From Oscillospiraceae bacterium (GTDB lineage Bacteria > Bacillota > Clostridia > Oscillospirales > Oscillospiraceae): a DNA stretch of 56,550 nt. The stretch is from the NCBI GenBank assembly GCA_009787625.1, contig WQSX01000014.1, forward strand, positions 1-56,550, written 5' to 3'. How positions within the stretch are numbered: the first letter of the stretch is position 1; each line of letters starts with the position of its first letter. This document shows, one piece after another, positions 1 through 56,550 of this stretch. The position numbers were made by a program, and so were the translations under genes. The notes under the pieces are model-generated. The model was given only the letters and a program-made list of their open reading frames with translations, was not told the origin of the DNA and did not search any database.

Positions 1-600
1 AAGCACACATGGCAGCAAAAGGCGAATTTCGACTGGGGATATTGGGAGTCACGCGGTTTCAAAGGAGCAAAGGCATTGGGGGTTGAGAGCAACCAAGATG
101 GTAGACTTGAAGCTTTTGTGCTGGACAGCGATGGTGTATTGTATAACGCATGGCAGCAGGTGGCAAATTACAACTGGAACATATGGGAGTCACGCGGTGG
201 TGAGAAAGGCAATACGGCTTTGGCTGTAGGGAAAAATATGGATGGCAGGCTTGAAGTGTTTGTTATCACCGAGAGCGGCGATATAAGTCATACGTGGCAG
301 CAAAAGCCAAATGGCAAATGGCTCGAATGGGAGTCACGCGACTTTGCTGAAAATGCAAAATCCATAGCCGTCGGCAAAAACAAAGACGGAAGGCTGGAGC
401 TGTTTGCCGTTGATAAAAACGGTGCTTTATGGCACTGCTGGCAGGAGAAGCCAAACTTCAAGCCGTGGAGTAAATGGGTTTCGCTGGGTGGTACAGACTT
501 GCGAGATATTGCAGTCAGGAACAATGAGGACGGCAGACTTGAAGTGTTCGCACTAAACGAAAAAGGAAAACTGTCCTGCATTTGGCAATTGCCGTACTAA
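1..600 (+). CDS. PLL-like beta-propeller lectin repeat protein (5' end outside window)
   Basis: The reading frame is open from base 1, so only the last 199 codons are seen; the true start lies upstream. The protein is a run of ~48-residue repeats, each with a DGRLEVF-type strand, a G-x-L-x-H-x-W-Q strand and a W-x-x-W-E-S-R-G turn; about four are visible and it ends on the WQ strand of the last blade. This pattern matches bacterial beta-propeller lectins of the PLL/tectonin-like kind, which bind fucose or other glycans (family knowledge). A role in surface or secreted glycan binding is inference, because the N-terminus, where a signal peptide or catalytic domain would sit, is missing. A strong terminator follows 21 bases after the stop. 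Confidence 0.6.
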   Translation, partial: KHTWQQKANFDWGYWESRGFKGAKALGVESNQDGRLEAFVLDSDGVLYNAWQQVANYNWNIWESRGGEKGNTALAVGKNMDGRLEVFVITESGDISHTWQQKPNGKWLEWESRDFAENAKSIAVGKNKDGRLELFAVDKNGALWHCWQEKPNFKPWSKWVSLGGTDLRDIAVRNNEDGRLEVFALNEKGKLSCIWQLPY

Positions 601-621
601 AAAACTTGGGGGAGTTTTCGT

Positions 622-654
622 ATGGGGCAGGAAATGAACAATTTCCTGCCCCAT
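622..654 (+). terminator. Intrinsic terminator after the lectin-like gene
   Basis: A perfect 14-bp stem, ATGGGGCAGGAAAT pairing with ATTTCCTGCCCCAT around a 5-nt loop, is followed by a short T-rich stretch (AGCTTTT). It lies 21 bases after the lectin stop codon. The next ~200 bases hold no gene; apart from a weak AATCTT/AAGATT hairpin near 692 I see nothing there before the promoter of the next gene. Confidence 0.8.
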
Positions 655-853
655 AGCTTTTAGCGTATTTTAGTCGCATTGGGAATGACTAATCTTGCAG
701 AACTAAGATTGTTGCACTTATCCAACATTTGCATGACTAAAAACATGCGGCGAGAGCTAGACCGTATGCACCTTAGAGAACACCAAATAATTAACTTCGT
801 TTTTTGTAGGCTTCGCTCGTTAAAATAAAAAGTTCGTCATGTAAGGTCTTTTG

Positions 854-862
854 TGATATACT
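854..862 (+). promoter_or_regulatory. Extended -10 promoter (TGATATACT)
   Basis: TGA followed by TATACT gives an extended -10. A weak TTCGTC lies about 18 bases upstream as a -35. The predicted start leaves a ~25-nt leader containing the ribosome binding site of the gene at 892. Confidence 0.45.
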
Positions 863-891
863 TGTATAAATTTTGAAAGGTGGGTATGCAT

Positions 892-1197
892 ATGTCTAAT
901 GCAGTGTTTTATTGTTCTTTTAAACTGCGAAACGGAGCAGATGTGTCGGATTTTCTACAGGCAGCAGAGGCGCTTAACAATGAATATATCTCAAAACAAA
1001 AAGGATATATCTCGTGGAAGCAACTTTCTGACGGAGAAACCTGGGCGGATTTTTTGACATTTGAAACGATGGAAGATGTCAAAAACTTTGAAAACAACTC
1101 CGTTAATGCGGGAGAATTGTCGGCGAAATTTTATTCATTTATCAACCTTAACTCCTGTGTCGTGAAATATTATTCAGTTGAAAGAAGCTATGAATGA
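892..1197 (+). CDS. Small alpha/beta-barrel-like protein, unknown function
   Basis: A 101-residue protein. ATG 892 is preferred because GAAAGGTGG ends 8 bases before it; ATG 886 and GTG 880 sit too close to, or inside, that site. The layout (short strand AVFYCSFKL, a helix, strand GYISWKQL, a second helix with ETMEDVKNFEN, then a strand) resembles dimeric ferredoxin-like alpha/beta barrels of the antibiotic-biosynthesis-monooxygenase type, where conserved W and F residues line a pocket. That is a fold-level guess and no catalytic residue is evident. It is monocistronic, with its own promoter, and converges on the MATE gene with 96 bases between stops. Confidence 0.5.
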   Translation: MSNAVFYCSFKLRNGADVSDFLQAAEALNNEYISKQKGYISWKQLSDGETWADFLTFETMEDVKNFENNSVNAGELSAKFYSFINLNSCVVKYYSVERSYE

Positions 1198-1293
1198 GTT
1201 ACTCATTAATACTGTAACATAACACGTGATGAAATCCCTGCTATCATTACATTTGGCATAAGCCTTTCCTGCCTTAATTAGTGCAAAACTTCA

Positions 1294-2715
1294 TCACAAC
1301 CGAATATGTATCCACTTCGCTCTTGCGAAACGAGTGTAGTTTAGCAAAAGCCTGATTGCTTGGTCAATCAGGAACGCAAACCAAACTCCGATGAGTCCCA
1401 TATCCAGTGGAAATGCGAAAACCCATGCGAGTCCGGGGCGAAGTATGCCGATGGTCAAAAGTGCCACCATTGCAACATACTTGGCATCCCCGGCACCTCG
1501 TAGAGCACCGGAGATAATCAGCTGTGAAATTTGAGCGAATGTTATCACCGCAAGAATCAACACTAAATAAGAACCGGTAGCTATTATTTCTTCCTCAGAT
1601 GTGAACATTCCGACCAGTCCCCTGCGTCCGAAGATAAACACAACAGACATAACAGCGGAAATAGTGAAACCGATTCTCTGGCAGACTTTTCCATATACAA
1701 TTGCCATATCCGGGCGTTTTGCCCCCAAGCTCTGCCCAACAAGCGCACTGGACGCAATACCCAGCCCTTCCGCGAAACCGAAAGAGAGCATAACAATATT
1801 CATGCTTATGTGGTGGGTTGTGAGCGCCATTGTTCCCAGGCTTGCAACCACTATGGCAAACATAAAAAAGCCAAAGCGCATGACAAGTTGCTCTGTCAGT
1901 GCACCGCCCCCGACTTTAGCAAAACCGCGTAGCGTCTGATTATCAAACTTCCAGCCTTTAAATGACAAAATGCTTAATTCCGAGTTTCGGCCGATAACAG
2001 AATAGACAGACATTAAAAATGATACGGCAAACCCAATAATCGTGGCGATGGCGGCTCCTCGTATGCCAAGTGCAGGAAATCCGAGATGCCCGCCTATCAG
2101 CAGAAAGTTAAACATAACCTTGATTATATTTGCAGTTAAGTTGACTTTCATAGAAATTCGTGTATTCCCCGCACCACGTTGCGCCGCAATTATCGTCATT
2201 CCCAGTGACGCAAGCGGGACACTGAGCATCGTTGTCCTGAAAAACATAACAGAGTCGTCAATAATATCGTAACCTGCACCTGCGAGTGTGAGCAGTGGAC
2301 GGGCGAACACAAATGCCGCAAAACTGAGCAAAAGCGAAATCGCCAAAGATAAGATGAGCGCCTGTTTTAGCGTGGAGTGAGCCGTTTGCATATTCTTCTC
2401 GCCTTTTCTTCTGGCGATTATGGCGGTCACTCCGACATTTAGAGCTATAACTACTGACATTACAATAAATCGCGGCTGATTTGTTATCCCCACTGCAGCG
2501 ATTGCGGCGGCACTAATTGTGCCGACCATAATGGTATCAACCATACCCATTAATCCCACCAACATGGTCTCTGTGGTGGCGGGCATTGCCATATTCATCG
2601 TTCGCTTGTAAACATCACGTGTTGTGGGAATCTCTCCCACAATCATGCTGTCTTTAACCATATGCTCGCAGGAGTATAGTTTTTTAAGAAAGCCGGGCAA
2701 TCTTAATTTCGACAC
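1294..2715 (-). CDS. MATE family multidrug/cation efflux transporter
   Basis: 473 residues with about twelve hydrophobic segments in two similar halves, typical of MATE transporters, which export cationic drugs or metabolites using Na+ or H+ gradients. MATE-like features include the early segment MNMAMPATTETMLVGLMGMVDTIMVG and repeated small-residue helices with G-A-A-I-A-T near mid-protein. The GTG start at 2715 has GGGAG about 12 bases upstream; a later ATG (MVKDSMIVG) is possible and would remove 18 residues. It is downstream of the giant activase gene on the same strand, separated by palindromic repeat R1, so co-transcription is possible. The substrate cannot be read from sequence. Confidence 0.85.
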   Translation of the reverse strand: MSKLRLPGFLKKLYSCEHMVKDSMIVGEIPTTRDVYKRTMNMAMPATTETMLVGLMGMVDTIMVGTISAAAIAAVGITNQPRFIVMSVVIALNVGVTAIIARRKGEKNMQTAHSTLKQALILSLAISLLLSFAAFVFARPLLTLAGAGYDIIDDSVMFFRTTMLSVPLASLGMTIIAAQRGAGNTRISMKVNLTANIIKVMFNFLLIGGHLGFPALGIRGAAIATIIGFAVSFLMSVYSVIGRNSELSILSFKGWKFDNQTLRGFAKVGGGALTEQLVMRFGFFMFAIVVASLGTMALTTHHISMNIVMLSFGFAEGLGIASSALVGQSLGAKRPDMAIVYGKVCQRIGFTISAVMSVVFIFGRRGLVGMFTSEEEIIATGSYLVLILAVITFAQISQLIISGALRGAGDAKYVAMVALLTIGILRPGLAWVFAFPLDMGLIGVWFAFLIDQAIRLLLNYTRFARAKWIHIRL

Positions 2716-2783
2716 TATCTAAAATCACTCCCATCACACTCTTAATGTATTTTTGGTCTTTAAGCTTTGGCGGGTGGTTCACC

Positions 2784-2879
2784 GCAGATGATGGGTAATT
2801 TGTTCCGCTTTTTTGCGGGCCATCGGGATCTACACCGCTGTTCCCGCAAAAAAGACTCCACAAACAGCCCATCATCTGC
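2784..2879. repeat. Palindromic repeat R1 (conserved core 2820-2842)
   Basis: A ~96-bp imperfect palindrome between the activase stop and the MATE start. The outer arms (GCAGATGATGGG) and the inner arms (CTTTTTTGCGGG) pair perfectly, with a mismatched patch between. The loop holds the family core, which reads AGCGGTGTAGATCCCGATGG on the minus strand. Same family as R2 (7244), R3 (26499) and R4 (42131). One frame of the core encodes SGVDPDG, so small reading frames here are artefacts of the repeat. Confidence 0.85.
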
Positions 2880-2913
2880 TACATTTTGCTATTTTCACAC
2901 TGTTTCTTTGCAC

Positions 2914-5900
2914 CTACGGTGCACCGTCTACCAACTTCGAAATGTCTCCTTCGCCTTTGAAACGCAATACGTTTACCATAAAAATGTTGAGCTTATTGAC
3001 GATATTAGGTGGCAATACATTTCCGTCCACTTCAACCGATAAAATCGGGTAATTCCTGTCTCTTGCCCAAGGCGTGAATATCCCTTCTATGACCCTGCCT
3101 ATCAGGCACGCAAATGGTGCTATGTTTATAACGCCTGAATAACCTGCTTCCATCGCGGCGGCAGCTGAACCTGTTGATACAGCTATCTCGGATTGTAGCT
3201 CTAAGTTTACGAAATTATCCTTAGTGTACCCCATAATAAGTTCCATATCGTGAGGAGTTTCAGGAATTAGCCCTGTTGGCATTAGAATAGAAAGTACCTT
3301 TTTTTCTACTGAGTGTTTCCACCACTTCTCTACTCCCAGTTTTTTCTTTCTCTTCCACTGCTCGGTAAATAAGCGCTTAAACGGACCCATTAGATTTAGT
3401 CGCTTAGTTAAATCATAATTGCGTACAAAGTCGAGATAGTGAATCCACTCAGCAATTCCTGCAACTTTTACAATGATTCCCCTCTCGCTCATCAAGTCGG
3501 TGAGTTCTCCTACTGCAAAATCATCTCGCCTCACATAGATTTCGCCAACTACAAGTACCTTGGGACAATCTGTCACTTTCATTTTAAGTGGAATTTTCTT
3601 CACATCATCAGCTACATTTTGTAGTTCTCTCCAAATATCTTTAGGTCTGTGTTCTACCACTTCCATAAGTTTTTTCCACGACTTGTCAAACGTGGCCAGT
3701 GCAGATTTTCTATCTGTCGCCACTGTATTCAAGGAATTCCTTACGTCCTTTAAGTAGTCTGAAAGCACTATGCCTTTCCACATGTCTTTTGAAAATCCCG
3801 AGCCCAGTTCGCCGTATGAGTTGTCGGCGGACAGGGTGAAAACAACCACATTTTCAAGGCGCATATCTCTAAACAGATTTTCGTAGTACACATAATACTG
3901 ACCCGTTCTGCATGGACCTGTGGTGATTGGTACAAACAATAGATAGAGTTCATCTTTGCGATAGTTTTCGCTCCAGACAAATTCAAGCGCAGAACCAAGT
4001 ACCAAGTGACTTGGTACGCATTCCTTACCTGATGAATGTGCGCGTGCCGCCATTACGGTTTTTGCAGTTGCAACAGGCAGCGCTTCGGCACCTACGCCTT
4101 GTGCTCTCAGCACCGCACCTATGTACTCGGTTGAAATCTCACCCATATTTGAGAGCAGCACCTTGACCCGCTTGTTGCCGCGAATCGGCACACTCTCCCC
4201 TGTCTTACTATTGTCAACACGTAGCTCAAACTCTCCGTCGGACTTCTCTTCGCTTATAAAACTCCAGCCGTTATCATAACGCTCACCTTCGACTTCAGCT
4301 TTTCTGCTCTTGTAGCCATCAATGACATCGAGAAAAGCCTCAACACGGGTGTCGATCCCCGCATCTGCGGTGTGATTATCAAGCTCCAGAACCAAAAATG
4401 GTTTTTGACCCATTATCCACTTTATGTAGTGCAAAATGAATGAATCGGGTGCGCATGAGAAGTTTGTCACGTATGTGAGATAGATGTTGTCCTCATTTTT
4501 CAGCAGACTTGCAGATTTGACATCTTCCTGTCCGTAATACCAATACATATTCGGGAATATATTTTCATCTTCAAACGGCAAGATATCAAACGGCACTATG
4601 GAATAGCCCCTTGTTGTAAACTTTTTCGGTATTCCCATATTCGCTTCGGACGCAAACGCATTATATGCTCTGCCTAAGATTGCTATGACAGGTCTGTCTG
4701 CTGCCCTTGCCTCTTCAAGAGCCTCAAGTCCCAGTTTTTTCGCCGCTTTGAAATAATCATTTTGCTTTTCGAGGGCAAAGTTAAACGCTTCTTCAATCTC
4801 AACTCCTGAAATTCCGAGTTTTTCTCCCAGCCCAGAGAAGAGTTCCAGCGCTTTATCGTTGCCGTACTTAAAGCTTACAACAAGCGGAAGCCATCTCTTT
4901 TCGTCGATGTGCGGAAAGGCTTTTGTCATGTAGTATGGCAGAGCCTGTGTAAGTGGGCAGAAGTTTGCGTGTACGTCGGTCTCATAGCTTGGCATATCTC
5001 TGAAATGCGGCAAAAGTACATAGTCTGCACCTTTATCGAGGCAGTCTTGCACTGCTCCGTGGGCTATTTCTGCAGGGAAGCAGTACGCCGCCTCTGCTCT
5101 CGCCATTCCCTCATGCGGCACTTCGATTGACAAAATTGTCTTTATGCCCAGTTTATGGAAAAACCACGAGTACAGCGGGTACAAAGTGTGTACTGACAGT
5201 GCCTTGGGGATTCCGACAGTATAGTTTCGAGTTGGATTATCAATAGTTGGCGCGGCAGAATCCTCATATAATAGTTTCTGCCGTTTTTCTACGTAGTCAA
5301 ATATTGGCACATCGTCAATTGATTTGCGTATATTTGCATATTTATTACACCTGCCGCCAAACATTATTTTGCGGTCTTTGAGTTTTAGTACCTGAATCGG
5401 GCAATAGTTTTCGCAAGCTTGACATGCAAATATCTTGTCATAACCAATCTCTGTTTCGAGCAGGCTATCTATGTCCACTTTCTTTTCTTCCAGTAATCCG
5501 TCCGCAAGCCTACGCTCGGCAAGTAGTGCAACTCCAAAACATCCCATAAGCTCAGGCGATGGTGGAACAAGGATTTCCTTACCAAGCAACATCGCAAACG
5601 CCGCGGAGACTGCCGGGTTCTTTGCAACCCCACCTTGCAAGAAAACCTTACCGCTGATTGTGCGGTTTCCAACTACACGATTTAAGTAGTTCGCTACAAT
5701 CGAGCAGACGATTCCCGCCGTTATGTCCTCGCGTGTCGCCCCCTGCGCTATCGCCTTTCGTATATCACTGTTAATAAATGCACTGCAATGTTCGCCGAAC
5801 TTCAGCGGTGCTTTTGCACTCAGTGCTATCGGACCGATATCTCTGTCGCTGAAAATAGACAGGTCACCCGCCGCACTCTCTTCGAGGAAAGAACCTGTTC

Positions 5901-7188
5901 CCGCACTGCAAGCCTCATTCATCGCATAGTCAATCGGCACTCCGTTTTTGAGAAGTACATACTTTGCATCTTGACCGCCGATTTCAAAAATCGTCTCCAC
6001 TTCGTTGTCGTAATAGCTTGTTCCCATTGAATGTGCAATGATTTCATTGTAGACACCACGAGTTTCGAGAAATACGCCAAGTATCTCACGGCTTGAACCT
6101 GTTGTCGCTGAGATTACAATATCTATATCCTTACTTCCCATATCGGCAATCACTTTATCTTGCAAAATCTTTAAGCACTCTTTTAATGCCCTAACAGGGT
6201 CGCCGTGCGTTCTCCCGTAGTGACTTGCCACAACCTCTTTTGTATCAATATCTACAAGGCAAGCCTTTGTTGTGGTTGAGCCGCCGTCAACACCGAGAAC
6301 ATATCTTGCATCCGATTTAACCTTGCCATTAGGTTTGTCGAACACTTTTACTTTACTCGCAAATTCATCAAGCGCATCAAGTGTTTCAAACTTGATTTCA
6401 CCTGATTTCATCAATTTTTCTATCTCAGGTAATGGACTCCCAAACTCACCCGCCAAAGCCGATGCACCCAGAGCCTCAAACACTGCCGCAGTTTCGGGTA
6501 CAATAAACTCAATATCGGGCGCACTCTCTTTAATAAACCTTATTACATGGCTATTGAGGGTCATTCCCCCTGTAAGAACCACCCTGCCGCCTGTTATATT
6601 TGCCCTCTTCAGAAAGTCAATTACTTTTACCGCCATGACATGTGAAAGCGATAGGACAATATCTTGCTTTGAAGCCTCGCGTTTGTTAAGCTTGTGAGTA
6701 CAGTCACTTTTCATAAACACACTGCAACGTGTTGATATGGGGTATACTTTTGCAGTATCGGGAACTTTCTCGATATCCTCCGGACCTAAATCCATACGAG
6801 CCAGTTGTTGCATCAAAAATTCGCCTGTGCCTGATGCGCATTTATTGCCTGAAAAACTTCCGACGATTTTACCCTTGTCAAGCGAGTAGACAATAAGGTC
6901 CTCTCCGCCCATACTGACGACAGCATCGGCATCTATAGCAAGAGATTTTATCGCCGCCTCAACACATACGGGCTCGAGTGTGCCCGCCAGATTAAATATA
7001 AATCGACCTTCGTTCCCTGTAATCAGAGCCAAAGTGCCTGCAGGCACTTTTCCTTCATTAAGTAATCGTTTTGCCGCTTCCGCAAAGTCTCCCTCATGAC
7101 TGAGTGAAGCGCTCCAAACTGTCTTACCATCTTCGCAAAGCACCATTTTAAGGCTGGTTGAGCCTATGTTTACTCCCAAAGTTTGCAT
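2914..7188 (-). CDS. 2-hydroxyacyl-CoA dehydratase activase-related giant protein (two ASKHA domains + DUF2229/HgdB-like)
   Basis: About 1424 residues, in three parts. The N-terminal BadF/BcrA-type ASKHA ATPase has GVNIGSTSLKM and the cysteine motifs KCASGTGEF and RCSVFMKSDC. The second ASKHA domain, near residue 300, has GVDGGSTTTKA, GGQDAKYVL, ACSAGTGSFLE and HCSAFINSD. The C-terminal DUF2229/HgdB-like part starts with a Cys cluster (CQACENYC...GGRC). In HgdC-type activases those paired cysteines hold a [4Fe-4S] cluster that delivers an ATP-activated electron to a 2-hydroxyacyl-CoA dehydratase. The single-chain form is common in clostridia and its exact substrate is unknown. Start: ATG 7188 (MQTLGVNIG) has GAGG 12 bases upstream; ATG 7206 lacks an RBS. 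No dehydratase subunits are nearby. Palindromic repeats R1 and R2 flank the gene. Confidence 0.85.
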   Translation of the reverse strand: MQTLGVNIGSTSLKMVLCEDGKTVWSASLSHEGDFAEAAKRLLNEGKVPAGTLALITGNEGRFIFNLAGTLEPVCVEAAIKSLAIDADAVVSMGGEDLIVYSLDKGKIVGSFSGNKCASGTGEFLMQQLARMDLGPEDIEKVPDTAKVYPISTRCSVFMKSDCTHKLNKREASKQDIVLSLSHVMAVKVIDFLKRANITGGRVVLTGGMTLNSHVIRFIKESAPDIEFIVPETAAVFEALGASALAGEFGSPLPEIEKLMKSGEIKFETLDALDEFASKVKVFDKPNGKVKSDARYVLGVDGGSTTTKACLVDIDTKEVVASHYGRTHGDPVRALKECLKILQDKVIADMGSKDIDIVISATTGSSREILGVFLETRGVYNEIIAHSMGTSYYDNEVETIFEIGGQDAKYVLLKNGVPIDYAMNEACSAGTGSFLEESAAGDLSIFSDRDIGPIALSAKAPLKFGEHCSAFINSDIRKAIAQGATREDITAGIVCSIVANYLNRVVGNRTISGKVFLQGGVAKNPAVSAAFAMLLGKEILVPPSPELMGCFGVALLAERRLADGLLEEKKVDIDSLLETEIGYDKIFACQACENYCPIQVLKLKDRKIMFGGRCNKYANIRKSIDDVPIFDYVEKRQKLLYEDSAAPTIDNPTRNYTVGIPKALSVHTLYPLYSWFFHKLGIKTILSIEVPHEGMARAEAAYCFPAEIAHGAVQDCLDKGADYVLLPHFRDMPSYETDVHANFCPLTQALPYYMTKAFPHIDEKRWLPLVVSFKYGNDKALELFSGLGEKLGISGVEIEEAFNFALEKQNDYFKAAKKLGLEALEEARAADRPVIAILGRAYNAFASEANMGIPKKFTTRGYSIVPFDILPFEDENIFPNMYWYYGQEDVKSASLLKNEDNIYLTYVTNFSCAPDSFILHYIKWIMGQKPFLVLELDNHTADAGIDTRVEAFLDVIDGYKSRKAEVEGERYDNGWSFISEEKSDGEFELRVDNSKTGESVPIRGNKRVKVLLSNMGEISTEYIGAVLRAQGVGAEALPVATAKTVMAARAHSSGKECVPSHLVLGSALEFVWSENYRKDELYLLFVPITTGPCRTGQYYVYYENLFRDMRLENVVVFTLSADNSYGELGSGFSKDMWKGIVLSDYLKDVRNSLNTVATDRKSALATFDKSWKKLMEVVEHRPKDIWRELQNVADDVKKIPLKMKVTDCPKVLVVGEIYVRRDDFAVGELTDLMSERGIIVKVAGIAEWIHYLDFVRNYDLTKRLNLMGPFKRLFTEQWKRKKKLGVEKWWKHSVEKKVLSILMPTGLIPETPHDMELIMGYTKDNFVNLELQSEIAVSTGSAAAAMEAGYSGVINIAPFACLIGRVIEGIFTPWARDRNYPILSVEVDGNVLPPNIVNKLNIFMVNVLRFKGEGDISKLVDGAP

Positions 7189-7243
7189 AGAAATATAAGT
7201 CCTCATTTATTATATTATTATTTTGTAACTATACACCGGGCTA

Positions 7244-7338
7244 GCAGATGATGAGCAGTTTACACTGGTTTTTCGGGAGAACAGCGGTGTAGATCCCGAT
7301 GGCTCTCGAAAAATCAGGGTAAATGGCTTATCATCTGC
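7244..7338. repeat. Palindromic repeat R2 (conserved core 7280-7302)
   Basis: A 95-bp palindrome between rpoD and the activase gene, with 36-nt arms around the core. The core reads forward on the plus strand, antisense to both neighbours. Of 36 arm positions 30 are Watson-Crick, 4 are G.T on the plus strand and 2 are A.G. The outer arm GCAGATGATGAG is shared with R1 and R3. No T-run follows, so it is not a simple terminator. Confidence 0.85.
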
Positions 7339-7364
7339 GGGGGTGCGCAACAGTTTCATTATTT

Positions 7365-8753
7365 TTACGGAAATAAGAAATCCTTTAATTTCTTGCTCCG
7401 ACTCGGGTGGCGAAGTTTACGCAGTGCTTTCGCCTCGATTTGTCTGATTCGCTCGCGAGTTACGCTGAACTCTTTACCGACTTCTTCAAGTGTGCGAGTA
7501 CGCCCATCTTCGATGCCAAACCTGAGTTTCAGCACTTTTTCCTCGCGCGGAGTCAGAGTTCCGAGAACACCGTTTAACTGCTCTTTTAAAAGAGTAAATG
7601 ATGCGGCTTCCGCAGGTTCAGATGCATCCTCATCGGGGATAAAATCACCAAGATGGCTGTCCTCTTCTTCACCAATCGGTGTTTCAAGCGAAACCGGCTC
7701 TTGCGCAATTTTGAGAATTTCCCGCACTTTCTCAACAGGCATACCCATATCTTCTGCAATTTCTTCAGGAGTTGGGTCATGCCCCAGTTCTTGCAGAAGT
7801 TGGCGAGAAATACGCATAACTTTATTTATGGTCTCCACCATATGGACAGGAATTCTGATTGTACGAGCTTGGTCAGCTATCGCACGAGTAATGGCTTGAC
7901 GAATCCACCAAGTTGCGTAAGTTGAAAACTTATAACCCTTGGTGTAGTCAAACTTTTCAACAGCTTTAATAAGCCCCAAGTTGCCCTCTTGAATGAGGTC
8001 CAAGAAAAGCATGCCACGACCCACATAACGCTTTGCAATACTCACAACAAGGCGCAGATTTGCCTCTGCCATCTGCCGCTTTGCCTCTTTGTCACCCTCA
8101 GACATTTTTTTAGCCAACTCAATCTCAGCTTCGGTAGTAAGCAGGCTAACTTTACCAATCTCTTTTAGGTACATGCGCACCGGGTCGTCAATGCTGAAAT
8201 TGTCCACAAGAGCTTCCGGGTCTATCAGTTCTTCTTCGGAAAGTGTTTCAATCTCGGCAAGCTCTTCCAGTTCAGGAGATTCATCTTCTGAAGCTACGAA
8301 ATTTGCCTCTTCTGTCTCAGCCATGCTGATATTGAGGTTTTCGAGTGTATCATAGAACTTATCTATCTGCTCTTGATCTAAGTTCAAATCTTCAAGAACA
8401 TCAAGCAATTGTTTTGAGCTTAAATTGCCCCGCTTCTTCCCCTCTTCTATGAGCGCCTTGAGTCGTTCTTCAATGTAGCGTTCCTGAGCTTGCATAGCAA
8501 ATTTCTCATGCTCGTTTAGCTCATCAACATCATCAAGGTCGGAAATTTCACCCAGAGCATCAATATCCTCCAGATCATCTAAATCGTCTAAGTCGTCCAA
8601 ATCATCAAGCTCACTAATATCCGGAACATCGTCAATAGATTTGAGGTCGTCATTATCGTCAAAATCACCGAGCCCCTCAAGGTCGTCCTTTTCCATCGGC
8701 GATGAATTTAAATCCTTTTGATTAGCTTTTCCTTTTGATTTTTTTTCATTCAT
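7365..8753 (-). CDS. rpoD: RNA polymerase primary sigma factor (sigma-70/SigA)
   Basis: 462 residues. Sigma regions are clear: 1.2 ([12 protein letters not shown]), 2.1-2.4 ([51 protein letters not shown]), 3 and 4.2 ([20 protein letters not shown]), ending in [13 protein letters not shown] as usual. It directs core polymerase to housekeeping promoters. The N-terminus is extremely acidic (residues ~22-84, [11 protein letters not shown] repeats) where other family members carry region 1.1. The ATG lies 2 bases after the dnaG stop, so it is translationally linked to dnaG; the order dgt-dnaG-rpoD is the classical clostridial macromolecular-synthesis operon. Repeat R2 follows the gene. Confidence 0.97.
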
Positions 8754-8755
8754 TC

Positions 8756-10519
8756 TTACTCGCCATTCCTTTCCGTAGATTTTGTCTTTTGTTGTCTTAT
8801 TTTAAGCAACGTGTCTGTATCAGGCACATGCGTTCTAAGCTTTTCGCTTCTGATTTTTTCGATATATGTATGGATTGTTTTATCGTTGTCAGCAAGGGCT
8901 TCGGGTCTATCCATAATTCTCATAAGCTGTGATGCCTCGCTCGACTCCAGTTCGTTTAATATTAGACTCATTTTAACTTCTCTGTCCTCTGATATGCGTG
9001 ACTCCAAAGTTATATACACTTTTTCCAAAAATGTTGAAGTGAATTCCGTGTGTGAAAATCCGGTTTCGAGCGCAATTTTAATGAGTGTTGGGTCTCGCAT
9101 CAGACATCTTATTATACCCTCTTCGGCAACGGCTGACGCTTCGTTGTCGTATCTAAGCTCACGGCTTGCGGGTTGAATGTTTGTTTTAGGCCGCATTACC
9201 TCCCGCTCACGATTTTTTGCTTTAGCTTTGGTTTTTGCCTTTACCCTTTTTTCGATCTCTGTGTTGACTGCACTTACTGACACGCCGCCCTCTTTTGCCA
9301 CTTTTACTGCATAAATCTCACGCTGGGGCATATTGTTTATTTCAGCCAGTATGTCAGTTGCCTTTGCGAGATATGATAGTCTCCCCTCATCTGTCTGCAT
9401 ATCGTGGCTTTTAGAAATTGTGAGCAGACGATAGTCTGTTTGGCTTTCGCCTTGGCGCAAAAGTGCTTTAAAAGCATCTGCACCTCTCTTACGAATGTAA
9501 TCATCGGGATCTCCCGATGTTCCCAAATCCACAACCTTTATTTTTTTTCCTGTCGCTTCAAGGAGCGGAAGAGCTCTTAAAGTCGCCTTTTTTCCCGCCT
9601 CATCAGGGTCGAACGCTATTATAACAGTTTCTGTGTATGATGCCATGAGTCTTGCTTGTTCGGCGGTAAATGCTGTTCCCAGCGGTGCAACCGCACTGTC
9701 AAACCCCGCTTGATGCAGCGTTACAACATCTATATTTCCCTCTACAAGTAGGAGATTGCCTGCTTTAGAGTTTTTCGCAAAGTTGAGCGCATACATATTT
9801 CGGCTTTTTGTAAATGCCACGGTATCAGGAGAATTTATATATTTCGGTTCGCCGTCATCGAGGATTCTGCCGGAAAATGCGATTACATTACCTCGTACAT
9901 CTATTACAGGAAACATTAATCTGTTTCTAAAAAAGTCATAGGCACCTTCGCCACCTCGTCCGGGTCTGCAAAGCCCGGCTTCTATTAGCTCCGTTTTTTT
10001 ATAGCCCTTTTTCTGCATTGCATCGAGCAATGTTGTCCAACTGTCTGGTGCGGCACCGAGTCCAAAACGTGTTGCGCTTGCTTTTGTTATTCCCCGCTGT
10101 ACCAAGTAGTCACGAGCCGAGGTGCAAAGTGGAGATGAGAGCATTGTGTGAAAATGCCGTGCCGCATCGCGGTTGAGTTCAAGCAGTTTGCGGCGGCGAT
10201 TTGCCACTTCCAGTTGCCCCGCTTCCTCCGGCACGGTCATTCCTGCTCGTCTTGCGAGTACCTCAACAGCATCTCGAAACGGTAGATTTTCGATTTCCCG
10301 AATAAACCCTATTGCTCCACCGCCTTTACCGCAACCAAAACAGTAGTATATCTGCTTTTCGGAGTTTACCGAAAATGACGGTGTTTTTTCACTGTGAAAC
10401 GGGCAAAGACCAAACATGTTAGTCCCGCTTCTCTTACCCAAACGGACATATCCACTGACAAGCTCTACAATATCCGTCCTACTAACAAGTTCATCAAGAA
10501 AAGCATCAGGTAAAGCCAC
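8756..10519 (-). CDS. dnaG: DNA primase
   Basis: 587 residues, a normal length. The N-terminal CHC2 zinc-binding domain has C39, H42, C60 and C63 ([22 protein letters not shown]). A TOPRIM catalytic domain follows, with [15 protein letters not shown], the metal-binding [10 protein letters not shown] and GDPDDYIRK. The variable C-terminal part should bind the DnaB helicase. It synthesises RNA primers on the lagging strand at the fork. GTG start with AAGGAG about 8 bases upstream (TAAGGAGATGCAAC). It lies 15 bases after dgt and 2 before rpoD. Confidence 0.97.
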
Positions 10520-10534
10520 GTTGCATCTCCTTAT

Positions 10535-11554
10535 CTATCTCACTTGCCAACCAACAGGAATAAACAGCTTTTCATATACATGCACTGCGTAATTATCCGT
10601 CATTCCCGAAACATAATCGCTTACAGCGCGCCTTAAACCATCTTTTGAGATAATCTGCTGATACTCCTCTGTCATTTCATGTGGATTCTCAACATAGTGG
10701 TTAAATAATCCACTTAAAATCCCATGAACTTTGCGCTCTTCGCTCTTTGCGTTTTCATTGAGGTACACGCTATTATACATAAACGTACGAAACGAGTCAA
10801 AGGCCTCTGCAATGCGAGGGCTTAGAGTTATCTTGCCGATTCTGCCGCTCTCAACAATCATATCGAGTACAAGGGTGTTTATTCTATCGTCATATCTTCC
10901 ACCAAGAGCGGACGAAATCTCGGTTGGAATATCCGACTCCGTTAAAATTCCGGCTCTGAGTGCATCGTCAACATCGTGGTTTACATATGCAATCCTATCT
11001 GAGATTCTGACAATCGCTCCCTCATGTGTCTGCGGCAATTGGTCTCCTGTGTGGCATAAGATACCGTCTTTCACCTCATATGTGAGGTTAAGCCCCTTGC
11101 CCTGTTTTTCAATATATTCGACTATTCGGAGGCTCTGTTCATTATGCTTAAAGCCACCGTCATTAACCAAAATTTCATCGAGAGCCCGCTCACCTGCATG
11201 TCCAAATGGAGTGTGTCCAAAGTCATGCGCAAGGGCTATCGCCTCAACTAAATCTTCATTCAGCCTAAGCCCTCTCGCTATAGTTCTGCTGATTCTCGAA
11301 ACCTCAAGAGTATGTGTGAGGCGCGTTCTGTAGTGGTCGCCTTCCGGGCTGAGAAAAACTTGCGTTTTCCGTTTTAGTCTGCGAAAAGTCCTTGAATGTA
11401 TGACACGGTCTATATCGCGCTGGTAACACGTCCTTATTTCACACTCAGGCTCCTCTCGGACTCGCCCCTTTGATTGCACAGCATAAGACGCTTTTTCTGA
11501 CAGAATTTGCCCCTCAAGCGTCTCTTGTATTTCTCTGGGATTTTTTATTTTCAT
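10535..11554 (-). CDS. dgt: dGTP triphosphohydrolase-like HD protein
   Basis: About 339 residues. The HD-superfamily metal site is visible as HTLEVSR, HDFGHTPFGH and a later D in RISDRIAYVNHDVDD. The family hydrolyses dGTP or other dNTPs to the nucleoside plus triphosphate; members of this length are often broad dNTPases, so the exact nucleotide is not certain. ATG 11554 is chosen because GGTGAG lies 7 bases upstream; an upstream in-frame codon at 11569 has no RBS. First gene of the dgt-dnaG-rpoD run. Confidence 0.9.
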   Translation of the reverse strand: MKIKNPREIQETLEGQILSEKASYAVQSKGRVREEPECEIRTCYQRDIDRVIHSRTFRRLKRKTQVFLSPEGDHYRTRLTHTLEVSRISRTIARGLRLNEDLVEAIALAHDFGHTPFGHAGERALDEILVNDGGFKHNEQSLRIVEYIEKQGKGLNLTYEVKDGILCHTGDQLPQTHEGAIVRISDRIAYVNHDVDDALRAGILTESDIPTEISSALGGRYDDRINTLVLDMIVESGRIGKITLSPRIAEAFDSFRTFMYNSVYLNENAKSEERKVHGILSGLFNHYVENPHEMTEEYQQIISKDGLRRAVSDYVSGMTDNYAVHVYEKLFIPVGWQVR

Positions 11555-11646
11555 AAAGAATCTCACCACACCCTTATTAACCTTATACGAGAGAGAATGC
11601 TAAAACCCTTTTTTATTTTACTATTCTTGCTTCTCTGAGTAATATA

Positions 11647-12798
11647 TTACATATTTCTGAATCTAATAGGCTTCGGACGCATTTTTATGCCTGATACTAT
11701 TCCGAGTGCAACAAGACAAGTTACCATTGAGGAACCGCCATAACTTATAAATGGCAGCGGCACTCCTATAACAGGGAGAAGGTCGAGAGTCATTCCGATG
11801 TTCATTATAGTCTGAACTATAAACATCGCCCCAACGCCTATGCAAACGAGCAAGCCAAGTGAGTTATTTGATTTTACACCCACGTGAAAACATCTTATTA
11901 TAATGCATGTCATCAGGGCAATAATTGCAATACAGCCTACAAAACCAAGTTCCTCTCCTGCGGCAGAAAATATAAAGTCAGTGTGCTGGGCGGGAATTAT
12001 TGGTGATTGTGTCAACCTGCCATTGCCTAAACCCTGCCCAAAAAGACCACCCGTGGCTATCGCTTCAACACTCAAATCCACTTGCCACAAGACCCCTGTG
12101 CGGTTTGGGTCAACAATTTCCGGAAAAAAAGGCGCCATTATCCTGTTTCTATGGCGTTCATGAAAGACATTTTCCCAAAGAACCGGAGCTGTGGCTGTTA
12201 GAACCACAGCGGCTAAAGCAAACCAGCGAAGTTTTACACCTCCGGCAAACATCATAACAGCGAATATTCCGAAATACACAACCGTTGTTCCCAGATCCTC
12301 TGACATCAGCAATACCGCCGCTAAAAAGATACCAAATACGGCACAAATCTTCAAAAGCGATAAAACCGAATTTAATGTCCTTTGCTCTTTATATATGGCA
12401 ATCATTTTTGCCATAACTATTATGAACGGAACTTTTACTATTTCTCCCGGTTGTACTCCTATTCCGAAAAATCTGATCCATGATCGCCTATCGCCTTCTG
12501 TGTATCCCCACACAAGCAGTGTTGCAAGCACCAGCATTGAAAATAAAAACAGCAATTTTGACTTATCAGCAATTAGATCAATATCAATGTATGTAAAGAG
12601 GATAAACAGCAATACTCCAAGAATCACTGCACCTGTCTGTATATCACTTGCACCTGCATGTAGCGGCACCTGCGCAGTAGCGCTTGCTATGAGGGCTATT
12701 CCGAGTATTGAGCTGGCAAAACTAAGCGAAAGCAGAACCATATCCGCTTCGCGAAAAAACCTCACTATTCCCCTGTAGAAAGTTGCTACTGTTTCCAT
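11647..12798 (-). CDS. rodA: RodA/FtsW-type SEDS peptidoglycan glycosyltransferase
   Basis: 383 residues with about ten membrane segments. SEDS hallmarks are LPVIGVPLPFISYGGSSM near the C-terminus and the GQGLGNGRLTQ...AQHTDFIFSAAGEELG loop. These enzymes polymerise lipid II into glycan strands with a class B PBP; RodA acts in sidewall elongation and FtsW in division. RodA is preferred from length and wording but FtsW is not excluded. ATG 12798 has GAGGTGG 5 bases upstream; the GTG at 12807 lies inside that RBS. Divergent from tsaE, with its own promoter (TTGACA 12844-12849, TAAACT 12820-12825). Same strand as dgt, with 92 bases between. Confidence 0.88.
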   Translation of the reverse strand: METVATFYRGIVRFFREADMVLLSLSFASSILGIALIASATAQVPLHAGASDIQTGAVILGVLLFILFTYIDIDLIADKSKLLFLFSMLVLATLLVWGYTEGDRRSWIRFFGIGVQPGEIVKVPFIIVMAKMIAIYKEQRTLNSVLSLLKICAVFGIFLAAVLLMSEDLGTTVVYFGIFAVMMFAGGVKLRWFALAAVVLTATAPVLWENVFHERHRNRIMAPFFPEIVDPNRTGVLWQVDLSVEAIATGGLFGQGLGNGRLTQSPIIPAQHTDFIFSAAGEELGFVGCIAIIALMTCIIIRCFHVGVKSNNSLGLLVCIGVGAMFIVQTIMNIGMTLDLLPVIGVPLPFISYGGSSMVTCLVALGIVSGIKMRPKPIRFRNM

Positions 12799-12819
12799 TG
12801 TTTCCACCTCATGGGTATT

Positions 12820-12849
12820 AGTTTATCATTTTTCGTATAAAAATGTCAA
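12820..12849 (-). promoter_or_regulatory. sigmaA promoter of rodA
   Basis: On the minus strand a consensus TTGACA (12849-12844), an 18-bp spacer and TAAACT (12825-12820) lie just upstream of the rodA RBS. Its -35 element is 6 bases from the -35-like element of the divergent tsaE promoter. Confidence 0.6.
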
Positions 12850-12855
12850 ATATAC

Positions 12856-12884
12856 TTAAAAAAATGTTTTTGACGTGGTATACT
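12856..12884 (+). promoter_or_regulatory. Promoter of tsaE, extended -10, probably leaderless transcript
   Basis: TGG-TATACT (-10 at 12879-12884) is preceded at 17-bp spacing by TTAAAA (12856-12861). Only six bases separate the -10 from the tsaE ATG, and there is no Shine-Dalgarno, so the transcript should start at or next to the ATG. Confidence 0.5.
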
Positions 12885-12890
12885 TAGTGC

Positions 12891-13325
12891 ATGATAAAAA
12901 ATGTAACTACAAATAACGAGTCTGAAACTATCATTTTAGGCGAAAAATTGGGGCGTTTACTCTGCCCTGGTGCGGTTGTTGCGCTATATGGAGATTTGGG
13001 TGCAGGAAAGACTGCTTTTACTCGTGGGCTTGCAGAGGGGCTCGGTATAAAGATGGCAGTATCCAGTCCGACTTTTACAATCGTAAACGAATATCCCGGA
13101 AAAATCCCGCTGTTTCATTTTGACATGTATCGTCTCGAAAGCGAGAGCGAACTTTTCGATATCGGCTGGGATGATTATTTAGAGCGAGGTGGGGTATGCT
13201 CTGTAGAGTGGAGTGAAAAAGTTCCGGGTGCTTTCCCGCCCGATACCATTATTGTGAGATTTGAGCGCTTAGACAATGATGTGCGGCAAATCACCATAGA
13301 AGGAGGAGTTCCATGCTCATTTTAG
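12891..13325 (+). CDS. tsaE: tRNA threonylcarbamoyladenosine (t6A) biosynthesis ATPase TsaE
   Basis: 144 residues. Walker A GDLGAGKT at residues 34-41, switch-like VSSPTFTIVNEY, HFDMYRL and the C-terminal SVEWSEK are all TsaE signatures. TsaE hydrolyses ATP and supports the TsaB-TsaD complex that makes t6A37 on ANN-decoding tRNAs. The next gene, tsaB, overlaps it by 13 bases, the usual pairing. The start has no RBS and lies six bases after a good -10, suggesting leaderless translation. Confidence 0.95.
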   Translation: MIKNVTTNNESETIILGEKLGRLLCPGAVVALYGDLGAGKTAFTRGLAEGLGIKMAVSSPTFTIVNEYPGKIPLFHFDMYRLESESELFDIGWDDYLERGGVCSVEWSEKVPGAFPPDTIIVRFERLDNDVRQITIEGGVPCSF

Positions 13326-14011
13326 CATTTGAATCATCTGCAAAACCGGCATCGGTTGCCGTACTGGATGTCACCACTGATCCTGATGGCTTTAAAAAAC
13401 ACAAACTTTTGGGTCAATATTTTCAGAATAATGGATTCTCACACAGCCGCACACTTCTCCTCATGGCTGAGGCACTCTTAAATAATCTTGAGCTCAAACC
13501 CGCTGAAATAAATCTCGTAGCAGTTGCAAAAGGTCCCGGCTCGTTCACAGGAATACGTATCGGAGTCTCCGCCGCCAAAGGTTTTGCATGGGGGCTTGAT
13601 ATCCCGGTCTGTGGTGTCTCAACACTTGAAGCAATGGCACACCAGACGAAACTACCCGAAACTATTATCTGCCCTGTCATGGATTCACGCCGAGAACAGG
13701 TATATAATGCCGTTTTTAAGTGGAGTGGAAATGTTCTTGAAAGGCTCTGTGATGACCGTGCAATTTCCATAGATGATTTAGCTGACGATTTAAGCCGCTT
13801 TAACAACCCCACCATGCTGGTCGGCGACGGCATAAAAGTATGTAAAGAAAGCATCTCCGATAGGAATCTGTTAGACACCCCGGAGATGCTCCAATATCAA
13901 ACCGCCTACGGCGTAGCACTAGCCGCTCTTGACGCAGAGTCAGTGGAATCGCAGTTGCTTGAGCCTTTTTATCTTCGCCCATCGCAAGCTGAGAGGGAGC
14001 GGGGGAGATAA
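13313..14011 (+). CDS. tsaB: t6A biosynthesis protein TsaB
   Basis: 232 residues, ASKHA fold. MLILAFESSAKPASVAVLD at the N-terminus and KGPGSFTGIRIGVSAAKG are diagnostic. TsaB is a catalytically inactive TsaD paralogue that scaffolds TsaD and TsaE during t6A formation. The start has an excellent RBS (AGAAGGAGG) within the end of tsaE. Other family members are often followed by rimI and tsaD, but here the next gene is convergent and only two bases away, so tsaD must be elsewhere. Confidence 0.95.
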   Translation: MLILAFESSAKPASVAVLDVTTDPDGFKKHKLLGQYFQNNGFSHSRTLLLMAEALLNNLELKPAEINLVAVAKGPGSFTGIRIGVSAAKGFAWGLDIPVCGVSTLEAMAHQTKLPETIICPVMDSRREQVYNAVFKWSGNVLERLCDDRAISIDDLADDLSRFNNPTMLVGDGIKVCKESISDRNLLDTPEMLQYQTAYGVALAALDAESVESQLLEPFYLRPSQAERERGR

Positions 14012-14013
14012 GC

Positions 14014-15918
14014 TTAGCCCGCAACTTCGCCCCAAGCGTCCATCAGCCGCTCTAACTCAGCATTTAGCTCTGACTCGCTTGCATCGAGTTCCATCAGCTT
14101 TTCGTAGTCGCTTGCGTTTTGCTCTTTTTGGCTCGCTACATCTTCCAGCTCCGCTTCCACCTTTGTTATCTCGCGCTCAAGTCGTCTCAGTTCCTTCCCC
14201 GCATCTGACGGTTTGAGCTTTTTCTTTGCACTTTTTTCTTTTGACTTTACAAAACCGTTTGAAACATCAGCTTGCTCACGCTCCCCGCTCACCTTTATTA
14301 TGTGTGTAGAATTTCCTGATTTTTTCATTTCCAAATACTGCACATATGTGCCTCTAAAGTCCGTAAACGTTCCGTCAGACAATTCCCATATGCGTGTCGC
14401 AAACCTATCTATGAAGTACCTGTCATGCGAAATAAACATAAGCGTCTCATCGAATTTTCCAACCACGTCCTCTATCCACTCACGTGAAGCGAGGTCGAGA
14501 TGGTTTGTCGGTTCATCCAAAATGAGCAGGTTTATCTCATCTTGCGTCAGCATACAAAGGCGCAGACGGCTTTTTTCACCGCCTGAGAGGTCGCCCACAT
14601 ACTTAAACACATCTTCACCCGAAAACAAAAATGCTCCCAGCTTGTTTCTTGCAAGTTGCGGGCTCATCTCTTTTTCGTAGATCAGCGTATCCAAAATTGA
14701 GCGATTTGGGTTTTCAAAATGGATAATCTGCGGTAAATATGCGGCTTTCACAGCAGGGCCTTTTCGAGAAAACCCCGCATCAGGCGCAAACTCACCGAGC
14801 AAAACTTTAATCAGTGTCGTCTTACCTGTTCCGTTGTCGCCAATTATCGCAATACGCTCGCCACCCTGCACCAAAAGCTCATCAATCTCAAAAAGCCGCT
14901 TCTCCCCGAAAGATTTTCTCAGCCCCTTTACAAGAAAAACCTCATCTCCCCGAAATTCCCGCGATGAAACCCCGGCTCTCATAGTCTTATCTTGGTCGGG
15001 CCTTTCGGTCTTTACTGCTCTTTCAGCACGGGTTCTGAGTGCAAAAGATTTTTTCATGAGGTTTTTGTTGCCCGTGCCCCACGCATATAATCTGTCGGCG
15101 GCTTCATTGAGTCGTTTTGCCTCAGCTTGCTCACGCTCAAATCTCTCCCGCTGCTCATTATATCGCCTTTTCTTCTCTGTCACATAGAAGCTATAGTTAC
15201 CACTATAAAAATCGGCTTTACCGTTATTAACTTCGACAACTCTGTTTATTGTTTTGTCGAGAAAATATCTGTCATGCGATATGATTAAAACCGTACCCCT
15301 AAACTTTATCAAAAACTCTTCAAGCCAGATTGTTGCATTTAAATCAAGATGGTTAGTCGGCTCGTCTAAGAGTAAAATGTCTGTATTTTCAAGAATTAGA
15401 CGTGCGAGATTGAGCCTAGTTTTTTCGCCGCCTGAAAGCGTAGAAAACTGCTGATTCCGTTGCTTATCAGGAATCGCAAGGCCATTTATAACCCTCGCAA
15501 GCTCAGTTTCAGTCGTATAACCGCCTAACCGCTCAAACTCATGCGAAAGCTTGTCATAGCGACCGAGCAAATCGTTCGACTCTTCACTTGCCATCTGCTT
15601 CTCAATATCTTCCATCTCAGCTTTCATGCTGTAAAGATTTGCAAACGCAGTCCGTAACACATCTTCTCCCGTGAAATGGTCAGGAAACACAGGAATCTGC
15701 GAAATCAGCCCCACTTTTTTGTATGCGGGCATAATAATTTCGCCCTCATCTTCAGAAAGCTCACCTGTGATAATTTTGAGCAACGTAGTTTTCCCCGCTC
15801 CGTTCTTACCGAGCAGACCAACACGCTCACCTTCGTTAACATCAAAGGTTATACCATCAAGTATGTCATTGCCTTCCTCAAATGCCTTTTTTATGTTTTG
15901 TACGCTAATATCTATCAT
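14014..15918 (-). CDS. ABC-F ribosome-associated ATPase, YdiF/Uup type
   Basis: About 634 residues with two ABC domains and no membrane segment. Domain 1: GKNGAGKTT, LSGGEKTRLNLARL, LLLDEPTNHLD. Domain 2: GDNGTGKTT, LSGGEKSRLRL, LILDEPTNHLD. A charged linker lies between them and a coiled-coil extension (KKKLKPSDAGKELRRLEREI and on) at the C-terminus, as in YdiF/Uup. ABC-F proteins act at the ribosomal E site in translation quality control or antibiotic protection. The start is set at ATG 15918 by homology (MIDISVQNIKKAF); GTG 15960 would add a non-conserved 14-residue stretch. A short upstream reading frame with a better RBS precedes it. Ends two bases from tsaB. Confidence 0.88.
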   Translation of the reverse strand: MIDISVQNIKKAFEEGNDILDGITFDVNEGERVGLLGKNGAGKTTLLKIITGELSEDEGEIIMPAYKKVGLISQIPVFPDHFTGEDVLRTAFANLYSMKAEMEDIEKQMASEESNDLLGRYDKLSHEFERLGGYTTETELARVINGLAIPDKQRNQQFSTLSGGEKTRLNLARLILENTDILLLDEPTNHLDLNATIWLEEFLIKFRGTVLIISHDRYFLDKTINRVVEVNNGKADFYSGNYSFYVTEKKRRYNEQRERFEREQAEAKRLNEAADRLYAWGTGNKNLMKKSFALRTRAERAVKTERPDQDKTMRAGVSSREFRGDEVFLVKGLRKSFGEKRLFEIDELLVQGGERIAIIGDNGTGKTTLIKVLLGEFAPDAGFSRKGPAVKAAYLPQIIHFENPNRSILDTLIYEKEMSPQLARNKLGAFLFSGEDVFKYVGDLSGGEKSRLRLCMLTQDEINLLILDEPTNHLDLASREWIEDVVGKFDETLMFISHDRYFIDRFATRIWELSDGTFTDFRGTYVQYLEMKKSGNSTHIIKVSGEREQADVSNGFVKSKEKSAKKKLKPSDAGKELRRLEREITKVEAELEDVASQKEQNASDYEKLMELDASESELNAELERLMDAWGEVAG

Positions 15919-15949
15919 TGGCTTATTGTTTCTCTCAATTGTAAAATGT

Positions 15950-15973
15950 TCAGATTGCACGTCGAGAATCCAT
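15950..15973 (-). CDS. Putative leader peptide MDSRRAI upstream of the ABC-F gene
   Basis: ATG plus seven codons (peptide MDSRRAI) and TGA, preceded by GAAGGAG at good spacing. It ends 31 bases before the ABC-F ATG, which itself has only a weak GAGAG. Several antibiotic-resistance ABC-F genes are controlled by such leaders through ribosome stalling. Here the peptide is unlike known arrest peptides as far as I can tell, so function is inference. Confidence 0.35.
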   Translation of the reverse strand: MDSRRAI

Positions 15974-15996
15974 CTGTCTCCTTCGCAATCAAATAT

Positions 15997-16024
15997 ATTT
16001 TAGCATAGTTTTCATTTTGTGCAA
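15997..16024 (-). promoter_or_regulatory. sigmaA promoter of the ABC-F gene
   Basis: Minus strand TTGCAC (16024-16019), 16-bp spacer, TAAAAT (16002-15997). The transcript would start near 15990 and carry the short leader reading frame. Confidence 0.5.
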
Positions 16025-16113
16025 CCTTTTTCAATAGCACTTGCCGCTCTATAGCACAGCGGAGTAAATTGCCTACCACCTGCAAAAACGAAGCACCGGA
16101 AACACCAAAACAA

Positions 16114-16142
16114 TTGAAAAAATCTTCAAAATACGGTAAACT
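16114..16142 (+). promoter_or_regulatory. sigmaA promoter of the MFS-GH2 operon
   Basis: TTGAAA (16114-16119), exact 17-bp spacer, TAAACT (16137-16142), about 50 bases before the MFS start. Confidence 0.55.
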
Positions 16143-16192
16143 AAAGCCAAAGGAAAGAAAAAGCAGACAAACAAAAAAGGATGGAAGCCAGC

Positions 16193-17575
16193 ATGACAGA
16201 GATTCAAAGCCGCAGAAGTTCATTTAAATACTGGGCAATGATATGGAGCCTGGGTTTGGCAGGGCAGCTGTGTTGGAACATAGTAAACCTGTGGTTTAAC
16301 ACATTTATTTATGCAAAAATAGCTATGGATTCACGCATAGTTGCGGCAATGGTAATATCCAGCTCAATATTGAGCACATTTTCAACATTCTACTTTGGCA
16401 CGCTCTCCGACAGACTCGGCTCCAGACGCAAATTTATATCATATGGATACATAATATGGGGCGTGTTGACGATAGTATTCGGGTTCACTGAGTTCATCGG
16501 CGGCGGCGTTGCGGGGCAAGGTGCTAGCGTGATATTTTTGACAGCAACCATAGTTGTGTTGACAGGCAGTATAATGAGCTTCTTCGGCTCAATGGCGAAT
16601 GACTCAGGTTTCAACGCATGGATAAACGACACAACAACCGACAAAAACCGCGGACAACTCGGAGCGGCACTCGCAGTGCACCCCATAATAGGCACGATAC
16701 TGGGAACCGTTGTGGGCGGAATGCTTGTAGGCAGTGACGACAACTATCAGCGCCTATTTTGGACCGTCGGGCTGTTTGTTATCGCAATCGGAGTCATTTC
16801 GTTACCGTTTGTGCAAGACGCACCCACGCTAAAGCCCCACAGAGAGGGAACATTTTGGAAGCAATTTTTCTCAATATTTGACTTTAGAGCACTCTTTAAG
16901 CAACGTGAGCTGATGTTTGCCTGCCTTGCGCTCGTTGCATTTTTTACACCATTTAATGTCTTTTTTGTACACATGGGAAACTGGCTGATTCACAGAATGG
17001 GCTTCACTCCTGACTTAATGGGGCTAATACAAGGCACAGCACTGATTGCAGCAATGTTCTTGGCAGTCCCCGGAACAATACTCATAAACAAGCACAAAAC
17101 ACCGATTGTAGCAATTGCAGGAGCTATCCTCAATGCGGCGGGAGTTTTAGCCGTAAGCTTGTTTATCCGCCCCGGCATGGGGAACACAGAGACAGTGTTC
17201 GCCGTGGAAAACATTCCTCTGCTGATTTGCGTATTTCTGGTGGGAGCAGGGATGGTTTTGTTTACACAATCGCTGACAATGTGGGTCAAACAGCTATTTC
17301 CCGAGGACAACAGAGGACAATTTGAGGGAATTAGGCTACTATCATTTATGCTAATCCCAATGGTAATAGGCACGCTGATTGGAAACGCCGTAATAAGAGG
17401 CGGCGAAGGCAGTGTTGTCAACGAATTTGGCATAGTCGAAAACATCCCGACAGAAGCACTCTTCGGCTGGGCAGCGGTTCTGATGATACCTCTGGTTGTC
17501 CCGATTGTTTTGGCAACGCGCTTGTATTTCAAGCGTGTGAGGGGTGAGAAAGAGAGAGCAACATGGACAAATTAA
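16193..17575 (+). CDS. MFS transporter, probable sugar/glycoside uptake
   Basis: 460 residues, about twelve membrane segments. The MFS loop 2-3 signature is visible as GTLSDRLGSRRKFI. Segments such as WGVLTIVFGF and IQGTALIAAMFLAVPG support the fold. ATG 16193 is chosen because AAGGATGGAAG precedes it; ATG 16181 lies inside that RBS. The downstream GH2 glycosidase overlaps its end by 13 bases, so the two are translationally coupled, and the transporter most likely imports the GH2 substrate or its product (inference). Resembles the glycoside-pentoside-hexuronide or sucrose-type transporters more than drug exporters, from operon context. Confidence 0.8.
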   Translation: MTEIQSRRSSFKYWAMIWSLGLAGQLCWNIVNLWFNTFIYAKIAMDSRIVAAMVISSSILSTFSTFYFGTLSDRLGSRRKFISYGYIIWGVLTIVFGFTEFIGGGVAGQGASVIFLTATIVVLTGSIMSFFGSMANDSGFNAWINDTTTDKNRGQLGAALAVHPIIGTILGTVVGGMLVGSDDNYQRLFWTVGLFVIAIGVISLPFVQDAPTLKPHREGTFWKQFFSIFDFRALFKQRELMFACLALVAFFTPFNVFFVHMGNWLIHRMGFTPDLMGLIQGTALIAAMFLAVPGTILINKHKTPIVAIAGAILNAAGVLAVSLFIRPGMGNTETVFAVENIPLLICVFLVGAGMVLFTQSLTMWVKQLFPEDNRGQFEGIRLLSFMLIPMVIGTLIGNAVIRGGEGSVVNEFGIVENIPTEALFGWAAVLMIPLVVPIVLATRLYFKRVRGEKERATWTN

Positions 17576-19323
17576 CACACATGCTCACCCCTTGGGGCGA
17601 AGCGATAGACAAAACAAACCCACTTTCGGAGTACCCTCGCCCGCAGCTCAGGCGAGACAACTGGACATGCCTAAACGGCACATGGGAGTACGCCATACTC
17701 GAAAGTGGCATGTCAACAGTGCCGTCCGAATATGACGGAGAAATTCTGGTCCCCTATTCGCCCGAATCTCTGCTCTCAGGAGTTAAGCGCCAGCTACTGC
17801 CGGGGCAAACGCTTTGGTATCGCCGTAAATTCAGCTTTACGAAGCCCGAACAGGAGGGTCGCCTAATTTTGCATTTTGGAGCAGTTGACCAAGTTTGTAA
17901 GGTGTATGTAAACGGGCAAAAAGCGGGAGATCACAGCGGGGGCTTTTGGCCATTTTCAATTGATATTACAGACTTTTTGGCAGCAGAAGAAATAGTCATC
18001 ACTGTCGCAGTGCAAGACGAATCGGACAGGGGAATAGAAGCCTACGGAAAGCAAAAACTGGAGAGGGGCGGCATTTGGTACACGGCACAGAGTGGCATAT
18101 GGCAAACAGTTTGGACAGAAGTAGTGCCCGAGCAACACATAGAAAACATAAAAATAACACCACTTCCCGAAAGCTCAGAAGTAAAATTTGAAGTCATTTT
18201 TGCAAAAAACACTTCTGCAGCAACTGAAATACAGGTTTTCGACGAAGAAAAAGAAGTGTCGAGTGGCAGTTTTGAGACAAACGAATTTACGCTAAAAATA
18301 CCGAACTTTCGCTACTGGAGCCCCGATGACCCGTTTTTGTATAAGACTAAAATAACAGCGGGAGGAGACAAAGTTGAAAGCTACTTCGGTATGCGCTCAT
18401 TTGGTATCGTAAAAGATGAAAACGGCTTTCCAAGGCTGAGTCTCAACGGAAAACCCATATTTCACAGCGGACTACTAGACCAGGGCTATTACAGCGACGG
18501 CATGTACACACCGGCATCTGATGAAGCAATGGTCTGGGAGATAACGAAAGCGAAAGAGATGGGCTTTAACATGCTCAGAAAACATATCAAAATAGAGCCG
18601 CTGAGATGGTATTACCACTGCGACCGCCTTGGAATGTTAGTGTGGCAAGATTTCGTCTCAGGCGGCGGGCCCTACGGCGAATTTGTGACCAGGTACCTCC
18701 CATTTATCGGTCTGCACCTAAAAGACACCACCAAAAAGAAGGGCTTCGGGCGCAAAAACGAAGCCGGGCGCAAAGCGTTCGAGCGTGACATGACAAGGAC
18801 GGTTAAGCTATTATATAATGTGGTGAGCCTCTCGGTGTGGGTTCCGTTTAACGAAGGCTGGGGGCAGTTTGATGCAGAGCGAATTTGCAAAGACCTGCAA
18901 AAAATAGACCACACCCGCTCCATAGACCACGCCAGCGGCTGGCACGACCAAGGCACAGGTGATTTTTCAAGCTATCACGTCTACTATAAGCCATTCAAAA
19001 TGAAGCCCGACAAACAAGGGCGTGTTCAAGCTCTAACAGAATTTGGCGGCTATTCATGCCCCACCACGGGACATATGGCAACAGACAAGCTGTTTGGCTA
19101 TAAAATGTACAAAACCAAACAAGAACTAAACGCAGCAATAGAAAAGCTCTACACAAAAGAGATAATACCAAAAATAAAAAAAGGCCTATCAGCAACAATC
19201 TACACACAACTAACAGACATAGAAGACGAAATAAACGGAATACTAACCTACGACCGCAAAGAGTTGAAGCTAGATGCAGAAATGGTGCGAGAGATAAATG
19301 AGAAGTTGATTAAGCAGGGGTGA
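17563..19323 (+). CDS. Glycoside hydrolase family 2 enzyme
   Basis: 586 residues, shorter than LacZ. Jelly-roll sugar-binding domain ~30-190 (LNGTWEYAI, VYVNGQKAGDHSGGFWPFSIDIT), immunoglobulin-like domain ~195-280, then a TIM barrel. The probable acid/base is E431 (WVPFNEGWGQFD) and the nucleophile E493 (ALTEFGG). GH2 enzymes cleave beta-galactosides, beta-glucuronides or beta-mannosides; the specificity cannot be read here. No signal peptide, so it is cytoplasmic and acts on imported oligosaccharide. Start overlaps the MFS gene. The C-terminus ends soon after the barrel, without the extra domains of LacZ. Confidence 0.88.
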   Translation: MDKLTHMLTPWGEAIDKTNPLSEYPRPQLRRDNWTCLNGTWEYAILESGMSTVPSEYDGEILVPYSPESLLSGVKRQLLPGQTLWYRRKFSFTKPEQEGRLILHFGAVDQVCKVYVNGQKAGDHSGGFWPFSIDITDFLAAEEIVITVAVQDESDRGIEAYGKQKLERGGIWYTAQSGIWQTVWTEVVPEQHIENIKITPLPESSEVKFEVIFAKNTSAATEIQVFDEEKEVSSGSFETNEFTLKIPNFRYWSPDDPFLYKTKITAGGDKVESYFGMRSFGIVKDENGFPRLSLNGKPIFHSGLLDQGYYSDGMYTPASDEAMVWEITKAKEMGFNMLRKHIKIEPLRWYYHCDRLGMLVWQDFVSGGGPYGEFVTRYLPFIGLHLKDTTKKKGFGRKNEAGRKAFERDMTRTVKLLYNVVSLSVWVPFNEGWGQFDAERICKDLQKIDHTRSIDHASGWHDQGTGDFSSYHVYYKPFKMKPDKQGRVQALTEFGGYSCPTTGHMATDKLFGYKMYKTKQELNAAIEKLYTKEIIPKIKKGLSATIYTQLTDIEDEINGILTYDRKELKLDAEMVREINEKLIKQG

Positions 19324-19366
19324 TGGTTTTCTAAAAATGTATTTATGGTGGTTATGTTCCAACCTT

Positions 19367-20272
19367 TCACCCCACACACATCTCACGCAAAAGCGAAATT
19401 GCCTCTGACTCCGAAAAACTCGAATACCCCTGAATGCCTAAAGACGAAGGCTTTGTCTGAGGGCTTTCTCGGTATTGGTTTGGTGAGACAGAAGTCAGCT
19501 CTTTAAAAACTCTGTAAAACGAAGATTCGCTTGCAAAGCCGCTCTCGGATGCGATGTATGGGATTGCGGTTGTTGTCGTGCGAAGCATGCTCTTTGCGTG
19601 TTCAATGCGGTAATAATTGATCAGCACTTTATACGATGATGCCCCTGCCTTTTTGAGCTGACGATGCAATGTGGCACGACTTAGTCCCAAATCCCGACAC
19701 ATTTGCGTCTGACTTATATCTTCGGCAAATCTCTGCTTGATATATCTTTTGATTTTATCAAAATCTTCAATGTCTATAGGCTGCTCCCATCCTTGCTGTA
19801 CATGATATTTTAAGTATTTAAACATAGCTCCGATGAAGTCAAACAAGCGCGCTCTTACATAAAAAGGATAGCCGTTGGGTTTTTCATGCAATAAAATCCC
19901 TATTTGCGCCATTATTTGCCTGAAAATATCAATAGATTCAAGCGGCATACTTTTACAAGTGTTCAGTTCAAAGCGAAATTTAGTATCATAAATATCACTG
20001 TAAATATTGGGGTGAAATTGAAGCACTAGGCACAGATTATTTGGCTCAGGTTGGTTGATAGAGTGTATTTCGCTTGGGTTAAACAGATAAATATCCCCGT
20101 CACTGAGCCTCTGAGTGTCTGCCTCACAGTGAACGCTCACACTTCCGCGCAGCACCAAAAACGCTTCATATTCATAATGCCAATGCGGGCTGGAGTTTTC
20201 CATGGAGACAATGCGGCATGTGAGAGGTGTCTGCGCTGTGCGTTTTACATATTCCAGTTCATACTGACTCAC
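19367..20272 (-). CDS. AraC family transcription regulator
   Basis: 301 residues. An N-terminal cupin sugar-sensing domain (SPHWHYEYEAFLVLRGSVSVHC, GDIYLFNPSEIHSI) is followed by the C-terminal pair of helix-turn-helix motifs (ISQTQMCRDLGLSRATLHRQLKKAG and IPYIASESGFASESSFYRVFKE). GTG start with a near-perfect GGGGGAG five bases upstream. It is divergent from the GPH transporter-GH3 genes and probably activates them in response to a sugar (inference from gene order). Convergent with the GH2 gene, 43 bases apart. Confidence 0.92.
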   Translation of the reverse strand: MSQYELEYVKRTAQTPLTCRIVSMENSSPHWHYEYEAFLVLRGSVSVHCEADTQRLSDGDIYLFNPSEIHSINQPEPNNLCLVLQFHPNIYSDIYDTKFRFELNTCKSMPLESIDIFRQIMAQIGILLHEKPNGYPFYVRARLFDFIGAMFKYLKYHVQQGWEQPIDIEDFDKIKRYIKQRFAEDISQTQMCRDLGLSRATLHRQLKKAGASSYKVLINYYRIEHAKSMLRTTTTAIPYIASESGFASESSFYRVFKELTSVSPNQYRESPQTKPSSLGIQGYSSFSESEAISLLREMCVG

Positions 20273-20379
20273 TTACACTCCCCCTCTCCCACTTTCGTAT
20301 ATTATACACTTTTCAAAGAAAAATGCAAAATTTTAAGATTGCTTTTGACACAAATTGAGAACTTGAGCTAATCTTTTTT

Positions 20380-20388
20380 TGTTATAAT
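20380..20388 (+). promoter_or_regulatory. Extended -10 promoter upstream of the GPH transporter
   Basis: TGT followed by consensus TATAAT (20383-20388). The -35 is poor (ACTTGA at 16-bp spacing), as expected for an activator-dependent promoter beside an AraC gene. Confidence 0.5.
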
Positions 20389-20418
20389 GTATAAAATAAC
20401 TGAAAAGAGGTATGTGAT

Positions 20419-21777
20419 ATGGAAGCAACTAGCACACCAACCAACAGCAAAATGATTACAAAAATCCTTTATGCGGCGGGAGACATTGGTTGCAATTTTG
20501 TCTGGACATTTGTATCAGGATTTCTCATGCTCTACTATACAGACAGTGTGGGCGTTTCAGCAGCCTTTGTCGGTACAATGTTTTTTGTTTCACGCATTTT
20601 CGACGGTGCGAGCGATATTGGAATTGGTTTGATAATCGACAGGACAAACACACGTTGGGGCAAGGCACGCCCGTGGCTGTTATGGTTTTGCATACCTTTT
20701 GTAATAAGCCTAATGCTATTATTCAGAGTACCCGACTCTCTTTCTGACATGGGACGAAATATCTACATATATGCAACCTATCTATTTTTGGTTGTCATTT
20801 GCTACAGCTTTGTAAATCTTGCTTACAATGCCCTGCTTCCACGCTTTTCACTTACGGTTCACGACAGAAATGTTGTTGCGGCTGTAAGAGGATTAGCCGT
20901 AGTTGCAACAGCACTTGCAATTTCAATTTTAACACCGATACTGCTCGATGCATTCGGCGGAGTGGAGTATCAAGAAACTTGGGGACGAATTTCAACACTT
21001 TATGCAGGTATTGCTCTTGTGATGATACTTCTTACGTTTTTTGGAGTTAAAGAAAAAATTCCTAGTTCACAAGATGATGGCAGTGTCGACAAAGTGCCAA
21101 TAAAAAAAGCCTTGGCAATCTCGCTTAAAAACAAGTATTTTTATGTAGCGACAGGGCTTTTTGTTGTTTTCTACGCCTCCATGGGCCTCGGCGGTGTTAC
21201 AATTTTCTTTGCCCGTGATGTAATGGGTGATGCAAACTTGCTTGGACTGATTTCAGGCGTGTTGATACTCCCGATGTTGCTCGCTACTCCTTTTCTTCCC
21301 GCACTTTACAAAAAATTCGGCAAACGCAATGTGATGTTTGTCGGTGCATTGATTATGGCACTTGGGTGTGGACTACAACTCATTCGCCCCGATGATTTGA
21401 TGCTTTACGTTATTTTCGCTATTTTACGCGGACTGGGCAGTATCATGTTTTCTATGCCTATCTTTACTCTGGCGGCAGATATTGTGGATTTGGACGAACA
21501 TCGCCACGGTCTGCGTGCCGAAGGACTTATTACTAGCGTTAACAGTTTCGGAATGAAAGTAGGTACGGGGTTTGGTGCAGCATTGGTCGGTTGGGTCTTG
21601 GCGCATGGTAACTATGATGCAGATGCCGCAGTTCAAGGTCAAGATGCATTAAATGCCATGATTGCTTTGCAAATCAGCATACCGATGATACTCTCTGTAA
21701 TACTTGCAATACTCCTGATTTTCTGGGATATAGAGAAACACAATATAGGCGAAAAGAAAAGTGAGGCTGAGGCTTAG
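20419..21777 (+). CDS. GPH family sugar:cation symporter (MelB-like)
   Basis: 452 residues, twelve predicted membrane segments. GPH hallmarks: GDIGCNFVWTFVSGFLMLYYT at the N-terminus, IFDGASDIGIGLIIDRT and the following RWGKARPWLLW loop. The family imports glycosides, pentosides or hexuronides with H+ or Na+. RBS AAGAGG lies 8 bases upstream. First gene of a same-strand run with two GH3 enzymes, so beta-glucosides such as cellobiose or xylosides are plausible substrates (inference). A perfect 10-bp hairpin spans the stop codon. Confidence 0.92.
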   Translation: MEATSTPTNSKMITKILYAAGDIGCNFVWTFVSGFLMLYYTDSVGVSAAFVGTMFFVSRIFDGASDIGIGLIIDRTNTRWGKARPWLLWFCIPFVISLMLLFRVPDSLSDMGRNIYIYATYLFLVVICYSFVNLAYNALLPRFSLTVHDRNVVAAVRGLAVVATALAISILTPILLDAFGGVEYQETWGRISTLYAGIALVMILLTFFGVKEKIPSSQDDGSVDKVPIKKALAISLKNKYFYVATGLFVVFYASMGLGGVTIFFARDVMGDANLLGLISGVLILPMLLATPFLPALYKKFGKRNVMFVGALIMALGCGLQLIRPDDLMLYVIFAILRGLGSIMFSMPIFTLAADIVDLDEHRHGLRAEGLITSVNSFGMKVGTGFGAALVGWVLAHGNYDADAAVQGQDALNAMIALQISIPMILSVILAILLIFWDIEKHNIGEKKSEAEA

Positions 21778-21797
21778 TTTGAAAGAATTCAAACTAA
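21774..21797 (+). other. Hairpin spanning the GPH transporter stop codon
   Basis: TTAGTTTGAA and TTCAAACTAA form a perfect 10-bp stem with a 4-nt AGAA loop; the TAG stop is inside the stem. No T-run follows, so it is more likely an mRNA 3'-end stabiliser or processing site than a terminator. Confidence 0.6.
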
Positions 21798-21805
21798 CGG
21801 GGAAT

Positions 21806-21846
21806 GTGCGATTTGCTCCCCCTACGGGGAACCGCAAATGATGCAC
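21806..21846 (+). other. Second hairpin in the transporter-GH3 gap
   Basis: GTGC-GATTTGC-TCCCC pairs with GGGGA-ACC-GCAAAT-GAT-GCAC around a CTAC loop. Its last four bases (GCAC) are also the first bases of the following leader hairpin, so the two structures compete. It shares CCGCAAATGATG with repeat R3 and ATTTGCTCC with the 24340 element. Confidence 0.5.
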
Positions 21847-21911
21847 AAAATGACAATTCCTTTAATGAGTCGTTTTGTGCCTGAAGATTTTCGAAAGGAA
21901 TGGTCATTAAT
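21843..21911 (+). promoter_or_regulatory. Structured leader L1 with Shine-Dalgarno-pairing segment
   Basis: Stem i: 21843-21854 with 21869-21880 (12 bp, one G.U). Stem ii alternative: AATGACAATTCCTTT (21849-21863) with AAAGGAATGGTCATT (21894-21908), 14 of 15 pairs, burying the ribosome binding site. About 70 nt are nearly identical to the leader at 49530-49597 upstream of a DUF3048 gene. Could be a translational switch or a dispersed repeat. Confidence 0.6.
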
Positions 21912-24338
21912 ATGAAAAAATATCAAGATAAATCCCTATCTGCAACGGAAAGAGCAAATGATTTGCTTCCGCATATGACAATGGACGAAAAAATTGCGCA
22001 ATTGCAATGTACTATGGTTGTCGGCGAGCCTGAGCCACTTTCAAAAAACTTCCCAAATGGTCTCGGCAGTGCAGTTGTGTTCTCGGCGGCACAAAACCCT
22101 GCCGGTGTTGCTGAAAACAATCAAAAAACTACAGAATTTTTCTCAAACACACGACTCGGGATTCCACCGCTCTTGCACGTTGAAGCAGTGACCGGCGTCA
22201 CAAGCCCAGGCGGCACAACATTCCCCTCTGCTATCGGATTGGGGGCAACATTTAATCCCGAAACGATTTTCGACATGGCAGACACTGCACGGCAACAGAT
22301 GCTGGCTGCCGGTTACCGCCATGCGCTGTCTCCTGTGATGGATGTCGCTCGCGACCCACGATGGGGCCGCACAGGTGAGACCTATGGTGAAGACCCAACA
22401 CTATGCGCAAAAATGAGCGTAGCGTTCACAAAGGGCTTGCAGGGCAAAAACCTTGAAAACGGTGCAATCGCAACAGGCAAGCACTTTCTCGGATATGGTT
22501 TTGGTGATGGTGGCCTAAATATGGCGAGCAACCCCATTACACCTCGTGAATTGCGTGAAGTCTATGCAAAACCCTTCCAAGCCGCCGTCACTGAGGGAAA
22601 GCTGCGAGGGATTATGAATTCATACGGAACTATCGACGGAGAGATGATTATCGGCTCCGCTCATATCATGACTGATTTGTTGCGTGATGAAATGGGTTTT
22701 GACGGAATAATGGTGTCCGACTATCTTTCCATAGAAAAGCTTGTTTATTACGGGCTTGAACCAAATCTCGAAGAAGCCGGAATAACGGCATTAAAAGCGG
22801 GACTTGACGCAGAATACCCTAATGCAAATTGTTATAAAGGCAATTTGGCAAATGCCGTAAACGCGGGGCGACTGGATGTCACTGTAATCGACCGCTCTGT
22901 GAGGCGAATTTTAATAGCAAAATTTGAACTCGGACTATTTGACAATTCAAGACCAAAAGCAGAAACTATCCCCACTGCATATGGCGACCCAATTCACACC
23001 GCAAGAAGTCTTAAAGCCGCACAGGAATCAATTGTACTACTGAAAAACGACGGCGTTTTGCCACTCTCAAAAACCATAAAAACTTTGGCTGTGATAGGTC
23101 CTCATGCAGATAATATACGCCTATTATTCGGCTGTTACACCTTGCCTGCGGGCTTAGAAATGTCCATGAGCAACTCGCTTGCGAGCGACATGGCGGGGCT
23201 TGACGGCATGAAAGATTTTGTAGAGCAAACCACTACGGAGCAACCACCACCTGAAACTTATCCCGGCAGTGATGTTTTGCGTGAAAAGCCCGAAGTTACC
23301 GAAATGATAAAAATGGCATTTGGAAGTTTTGTTCCCACGATTTTAAAGAGTATAAAAGAAAAATGCCCCACAACCAATGTCCTCCATACACAAGGTTGCG
23401 ATATAGCAGGAAATGATCGCTCAATGTTTGCTGATGCTGTCAAAATCGCAGGTCAAGCAGATGCTGTAATCATGACTCTGGGTGGAAAGTACGGCTGGGG
23501 CGCAAATTGCACAATCGGTGAAGGGCTCGATAGAGACGACATAGGACTCACGGGTATTCAAGAGGAGCTCGTAAAAACCATCATCGAAACAGGAAAACCA
23601 ACCATTATCGTCCACATGGATGCAAGGCCGCTTTCAAGCGTGTATATAAAAGAAAACGCATCAGCCATTATCGAAAACTGGTTCCCCGGCACAACGGGCG
23701 GTCAAGCTTTGGCAGATGTGCTGTTTGGCGACTACAATCCTGCGGGGAGATTACCTATGACTGCTGTACGAAATGCAGGACAAATTCCAATATATTCTGG
23801 TCAGAAAAACGGCAATAGTTATTACGCAAAAAACACCACAAGTGCGTTGAGCCGCTATGTTGAAAGCACCACAGAACCATTATTTTACTTTGGAGAAGGT
23901 TTAAGTTATACTACATTTGTATATGAAAATCTATCCGTCACGCCTGAAGTAGCGTCCGATGGAACAATTGAGGTAAAATTCGATATATTAAACAGTGGCA
24001 ATTACGACGGAGAGGAAGTCGCACAACTATACGTATCCGACGAACTCGCCTCTATGCTCCGCCCTGCCAAAGAATTTGCAGGTTGCAAGCGCCTTTTTAT
24101 CAAAGCCGGAGAAAAGGCATCTGTGCGATTTACTGCCAAAGTCGACCAATTTGCATTTTTAAATAAAGACATGGACTGGGTTTTAGAATCAGGCAAAATG
24201 AATGTTCTCATAGGCGCATCTTCTGAGGATATTCGCTTAACCGGCAGTTTCAACATTACGGACAGCAAAATAATTGACGGCAAAACTCGTAGTTTTTACG
24301 CTAACTCTGAAGTACTTTCTCACGATTGCCGAAAGTGA
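21912..24338 (+). CDS. Glycoside hydrolase family 3 beta-glycosidase (with Fn3-like domain)
   Basis: 808 residues. N-terminal TIM-like domain with RTGETYGEDP, the KHF motif (GKHFLGYG) and the nucleophile Asp in FDGIMVSDYLS (~residue 270). The second alpha/beta domain starts near 385 (AAQESIVLLKNDGVLPL) and includes NWFPGTTGGQALADVLFG; a fibronectin-III-like domain closes the protein (GEEVAQLYVSD). GH3 enzymes remove terminal beta-glucose, xylose or related residues; exact specificity is unknown. No signal peptide. Start: ATG 21912 (MKKYQDKS) is preferred; an in-frame ATG at 21900 would add MVIN but overlaps the RBS. Preceded by leader L1. Confidence 0.92.
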   Translation: MKKYQDKSLSATERANDLLPHMTMDEKIAQLQCTMVVGEPEPLSKNFPNGLGSAVVFSAAQNPAGVAENNQKTTEFFSNTRLGIPPLLHVEAVTGVTSPGGTTFPSAIGLGATFNPETIFDMADTARQQMLAAGYRHALSPVMDVARDPRWGRTGETYGEDPTLCAKMSVAFTKGLQGKNLENGAIATGKHFLGYGFGDGGLNMASNPITPRELREVYAKPFQAAVTEGKLRGIMNSYGTIDGEMIIGSAHIMTDLLRDEMGFDGIMVSDYLSIEKLVYYGLEPNLEEAGITALKAGLDAEYPNANCYKGNLANAVNAGRLDVTVIDRSVRRILIAKFELGLFDNSRPKAETIPTAYGDPIHTARSLKAAQESIVLLKNDGVLPLSKTIKTLAVIGPHADNIRLLFGCYTLPAGLEMSMSNSLASDMAGLDGMKDFVEQTTTEQPPPETYPGSDVLREKPEVTEMIKMAFGSFVPTILKSIKEKCPTTNVLHTQGCDIAGNDRSMFADAVKIAGQADAVIMTLGGKYGWGANCTIGEGLDRDDIGLTGIQEELVKTIIETGKPTIIVHMDARPLSSVYIKENASAIIENWFPGTTGGQALADVLFGDYNPAGRLPMTAVRNAGQIPIYSGQKNGNSYYAKNTTSALSRYVESTTEPLFYFGEGLSYTTFVYENLSVTPEVASDGTIEVKFDILNSGNYDGEEVAQLYVSDELASMLRPAKEFAGCKRLFIKAGEKASVRFTAKVDQFAFLNKDMDWVLESGKMNVLIGASSEDIRLTGSFNITDSKIIDGKTRSFYANSEVLSHDCRK

Positions 24339-24339
24339 T

Positions 24340-24395
24340 GAGCAATTTGCTCCACTTTTGCAGGGGACGCACACCGGGCGTCCCGTCCCCCTCTG
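24340..24395 (+). other. Hairpin between the two GH3 genes
   Basis: GGGACGC-ACACCGG-GCGTCCC (24364-24384) is a perfect 7-bp hairpin, with a competing longer pairing GGGGACG/CGTCCCC (to 24390). The left flank GATGAGCAATTTGC resembles the arms of repeats R2 and R3, so it may be a relative of that family. No clear T-run. Confidence 0.5.
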
Positions 24396-24428
24396 TTTCA
24401 AAAAGAAATTAAGAAAGGCAACAAACAT

Positions 24429-26483
24429 ATGAAAGATATTATTTGGTTATTAGGATCAAGAATCTTAATCCTCGCAGCCTTAGCAGCCATCGGAGGCTTG
24501 GTTTTTAGCTCATGGCTTGGCGCTGTCTTTCTCCCTGTTACTATCGTAGCGGTAAAAATCTTAGTGCGTCTAACAATGGGTGCAATAAGAAACAGCAAAA
24601 TGAGAAGCAAACTCGGAGAAGAAGCCACCATGCAAACAGACGAATCCGGTTACACCTTCTGCGACCTTAACAAAAATGGGAAGCTGGATATTTATGAAGA
24701 TTCTCGTGAGCCGATAGAGCGGCGTGTTGAGGATTTGCTCTCTCAAATGACTATTGAAGAAAAAGTCGGACAAATGTTCTGCCCCTATTTAAGCTCAACT
24801 AACGAAAATAAGCTGCATAAAAAAGGCAGTCCGTTTTCGGCTGGAACCGTACTTGAAACGATTGCCGAAAAGCAAGTCAGTGCATTTAGTTGCATGGGCT
24901 CGGCAAAACCCGAAGTGTTTGCTAAATGGTACAACGCCTGTCAAAGACTCGCCCGCCGAACAAGGCTCGGAATCCCTATAACCCTCGGCTCCGACCCCAG
25001 ACATCACTTCATAGGCGAAAACAATCCTCTCGCAACCCTTGTAGATAACGGCTTGTCCACATGGCCTGCCCCTATCGGCCTTGGAGCATGTGCCGATGAA
25101 AATCTGGTGGAGACTTTCGGCAAACTCGCTAGACGTGAACTGCGCGCACTCGGCATAAGTTTTGGACTTCACCCCGTCGCAGACACAGCCACCGAGCCAC
25201 GTTGGCCTCGCATCAAGGAGACTTTCGGCGAAGATGCTGATTTAAATTCTCGCCTTACAGCGGCATATATCAGAGGGTTTCAAGGCGAAAAAATAGACAG
25301 TAGCAGCGTCGCCTGCTGTGTGAAACATTTTCCGGGCGGAGGTCCTCAAAAAGATGGCGATGATGCACACTACACATTCGGCAAAGAGCAAATATATCCG
25401 GGCGACGGTTTTGATTATCATCTAAAGCCCTTTGAGGCGGCAGTAGATTCTGACGTTGCCGCAGTCATGCCATATTACGGCATACCGATTGGGCAAGAAG
25501 GCATAGAAGAAGTCGGGTTTAATTTTAATAAAGATGTCATTACAGGGCTTCTCAGGGAAAAACTGGGTTATGACGGCATTGTGCATACTGACTATAGCAT
25601 AATAAAAGACAATCTCATAGCAGGAATTCGCCTGCCCGCACGAGCTTGGGGTGTAGAAGCTCTCTCTGCGCACGAGCGAGTAAAAAAGGCAATTGATGCG
25701 GGTATTGACCAATTGGGCGGTGAGTTTTGCTCCGAGCTTTTGGTTGATTTAGTGAAAAGTGGCGAAGTCTCGGAATCACGAATAGACGAATCCTGCCGCC
25801 GTGTGCTCACACTCAAATTTAAGCTTGGACTGTTTGATAACCCGTTTGTCCCCGTTGAAGATGCGATAAAACTTTGCAATAACGCCGAATATGCAAAAGC
25901 AGGTGAGGACGCAATGAGAAAATCGCTCGTTTTGCTGAAAAACGGCAAAAACGACACATCTACTCTCCCGCTCGCCAAAAATATCAAAGTATATATCGAG
26001 GGATTTCAAAAAAGCAATGTAAGCCGCTATGCCGAGGTTGTCAGCAGTCCCGACAAGGCTGATTTCGCTTTGGTTCATCTTGATTTCCCATACAGAACCG
26101 ACAAAAGAGAACTTTTAGCGATGATGTTTAAAGGTTTGGACTTAGACTACACAGAAAAGCAAAAAAAGAAGCTCCACAAAGTCATGAAAACTTGCCCGAC
26201 TATTGTGTGTATCAACATGGTGCGGCCCGCCGTTATCCCCGAAATAGCCGAGCATTCGGCAGGGATTCTCTGTGAGTTCGGCGCACGGGAAACCATAATA
26301 CTGGAAGCTATATTCGGAGAATTCTCACCAAGCGGCAAGCTACCTTTTGAACTCCCGCGAAGCATGGAAGCTGTGCGCAAGCAAAAATGCGACACCCCAT
26401 TTGACAGCGAAAATCCGCTCTATGAATACGGCTTTGGCTTACAATATGATGGTATAGATGTTGCGACATTTGATTATGTATAA
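24429..26483 (+). CDS. Membrane-anchored glycoside hydrolase family 3 enzyme
   Basis: 684 residues. Two hydrophobic segments at ~5-50 anchor it in the membrane. An EF-hand-like calcium loop (D-x-N-x-N-G-x-x-D-x-x-E, residues 79-90) precedes the GH3 barrel (RRVEDLLSQMTIEEKVGQM). KETFGEDADL, KHFPGGGPQKDGDDAHY and the putative nucleophile Asp in YDGIVHTDYS follow. The second domain is present (EDAMRKSLVLLKNGK) but the protein lacks the Fn3-like end of its upstream neighbour. Same family as that gene but divergent, so not a recent duplicate. The catalytic domain may face inside or outside; topology cannot be decided. RBS AAAGG, ten bases. Confidence 0.88.
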   Translation: MKDIIWLLGSRILILAALAAIGGLVFSSWLGAVFLPVTIVAVKILVRLTMGAIRNSKMRSKLGEEATMQTDESGYTFCDLNKNGKLDIYEDSREPIERRVEDLLSQMTIEEKVGQMFCPYLSSTNENKLHKKGSPFSAGTVLETIAEKQVSAFSCMGSAKPEVFAKWYNACQRLARRTRLGIPITLGSDPRHHFIGENNPLATLVDNGLSTWPAPIGLGACADENLVETFGKLARRELRALGISFGLHPVADTATEPRWPRIKETFGEDADLNSRLTAAYIRGFQGEKIDSSSVACCVKHFPGGGPQKDGDDAHYTFGKEQIYPGDGFDYHLKPFEAAVDSDVAAVMPYYGIPIGQEGIEEVGFNFNKDVITGLLREKLGYDGIVHTDYSIIKDNLIAGIRLPARAWGVEALSAHERVKKAIDAGIDQLGGEFCSELLVDLVKSGEVSESRIDESCRRVLTLKFKLGLFDNPFVPVEDAIKLCNNAEYAKAGEDAMRKSLVLLKNGKNDTSTLPLAKNIKVYIEGFQKSNVSRYAEVVSSPDKADFALVHLDFPYRTDKRELLAMMFKGLDLDYTEKQKKKLHKVMKTCPTIVCINMVRPAVIPEIAEHSAGILCEFGARETIILEAIFGEFSPSGKLPFELPRSMEAVRKQKCDTPFDSENPLYEYGFGLQYDGIDVATFDYV

Positions 26484-26498
26484 CTGTTCGGTACCCCC

Positions 26499-26593
26499 GC
26501 AAATGATGAGCGGTTTACCCTGGTTTTTCGGGAGCCATCGGGATCTACACCGCTGTTCTCCCGAAAAACCAGGGTAAACCGCCCATCATCTGC
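26499..26593. repeat. Palindromic repeat R3 (conserved core 26535-26557)
   Basis: The best-preserved copy: 36-nt arms with 34 of 36 positions paired. The two exceptions are A.C on the plus strand, hence G.U on the minus strand, where the core reads forward. It lies between the second GH3 gene and the metallo-hydrolase gene, both on the plus strand. Confidence 0.9.
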
Positions 26594-26634
26594 TGCATTT
26601 GTGAGTGATCTTTACATTGGGAGTTTTTGTTTTT

Positions 26635-27486
26635 ATGAAAGAGTATAAACCGAGTTACGAAATTGAGGAAATCTACGAGAATACTTACAAAATCGCAGAC
26701 CATGGTCTAGGCATGGGTAAAGTTTATATGTATCTGCTTGTGGGAAGCGAGAAAGCTTTGCTTTTTGATAGCGGATATGGATTGCTTGATTTAAAAACCA
26801 TTGTCGCAACAGTCACAGACAAGCCGTGCATATGTGTTTGTTCGCACGGACATTTAGACCATGCACTCGGAGCGTGTCAATTTGAAGAGGCCTATATTCA
26901 CAGCAGTGATTTTGATGTGTATACGCAGCACACGAGCTCTGAACTCATTACCACATTTGCAATGAGCGGACTTTTATTTAAGCCGCCAAAGTGGATACGA
27001 AATAATCCGAGTTATCAAAAATTAGTGACGCAGATGGTGCAAAAAGAATATGCGCCGCTCCGTGCCATTGATGATATTTCATCATTTGATTTAGGTGGGC
27101 GGATAATTACTTGGCGAAGTGTTGTTGGACACACAAAAGGAACTATCTCCCTCGTTGATGAAAATCATAATACCGTGTTTGATGCCGATGCAGGAGCACC
27201 CGGTGCATGGCTTTTCCTGCCGGAATCAAGCCCATTGTCCAAATACAAGATTGAACTTGAAAAATATCGTGATTTTATGCACGAAAAAGGCATTACACGC
27301 CGTTTTGTCGGACATTCAGGCAAGCCACTCGGCGAAAAATACATAGATAACCTAATTCGCTGTGTAGACATTTCCATAGCAAAGCCCAAGAAAGGCATAA
27401 AAGTTAAGTCAGTTCTGGGTGATGTACGTATCGTATTTGCAGGTGGTTCGTTAATATTTTGCCGCAGGAATGGAGGCGATTTGTAA
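26635..27486 (+). CDS. Metallo-beta-lactamase fold hydrolase
   Basis: About 283 residues. The metal motif SHGHLDHALG (H-x-H-x-D-H) near residue 75, a later GHTKGTISL (third His) and FVGHSG (C-terminal His) mark the fold. Such enzymes hydrolyse esters, lactones or thioesters with two zinc or iron ions; this one is not specific enough to name. ATG 26635 (MKEYKPSYEIEEIYENTY) has GGGAG upstream. The next gene starts one base after its stop, so they are coupled. Confidence 0.85.
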   Translation: MKEYKPSYEIEEIYENTYKIADHGLGMGKVYMYLLVGSEKALLFDSGYGLLDLKTIVATVTDKPCICVCSHGHLDHALGACQFEEAYIHSSDFDVYTQHTSSELITTFAMSGLLFKPPKWIRNNPSYQKLVTQMVQKEYAPLRAIDDISSFDLGGRIITWRSVVGHTKGTISLVDENHNTVFDADAGAPGAWLFLPESSPLSKYKIELEKYRDFMHEKGITRRFVGHSGKPLGEKYIDNLIRCVDISIAKPKKGIKVKSVLGDVRIVFAGGSLIFCRRNGGDL

Positions 27487-27487
27487 T

Positions 27488-28447
27488 ATGCCGAAAATTA
27501 CAGAAGAAATGATACATCCGGAGTTGCGTAAAAAAGCTCGTAATCTTCGCAAAGCACCACAGCGTTTTTCTCTGCGCAAGACAAAACTCATGAAGAAAAT
27601 GTGCAGATTTCTCAAAGGCAAGCATAGTAAGGAAATGCAATATAAACAGCATTACATCACTCGACCTGACGGTTCACAGCTACGCATTTGCGTATATACA
27701 CCGCAAGAGCCTAAAGAAAACGTGCCGGGGCTTTTGTGGATTCATGGCGGTGGCTATTCCATTGGTATTCCCGAACAGGACGATGCTTTTATATTGCGTT
27801 TCGTGAAAGCGAGTGGCTGTGTGGTGGTCTCCCCCGACTATACGTTATCGCTTGACAAACCATATCCTGCGGCTCTTGATGATTGTTATGACGCACTTCT
27901 TTGGCTTCGGGATAATGGCGCAAAATATGGTATGCAAAAAAATCAAATATTTGTCGGAGGAAATTCGGCAGGTGGCGGACTCTCTGCGGCGCTGACGCTT
28001 TTAGCTCGTGATAAAGGCGAGGTGCCGATTGCTTTTCAAATTCCACTTTATCCCATGATGGACGACAGACCAACGGATTCATCAACAGATAATGATGCTC
28101 CGCTCTGGTACTCTGAGGTCAATGATGCATCATGGCAATTATATTTAGGCGAACATTATAGGAGCGAAACGGCTCCAATCTACACAGCGGCGGCACGTGC
28201 AGATGACTACGCAAATCTACCGCCAACATGTTCGTTTGTGGGTAGCATAGAGCCTTTTGCTGACGAAACAATAACATACATAAAAAACCTTGAAGCAAGC
28301 GGAGTGCCCACTCACTTTAAGGTTTTTGACGGTTGTTTTCACGCATTTGACCAAATTTGCCCTGATACAGAAATATCAAAAGAAGCTGTAGAGTTTTTGA
28401 TGGAGTCGTTTAACTACGCTGTGGCAAATTACTTTACACCTTTATGA
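27488..28447 (+). CDS. Alpha/beta hydrolase, HSL-type esterase/lipase
   Basis: 319 residues. Oxyanion motif HGGGYSIG at ~86-93, nucleophile serine S160 in GGNSAGGG, and a C-terminal DGCFHAFD with the catalytic His. These define the hormone-sensitive-lipase esterase family. Given its neighbours it may be an acetyl or feruloyl esterase acting on decorated oligosaccharides (inference). ATG 27488 follows GGAGG; the in-frame ATG at 27470 overlaps the upstream gene. Confidence 0.88.
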   Translation: MPKITEEMIHPELRKKARNLRKAPQRFSLRKTKLMKKMCRFLKGKHSKEMQYKQHYITRPDGSQLRICVYTPQEPKENVPGLLWIHGGGYSIGIPEQDDAFILRFVKASGCVVVSPDYTLSLDKPYPAALDDCYDALLWLRDNGAKYGMQKNQIFVGGNSAGGGLSAALTLLARDKGEVPIAFQIPLYPMMDDRPTDSSTDNDAPLWYSEVNDASWQLYLGEHYRSETAPIYTAAARADDYANLPPTCSFVGSIEPFADETITYIKNLEASGVPTHFKVFDGCFHAFDQICPDTEISKEAVEFLMESFNYAVANYFTPL

Positions 28448-28472
28448 AATTTTCAAAAGGAGCGGTATCTAT

Positions 28473-29150
28473 ATGGCTTTTAAAAAGTACTTCGTTTTAA
28501 ATTTTGATGATGGGCTTGAACATGACAAGCAGTTTATATCTCTCATGAAAAAGTATGGACTTTCAGGCACGTTTAACATAAGTGCAGGGCTTTTTGGTGT
28601 GCGCCATTCGCTGGCAGGTATGAGCCGTATACCTAAAGATGAGGTGCGGCAGGTCTACGAGGGGTTTGAAGTGGCATCTCATGGGTTTAAGCATGAGAAA
28701 TATCTATTTATGTCTGCTGAAAAAATAGAGCGGTCACTTGAAGACGATATTGCAGCGCTATCGGAAGTGATGGGCTATGAGATTGTTGGTCACGCCTTCC
28801 CCTATGATATGCGAACACGCGCAGCTGTGAATTATCTGCGCAAAAGAAAAACACTCTACACTCGCAAAGCAGTAGGCACAAAACCACGGTTTTATTTTCC
28901 GGATGACCCTCTCACATACATCGCCACCTGTTCATTCACTTCACCAAACGTTATGCGGCTACTAGATAAATTCATACAGGCAAAACCGGAAAAATCAGAT
29001 TTACTTTTCACAATGTGGGGGCATAGCTGGGAAATGGAGCGCGGATTTATCAAATGTCCCCCATCTAAAGTAGAACGCATTTTCGCCAAAATCGCAGGAC
29101 GAGATGATATAACATATTGCACAAGCAAAGAGGCGTTTTTGCGAGTTTAA
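28473..29150 (+). CDS. NodB-type polysaccharide deacetylase
   Basis: 225 residues. FDDGLEHD (metal-binding DD), ASHGFKHEKY (second metal motif, S/T-H-x-x-x-H like) and HAFPYD follow the NodB order. The family removes acetyl groups from N- or O-acetylated sugars. No signal peptide, so it may act on imported oligosaccharides together with the esterase. RBS AAAGGAG at good spacing. Ends four bases from the convergent phosphodiesterase. Confidence 0.8.
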   Translation: MAFKKYFVLNFDDGLEHDKQFISLMKKYGLSGTFNISAGLFGVRHSLAGMSRIPKDEVRQVYEGFEVASHGFKHEKYLFMSAEKIERSLEDDIAALSEVMGYEIVGHAFPYDMRTRAAVNYLRKRKTLYTRKAVGTKPRFYFPDDPLTYIATCSFTSPNVMRLLDKFIQAKPEKSDLLFTMWGHSWEMERGFIKCPPSKVERIFAKIAGRDDITYCTSKEAFLRV

Positions 29151-29154
29151 AGCC

Positions 29155-29619
29155 CTACCCCATCTGCCTAAGCTCACAAATCAGCTCGCCGCTGCTCAGT
29201 TCGATTATTGCATAAGACCCCTTATTATCCCCGACACTACCCGGATTTAACACAACAAACCCCTCATCTGTAGAGTAATATTGCACATGTGTATGACCGA
29301 AGAGCAAAGCGTCCACTCCCCGCTCTTTTGCCGCACTTATTATTCTGCCTTTGCCCATCTTTACACCGTACAAGTGCCCATGCGTCATGAAAAAACGCTT
29401 ATCTTCCAACACAAATTCATCTATATCAAGCCCTCTTGAAGATGGGTCGCAGTTCCCTCTCACAGAGCGAAATGGTATATCCGAAAACTCTATTTGAATA
29501 ATTCGGCAATCCCGATCATTATCTCCAAGATGGAGTATGAGGTCGGGATTTTCTAATGCCACCACCCTGCGCAAAGCAGAATCATTTCCATGTGAATCCG
29601 ATAACACAAGTATCTTCAT
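29155..29619 (-). CDS. Calcineurin-like phosphodiesterase, MJ0936/YfcE family
   Basis: 154 residues. All metal motifs present: LSDSHGN, LGDNDRD, VRGNCD, THGH and FGHTHVQ. MJ0936/YfcE proteins are Mn2+/Ni2+-dependent phosphodiesterases with unclear physiological substrates. RBS TAGGAG. Upstream on its mRNA is a TCCGCAA/TTGCGGA hairpin near 29642-29668. In clostridia this gene often follows the rdgB gene; here it stands alone. Confidence 0.9.
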   Translation of the reverse strand: MKILVLSDSHGNDSALRRVVALENPDLILHLGDNDRDCRIIQIEFSDIPFRSVRGNCDPSSRGLDIDEFVLEDKRFFMTHGHLYGVKMGKGRIISAAKERGVDALLFGHTHVQYYSTDEGFVVLNPGSVGDNKGSYAIIELSSGELICELRQMG

Positions 29620-29827
29620 TGTACGCTCCTAAACAAACACTCCGCAAGTCACCTTACACATTTTGCGGATAAGTTAAAGGTTATTTACTGCCGCAATTAT
29701 AATCTAATTATGCAAAATTATCAAGAGATTATTATCTTTGACAATTCTTAACTTTCCATACTCCCCAATTTCAAATTTGCCCGTTAGAATGTCACCTATC
29801 ATTCAATTGTTTAGGGAAGGAAATGCA

Positions 29828-30544
29828 ATGATTCAAATAACAAATTTAAGCAAATCCTATGGCAAGAACAAAGCACTCGACAATATAAGCCTCGACCTTT
29901 TATGCGGAATATACGCTTTACTCGGCCCAAACGGGGCGGGAAAATCCACGCTTATGAACATTCTCACACTCGGACTTTCTCCCGATAGCGGAGAGGTGAG
30001 CTGGCAAGGGCGCTCTATTGAAAAGGCAGGGCGTGATTACCGTGCCATACTCGGTTATATGCCACAACAACAGGGAATATATGACGGATTTCGGGGCATA
30101 GATTTTCTCTATTATATAGCAGGATTAAAAGGTTTAAAAAAAACGCATATACAAACCGAAGTCCTGCGAGTTGCAGCACTCGTAAACCTCTCCGAGCGCT
30201 TAAATGACAGACTTCCAACATATTCAGGCGGCATGAAACAGCGCATTTTGCTTGCTGCCGCAGTTTTAGGTGACCCTAAACTCGTAATCCTCGATGAGCC
30301 TACAGCAGGGCTGGACCCAAAAGAGCGTGTACGAGTGCGGGAAATCATCAAAAACATGGCAGGCGATAAAATAATTATATCCGCAACCCATGTGGTATCT
30401 GATATTGAAACAATTGCCGATGAAATAATCCTTCTCAAAAACGGCGTAATTGCCGACATGGGTAGCCCCGCCGAGTTATGCGACAAGCTTAATGCTTCGG
30501 AGGGTTTGGAATCCGTGTATATGAAAATTTTTGGAGAGGAATAG
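29828..30544 (+). CDS. ABC transporter ATP-binding protein
   Basis: 239 residues: GPNGAGKST, YSGGMKQRI, LVILDEPTAGLD and a switch His (SATHVVSD). ATG 29828 (MIQITNLSKSYGK) follows GGGAAGGAAA. First gene of a six-gene run that also has a fused permease, lipoprotein, VanY-like peptidase, VanR and VanS (gaps of 8, 52, 8, 0 bases and an overlap). Similar ATPases energise antimicrobial peptide or envelope exporters; that is inference here. Confidence 0.92.
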   Translation: MIQITNLSKSYGKNKALDNISLDLLCGIYALLGPNGAGKSTLMNILTLGLSPDSGEVSWQGRSIEKAGRDYRAILGYMPQQQGIYDGFRGIDFLYYIAGLKGLKKTHIQTEVLRVAALVNLSERLNDRLPTYSGGMKQRILLAAAVLGDPKLVILDEPTAGLDPKERVRVREIIKNMAGDKIIISATHVVSDIETIADEIILLKNGVIADMGSPAELCDKLNASEGLESVYMKIFGEE

Positions 30545-30552
30545 CTTTATAT

Positions 30553-32844
30553 ATGTTTTTGTTTAAATATGAACTTTATAAAGTTATCACAAGAAAAATG
30601 TTTTGGGGCATACTGGTGGCGGCTGTTATCGTGAATATGCTTACTTTGTGGTGGTTAAACCCACCCCCCGAAGGGCTCAGCCATGCGCAAGTCAGATATA
30701 TATATGATACAATTCGCCCCATGAGCTCAGAAGATAAGGTCACATTTCTTGCTGACTTTATACACCGGGATGAAATGCACAATATTTACGATGAAGTAAC
30801 TTTGCTCGAAAATGAAGCATATAGCAGGCTTGCCGCTTATATCACATATCAATTGACGATAAACACACATTCGGCACATCTCGACCGCATTGACGAAGCC
30901 GCCAACAGACTGCTTGGCACTGCAATATTCGGCGGTGACCCTCACTCTTTTTCTGCACGAAATATCAGCAGGACACAGCAAAATTTCTATGGATTGCGAG
31001 ACATTCCGATCCACTTTGATGTGAACAAAGGACTCTATATACTGCTTAACTCCGTTTCTTCGGATATAATTATAATCCTATTAATTTTATTCATATGCAT
31101 AGCGCTCATAACTGACGAAAAGGACAAGCGGCTGTTTTTAATCGTAAAAGCGACTTCAAAGGGTCAAATACACACTATTGCCGCAAAATTATGTGTAATG
31201 TTTTTGTGTGTACTCAGTGTCAGTATGCTTATTTTTCTTTCAGGAGTTGCTTTTGCCGAAGTTACATACGGACTGGGTGATGTGACACGCTCATTACAGT
31301 CTGTACCGCTCTTTATCGGTAGCACATTACAATTGTCTGTAGCTGAGTTTTTAGGCTTACACTTTTTTGCCAAAACCGTCGGCATGTTCTGCATTGGGAT
31401 TGCCGTTTTATTAATTGCCATCCACGTTAAGCACTCTGTGATACTCATTGCGTCAACAGCCGCTCTTGCCGTGTTGAATGTATCGCTGGCTTCTATCCCG
31501 ATAGTATCAACTTGGAATATTCTGCGTTTTCTGAACATGTTTACCCTGCTTCGCCCACACCGTGTTTTCGGCGATTATTTTAACCTGAATATTTTCGGCT
31601 ATCCGGTTAATACAGTGCCTGTGTTCATATTATTTGGAGCAATTTTATTCATTGGCTTGGGGCTTTGTGTCTGCATATCATTTGTAAAAAAGCGCAGTTT
31701 GGAAAGTGATTTAAACTTTATTGCTAAAATCACAAATTTGCGCCTATTTCCAACTCGCATTAACACAAGCTGGAAATATTTTGAGTTTAAGAAACTTGCA
31801 TTTACAAACAAAGCACTGATTTTCCTCATAGCATTTATTATCATGCAAGGATTTTTCATTCATAGCCAAGACGAGCCGCATTTGGGGTTTCACCATCACT
31901 CTGCGAGAAACATTCTGATTATGTTGGAAGGTCCTCTCACTGATCAAAAATCAGAGTTCATTCTTTCTCAAAGGACGAGGTACGACAGGCTCAGAACCAA
32001 TTTAGACAGACTTAACAATGAATTACTCACCGCTGATGAAAATGTATACATGATAATTTACCAAGATACTTGGTACTACCAAAGTCAGATTAATTCCATG
32101 CAAGGGTTTCTCATGGTTTACGAGCGATACGAGCATATCCGCGCTAATTCTCACGCTAAATTTTTATATGATGCAGGGTATGCGAGGCTGTTTGGACTCA
32201 GAGTTTCGGATGCGGGGCTTCATGCGGGCGTTTTGCTTATTTTATTGTTGATTTTGTCTTTGAGCGGAATGTTTGCTATGGAATATAAGACAGGTATGTA
32301 TAAGATACTTAACTCGACTTTGCACGGACATATCGACACCGTGCGAATAAAATTACTTCTGTCATCTGGGTTTACACTCATAGCGTTTATATTCGCAAGT
32401 TTACCCGAACTGCTCTACATTGGGCGCTTCTTTGGATATCGGGGGCTTAACTTTCCACTCGCAAGCATTACGCCCACAGGTATGGGCGAATTCCCATCAT
32501 TTGTCGACAACCTGCCCATTTGGGTGTACATCGTATTTTTACTTTCTATGCGGTTAACCGTGTTTATGGGTATCAGCTTGATTATTCTCGCACTATCACT
32601 TAAAATCCGCAATGTCGCTTATACGGTTTTAGCTTCAGCAGGGTTACTGTTGCTCCCCGTTTTCCTTCATTTATTCGGTTTTGAGCTTTTAAATCCGATA
32701 AGCCTGGTGAATCTGATTACACTAAACCCGCTAATCCTTGCCCCATCTATAGTTGGAGCTATGCAGGTCGCTATCTTTGCTTTTGTTTCAATAATGTGTC
32801 TGCGATACATTATTAGAAGATTCTTAACATTCTATGCCACTTAA
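30553..32844 (+). CDS. Internally duplicated ABC-2 type permease
   Basis: 763 residues in two similar halves. Each starts with a short basic end and a membrane segment (YKVITRKMFWGILVAAVI; KKLAFTNKALIFLIAFI), then an extracellular domain, then about five membrane segments. A cytoplasmic motif recurs (ITDEKDKRLFLIVKAT...KGQIHTIAAKL versus EYKTGMYKILNST...GHIDTVRIKL). The protein therefore looks like two transmembrane subunits fused into one chain, one for each copy of the preceding ATPase. Function: export or extraction of an envelope or peptide substrate (inference). GGAGAGGAA RBS. Confidence 0.75.
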   Translation: MFLFKYELYKVITRKMFWGILVAAVIVNMLTLWWLNPPPEGLSHAQVRYIYDTIRPMSSEDKVTFLADFIHRDEMHNIYDEVTLLENEAYSRLAAYITYQLTINTHSAHLDRIDEAANRLLGTAIFGGDPHSFSARNISRTQQNFYGLRDIPIHFDVNKGLYILLNSVSSDIIIILLILFICIALITDEKDKRLFLIVKATSKGQIHTIAAKLCVMFLCVLSVSMLIFLSGVAFAEVTYGLGDVTRSLQSVPLFIGSTLQLSVAEFLGLHFFAKTVGMFCIGIAVLLIAIHVKHSVILIASTAALAVLNVSLASIPIVSTWNILRFLNMFTLLRPHRVFGDYFNLNIFGYPVNTVPVFILFGAILFIGLGLCVCISFVKKRSLESDLNFIAKITNLRLFPTRINTSWKYFEFKKLAFTNKALIFLIAFIIMQGFFIHSQDEPHLGFHHHSARNILIMLEGPLTDQKSEFILSQRTRYDRLRTNLDRLNNELLTADENVYMIIYQDTWYYQSQINSMQGFLMVYERYEHIRANSHAKFLYDAGYARLFGLRVSDAGLHAGVLLILLLILSLSGMFAMEYKTGMYKILNSTLHGHIDTVRIKLLLSSGFTLIAFIFASLPELLYIGRFFGYRGLNFPLASITPTGMGEFPSFVDNLPIWVYIVFLLSMRLTVFMGISLIILALSLKIRNVAYTVLASAGLLLLPVFLHLFGFELLNPISLVNLITLNPLILAPSIVGAMQVAIFAFVSIMCLRYIIRRFLTFYAT

Positions 32845-32896
32845 CTTTGAAAACACAAGTTAAAATAATCACCTAAACAAAAAAGGAGGCACTACC

Positions 32897-34441
32897 GTGG
32901 ACAAAAATAAAACAATAATTACATTTATTACCATTATCATCACCCTCTGCTTGCTAACCGCTTGCAGCAACGAAAGCTCGCCACTCGGAACTATAGCGAA
33001 TAGCCGTGAAGATACTGCTATGCAAAGTAGCGCTATACAAAACGTTGATGCACCATCAAGCACAGACGAAATAGGCGGCGAAACAGCCGGCACCTACTAT
33101 GAAAGTCACAATAACTCTACACCTGCAGTCGCACCAATCTCACTGAACTCACCTGACGGCATCCCCCTCACCGACAGATGGACAGCAGAGCATGGAATCT
33201 ACTTTGTCGCCGCAAGTGAAAACGCATCACTTCTCTTGCACATGACAGACCACACCACAGGAAGTAGCTTTGTTTTATGTCCCAGACCCGACTGCCAACA
33301 CAACTCGGCGGACTGCGGAGCATATTTGCCGCAAACCATTTTTGAAAGCGGCGGCATAAACGATACGGTAGGAGCAAGACGTGTACTGACAGACTCACAA
33401 GAAAACGCCATACTCTTTGCAGACGGTGAACATATCTACGCAAGCAACGGCGGCAACAGCATTTATCGCTTTAATCTCGACGGTAGCGGACGAACAGAAG
33501 CTGTGAGAATTCCCGATGAATATATGATTTCATCGATTGACGTATGGCTGATGAATGGTAAGCTGTACGCGCAAGGTTCGATTACGCTTGCTTTGGGAGA
33601 TGAAAATTCCCCGGAATTTACGATTGTCGGTGTAGGGGTGGTTGTGGAAATAGATTATCAAAACGGCACAGTTCGCGAACTTCACCGAAACGATTACCGC
33701 CAAACACTTGAATCAGATGGGGAGTTCATATTTACAACAGTTTTTGGTCTGTGGGATGGGAAAGTTTTCTTTCGTGAAAGACATAGTCCGGCTTGGGACG
33801 GAACAGACAGAGCCGCAATAATGGCAAATTTTGACAATGAACGCACGACACTATTTTCCATAGACCCACGAACAAGCGAGAGAACCACATTACACAGCGC
33901 AATACAGTCAGAAGCGAGCGAACCTACCGTCATGGGGAGAGCCGGGGCAGTATTTCATTCTCGCTCTCAAAATGCAATGTTGCGGCTTGATTTGCTGACA
34001 GGCGAAACAGCCGTTCTTGCAGAGAATATCCACGGGTATATTCAAGTAGACAGAGAGCTTGGCGGGCGGTTATTGCTGGAACATTGGAGCGACCATCCCC
34101 GCGCCGATGCATATGCTTTCGACCGTTTGAATTTACTCGCTCTAAACCTTGCAACAGGCGAAGTTTCCGAAATAACACTGCGTATCACAACGAATATGGG
34201 TAAGCGAGGTGCTATGCGCATTGTCCGCGAAGAAAATGGATATTTCTACATTGGAGTCGAGCAGGAGCTTGAGAGGCAGGAAGTCCGTGGAAGCGACCCA
34301 TGGTATTCTCCTATCCGTCATCGCATGGGGCGTATTCCGATAGAAGATTATTTCGCCGGCAACGCCGCCGCTATAGAGCTGCTGGGCTGGTATACGGCAA
34401 ACGACTGGTTTACATGGGAACGTCAAGTCAGGGGTAGGTAA
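32897..34441 (+). CDS. Predicted lipoprotein with beta-propeller-like repeats
   Basis: 514 residues. A lipoprotein signal (hydrophobic stretch then LLTAC, Cys23) and a Ser/Thr-rich linker lead to a conserved Cys-His cluster, C128-x4-C133-x-H135-x4-C140, and repeated strand-rich units (DGEHIYASNGGNSIYRFNLDG). The repeats resemble DUF5050-like propeller lipoproteins of clostridia. No catalytic site identified. GTG start with AAAAGGAGG. Between a permease and a VanY-like peptidase, so it probably acts on the outer face of the membrane, perhaps as a binding or sensing component (inference). Confidence 0.65.
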   Translation: MDKNKTIITFITIIITLCLLTACSNESSPLGTIANSREDTAMQSSAIQNVDAPSSTDEIGGETAGTYYESHNNSTPAVAPISLNSPDGIPLTDRWTAEHGIYFVAASENASLLLHMTDHTTGSSFVLCPRPDCQHNSADCGAYLPQTIFESGGINDTVGARRVLTDSQENAILFADGEHIYASNGGNSIYRFNLDGSGRTEAVRIPDEYMISSIDVWLMNGKLYAQGSITLALGDENSPEFTIVGVGVVVEIDYQNGTVRELHRNDYRQTLESDGEFIFTTVFGLWDGKVFFRERHSPAWDGTDRAAIMANFDNERTTLFSIDPRTSERTTLHSAIQSEASEPTVMGRAGAVFHSRSQNAMLRLDLLTGETAVLAENIHGYIQVDRELGGRLLLEHWSDHPRADAYAFDRLNLLALNLATGEVSEITLRITTNMGKRGAMRIVREENGYFYIGVEQELERQEVRGSDPWYSPIRHRMGRIPIEDYFAGNAAAIELLGWYTANDWFTWERQVRGR

Positions 34442-34449
34442 CAAAAGCT

Positions 34450-35358
34450 ATGGAACATTATAGCGGACGAAGGCAAAAATCCAGACAGAGACAAAGGCGG
34501 CGGCGAAGAACTCTTTTCGCTAAAGTTCTTGCATTTGTAATTTTAATTGCGGTATCTATCGTGGCATATACGCATTTGATGGCTGACACAGGCAATAGCG
34601 GATATTCAACTGTAAGCACTTCTACTGTCTCACACAGATTTCCATCTTTTAATACAGAGCTCCCCATCTCGGACATCGAGGACACGCAATATTTAAAACT
34701 CGTAAATCGCAACCTCTCTATTAACACCCCGGTTGAGCCAAGTTTGCTTGCTCCGATTTGGCCCGGTGTATCTGTGCGTGCAGTTGATATAACACTGCAC
34801 GAAACGGCAAGGAGCGCAATGCTTAAGCTTTACCAAGCCGCAGAGCGTGATGAAATCCATAATTTATTTGTCGCAAGTGGCTATCGAACACACGAAGAAC
34901 AGCGCAATCTCTATGAAAACGCAAGTGACAGAAGATATGTCATGCCACCGGGGCATTCAGAACATCAGCTGGGGTTGGCAGTAGACATTTTGCTTACCAC
35001 AGGCAGTATCAGAGGGACAAGCGAAGCGATGTGGCTGACCGAAAATGCGCCTGAGTTTGGACTAATTCTCAGCTATCCGTATCATAAGCAGGAAATAACA
35101 GGTGTTGCCTACGAACCTTGGCATTTTCGCTATGTAGGGCGAGTACACGCATCGGTTATGTTACAGCATGACTTTGTACTTGAGGAATACATAACGTTCT
35201 TGCAGGAAACCGTTGGAATACAAGTCGAGTTTGACGAAGAGAATTGGTATATCTTGTACCAACGTCCGATAGATGGTAAAATATTCGTGCCACACGATAT
35301 GGACTTTAATGTTTCAAGCACCAATACGGGTGGATTTATTATTACGGCATGGAGGTAA
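34450..35358 (+). CDS. VanY-like D-alanyl-D-alanine carboxypeptidase
   Basis: 302 residues. An arginine-rich cytoplasmic start, one membrane segment (~22-45), then a zinc peptidase domain with S-E-H-Q-L-G-L-A-V-D at 170-179 and EPWHF at 222-226, the VanY/DacB M15B motifs. Such enzymes trim the terminal D-Ala of peptidoglycan stem peptides outside the cell. No vanHAX ligase genes are present, so this is not by itself a vancomycin-resistance cluster. The stop codon is directly followed by the VanR start. Confidence 0.88.
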   Translation: MEHYSGRRQKSRQRQRRRRRTLFAKVLAFVILIAVSIVAYTHLMADTGNSGYSTVSTSTVSHRFPSFNTELPISDIEDTQYLKLVNRNLSINTPVEPSLLAPIWPGVSVRAVDITLHETARSAMLKLYQAAERDEIHNLFVASGYRTHEEQRNLYENASDRRYVMPPGHSEHQLGLAVDILLTTGSIRGTSEAMWLTENAPEFGLILSYPYHKQEITGVAYEPWHFRYVGRVHASVMLQHDFVLEEYITFLQETVGIQVEFDEENWYILYQRPIDGKIFVPHDMDFNVSSTNTGGFIITAWR

Positions 35359-36078
35359 ATGTTTTTGGAATACACAATATTTGTATGTGATGATGATGAA
35401 GATATTCGCAATGCGCTGACTATTTATTTCAGTCAAGAGGGTTATAGGGTTTTGCATGGGAAAGATGGCTCTGATGCCGTTAAGGCGGCTGAAAAAGAGA
35501 CACTTCATCTAATAATTTTGGACGTAATGATGCCTAGTCTCGACGGCATTGCGGCGGCTGTGAAAATTCGAGAGAAGAGCAATGTGCCTATACTCTTTCT
35601 TTCCGCTAAAAGCGAAGAAACCGACCGCATTTTAGGGTTAAATATGGGCGGAGACGACTATATAACGAAGCCCTTTAACCCGATAGAGCTTATCGCCCGA
35701 GTGAAAGCCGCACTCAGGCGGTATGCCCGACTTGGCGGTATAAGCGGCAATGAAACAATCGCAAAGAGCCCCGGTATTTATCAAACAGGTGGGCTTGTCC
35801 TCGACGATGACAAAAAGCAGGTGAGCATTGACGGGTGGGAAGTAACGCTTACAGCACTGGAATACAACATACTAAAACTGATGATTTCAAATCTCGACAG
35901 AGTGTTTTCTTCAAATCAAATCTACGAAGCAGTTTGGGACGAGCCTGCTTTTCATGAGTCAAAAACCGTGTCTGTGCATATAAGACATATTCGGGAAAAA
36001 ATTGAAATCAACCCTAAAGAGCCGCATTACCTAAAAGTCGTCTATGGGTTGGGTTATAAGGTGGTGCGCCATGATTAA
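35359..36078 (+). CDS. OmpR/VanR-type response regulator
   Basis: 239 residues. Receiver domain with acidic pocket DDDED, phosphoacceptor D55 (LIILDVMMPS) and K104 (YITKPFNP); winged-helix DNA-binding domain ~140-236 (LTALEYNILKLMI, SVHIRHIREKIE, GLGYKV). RBS GGAGG within the end of the VanY gene. Coupled to the kinase by an ATGATTAA overlap. Likely controls this operon and peptidoglycan-related genes (inference). Confidence 0.93.
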   Translation: MFLEYTIFVCDDDEDIRNALTIYFSQEGYRVLHGKDGSDAVKAAEKETLHLIILDVMMPSLDGIAAAVKIREKSNVPILFLSAKSEETDRILGLNMGGDDYITKPFNPIELIARVKAALRRYARLGGISGNETIAKSPGIYQTGGLVLDDDKKQVSIDGWEVTLTALEYNILKLMISNLDRVFSSNQIYEAVWDEPAFHESKTVSVHIRHIREKIEINPKEPHYLKVVYGLGYKVVRHD

Positions 36079-37516
36079 AATTCTATGCTCCCCTCTTACA
36101 AAGCTATTGCTTGTTTTTGCAGCATATCTTGCGCTCGTGTCGGCACTGCGGGGTGTCAGTCACACATTTCACGTGCTGTTCCGAAGCATTTTCGGCGACT
36201 GGTTGCACTTTGGTTTAATTCCATCCTTTACCCTCTTAGCCATGCTTCTCGGCGCTCTGGGGTTTTCAGTTTTTAAGACAAAAAAAGGTTTCTTACGGCA
36301 AGAAACACTCTTTGTCCTATGGCGTAAAATCGATGGATTTTTGATGATTGTTTTCGCAATTTGGTTTGCATTATTTCTGATGATTCAGACATATAGACAG
36401 TGGGGCACGCCTGAATCTATAATTCCCTACACAGGCGCATATCTACTTTTTATTTTGGTGGCGACAGAGATTATTGCGCGTATTCGCGATAAAGAGTTTA
36501 TGTCGAGTTTTTGCCTCGCGGACTTTTTCAAAAAATATCCTGTTTGGAGTCCTTTGGGGTTATTAATTTTAGTTACTCTCATGGCAAATCTGCTGATACT
36601 TTTCTTTTCGCATTTATCATCAATCGGTGTCGGGGTTTTTCTCCGCGCAAGCGCAGTGATTATGGTAGAGCGGGCAGTTGTGCTTCACTTCAATGCAGAG
36701 GGCTTTTTACAGACAATATCTGCGCTCTCCATCGTTGGAATTGCTTGTTTTGTGATGGTCTTACGGAGTCTTTCTAAAAAATACGACAAAGCAAATGACG
36801 AAAAGCTCCGTTCAGAACGCTTCAAGAGTGAGCTTATCACCAATGTCTCACACGATATCCGAACACCGCTCACCTCTATCATAAACTATGTAGATTTGCT
36901 GAAAGCGAGGCCGCTAAATGGCGATACCGCCGAGTATGTAGCGGTTTTAGACAGAAAATCCGCACGGCTTAAAACGCTGATTGATGATTTGATGGATGCT
37001 TCAAAAGCAGGCACGGGCAATGTCAAGGTGGAGCCTAAGTCCGTTGATTTAACAGAGCTTATTGGGCAAGTCGCAGGAGAGTTTGATGACCTGTTTATCG
37101 CACGAAACTTAACACTTGCACTCCGCCAACCCGACGAGACGGTTTTTGCCATAGCTGACAGTCGCCACCTGTGGCGTACACTTGAAAACTTGTTTTCCAA
37201 TGCCATAAAGTATTCCCTCCCCGGCACTCGTGTGTTTGCAGAGCTTTCGCAAATTGCAGAAAAAACGGTGTTCACGATGAAAAATACATCGCAAACACCG
37301 ATTGATCTATCAGGAGATGCCTTAACCGAACAATTCATCCGAGGCGACAAAGCTCGCGAAAGCGAAGGCAGTGGATTGGGTCTCTACATCGCTAAAAGTC
37401 TCGTGGAATTGATGGACGGGCAATTTGAAATCCGCACATCGGGAGATTTATTTGAAGTGGAGATTAGGCTGAGTGCTCTGCCTTTACCGTCTCAACATAT
37501 TCATCATAAGTCATAG
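36071..37516 (+). CDS. VanS-type sensor histidine kinase
   Basis: 481 residues. About seven hydrophobic segments in the first 235 residues rather than the usual two. Then H-box NVSHDIRTPLTSI with H261, N-box NLFSNAIKYS, and G-box GSGLGLYIAKSLVELM. The ATPase F-box is weak. ATG 36071 overlaps the VanR stop by eight bases. It probably senses a membrane or cell-wall signal through its multi-span sensor. The last 53 bases overlap the 3' end of the convergent ABC-F gene. Confidence 0.9.
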   Translation: MIKILCSPLTKLLLVFAAYLALVSALRGVSHTFHVLFRSIFGDWLHFGLIPSFTLLAMLLGALGFSVFKTKKGFLRQETLFVLWRKIDGFLMIVFAIWFALFLMIQTYRQWGTPESIIPYTGAYLLFILVATEIIARIRDKEFMSSFCLADFFKKYPVWSPLGLLILVTLMANLLILFFSHLSSIGVGVFLRASAVIMVERAVVLHFNAEGFLQTISALSIVGIACFVMVLRSLSKKYDKANDEKLRSERFKSELITNVSHDIRTPLTSIINYVDLLKARPLNGDTAEYVAVLDRKSARLKTLIDDLMDASKAGTGNVKVEPKSVDLTELIGQVAGEFDDLFIARNLTLALRQPDETVFAIADSRHLWRTLENLFSNAIKYSLPGTRVFAELSQIAEKTVFTMKNTSQTPIDLSGDALTEQFIRGDKARESEGSGLGLYIAKSLVELMDGQFEIRTSGDLFEVEIRLSALPLPSQHIHHKS

Positions 37517-39065
37517 CCCTATCGATAATTCCATCATTCGTAAACTCAATAATACGATTCGCCATCGTCTGAATTAACTGATGGTCATGGGTCGTCAAAA
37601 TTACGTTGCCTTTGAAATCGACAAGCCCATTGTTGAGTGTGGCTACACTTTCCAGGTCAAGGTGGTTGGTCGGTTGGTCGAGAAGCAAGACGCTTGAACC
37701 CGACAGCATCAGTTTTGAAAGCATACAGCGTACCTTCTCACCCCCCGAAAGCACACGCACTTCTTTATATACATCATCGCCCGTGAACAGCATTCTACCC
37801 AGAAACGTCCGCAGGTAGCTCTCACGTTTATCTTCCGAATACTGACGAATCCAGTCAATGATTGAAAGCTGGCCATCTTTGAAGAGCTCGCTGTTGTCTT
37901 TCGGGAAATACGCCTGTGAGGTCGAAACACCCCATTTTATTTCCCCCTCATCAGGCTCCATTTCTCCCGCCAAGAGCTGAAACATGGTAGTTATGGCATT
38001 TTCGTTTTCACCAATGAATGCTATTTTGTCGTTTTTATCCATGATAAAATTCACTTTATCAAGCACTTTCACACCGTCTATTGTTTTTGAAACATCAGTG
38101 ACAAAAAGCCTGTCTTTGCCCGGCTCGCGCTCCATTTTAAAGCCCACCCAAGGGTAGCGGCGAGTGGACGCGGGCATTTCTTCAATTTTAATTTTCTCGA
38201 TTAGCTTTTTCCTTGAAGTTGCCTGACGGGATTTAGATTTATTTGCCGAAAAGCGACGCACAAATTCTTCGAGTTCTGAGATTTTATCCTCATTTTTCTT
38301 GTTCTTTTCCTTAATTAGCTTTTGCATTAGCTGGCTTGAATCATACCAAAAGTCGTAGTTTCCGACATACATCTTTATCTTCTCGAAGTCGATGTCTACA
38401 ATGTGTGTACAGACTGTATTTAGAAAATATCTGTCATGCGCCACAACTATCACGGTACCCTCATAATCCATCAAGAAATCTTCAAGCCATACTACACTAC
38501 CGACATCTAGGTTGTTAGTCGGCTCGTCCAGCAAGATGATATCAGGTTTGCCAAAAAGTGCCTGCGCAAGCAAAACCTTCACTTTTTGACGAGGTTCAAG
38601 TGCCGTCATATCGCTGTGATGCAGTGATGTTGGTATACCAAGCCCCTGCAAAAGTTGCGAAGCATCTGACTCGGCTTCCCATCCTCCGAGTTCTGCATAC
38701 TTCTCTTCAAGCTCAGCGGCAAGTATTCCATCAGCATCGGAAAAATCCTCTTTGAGATAGAGCGCATCTTTTTCCTTGCCGCATTCATATAACTCTAAGT
38801 TCCCCATTATAACCGTGTCGATAACCATGTGCTGATCATACATGTTTTGGTCTTGTTTCAAAACCGACATGCGCACATTTGGTTTTATATCAATACTTCC
38901 GGTAGTATGGTCAAGCTCCCCCGATAGTATTTTGAGAAATGAGGATTTCCCCGAACCGTTCGCGCCGATAACCCCATAACAATTGCCGGGTGTGAACTGC
39001 AAGTCCACCCTCGAAAAAAGAGTCGTTCCACCAAATTGTAGACTTAGGTTGTTGACTGTAATCAT
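37464..39065 (-). CDS. ABC-F ATPase, YbiT/YkpA type, with degenerate second ATP site
   Basis: 533 residues. Domain 1 has a normal Walker A (GANGSGKSS) and LLDEPTNNLD, but its signature is degenerate (LEPRQKVKVLL). Domain 2 has an altered Walker A (GENENAITT, the lysine is replaced by I) and LLLDQPTNHLD, where the catalytic Glu is Gln, with a good LSGGEKVR. The family acts on ribosomes; relaxed motifs occur in some members, as I recall, but should be checked. ATG 39065 (MITVNNLSL) is chosen by homology; ATG 39077 overlaps the RBS. The leader GATTCGAAAGGAATGGTCAT matches those at 21886 and 49572. Confidence 0.85.
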   Translation of the reverse strand: MITVNNLSLQFGGTTLFSRVDLQFTPGNCYGVIGANGSGKSSFLKILSGELDHTTGSIDIKPNVRMSVLKQDQNMYDQHMVIDTVIMGNLELYECGKEKDALYLKEDFSDADGILAAELEEKYAELGGWEAESDASQLLQGLGIPTSLHHSDMTALEPRQKVKVLLAQALFGKPDIILLDEPTNNLDVGSVVWLEDFLMDYEGTVIVVAHDRYFLNTVCTHIVDIDFEKIKMYVGNYDFWYDSSQLMQKLIKEKNKKNEDKISELEEFVRRFSANKSKSRQATSRKKLIEKIKIEEMPASTRRYPWVGFKMEREPGKDRLFVTDVSKTIDGVKVLDKVNFIMDKNDKIAFIGENENAITTMFQLLAGEMEPDEGEIKWGVSTSQAYFPKDNSELFKDGQLSIIDWIRQYSEDKRESYLRTFLGRMLFTGDDVYKEVRVLSGGEKVRCMLSKLMLSGSSVLLLDQPTNHLDLESVATLNNGLVDFKGNVILTTHDHQLIQTMANRIIEFTNDGIIDRAMTYDEYVETVKAEHSA

Positions 39066-39114
39066 ATTAATGACCATTCCTTTCGAATCTTCCGCTTAAG
39101 TATAACGTATCTAG

Positions 39115-39163
39115 TTGTTTTTAACAACATAATGTGGTATTATGTATATATTGTTAATAACAA
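39115..39163. promoter_or_regulatory. Two TTGTT-N3-AACAA palindromes on a promoter
   Basis: Identical-pattern 13-bp palindromes at 39115-39127 and 39151-39163, centres 36 bp apart. The first covers a TTGTTT -35; 17 bases later is TATTAT (39138-39143); the second begins just after the -10 and ends at the RBS. This is how repressor operators are commonly placed. They lie between the ABC-F gene and the small membrane protein gene. Confidence 0.5.
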
Positions 39164-39176
39164 GGAGGTGGGCATT

Positions 39177-39584
39177 TTGGAAGGTAATGTAGGCTATTTG
39201 GTAGCTATTGTTTTTCTTGTGCTCGCGCTTAATATATATATAACTTTCAAACGTATTAGCAGCACTAAGAAACGTAACAATAGTAATAGAAGAACCAGGG
39301 TAGAGCTTGATGTGGAAAAACAAGCCATCTGGCGTGATAAAGAGATTGCCCGCAGAATAGCCAGAGAACAAGATGATTATCTTGAACGGATAAAATTACG
39401 CGACGAGACTCTGGCCTTTTATGAAGAAGTGAGACGCCGCCATGTTTTCAGCGATGAACCTGATAAGAATAATGACACTGCAATTGAAATCACCACGGTA
39501 TTTAACGCCGATACCGGGTTTTCAGATGCCGATATTGAGCCGATAGGGAGTGTGCCCGACATTGAACACGATGAGCGGCGCTAA
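39177..39584 (+). CDS. Small single-span membrane protein, unknown function
   Basis: 135 residues from a TTG start (39177) with an excellent AAGGAGGTG 8 bases upstream; the longer frame from 39132 would run through the promoter and operator-like sites. A membrane segment at ~5-22 (VGYLVAIVFLVLALNIYI) is followed by a highly charged cytoplasmic tail, probably helical (EKQAIWRDKEIARRIAREQD). No family recognised. It ends four bases from the convergent nadBC gene. Regulation by the flanking palindromes is likely. Confidence 0.55.
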   Translation: MEGNVGYLVAIVFLVLALNIYITFKRISSTKKRNNSNRRTRVELDVEKQAIWRDKEIARRIAREQDDYLERIKLRDETLAFYEEVRRRHVFSDEPDKNNDTAIEITTVFNADTGFSDADIEPIGSVPDIEHDERR

Positions 39585-39588
39585 GATT

Positions 39589-42063
39589 TCACCTAAACTT
39601 AAGGCTTATATCCATCGCCCGCACTGAGTGAGTTAGCGCACCTATGGATATAAAATCCACACCTGTTTTCGCCACAGCCAACAAATCATTGTCTCCCATA
39701 TTGCCGGATGCCTCTGTTAGAGCGCGTCCGGCTATTTCATTAACAGCATCACGCATGAGCTCAAGCGACATATTGTCGAGCATTATTATATCGGCTTTTG
39801 CATCAAGAGCCTCTCTCACTTGCTCAATACGCTCTGTTTCGACTTCGATTTGGAGCGATTTGTCAAGCGAGTGTGAAGCTATTCTTTTTCGTACAAGCTC
39901 TACCGCTTTTGTAATCCCGCCTGCGGCTTTGATATGATTATCTTTTATAAGCACTCCATCAGAGAGGTTAAATCTGTGATTTGTCCCGCCGCCGCATTTG
40001 ACTGCATATTTATCGAACGCGCGAAAACCCGGGGTAGTCTTACGGGTGTCTTTGATTTCAGTGGCTTCGCCTGACACTTTTTCCACAGCTTCGGCGGTTT
40101 TTGATGCAACACCTGACATATGTTGCAGCAGGTTTAGCGCAACCCGCTCGCCCGTTAAAATCGCACGGGAATGTCCTTTAATTTCAGCAAGATTCGTTCC
40201 CTGAGTAACTTTATCACCGTCGCTTACAAAGCAAGTCATAACTACTTTGTCATCAAGAAGTTCAAATACACGTTTTGCAACACTTAACCCGCAAACCACT
40301 CCGGGCTCTTTAGCAATAAAGCTTCCTTCCGATATAGCCGTTTCCGCTACAGTGCTAAGTGTGGTTACATCGCCTGTGCCGACATCTTCCTCAAGCGCAG
40401 AGCGTATAAACCCATCTAAATCAAATCCAAACATATTTTGAAAATCCACCGTTTCTGCCTCGCCCTCCGGACCATTCGAGCCTTCCGAGTTATGACCGCT
40501 TAATTCCGCTTTTTCAATAAAGTGAGACCCAATGCTTTCATCTCTGCTCAGTGCCGCTTCTAAAACAGCTTTTGCCACTGTAGCTATGTTCAGAGTTTCA
40601 AGATACTCCGTGCTACTATCATAAATCCGCTCAAGTTCCACAAGAATCTCTGAAACCTTTTTTAGCGCATATTCTAAACCTTCATTTGTTCTTATGACGT
40701 AACAATACTCGCTCATCAGCTCCTTAACAGACCTGCGCAGGGAGATATAGTCAAGCTTTTCATGAGTTCTGCTCTGTGTGCCAAAGTCAAAATCCGATAA
40801 ACTCATGTCCAACGGCTGAGACGAAGTGAGCTCACTGTAAGCTGAGTTTATAAACTCAGCGGCACGGCGACCAAAAACTAAACACTCAAGCATAGAGTTT
40901 GATGCAAGCCTGTTTGCACCGTGAACACCTGTGTTTGCCGCTTCACCACATGCATATAATCCTTTGATATTTGTACAGCCGTTAACATCAGTCTCTATAC
41001 CACCCATGAGGTAGTGCTGTACAGGGTGAACCGGAATAAGTGCTTTTGCAATATCAATGCCACGGTTAAGGCATTCCCCATATATAGTGGGAAAACGTTT
41101 TTTTAAGAACTCCTCAGATTTTGATGTGATATCCAAGTACACGTGGTTTTCACCCGACTTGCGTAGCTCCGCCGCTATACCACGAGCGACGATATCACGC
41201 GGAGCAAGCTCCCCTAGTTCATGCTCGCTCGTCATGAACCGCTCGCCTTTACTGTTCACCAAAACAGCGCCTTCACCGCGTACAGCTTCGGAAATTAAAA
41301 ACTCATTGCCCGACTGCGAGCTATCCCACAAGCCTGTTGGATGAAACTGAATAAACTCCAAGTTCGTCACCTTTGCGCCGCACCGAATTGCGGCCGCAAT
41401 GCCATCGCCTGTGGCAACAGGGGGGTTTGTTGTTGATTTATAAACCTGACCGATTCCCCCCGTTGCTATTATCACACTTTTCGCCAAAACAAGGTGAAAC
41501 TCACCATCACTTTTTGAGATTACAACCCCAACGACCATGTCGTCTTTCACAACAATATCATAAAGGCAAGTGTGACCGCTAAACGATATATTCTCCTTTT
41601 TTGCAACCATGTATGCCAGAGTTCTGATAGTCTCACGGCCTGTGGCATCTCCGCCAGCATGAACTACTCTGCTCTTTTTATGTCCACCCTCTTTTGTGAA
41701 ATGAAATTCTCCATATTCATCTAAATCGAATGGAACATTTAGTTTTACTAACGTTTCAATATCCGACGGACCTTCATTTACAAGCACTTCCACCGCCTCG
41801 GTATCACATTCGCCCGCTCCTGCAACTATGGTGTCGTTGAGGTGAAGCTCCGGTGTGTCGTCACGGTTGATAGCCGCGGCGATTCCACCCTGCGCCAGCC
41901 ATGAACTTGATGCATCTAAATTCTCTTTTGCGATCATAAGTAAATTGAGCTTCTCATCGAGGTTGAGCGCCGCATAAAGACCGGCAAGCCCCGCTCCAAC
42001 GATTACAACATCATACTCATAGGTCTTTGATATTTTTGTATCTGAATTTATTGCATATTTCAA
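39589..42063 (-). CDS. NadB-NadC fusion: L-aspartate oxidase + quinolinate phosphoribosyltransferase
   Basis: 824 residues. Residues ~15-530 are L-aspartate oxidase: FAD-binding VVIVGAGLAGLYAAL, SSSWLAQGGIAAA, HAGGDATGRE, and GEAANTGVHGANRLASNSML. From ~545 to 824 is NadC: LEEDVGTGDVTT, LNLLQHMSGVAS, DTRKTTPGFRAFDKYAV, GGGTNHRFNLSDGVLIKDNH and IEVETERI. The two catalyse the first and third steps of de novo NAD synthesis (Asp to iminoaspartate, quinolinate to NaMN); NadA for the middle step is not in the window. TTG start at 42063 with GGTGA upstream. Repeat R4 lies upstream. Confidence 0.93.
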   Translation of the reverse strand: MKYAINSDTKISKTYEYDVVIVGAGLAGLYAALNLDEKLNLLMIAKENLDASSSWLAQGGIAAAINRDDTPELHLNDTIVAGAGECDTEAVEVLVNEGPSDIETLVKLNVPFDLDEYGEFHFTKEGGHKKSRVVHAGGDATGRETIRTLAYMVAKKENISFSGHTCLYDIVVKDDMVVGVVISKSDGEFHLVLAKSVIIATGGIGQVYKSTTNPPVATGDGIAAAIRCGAKVTNLEFIQFHPTGLWDSSQSGNEFLISEAVRGEGAVLVNSKGERFMTSEHELGELAPRDIVARGIAAELRKSGENHVYLDITSKSEEFLKKRFPTIYGECLNRGIDIAKALIPVHPVQHYLMGGIETDVNGCTNIKGLYACGEAANTGVHGANRLASNSMLECLVFGRRAAEFINSAYSELTSSQPLDMSLSDFDFGTQSRTHEKLDYISLRRSVKELMSEYCYVIRTNEGLEYALKKVSEILVELERIYDSSTEYLETLNIATVAKAVLEAALSRDESIGSHFIEKAELSGHNSEGSNGPEGEAETVDFQNMFGFDLDGFIRSALEEDVGTGDVTTLSTVAETAISEGSFIAKEPGVVCGLSVAKRVFELLDDKVVMTCFVSDGDKVTQGTNLAEIKGHSRAILTGERVALNLLQHMSGVASKTAEAVEKVSGEATEIKDTRKTTPGFRAFDKYAVKCGGGTNHRFNLSDGVLIKDNHIKAAGGITKAVELVRKRIASHSLDKSLQIEVETERIEQVREALDAKADIIMLDNMSLELMRDAVNEIAGRALTEASGNMGDNDLLAVAKTGVDFISIGALTHSVRAMDISLKFR

Positions 42064-42130
42064 TTTATTTCACCAATGAACTCTTTCATGTTAATTGTAT
42101 CCTGATTTTCTGTTCCTGCCCACAGGGTAG

Positions 42131-42222
42131 CCCGGAATTGGCAGTTTGCGGAGTCGCTTTGCGAAGCAGCGGTGTAGATCCCGATGGCTCGCAAAAAAGC
42201 GTAGCAAATTGTCAATTTCGGG
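42131..42222. repeat. Palindromic repeat R4 (conserved core 42167-42187)
   Basis: Core identical to R1-R3, but the arms have a different sequence (outer CCCGGAATTGGCAGTTTGC against GCAAATTGTCAATTTCGGG; inner TTTGCGA against TCGCAAA). Three outer-arm differences are all G.T on the plus strand, where the core reads forward. Between nadBC and lacZ, antisense to both. Confidence 0.8.
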
Positions 42223-42243
42223 CGGGTTGAATTGTATGATTCC

Positions 42244-45200
42244 CTATATCCCCTTAAATCTAAACGAAAACTCTAATTTTGTATCGGTCGGAAGCAAGTA
42301 CTCGTCATGGGTGCGGGCGCCCCAACTTTGGTCGCCTGCTATTCCCATTTGTTTCATGTTGACGCGGGCAACAGTGTAATGAACTTCGGGAAGCTCATGG
42401 TCGTGCATGGCATTTTCCAGTTCGTGTGGCGTGTATGGCAGTGCGGAAAATTCCATATCATCTCCCGCAAACTCAATGCCACGACCGCTGAAATCTGTGA
42501 GCCTTGCATATCTGACACCTACCTTGTTGCCACACTCCTGCGGAACGAGATATTTCGCCATGTTGTCTGCTACCTTGTTTTTATAAATGCCGAGCCTCGC
42601 ACCGGTCACACGGTCAACATATGTCTCCTCAGGACCCATTCCATACCACTCAAGGTTTTCATAATCTGCATCCAGCTTGAACATCATACCAAATTCAGGC
42701 ATCGGCGGCAACCCTTTCGGCTCGCAAATTAAGTCAACACCCACTGTTCCATCACAATTTATCGTGTACTTAACCTCACACTCGGAAGCCGGCTGTGTCG
42801 GAAGATAATAGAGATAAGTCACTGTAACGCATCCGCCATCCTTTGTCACTATCGGGTCAGCTCCGGGAAGATACGTCTCATTCATAATTCCGGGCGGTAC
42901 AGCACTTGCGTAGAGGCTCGCAATTTTCCACTGAGCTGAGCGAACAGGATTTAGATTGCCGTTATCATTGTCGTTCGGGGCACGCCAAAAGTTCGGTTTG
43001 GGAATTTGCTTTATGTATTCTCGACCTGCATAGTTATATGAATATAGTCCACCCCTTACAACGGAAAACAAAACGCTGAAATCGTCTCCATGCACACCCA
43101 GCGACTGTGCGCCTTTTACTACTCTGAGCTGCATACCGCAATCAGTGCAGGCAGACGAAGGCGGAGCATTTTTTGTTACGAACTGTCCGAAAGCAACTTC
43201 ATGACCACGCTCTTCCCAAGATGTGTTTTCTTTTAAGCGAAATGAAACAGTTACGGCGTACTCTCCCGGTTCTTTCGGAATATCTATAGGTAGATCATAT
43301 TCACACGCCGACAGCGGAGCAACATCGGTTTTTAGCTCCGCACACTTCACTTTCACTCCATTTTTTTCTAAAATTACCACACAGTCATACTCAGAGCTTG
43401 ATGTAAACAAATTTTTATTCGTCACTTTGACCTTACCATTGCTCACCTCGGCAACTATGGGCTGATAATTGTATTTCACAGTTTGGAGCTTGGGTGAAAG
43501 TCCCCTGTCGCCATAAAGTATACCGTTTCCACAGAAGTTGGCATCACACGGTCTGTCATCAAAATCGCCGCCGTAAGCCTGAAATTCCTTGCCGTAGCGG
43601 TCTTTTTTCAGTAAACTCTGGTCAATAAAATCCCATATGAACCCACCTTGATAGTGCTTATGCTTTGACATAAGTTCGATGTATTTGTGCATCGCACCGC
43701 CTGAATTGCCCATAGCGTGGACGTATTCACAGAGAATCATCGGTTTTTCCTTGTTTTCCTCCAGAAACTTATCTAAAACTACAGAGTTTGTGTACATCTT
43801 GCTGTACATATCTGTGCTGTCGGGATAACGTGGATCCCAGTCTACGCCTTCATAATGAACAACCCGCGATTTATCGAGTTCACGAAAACGTTCTGACATT
43901 TTCAGAACATTTAAGCCCCCAAATGATTCGTTCCCGAGCGACCAAATTATTATGCTTGCATGATTTTTGTCGCGCTCATAGAGGCTGTCAACTCTATCAA
44001 TGACAATATCGAGCCACTTGGGGTCATCTCCCGGCAGAGCGGCTTCAAGCCCTCGCTTATCAATCAAATGCCATCTGCCGTGTGATTCCATGTTCACTTC
44101 GTCAATAACGTAAATCCCATAGCGGTCGCAGAGCTCGTAGATATATGGGTGGTTTGGATAGTGTGATGTGCGTAGGGCGTTTATATTAAAGCGTTTCATA
44201 ACCAGTATGTCATATTCCATCTGCTCCTTGGTGATTGCTCTCCCCGTATTGCAAGAGAACTCATGCCTGTTTACACCGTAAAACTCAATGCGCTTGCCGT
44301 TTATATACATTACACTGTCAATAATCTCAAATTTTCTAAAGCCCACATTTTGATGTATGACTTCGCAGAGATTACCGTTACTGTCTTTTACATGAAGTTT
44401 GAGGACATAGAGGTTCGGTTTTTCTGCACTCCATAGCTTTGGAGAAGTTAAAGGCATACTCAGCTCTGTTTTGCCCGATATATCAGCGCTTGTTTTTGCA
44501 ATTTCTCTGTCGCCATCAAAAAGAGTCGCCTCGACAGTTCCCTTATTGTCGCTTTCGGGGCAGAGGCTCACTGATAGCTTCGCCGAATTAAAATCGTCAC
44601 TAAGATTTGTTAAAACTTTCATGTCACGGATATGCACTGCGGGTATAGCGTAGAGGTGTACATCTCTGAAGATGCCGGAGAATCTGAAAAAATCCTGATC
44701 TTCAATCCAACTGCCCCCGGTAAACTTAAACACTTGCACAGCAAGCTTATTTTCACCATCTTTTAAGTACGGAGTGAGCTCAAAATCTGAGGGAGTGTAG
44801 CCGTCGAGCCCATATCCCACATAATTTCCATTCAGCCATATTGCAAACCCGCTCTCCACACCTGCAAATGTGATGAATACTTTCTGCCCTTTCATTTTTT
44901 CAGGAAGCTGAAAATATTTCACGTAATTCGCAGTGGGATTGAAGTCCTCCGGTATCTCACCCGGCTCAATGTCGTAAACTCCATCCCAAGGATATTGCAC
45001 ATTTACATACTGAGGTTTATCATACCCCTGCATCTGTATATGCCCCGGAACCGTGATGGTTTCCCAACACTTGCAGTCAAACTCAGGGCTTTCAAAACCT
45101 TTTGGCGCAAGTGCGTAGTTTTTTGCATAGCTAAACTTCCAAGTTCCGCTCAGAAGCTGATAAAAACTGCTCTCTCCCAGTGTAGCTTCGCATTCGCTGC

Positions 45201-45285
45201 GATAATGAATATGACTCGAATATGCATCTAGTCTGTTTTCCCGAAAATACTCAGGATTTTTAATTTTTGAAAAATCGAAACTCAT
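42244..45285 (-). CDS. lacZ: Beta-galactosidase, GH2 (LacZ type)
   Basis: 1013 residues, the LacZ length. Domain order is canonical: sugar binding (PWDGVYDIEPG), immunoglobulin-like, TIM barrel with RTSHYPNHP, acid/base E453 (WSLGNESFGG), nucleophile E520 (MILCEYVHAMGNSGG), then the long C-terminal Bgal_small_N domain (GMGPEETYVDR, RYARL). It hydrolyses lactose or other beta-galactosides in the cytoplasm. It lies downstream of an ABC sugar permease pair on the same strand and probably shares its transcript. Flanked by R4 and the degenerate R5. RBS GAAAGGG at normal spacing. Confidence 0.95.
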   Translation of the reverse strand: MSFDFSKIKNPEYFRENRLDAYSSHIHYRSECEATLGESSFYQLLSGTWKFSYAKNYALAPKGFESPEFDCKCWETITVPGHIQMQGYDKPQYVNVQYPWDGVYDIEPGEIPEDFNPTANYVKYFQLPEKMKGQKVFITFAGVESGFAIWLNGNYVGYGLDGYTPSDFELTPYLKDGENKLAVQVFKFTGGSWIEDQDFFRFSGIFRDVHLYAIPAVHIRDMKVLTNLSDDFNSAKLSVSLCPESDNKGTVEATLFDGDREIAKTSADISGKTELSMPLTSPKLWSAEKPNLYVLKLHVKDSNGNLCEVIHQNVGFRKFEIIDSVMYINGKRIEFYGVNRHEFSCNTGRAITKEQMEYDILVMKRFNINALRTSHYPNHPYIYELCDRYGIYVIDEVNMESHGRWHLIDKRGLEAALPGDDPKWLDIVIDRVDSLYERDKNHASIIIWSLGNESFGGLNVLKMSERFRELDKSRVVHYEGVDWDPRYPDSTDMYSKMYTNSVVLDKFLEENKEKPMILCEYVHAMGNSGGAMHKYIELMSKHKHYQGGFIWDFIDQSLLKKDRYGKEFQAYGGDFDDRPCDANFCGNGILYGDRGLSPKLQTVKYNYQPIVAEVSNGKVKVTNKNLFTSSSEYDCVVILEKNGVKVKCAELKTDVAPLSACEYDLPIDIPKEPGEYAVTVSFRLKENTSWEERGHEVAFGQFVTKNAPPSSACTDCGMQLRVVKGAQSLGVHGDDFSVLFSVVRGGLYSYNYAGREYIKQIPKPNFWRAPNDNDNGNLNPVRSAQWKIASLYASAVPPGIMNETYLPGADPIVTKDGGCVTVTYLYYLPTQPASECEVKYTINCDGTVGVDLICEPKGLPPMPEFGMMFKLDADYENLEWYGMGPEETYVDRVTGARLGIYKNKVADNMAKYLVPQECGNKVGVRYARLTDFSGRGIEFAGDDMEFSALPYTPHELENAMHDHELPEVHYTVARVNMKQMGIAGDQSWGARTHDEYLLPTDTKLEFSFRFKGI

Positions 45286-45331
45286 GTTGTAAGCCCTTTC
45301 AAATTATAGTTTGTAGTCACTTTATATTCTA

Positions 45332-45427
45332 GCAGATGATATACTTTTTGCGAAGTCTTTTTTTACCTAATCAATGCGACAAAAGATATGTTGTTGCAGT
45401 TCACAGGGTAAATTGCCCATTATCTGC
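45332..45427. repeat. Degenerate palindromic repeat R5, core missing
   Basis: 96 bp, the same length as R1, with matching ends (GCAGATGAT and ATTATCTGC), but the inner arms no longer pair well and the 20-nt core is absent. Between the permease and lacZ. Confidence 0.5.
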
Positions 45428-45463
45428 GGGAATCAACCGGGGTGTGAACAGTTACGATATGTT

Positions 45464-46273
45464 TTATTTTACAGCTCCCAAAACTCCTTCTGCGAAGTAG
45501 CGCTGCAAGAAAAAGAAAATCAATATAGTCGGCAGCGTTGCTATAGTTACTGCGAGCATTATCACACCAAAGTCCGCCACATAACCTGCCATTAGATTTG
45601 AAATCAAAAGCGGCATCGTAATAGAGTCCGGCGAAATCATGATAATTCTGGGCCATAAAAATACATTCCACGCAGCCATAAACGTAATTGTGATTGCCGC
45701 AGCATATGTCGATTTCATTGTAGGCACATAGATGCGTACGAAAATGCTCAGTTCATTTAGCCCATCTATTCTTGCAGCCTCAATCATCTCACGAGGGAAT
45801 GTTCTGGTACTTTGACGAAAGAGCATTATGAGAAAAGCTGTTGACAGCGAAGGGAGCATAAATCCAAGCGTCGTGTTCAACAGGTTTAGATTTCCCGCAA
45901 GCTGAAACAGCGGAATCATTATAGCCGCAAACGGAATCATCATTGAGAGAAGCAAAATACTCATCAGCCTGTCTTTAGCTTTACTGTAAAATATCTCGAA
46001 ACCATAACCTGCAAGAGAACAAATTACCATAGAAATAAAAGTTGCAAGCATTGCATTGCGAGCAGAATTCCAAAAAGCTCTGCCTAAATTCGTAAGTTCT
46101 GTAAGTCGCGCAAAATTTTGAAAAAGATTAGTTCCCGGCAACAACGTTCCCGCTAAAATATCTGCATTAGCATTTGTAGATGCGATGAGGGTCCATACCA
46201 GTGGAAAAAGCGACAAAAAAGCAGCAACGGAAAGAAATCCATACATAAATATATTTGAAATTTTTACTTTCAT
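45464..46273 (-). CDS. ABC sugar permease, MalG-like (CUT1 family)
   Basis: 269 residues, six membrane segments. EAA motif EAARIDGLNELSIFVRIYVP is the site that contacts the ATPase. Forms the pore with the MalF-like partner encoded just upstream, whose stop overlaps this ATG by four bases. No ATPase gene is nearby; a shared MsmK/MalK-type ATPase elsewhere is likely (family knowledge). Substrate probably a galactoside given lacZ (inference). Confidence 0.92.
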   Translation of the reverse strand: MKVKISNIFMYGFLSVAAFLSLFPLVWTLIASTNANADILAGTLLPGTNLFQNFARLTELTNLGRAFWNSARNAMLATFISMVICSLAGYGFEIFYSKAKDRLMSILLLSMMIPFAAIMIPLFQLAGNLNLLNTTLGFMLPSLSTAFLIMLFRQSTRTFPREMIEAARIDGLNELSIFVRIYVPTMKSTYAAAITITFMAAWNVFLWPRIIMISPDSITMPLLISNLMAGYVADFGVIMLAVTIATLPTILIFFFLQRYFAEGVLGAVK

Positions 46274-47190
46274 CGTCTATCACCAACCTTTATCTGGATT
46301 AAAGCTAAAACTGCTACGAACAGCAAAATCACAAATGACATCGCAGATGCATAACCAATCTGCGGAATCCCTTGAAATGCCGAAGCAAAAATATGATGCG
46401 ACATTGTTCGCGAAGTAAGGCCCGGACCGCCGCCCGTCAGATTAAACGATTCGTCAAATAGCTGGAGCGTGCCGTTTGTGGACATTATCGCAGTGAGCAA
46501 TATAATCGGACGAAGCAACGGAACTGTGATTTTCCAAAATTGTTGAACCACATTGGCTCCATCAAGGCGTGCCGCTTCAAAGATAGAGCGGTCTATGTTC
46601 TGCATTCCCGCCAAATAAAAAATCATATTAAACCCCGTCCAGCGCCACAAAAGCCCCAAAATAATAATCATCCTTGCCGACCATGCTGAGCCAAACCAAT
46701 TAAACGGAGTTTCCATTATTCCAATATTCATCGCTATTGTATTTATTATACCGCTAACGGCAAACATTTGGCGAAAAACCAAAGAATATGCAACAAGCCC
46801 GACTGCGGCAGGCAAAAATATCGCAGTTCGGAAAAAGCCTTTCCCTTTGAGATTTGGCTTATTCAAAATAGATGCAAGAACAAGTCCCGTTATAAGCATA
46901 ATCGGCACTTGAACTAAAAGGTACATGAATGTGGTCGCTATCGTCTGGCGAAACTGCGGGTCTTCCAATAATCTCAAATAATTAAACGCACCGGCAAACT
47001 CCATGTTCGCCCCGGCACCTCGGTATAGTGAAAGATAAAAACCCCTTATCATCGGATAAAAGTTCATCCACACTATAAGCCCTGCCGCAACGAACAAAAA
47101 AGCCCATCCAACTAAACCCTGCTTCCGACTTAAGGTAAGCCATGGCTTTTTCACTGCAGCACCACCTGAAATTTCGTCACGTTGTCCCAT
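46270..47190 (-). CDS. ABC sugar permease, MalF-like (CUT1 family)
   Basis: 306 residues, six membrane segments after a polar start. EAA loop EAARLDGANVVQQFWKITVP. Partner of the MalG-like permease; stop and start overlap (ATGA). RBS CGGAG close to the ATG. Lies 112 bases after the binding-protein gene, with a strong hairpin in the gap that probably lowers permease output relative to the binding protein. Confidence 0.92.
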   Translation of the reverse strand: MGQRDEISGGAAVKKPWLTLSRKQGLVGWAFLFVAAGLIVWMNFYPMIRGFYLSLYRGAGANMEFAGAFNYLRLLEDPQFRQTIATTFMYLLVQVPIMLITGLVLASILNKPNLKGKGFFRTAIFLPAAVGLVAYSLVFRQMFAVSGIINTIAMNIGIMETPFNWFGSAWSARMIIILGLLWRWTGFNMIFYLAGMQNIDRSIFEAARLDGANVVQQFWKITVPLLRPIILLTAIMSTNGTLQLFDESFNLTGGGPGLTSRTMSHHIFASAFQGIPQIGYASAMSFVILLFVAVLALIQIKVGDRR

Positions 47191-47224
47191 TAGCTCCGAA
47201 AACCTCCATTTTATTTATTTAGTA

Positions 47225-47259
47225 GTTAGGAGTTAGAAGCTTTGGGTAAAACTCCTAAC
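47225..47259 (-). other. Intercistronic hairpin between binding protein and permease genes
   Basis: GTTAGGAGTT and AACTCCTAAC make a perfect 10-bp stem with a ~15-nt loop, 43 bases downstream of the binding-protein stop on the minus strand. No T-run, so a processing/stability element like those between malE and malF is the likely role. Confidence 0.55.
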
Positions 47260-47302
47260 TCCCTTCTGATTGCTGTTGTTAATTTTAAGTTTAATTTCTC
47301 AA

Positions 47303-48655
47303 TTATAATCCCATTTCAAATCGAACTGCGGCTTCTGCTTCTGCCAGTGCTTCAGCTATATCCATACCCAGATTAATAATGTTGCCCAGAGCAATGTCAA
47401 TTTGATCCATCGCTGTGTAGTGATGAATGCCACCAACAAAATCAGGAATATTTTGTGAGAATCTGATTATGTCTGCAAAAACAGTCTGCCCGCCAAAGAA
47501 TGGTTGCGGCTCTTGATATATGCTACTTGCTGCAGCAGGACCCCATGTGGAGAGAGCTCCGGCAGCAGGAAGAAGAATATCATAAAGTTCTGTGCTGCCC
47601 GCAAAAGTGTAGTTCAAAAATTCAATTGCAAGGTCTACATTTGCATTTGATGTAACTGCCCAACTGGAACCGCCCCAAGATGAATAGTTTGTTCCACCGG
47701 CTACATTCAACCTCGGAATGTTCGTAACCGCCCAAACACCTTCCGGTCCGACATCTTGAATAGTTCCGAGAATCCAACACCCTGCAAGCGTGCCTACAAC
47801 ATCGTGAGCTGCAAGAGTTCCGATATAATCAGACCAGTCACCCGGTAAAAGCATAACGCCGGCATCAACCATTTCGATAAATCTGTCTACAGCTTCGCGA
47901 AACACAGGATTATCCACGAAATTTGGTGTACCATCAGCATTAAATAAACTCGCACCTGCCGATTTCACCATAACATCCATAAACGATCCACCGACACCGT
48001 AGGTGCTAAGCATAGGCATTCCTGTCGCATCAAACACTTGCCTACCGAGTGAAATAAACTCATCCCACGTAATATCCGTAAAGTCATCAACCGTAAACCC
48101 TGCTTCTTCAAGAATATCTGTACGGAAAGCTGTAATTGTTACACCATTGTCAAACGGTACTGCAAAGTTTCTGCCGTTTACTACCGAAAAGTCAGTTTTA
48201 CCGGCTGCAAATTCAGCAAAGTTTATGCCTGAATCTGTAATATCCGTAAAAATTCCCGGGAATAACAAAACACTGATTTCAAACGCCTGATCTTGAATGA
48301 GCATTATATCAGGTAGGAGATGATATTCCCCGGTAATGCCAATCGTGGTTATTTGCATGTCAATATCTTCCCAAGGCATTTCAACATTGTTAAGTATAAA
48401 ACCGGGATTGCTTCGTTCAAAAATTTCCGCGGCTACATCCATGGCAAACATATTAAATGCAGGATCCCAGCTCCAGACTGTGAGAACATTGTCCCCTTCA
48501 GCCAATTGCGTGTCAGGTGCGTCTGCAGGAAGCGTTTCAGCCTCCTGTGCCGGGGCATCTTGGGCAGGGGGAGCTGTTTGTTCCGAATCGTTTGCGCATG
48601 CGAATACAAGCAGTGATAATGCAAGGACAAGGACAAGTGCAAATAGTTTCTTCAT
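47303..48655 (-). CDS. Sugar ABC transporter substrate-binding lipoprotein
   Basis: 450 residues. A typical lipoprotein signal ends in SLLVFAC (Cys20), followed by an A/P/E-rich linker, then an extracellular binding domain of the MalE/CUT1 type (VLTVWSWDPAFNMFAMD, YGVGGSFMDVMVKSAG, WGGSSWAVTSNANVDLAIEFL). It captures the sugar and delivers it to the two permeases. RBS CGGAGG at 8 bases. First gene of the binding protein-permease-permease-lacZ run. Confidence 0.93.
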   Translation of the reverse strand: MKKLFALVLVLALSLLVFACANDSEQTAPPAQDAPAQEAETLPADAPDTQLAEGDNVLTVWSWDPAFNMFAMDVAAEIFERSNPGFILNNVEMPWEDIDMQITTIGITGEYHLLPDIMLIQDQAFEISVLLFPGIFTDITDSGINFAEFAAGKTDFSVVNGRNFAVPFDNGVTITAFRTDILEEAGFTVDDFTDITWDEFISLGRQVFDATGMPMLSTYGVGGSFMDVMVKSAGASLFNADGTPNFVDNPVFREAVDRFIEMVDAGVMLLPGDWSDYIGTLAAHDVVGTLAGCWILGTIQDVGPEGVWAVTNIPRLNVAGGTNYSSWGGSSWAVTSNANVDLAIEFLNYTFAGSTELYDILLPAAGALSTWGPAAASSIYQEPQPFFGGQTVFADIIRFSQNIPDFVGGIHHYTAMDQIDIALGNIINLGMDIAEALAEAEAAVRFEMGL

Positions 48656-48821
48656 TTTTTGTTCCTCCGTTTATTCTTTCTTACAAAATTTTAAGCCCTC
48701 AAAATAACACAAGAATTTTGGATGTTTTATACAAAATAAAAGTGGCTCAGAGTAGCTCTATTTGGAGATTATAACAGCTATACTTACAAATGTAAATAGT
48801 TTTTGTGATAAATCACCTTTT

Positions 48822-48851
48822 TAATGCATGCGTTAAATATCTCATGCATTA
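48822..48851. other. Inverted repeat TAATGCATG-N12-CATGCATTA
   Basis: Perfect 9-bp arms in the gap between the DUF4364 stop (48860) and the binding-protein gene (start 48655). No T-run on either strand. It could be an operator for the importer operon or a weak transcript end for the DUF4364 gene. The rest of the ~200-base gap is AT-rich with no clear promoter. Confidence 0.4.
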
Positions 48852-48859
48852 GTTACACG

Positions 48860-49384
48860 TTACTCCCCCGTTATTAATTTCATTACAGAATGATAAATTT
48901 CTTCTGCATTTTTGCGAAAACCTTTTTCTAACTTATCAGCCTTTTTTTCGTTTATCGCAAAAATTTCCATCGAAAGTATCTCACTCACACCGTCAGAGAG
49001 TGATAGCGTGACCATATAGCCATTTTCATCTTGTAGCTCCCTGCTTGTTTTTATCATTGCATTTCTGTCAACCGAAGCTCTGATTTTGGCTGTAAGCTCT
49101 TCAGCTTTTTGCCGAACTGAATAAGGGAGATTTTCTTCCAGAATTTCTCCGTTGCGCTCACCTTTTGCTGTCAAAGAATACTTTCCCTCAGAGGACACTA
49201 AGTGGTTCGTCTCTTCAAGCTTTTGTACACAGTCTGTGATGTCAAAATAACTTATTGCCTCATCACATAGAGTCAGTTCACTGAGCAGTTCCAAAGTTGC
49301 AGGCTCAGGCAGACGCTTAAGCACAAACAAAATGAGCATCTTAACTTCTATTTTTTCATGAATAAATCCAAAATTTTCAATCAT
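48860..49384 (-). CDS. DUF4364 family protein (winged-helix-like)
   Basis: 174 residues. MLILFVLKRLPEPATLELLSE and the YSLTAKGERNGE wing match DUF4364, a clostridial family with a PadR/MarR-like DNA-binding N-terminal half; the target is unknown. The ATG lies seven bases after an extended -10 (TGC-TATACT, 49400-49392) and there is no Shine-Dalgarno, which suggests a leaderless transcript. Divergent from the DUF3048 gene. Confidence 0.75.
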   Translation of the reverse strand: MIENFGFIHEKIEVKMLILFVLKRLPEPATLELLSELTLCDEAISYFDITDCVQKLEETNHLVSSEGKYSLTAKGERNGEILEENLPYSVRQKAEELTAKIRASVDRNAMIKTSRELQDENGYMVTLSLSDGVSEILSMEIFAINEKKADKLEKGFRKNAEEIYHSVMKLITGE

Positions 49385-49391
49385 AATACAA

Positions 49392-49400
49392 AGTATAGCA
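49392..49400 (-). promoter_or_regulatory. Extended -10 promoter of the DUF4364 gene
   Basis: TGC-TATACT on the minus strand, with only seven bases between TATACT and the ATG. No good -35 at normal spacing. Confidence 0.45.
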
Positions 49401-49529
49401 CATTAGTGCTTGCATAGTACACAAAAATTTGTTACAATAAGTTACAGTTCAGAGGCTGAGTAGTCAAAACACGCCTTTTTCACACGATTTACACATATTA
49501 CTTTAGCTTGGCAACTAATTATTTTACGG

Positions 49530-49597
49530 ACAAAATGACAATCCCTTTTCGTGGTCGTTTTGTGCCTTAAAGATTCAATAAAGGAATGGTCATTATA
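49530..49597 (+). promoter_or_regulatory. Structured leader L2 (same family as L1)
   Basis: Stem i: ACAAAATGAC (49530-49539) with GTCGTTTTGT (49554-49563), as in L1, while its loop sequence differs. Stem ii alternative: 49534-49548 with AAAGGAATGGTCATT (49580-49594), 13 of 15 pairs. The downstream part AAGATTC...AAAGGAATGGTCATT is shared with L1 and the ABC-F leader at 39065. Confidence 0.6.
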
Positions 49598-50806
49598 ATG
49601 AACAAATTTTTAGGTAATTTACCGGATAATCTTAAAAAACTTTTCAAGCGCTTAACGGGTGCAAAACATTTTAAACGTTATCTCACCGGAGCCGGGGTTC
49701 TTATTATTGGTATTATTATTTTTTCTGTAAGTGTGCTCGGCGGTAATGCACCTCCGGCTGAGGAACCGGTGATTGCAGAAGCAACGCCTGAACCACCGCC
49801 GGTTGTGGAGCAGACGCCAACTCCAACTCCCGAATCTACGCCAACTCCAACTCCCGAACCTGCGCCTGAGCCTCCGAGCGGTCCGCGACTTTATAACCCT
49901 CTTACAGGAGAGCCCAGAGCTGACGATATTTCAGGAAACAGGCCTTTTGCATTTGTTTTTAACAACCTGGTCGTCGCCTTACCTCAAGTAGGCATTTCAA
50001 ATGTTGATATTTTATACGAGTTCCCTGTTGAAGGCGGAATCACCCGCATGGTGGGGATTATACAGGATCTCACTGATGTAGGCGTGCTGGGCAGTATAAG
50101 GAGTGCCCGTTACTATTTCGTCTCCATCGCAGAGAGTTATGATGCCATTTTCGTCCATGCAGGCGACAGTTATGTCGCTCGGCAGCAAATACTTCATAGA
50201 GGGATTGATAATCTCAATGGCGTATCGGGAGCTCACGGGAGACTTTTTTACAGAGATTCAAATAGACCCGGAAGAAACACCGAGCACCATATGGTTACGA
50301 CAGGTCAGAGAATTCTTGACGGAGTAGTCGACCTTGGCATTCGAACCGAAATTTGGGAAGGTTATGAACCCATACTTTTATTCTCTGAAAATGCTGCGCC
50401 CACCAATGGCAACCCCGCAAGAAATCTCAGAGTTAGAGCTACAGCCAATAAAGACAGCTTCTTTACATTTGATGAGGCATCAGGTGAATATCACATGCGC
50501 CAATTTAATCGCAACTTCATAGATGAGGCAACCGGAGAGCCTGTTGGGTTTACAAATATACTCGTGCTGCAAACAGCAGTCAGTGCAAGACCCGGTGACA
50601 GAGCCGGTCTACGCATGGTTGAAACAACGGGAGAAGGCACAGGATTTTTTATTAATGGCGGCTATTATACAGAGATCAGATGGTCACGCCCTGACGAATC
50701 CGACCAGTTTGTATACACCTTGGCGGACGGAAGCCCGCTTTACCTCGGTATCGGCAGAACATTTATCGGAGTAGTTCCTGATGATTTAGAGCATGAGTTT
50801 GAGTAA
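49598..50806 (+). CDS. DUF3048 (YerB-like) surface protein
   Basis: 402 residues. Basic cytoplasmic start, one membrane segment (~27-47, GAGVLIIGIIIFSVSVLGG), then a P/T/E-rich spacer (repeats of PTPTPE) and a DUF3048 domain (NPLTGEP, NRPFAFVFNN, DILYEFPVEGGITRMVG, GSIRSARYY, FVHAGDS). In other Firmicutes this domain is in lipoproteins; here a membrane segment replaces the lipobox. Molecular function unknown, cell-surface location likely. ATG 49598; in-frame ATG 49586 would add MVII but overlaps the RBS. Confidence 0.85.
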   Translation: MNKFLGNLPDNLKKLFKRLTGAKHFKRYLTGAGVLIIGIIIFSVSVLGGNAPPAEEPVIAEATPEPPPVVEQTPTPTPESTPTPTPEPAPEPPSGPRLYNPLTGEPRADDISGNRPFAFVFNNLVVALPQVGISNVDILYEFPVEGGITRMVGIIQDLTDVGVLGSIRSARYYFVSIAESYDAIFVHAGDSYVARQQILHRGIDNLNGVSGAHGRLFYRDSNRPGRNTEHHMVTTGQRILDGVVDLGIRTEIWEGYEPILLFSENAAPTNGNPARNLRVRATANKDSFFTFDEASGEYHMRQFNRNFIDEATGEPVGFTNILVLQTAVSARPGDRAGLRMVETTGEGTGFFINGGYYTEIRWSRPDESDQFVYTLADGSPLYLGIGRTFIGVVPDDLEHEFE

Positions 50807-50859
50807 ATCTTTTCTAAACTTACCGCAGAGATCTGGTGATTTGCTGATGGAGGAATATG

Positions 50860-52317
50860 ATGAATTTATGGTTTTTAACTGAAGAAAAGCCGAAAGTATC
50901 TACTTTGCTTCAGTTATTGCAACTGTATTGCCGTGATTTCGGTGATATTTATTGGGATTACTCTGCTGTTGTAAAAATAAAGCCGCTATTTACTGATGGT
51001 GTATTCTCGTTTACATATTTACTTGAAAATGTAAAAGTAGACGGTATAAATAATGTATTTATAAAAACAGTCAGTGGAAGTTCCAGTTTTTTTGACTATT
51101 TGCTATTTCGCCAAGAGCAGGAGCCGGCTGATAGCTGCATGGATAATTTGCTTATGGCAATAGAGGAAACAAAAACAGGCGATGACGAATCTCGAAACAC
51201 GGGAGTGTATCAACGAGGTTCAAAATTTGTTCATATTAAATCTTTTGCGCCTAAGGTTAAACAATATATGCTTTACAATGATGAACTTGGTGAGCGAAAA
51301 GAAAAAAAGCCGAGCGATACGAGCATTTTTGGTACGAGCATTCTATTGACACTTGGTGTAGAAATTGTCGGTAAATCTACAGAAGGGCGTTTCCGGCCTT
51401 TCTCGTCAGTAGAGGATTTAATCCGATTTAAATCTAAAATGAGAAAGCCCCCTGCGGGAAATGTACCAATTGATATAAAGCAAAATGGTAATGTGATTTA
51501 CATATCCGGACGTCTTTCAAAACCTGCTGATGCCGGAAATATTGGTCACGACCCCAACATTGGCGCATTGTCCATGATTTCAGCTTGCATCCGTAAATTG
51601 GGTTGGAAAAGTGATATAGTTATAACAAAACATGGAGTTTCCCAAAGTTATGCAGACAGAAATTGTTCAAATAAATTTTTTCATATAGCCCGCGCTCTTG
51701 GTGTTACGCTTGATGGAATTACATTTAGTGGAAACGTTGCTCTACCTAAAAGGTATTGGTATTACGAGAGAAATTCTGAAAAAGTCGCATCAATTTTACT
51801 CCATGTTACCGCTGAGTATGGCGGTATGCGCGAAGTATATCAAAATCACGCAGGTTGCGAACGAGGCTATTTTAAGACAGAAGAGGATGGTCTTATTGCA
51901 TTGCCTAAATATCGCTCGGTTTCGTACACTTATGAAAAAAAGCGAAAGAAAAAAGGCGGTTATAAGCTAAAAAATGGCACTATCGTTGAAAACCTTTTCT
52001 TGCCGGATTTAATAATATGTGATAAAGAATCGAAATCTATGTTAGTAGTGGAAGGAAAAAAACTTCAAACTCAAGCGGCCGGATTAGAAGAAATAGAAAA
52101 TTACTATGGTATCAAGGAAGACTATCTTGATAAATATTATCCGGATTACAAAGTAACAGTATGGTTGTCGCTTTTTGGACGAGAGTTGAAATCTTTAGAT
52201 CAATTATCCGATAGGGTTTTGCTATACCTAGATAATCTTGGCAAAACACACATAGATGATAACGCGCCGGCTTGTATTATCGATGCTTTTCGCAAGGTCA
52301 AGGTATATAATAGCTAA
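50860..52317 (+). CDS. Restriction endonuclease-like protein, PD-(D/E)XK
   Basis: 485 residues, not recognised as a named enzyme. A nuclease core near the C-terminus shows P-D at ~383 and E-G-K at ~399 (PDLIICDK...LVVEGKK), the PD-(D/E)XK pattern. An upstream segment (NIGHDPNIGALSMISACIRKLGW) looks like a structural part of the same fold. It faces three DNA methyltransferase genes on the opposite strand, and its stop (52315-52317) touches the stop of the first of them (52318). Probably the nuclease of a type II or IIS system (inference). ATG 50860 follows GGAGG; ATG 50857 is three bases nearer. More AT-rich than neighbours by eye. Confidence 0.7.
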   Translation: MNLWFLTEEKPKVSTLLQLLQLYCRDFGDIYWDYSAVVKIKPLFTDGVFSFTYLLENVKVDGINNVFIKTVSGSSSFFDYLLFRQEQEPADSCMDNLLMAIEETKTGDDESRNTGVYQRGSKFVHIKSFAPKVKQYMLYNDELGERKEKKPSDTSIFGTSILLTLGVEIVGKSTEGRFRPFSSVEDLIRFKSKMRKPPAGNVPIDIKQNGNVIYISGRLSKPADAGNIGHDPNIGALSMISACIRKLGWKSDIVITKHGVSQSYADRNCSNKFFHIARALGVTLDGITFSGNVALPKRYWYYERNSEKVASILLHVTAEYGGMREVYQNHAGCERGYFKTEEDGLIALPKYRSVSYTYEKKRKKKGGYKLKNGTIVENLFLPDLIICDKESKSMLVVEGKKLQTQAAGLEEIENYYGIKEDYLDKYYPDYKVTVWLSLFGRELKSLDQLSDRVLLYLDNLGKTHIDDNAPACIIDAFRKVKVYNS

Positions 52318-53307
52318 TCACTTTTCTTTGCGGAATATTAATATATACTGGTGTATTTGATTTGCTACAAAGCAAAAAGGATAGCCGTAAGGATACATTT
52401 TTGCCGAATTATCTGCCCATATCTTCATCCCTTTATAATAGACATTAGGAAGTTCATTTATTTTTTCGGCAACTTCACTATGCAAAAAATTGAGTTGCTT
52501 CTTTTTAGGTTGCATATCTTTTATAAAGACAACAACATAGCCTCGGAATTTTATGAACGGGAGCGTGAGTTCTACAGCACGTTTTAATGAATTCAAGAAA
52601 GTTTCTCGCTCCATGTTTCCAAGGTCATGGATGTCATCAGTAAATGGTGTTGGCATATCGCTGCCGAGTGCAAGCGCATCACCACCGGTTTTAGGCTTAC
52701 TCATCATGTTCATGTACGGCGGGTCAATAAGCATTAAGCTGATTTTTTGTTCAGTTGGAAGGTTCTTATCTTCTAAGGTTGACAAAGCATCGCCGCAAAA
52801 AACAGGGAATTGTGTTAGACCAAGAGCATCTGCGGCATTTTTATATGCTTCGATATACGCTGAGTTCAACTCGATTCCGGCCGCTTTTCGCTCACACATT
52901 GCAGCTCCAAGAAGCGTTCCTCCAACCCCGGAAAAGCAATCAAACACCAGCTCGCCTTTCTTGGTGAAAAACTCTATCAATTCTCGCATCAATTGAGGCG
53001 GCTTAGGGGAAGGATGTATTCGGCGTATTTTATGAGCGTAGCTCTCTTCTCCGCTTGTAGGATAGCGTGTTGTGAAAACAGAATTTATAAAAAGCGTCCA
53101 ATCTCTACCTGTGATGTCGTTTAACTTATTATCTAAGTGATACTTTCTGCCATCGGCTAATATGACACATTTATTGTCGCGCCCATATACTTTTGCGGTT
53201 TCGATATTTTCTTGAATCCAGTCGGGCAATTCGCTGATTGGATAGCCTGGATGAGCCTCAGAAAAAGACATATAGTCGCAATTTAAAATAGACTCATTTG
53301 CTGACAT
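52318..53307 (-). CDS. DNA N4/N6-methyltransferase
   Basis: 329 residues. Motif X/I (SPKPPQLMRELIEFF...VFDCFSGVGGT, ~100-130) comes before motif IV LIDPPYMNM (~193-201). DPPY marks amino-methyltransferases (N6-adenine or N4-cytosine). The N-terminal ~95 residues are unlike standard methylases and could be the target-recognition part. GGGGGT lies upstream of the ATG. It overlaps the next methylase by 25 bases, so the three are co-translated. Confidence 0.88.
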   Translation of the reverse strand: MSANESILNCDYMSFSEAHPGYPISELPDWIQENIETAKVYGRDNKCVILADGRKYHLDNKLNDITGRDWTLFINSVFTTRYPTSGEESYAHKIRRIHPSPKPPQLMRELIEFFTKKGELVFDCFSGVGGTLLGAAMCERKAAGIELNSAYIEAYKNAADALGLTQFPVFCGDALSTLEDKNLPTEQKISLMLIDPPYMNMMSKPKTGGDALALGSDMPTPFTDDIHDLGNMERETFLNSLKRAVELTLPFIKFRGYVVVFIKDMQPKKKQLNFLHSEVAEKINELPNVYYKGMKIWADNSAKMYPYGYPFCFVANQIHQYILIFRKEK

Positions 53308-54179
53308 GGTGTTTTACCCCCATCATAATTAGTGATAAGAACCTCGGCTGTTTCAGTATCCCTATCTTTGAATTGATAACTGCAGTTTGAATATGATTTA
53401 TCAAGGAAGATAACTCTATATTTGCCACTCCATTCAATTAGGATTTCATTTGAACAGCCTTTGTGGTAAAATACATTTGAAAGTGCAAACTTTACACCTG
53501 ACTCATGTATTCGGTCGAGCAAGCATAATAATTCACGCTCCTCTTTTTCTGTCCAGTCTTTAAAGCCACGTTTTCCATCATTGTACGAGCCTGTGGAAAT
53601 TAAGTACGGTGGGTCGCAGTACACAAAATCTCTATCGTCAAAATTAGTAAAGTCAAAGGCTGTAAAATCCTTGTTTTCAAATACAACATTTTTTTCTTGT
53701 AACGCACGGCAAAACATAGCCAAATTGCGTTCGATGTTATCGTTGAATGAGCTGCGTGCTCTACCAAATGGTGTATTGAACTCGTGTTTTGAGTTAAATC
53801 GGATTTGGTGATTAAAAGCGTAACAAGTAAGAATGAATAAATCCAGCGGCGAGGGTTGCCTATTGTACGTTGAGCGAAAGCTCTTATACCCGTCCTCGTT
53901 TGTATCAGACAAAGAAAACTCCGTTATGCGCTGATAAATTCTGTCCTTTATTTCGTTAAACGGAGTATCGCAGAAAAACTTGTACAGTTCAATGATGTAA
54001 GTAATGTGGTCGTTACAGTATATCTCATCTGCATCGGCATTTACACCAACATTAAAACCCCCAGCGAAAAGGTCGACAAAGCGACGAGGTTTTTCAATGA
54101 AAGCAGGGAAAATATCGGGTAATAGCTTATACTTTCCGCCTGTGTAGTTTAGTGGGGACTTTATATAAGTTGTTCTCAT
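53283..54179 (-). CDS. D12-class N6-adenine DNA methyltransferase (Dam/DpnM-like)
   Basis: 298 residues. YTGGKYKLLPDIFP, motif I FVDLFAGGFNVG, and motif IV FVYCDPPYLIST are the D12 (MethyltransfD12) signatures. It methylates adenine within the recognition site. With the 54186 gene of the same class it suggests two methylases for an asymmetric target, as in type IIS systems such as FokI, or the DpnII-type pair (family knowledge). Confidence 0.92.
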   Translation of the reverse strand: MRTTYIKSPLNYTGGKYKLLPDIFPAFIEKPRRFVDLFAGGFNVGVNADADEIYCNDHITYIIELYKFFCDTPFNEIKDRIYQRITEFSLSDTNEDGYKSFRSTYNRQPSPLDLFILTCYAFNHQIRFNSKHEFNTPFGRARSSFNDNIERNLAMFCRALQEKNVVFENKDFTAFDFTNFDDRDFVYCDPPYLISTGSYNDGKRGFKDWTEKEERELLCLLDRIHESGVKFALSNVFYHKGCSNEILIEWSGKYRVIFLDKSYSNCSYQFKDRDTETAEVLITNYDGGKTPCQQMSLF

Positions 54180-54185
54180 TATTAA

Positions 54186-55223
54186 TCATATCCTCTTTTC
54201 AATATAGAATAATAACTCCTTAAGACCGCCAAGTTCAGTTTCTTTTCGACTTTTAAAACGACGGTACGGTATTTCGGTTAACTCAAAGGTATCAGGCAAA
54301 CCGTGCGCTTTTATTATTTCTTCAACACGCTCTACCGGCATTAGACCATCGGTATTATAGCTAAAAATAATGTGCTGATAATTAGAGTTTGATAATAGTT
54401 CAGAAAAAGCGCTCTCAACCTTTACCTTAGAACAAAAATCTGATTTCTGGTCAGTGTCGGCTCTTTGTCCTGTAACTCCACGCAGCACCGGAAAGTCATA
54501 TTTTGCCGCTGTTTCGAGCAAATGGTAATTTGGCAAGTACTGTCGCGAGTTATATGGAGGGTCTATGTACAGCACATCTCCATTCAGCTGTTTTAACAAT
54601 TCAACGCCGTTTTCGTTAAATGAGCAATTTTGCTTGCCATTAGATATAACTTCCAACCGTAAAGGTTCGTAAACCTTGAATGAACGCTTATCCCACTCTT
54701 TAGCGTATGCCCCATATGTCCCTCGGATGTTGGACACAAAAGGCAGACCTTCAACGGCACAGGCCACGAGATAAAAATACTCGTTATCGGCGAGCAAACC
54801 GTTACTGAACCAATACTCTACCATATTGCGAAAATAATCAAAGCGAAGTGCATTTATGTCTGTGATGTACATTCTACCACCTGTCGGGGCGTAGTTGTTT
54901 TGGAAAAATCGTTTATCTTGCGATAATGTTTCGAGTGTTTCGATTGGTAATTCGTTGAAATATTTAATCGGGTCAATGTTGCCTATGGCCGAAGATAGTC
55001 TTGCAAACTGCGGTAATGTGTCATTCTCAATAGTACCTCGTTGCAAGCAATACGAAAAGTAAAGCAGGTCATTTGAAGTCACTTCAAAAATTTTTTTGAA
55101 GTATCGAGCTACGGTTGCCGTTCCCGAGAATATGTCGCAAAAAGTTCTTGAGTTAGGTGCTTTGCGCTCTATTATATTTTTTATATCTTCAAGCAAAAGG
55201 GTTTTGCAACCAATAAATCGCAT
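54186..55223 (-). CDS. D12-class adenine DNA methyltransferase
   Basis: 345 residues from ATG 55223 (MRFIGCKTLLLEDIKNII), chosen because GGAAGG lies at normal spacing; an ATG at 55262 would overlap the XRE remnant. Motif I TFCDIFSGTATVARYF, motif IV VLYIDPPYNSRQY, and a C-terminal YRRFKSRKETELGGLKELLFYI as in D12 methylases of restriction systems. Six bases separate it from the next methylase. Confidence 0.9.
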   Translation of the reverse strand: MRFIGCKTLLLEDIKNIIERKAPNSRTFCDIFSGTATVARYFKKIFEVTSNDLLYFSYCLQRGTIENDTLPQFARLSSAIGNIDPIKYFNELPIETLETLSQDKRFFQNNYAPTGGRMYITDINALRFDYFRNMVEYWFSNGLLADNEYFYLVACAVEGLPFVSNIRGTYGAYAKEWDKRSFKVYEPLRLEVISNGKQNCSFNENGVELLKQLNGDVLYIDPPYNSRQYLPNYHLLETAAKYDFPVLRGVTGQRADTDQKSDFCSKVKVESAFSELLSNSNYQHIIFSYNTDGLMPVERVEEIIKAHGLPDTFELTEIPYRRFKSRKETELGGLKELLFYIEKRI

Positions 55224-55242
55224 CGTATATATCCTTCCGAAT

Positions 55243-55323
55243 TTAATTCTTGGATTTTGCATCGGGAGTTATTTCCATAATATCTCCGATGTCGCAATTC
55301 AAGGCAGAACAAATCGGTAGGAA
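55243..55323 (-). pseudogene. 3' remnant of an XRE (Cro/CI) family regulator gene
   Basis: On the minus strand a 26-codon open stretch ends in TAA and encodes ICSALNCDIGDIMEI, which matches the very C-terminus of small XRE regulators of the YozG kind (typically ...LNC-x-x-x-D-I-M-E). There is no start codon and no helix-turn-helix upstream; the frame is cut at the fba terminator hairpin. Such short regulators often control restriction genes, so it is likely a relic at the island edge. Confidence 0.55.
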
Positions 55324-55342
55324 TTTTTCGTTCCTACCGATT
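55312..55342 (-). terminator. Terminator hairpin after fba
   Basis: A 12-bp stem (AATCGGTAGGAA with TTCCTACCGATT) and a 7-nt loop begin 10 bases after the fba stop. It has an A-tract before it and a short TTTGTTC after it on the minus strand, and seven T on the plus strand, so it could work in both directions. One arm is also coding sequence of the XRE remnant. Confidence 0.65.
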
Positions 55343-55352
55343 TTTTTGGTTT

Positions 55353-56288
55353 TTATGCTTTGCCGTCGCAGCCTAGGACTTTTGTGATTTTGTGCTTCAC
55401 CAGCTCTTTTATATAATCACGCCCTGGAGCCAGATATTGTCTGGGGTCAAAGTGCTCGGGGTTTTTAGCAAAATGTTCTCTGATACCCGCTGTCATGCCG
55501 AGGCGCAAGTCTGAGTCGATGTTGATTTTACATACGGCAGATCTTGCCGCTTCACGGAGCATATCTTCAGGAATGCCGATAGCGTCGTCGAGTTGCCCGC
55601 CATTTGCATTTATGATTTTGACATACTCAGGAACAACAGATGATGCGCCGTGTAGGACTATTGGGAAATTGGGTAATTTTTTTGTAATTTCTTCTAAAAT
55701 GTCAAATCTTAGGTGAGGTTTTTGACCGGGCTTGAATTTGAATGCACCATGGCTTGTGCCGATGGCAATGGCGAGTGAATCAACGCCTGTGCGCTCTACA
55801 AACTCTTCAACTTCTTCAGGGCGGGTGAATGATGCATCTTCTGCGGAGACATTTACATCATCTTCAATCCCTGCGAGCTTGCCGAGTTCACCTTCAACAG
55901 CTACGCCTCTCTCATGTGCATAGTCAACAACCTGTTTTGTGAGCTTGATGTTATCTTCAAACGAATGTTTTGAGCCGTCAATCATAACTGATGTAAAGCC
56001 ACCGTCTATGCATGACTTACAGATTTCAAAATCATCACCGTGGTCGAGATGAACAGTAATCGGCAAGCCTGTTTCAATCTCAGCCGCCTCGATGAGCTTC
56101 ATCAGATATGTGTGCTTGGCATACTTTCTTGCCCCTGCGGAAACTTGCAAAATCAGCGGAGCTTTGAGCTCTGCTGCCGCTTCTGTAATGCCTTGAACGA
56201 TTTCAAGGTTGTTTACGTTGAAAGCTCCGATTGCATACTTTCCCTCGTAGGCTTTCTTGAACATTTCCTTTGGTGAAACTAATGGCAT
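55353..56288 (-). CDS. fba: Class II fructose-bisphosphate aldolase
   Basis: 311 residues. YAIGAFNVNN, the zinc site VHLDHGDDFE, GFTSVMIDGSKH, VEGELGKLAG, IAIGTSHGAFK, and VLHGASSV are the class II aldolase motifs. It interconverts fructose-1,6-bisphosphate with DHAP and GAP in glycolysis. ATG 56288 follows GGAGG at eight bases; a TTG at 56303 begins inside that RBS. Confidence 0.96.
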   Translation of the reverse strand: MPLVSPKEMFKKAYEGKYAIGAFNVNNLEIVQGITEAAAELKAPLILQVSAGARKYAKHTYLMKLIEAAEIETGLPITVHLDHGDDFEICKSCIDGGFTSVMIDGSKHSFEDNIKLTKQVVDYAHERGVAVEGELGKLAGIEDDVNVSAEDASFTRPEEVEEFVERTGVDSLAIAIGTSHGAFKFKPGQKPHLRFDILEEITKKLPNFPIVLHGASSVVPEYVKIINANGGQLDDAIGIPEDMLREAARSAVCKINIDSDLRLGMTAGIREHFAKNPEHFDPRQYLAPGRDYIKELVKHKITKVLGCDGKA

Positions 56289-56372
56289 AAAATATTCCTC
56301 CAATTAAAGTATTAAAGTTTTATCCCACCAATTATACTACATAATATGAAAAATGGCTATAATTTTTTACTC

Positions 56373-56550
56373 TCACCCTGTAATGATTGTGCCCGTTTTC
56401 CCTTTTAGTCCATCACGAGCAACTTCAAGCTTTGTAATCAGAGACTTTCTGCCACTTCCCGACTTCGCAAAGTTCAGTGCTGCCTCAACCTTTGGCAACA
56501 TTGAACCCGGCGCAAAATGACCCTCGGAGATATAGCGCTCCGCATCCTCA
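56373..56550 (-). CDS. arcC: Carbamate kinase, C-terminal part
   Basis: 58 codons plus stop; the rest is beyond the window. ISEGHFAPGSMLPKVEAAL and FAKSGSGRKSLITKLE, ending in KTGTIITG, match the carbamate kinase C-terminus, which closes the amino-acid-kinase fold. The enzyme makes ATP and carbamate from carbamoyl phosphate, as in arginine fermentation. No terminator is evident between it and fba. Confidence 0.9.
   Translation of the reverse strand, partial: EDAERYISEGHFAPGSMLPKVEAALNFAKSGSGRKSLITKLEVARDGLKGKTGTIITG

Follow-up and report, generated by a model that had tools for sequence, protein, structure and literature searches.

Several described systems of repeats resemble the element analysed here in one respect or another. 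In integron attC sites, such as the Vibrio VCRs, a single strand folds, structure is kept over sequence and families are species-specific, and the dialects of DNA uptake signals are likewise species-specific short sequences present in many copies. REP, BIME and REPIN elements are described as extragenic palindromes, often in more than 100 copies per genome, which form hairpins and carry compensatory changes (in the relevant sections of PMC2817692 and PMC3116915), and ERIC and other stem-loop repeats as intergenic sequences that fold into a long stem-loop; for four stem-loop families the same source says that structures are possible on both strands (in part of PMC2267715). Among transposons, a table of PMC3281130 gives two IS66 members, ISPpa5a and ISPpa7, with 8-bp duplications.

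In the window, the whole stretch of 56,550 nucleotides under analysis, the original prediction had placed an identical 20-nt core at four sites, within palindromes starting at 2784, 7244, 26499 and 42131. Exact cores were found at all four (shuffle mean 0.00, with four matches in none of 100 shuffles), and the hairpins begin within 1-2 nt of these positions. Two belong to what we call family A: R2 (7243..7339, plus strand; core at 7283..7302; 98.8 bits with our model R1) and R3 (26498..26594, minus strand; core at 26535..26554; 103.7 bits). The other two are non-A copies: R1 (2783..2880, minus strand; core at 2820..2839; 102.1 bits, plus pairing) and R4 (42129..42224, plus strand; core at 42168..42187; 79.4 bits). 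R2 is a complete young MITE that runs from GTAACTATACACC to CAACAGTTTC on the plus strand (7225..7357), between exact 8-bp repeats ATTATTTT that form its left (7217..7224) and right (7358..7365) target duplications. R3 is adjoined by a terminal-repeat remnant visible in the sequence, ATAACTGTTCGGTA (26480..26493, plus strand); no matching duplication was found for it, and it does not appear in the set with exact 8-bp duplications. According to the ORF calls the core strand is antisense to both neighbours in R2, R3 and R4, as had been noticed, and sense to them in R1. The core was said not to be palindromic, which holds for the sequence as a whole, yet RNAalifold folds it as CA-G-CGG[8 nt]CCG-A-TG.

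The family is far larger than the window. In its own genome, that of an uncultured gut bacterium (3,021,779 bases in 94 contigs, 95% complete), the core occurs at 135 places with up to two mismatches (reversed-pattern control, 0) and at 132 with up to one; together with a preceding C it is exact at 122. We found the core only inside hairpins or truncated remains of them. After collapsing identical 60-nt flanks (L081:14460 was dropped in this way) the 135 places gave 128 distinct copies, 117 with complete flanks; this collection drew on 100 listed exact places and under-samples copies with mismatched cores. Eight places fetched later comprised six with one or two core mismatches, one (L319) with another loop and one duplicate, and the cores are less invariant than the first sample showed. 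Part of the core resembles what we take to be a common sequencing adaptor; an artefact of this origin was rejected, since most copies lie inside contigs, their arms differ and covary, and relatives carry other loops. The element falls outside known Rfam families: the window has no match at the gathering score, and each of the 13 weak matches at R2 falls short of its cut-off. Neither the core as a string nor a description of the hairpin family was found in the literature searched.

Other palindromes accompany it. A second hairpin family (L027:5110-5264, L074:10159-10326, L074:15552-15703, L081:15804-15955, L089:1597-1750 and L089:2564-2722) has loops of ~90 nt that resemble one another and an inner arm reading TGTTAAAAATATTT or TCTAAAAATAAAA; its outer arms pair, but are mostly unrelated between copies. 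L074 and L081 (contigs C45 and C52) each bear a same-sequence copy of both families and so seem to share a segment, through duplication or as a strain variant. At L094:2905-3068 another palindromic element, with ends TATACTAGCGAGCGAAAACATTT, lies inside the right arm of a core-hairpin copy.

The copies are hairpins of ~97 nt whose arms covary, which supports the idea that pairing is under selection. In 115 of the 117 complete copies the outer stem keeps 12 or more of its 17 Watson-Crick pairs, and in 116 of the 117 it is distinct; the unpaired arms that would speak against a hairpin thus did not emerge in this set. When arms are exchanged between copies the pairing is poorer, if still often fair because the copies are related. 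In an alignment of 70 copies, taken from 114 that were eligible, 92.8% of cells are paired, versus 78.7% after shuffling and 42.7-47.9% with partners slid; double changes affect 27 of 36 pairs (mean of 20.1 in 500 shuffles, all of which stayed below 27; 8-13 when slid), and the covariation score is 0.410 versus 0.154 shuffled. Whole-hairpin copying could mimic compensatory change in place. Conservation is seen in the foot (AGC/GC), in a GTTT/AAA box, in a T-run/A-run and in the loop, with a varying stem between them; the foot itself varies (CTAGC, TTAGC, GTAGC, TGAGC and others). At mid-stem, GGA/GGA or GGA/GTA face each other in 34 of the 70 copies and GTA/GTA in two, most of the others being Watson-Crick or nearly so.

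The original prediction had also named the core strand as the folded one, from 10 G.T cells among 11 transition-type differences in the four arms. Leaving aside the internal loop and the inner run of R4, the arms gave the same count (R2, four G.T and no A.C; R3, two and none; R1, one G.T and one C.A; R4, three G.T). R4 has in addition C.A at columns 30 and 32, in its inner T/A run, which is poorly aligned, and one G.T within the internal loop (column 25). The T was held to lie always in the 3' arm: this is true outside column 28, where R1 and R4 have T.G. Genome-wide the asymmetry is strong, and A.C, which would have to be as common as G.U if neither strand were favoured, is rare. When only Watson-Crick pairs are used to anchor the stems, the core strands of 115 copies (L063:2030 and L094:2868, with fewer than 12 pairs, being left out) hold 179 G.U and 14 A.C. 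Most copies share an inherited wobble at positions 5 and 6, which this count takes in; without these two positions it becomes 92:13 (112 copies). By cell, the non-Watson-Crick states are G.T 156, T.G 23, A.C 9, C.A 5 and others 47. The hairpins of relatives give 141 G.U to 9 A.C in 72 of 79 rows, identical hairpins and those with fewer than 11 of 16 pairs having been dropped, and the strand having been set by loop motifs or, where no motif matched, by the model. Comparison of nearest neighbours (76 pairs) counts GC-GT 50 to GC-AC 8, AT-GT 26 to AT-AC 4, TA-TG 13 to TA-CA 3 and CG-TG 1 to CG-CA 1, next to 52 double changes from one Watson-Crick pair to another; as both GC-GT and AT-GT greatly exceed their A.C counterparts, a C-to-T bias alone is insufficient. 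No preference for G.U is seen among pair states that occur in one or two copies (8 G.U, 11 A.C, 19 other, 5 Watson-Crick), a pattern consistent with neutral decay of some of the recent changes. In our reading the asymmetry reflects selection acting on the core strand in a folded, single-stranded form. RNA is favoured, since G.U pairs are normal there; in DNA too G.T is the milder mismatch, so that single-stranded DNA is a possible form of the folded strand.

Taken together, we favour, with a probability of about one half, the reading that these ~135 copies are a MITE lineage spread by IS66-type transposition, with a body selected as a folded strand and loops homogenised within species. An IS66-type transposase acting in trans would have spread the elements into spacers beside gene ends; the ends would then decay, and the hairpin would be kept because its core strand acts folded, more probably as RNA than as single-stranded DNA. 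The apical loop would be the contact for a putative partner. Ectopic copying between hairpins, perhaps after cleavage at the hairpin tip, would swap and homogenise the loops, leaving the arms diverse and making the loops species-specific.

The evidence for transposition comes from the young copies, which bear out the suggestion that the element is MITE-like: they combine IS66-like ends (GTAACTRTTCA or GTTACNNTTCAC) with the ~97-nt hairpin body and 8-bp target duplications. In family A of this genome the ends are GTAACTRTTCA and TGAACAGTTAC; at least 10 of 12 positions match at the left end in 70% and at the right in 41% (each end scored on its own, in 27 copies; 1.1% and 1.7% after shuffling). 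Exact 8-bp duplications flank 7 of 28 family-A copies (shuffled mean 0.3, maximum 2) and 11 of 70 copies of relatives (mean 0.8, maximum 4). Among non-A copies only 1 of 89 has one (mean 0.6, maximum 3), and the ends are mostly missing (left, 3.6% of 84; right, 4.7% of 86; shuffled, 1.0% and 1.2%). Family A thus has the terminal inverted repeats and 8-bp duplications of an IS66-type MITE and most non-A copies do not; since the latter are almost devoid of both, we can only infer how they arrived. In one relative, G018, at least 10 copies are nearly identical and end in GTTACACTTCACA and TGTGAACTGTAAC or close variants of these, several with 8-bp repeats outside. As for the enzyme, the genome itself holds a single remnant of an IS66 gene (PF03050), behind which lies a matching terminus, CCCGTGAACAGTAAC; no intact IS66 was found in it, and none was detected in G018 either, though G018 has recent hairpin copies. 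The best-matching IS66 ends are in G001, where a 565-aa IS66-type frame lies between GTTACTGTTCAC and GTGAACTGTAAC; this genome has no hairpin match, and its IS66 no visible target duplication. An IS66-type transposase is the likely partner. In the portion of the genome that we examined, a search for hairpin arms up to 5 kb apart found no version enclosing a gene; every hit was a pair of separate copies, a lone hairpin or some other palindrome. L049:5784, L072:14471 and L120:2446 each show an end like the IS66 type and, after it, a similar ACATACCACGTCA stretch, which may mark a further family of small elements.

MITE spread explains the young copies, and the one-strand pairing, the near-constant loops and the change of loop between species need something more. 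One doubtful alternative is that the hairpin itself moves as single-stranded DNA through a RAYT/Y1 (HUH) enzyme, in the manner of REPINs, the IS66-like ends coming from composites. Strand-specific folding fits such a substrate, and near-identical non-A hairpins lose flank similarity (32% agreement at the fifth left position, and 23-61% at right positions 6-14, beyond the fifth); in family A, hairpins differing at up to 6 of ~95 sites have flanks that agree at about one third to five sixths over positions 5-20. Y1_Tnp matches occur in 17 of the 40 genomes searched, ours among the 40. The Y1/RAYT transposase proposed at the outset did not materialise here, however: the genome has only an N-terminal RAYT-like fragment (L031:5166-5438, minus strand) with a TAA inside, which scores 18.4 bits against the PF01797 cut-off of 23, and G005 and G018, the relatives with most hairpin matches, have no match, although a genome 95% complete in 94 contigs could hide a RAYT gene. 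Moreover, young copies bear 8-bp duplications, and single-strand transposition is not known to produce target duplications. REPINs, as presented in the relevant part of PMC3116915, have conserved ends and a less conserved spacer, the reverse of what we see. Membership in the REP/REPIN class was rejected for lack of a RAYT over cut-off and of a GT(A/G)G head, conserved ends and variable spacer. An RNA element carried by a reverse transcriptase was rejected as well, this genome and G005 having no PF00078 match; such matches occur in 7 of 19 genus genomes, G018 having one, in an 88-aa frame.

The same architecture with other loops, and with boxes conserved across species, exists in several genomes of the genus. 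At E up to 0.1, model R1 matches 10 of 19 genus genomes, this one included: at least 150 matches here, 101 in G005, 53 in G018, 13 in G006, 11 in G008, 8 in G007, 6 in G009 and one each in G003, G004 and G002, some places being counted twice, on both strands. The matches in G002 and G003 look like other palindromes, and G003 has a 136-nt palindrome with long arms and a ~60-nt loop (L152, 1501-1636), G002 one of 64 nt with GGGGACGGTTCTCCTGTG, unlike the core hairpins (L156, 1501-1564). Under stricter filters, with 34 candidates scored per genome, only this genome matched among 120 of the family. The core itself, at up to one mismatch, is absent from 59 other relatives, 18 of them in the genus, and the exact core from genomic and viral contig collections, from which this genome may be left out. 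The loop here is UGUAGAUC; relatives have CGAYAAGA, CGCAAUGC or UAGCAUUG. In G018, 18 of 28 sampled hairpins carry AGGGCGACAAGACCCG, the other ten having close variants of it; G006 and G007 have similar loops, G008 and G009 mixed ones, and G005 has four loop types on similar stems (14, 3, 2 and 2 of 21 sampled). The octamer CGACAAGA has small stems of different sequence around it (TGG/CCA, GGG/CCC and, at L080:8107 in this genome, TGA/TCG), which by eye supports an apical hairpin. A loop variant, GTATAT, occurs in four copies here (L056:3504, L057:5708, L313 and L316) on both stem families; we count this, together with the four G005 loop types, in favour of loop swapping. A loop pattern search matched three Oscillospiraceae MAGs, with labels including Co191 and Emb289, used as codes for the guts of Cornitermes sp. 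and Embiratermes neotenicus in the relevant part of PMC7024585. The R4 site is empty in G005, where the matching spacer has no hairpin and measures 58 rather than 176 nt between flanking matches. Two of the 21 sampled G005 hairpins lie in spacers where this genome has a hairpin in the same direction, with different loops and partly compensated arms, one of the sites here being split over two contigs; with 135 copies, independent insertion could account for shared spacers, so these pairs are only suggestive.

It seems that hairpin and loop persist in old copies whose flanks decay. In 617,813 bases, the structural model finds 30 places with the own core, three with other or broken loops at E <1e-4 (L080:8107, L081:2946 and L100:3626) and two weak matches, though the model was built from own copies and favours the own loop; L319 has yet another loop. 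This constancy, with at least 122 of 135 cores exact although the flanks have diverged, agrees with a functional RNA expressed and used in place at each locus, for instance a protein-binding or processed hairpin, mobility being past history. We regard this as unlikely, because wholly different loops in sister species would be hard to reach by selection at a hundred sites, and because the G.U preference is independent of the direction of neighbouring genes, the G.U:A.C ratio being kept in all four gene contexts (29:4, 43:8, 11:0 and 9:1). These contexts rest on longest-ORF calls, and two analyses handle overlaps differently. Among 128 spacers, 88 are clear: 64 co-directional, 18 convergent and 6 divergent, at median distances of 33 and 22.5 nt to the flanking ORFs; of all 277 spacers of at least 60 nt in the same sequence, 49 are divergent. 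The core strand lies antisense to its neighbours more often than sense (52 '<<' vs 32 '>>'), and a role in read-through mRNA is disfavoured on that account. It is the C-rich strand in 61 copies, the G-rich in 24 and neutral in 23 (108 copies), and coding bases in unselected contigs favour the G-rich strand (260,139 vs 103,518), so the core strand tends to be antisense to genes, perhaps as the stronger hairpin would be tolerated less on the other side. Least probable by far is that template switching in quasi-palindromes matches the arms with no selection on a folded product, for this would yield matched arms and double changes but predicts neither the G.U excess over A.C, which tells against it most directly, nor the boxes conserved across species, nor the GGA/GGA and GGA/GTA internal loops of 34 of the 70 copies.

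One further reading we advance tentatively, as clearly less probable than the MITE reading: the elements may form a system, present throughout the genus, of mobile and structured single strands, of RNA or of DNA, in which the swappable apical loop is a recognition code with a co-evolving partner, and inter-locus copying may renew the loop at scores of sites and so give species their dialects. A species-specific loop in a stem would be ready bait for such a putative reader. The ~135 copies, with other loops in sister species, are a natural experiment on the upkeep and homogenisation of structured repeats. Mobility and folded-strand selection, usually tangled in bacterial palindromic repeats, are separable here, the former through ends and target duplications and the latter through the G.U excess over A.C and compensatory change.

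The family can accordingly be set beside the known systems as follows: (i) like MITEs with IS66-type ends, the elements are short and dispersed, with 8-bp target duplications and terminal repeats such as those beside the IS66-type genes of the genus; unlike them, they have a long covarying hairpin body with a near-invariant loop, one folded strand, and loops found on different stems. (ii) With REP, BIME and REPIN elements they share more than 100 palindromic hairpin copies and compensatory changes; however, REPs have a GT(A/G)G head, conserved ends and a variable spacer, whereas here the loop is conserved and the arms vary, no Y1_Tnp match exceeds the cut-off, and target duplications occur. 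(iii) Like ERIC and other stem-loop families they are intergenic repeats with a long stem-loop, but one strand is favoured, a contrast that holds for those families as far as the source cited above describes them, and loops differ by species. (iv) DNA uptake signals are also species-specific short sequences in many copies, whereas this core was met only within hairpins or their truncated remains. (v) Integron attC sites, the Vibrio VCRs among them, likewise have one folded strand, structure kept over sequence and species-specific families, but here the copies are dispersed in both orientations.
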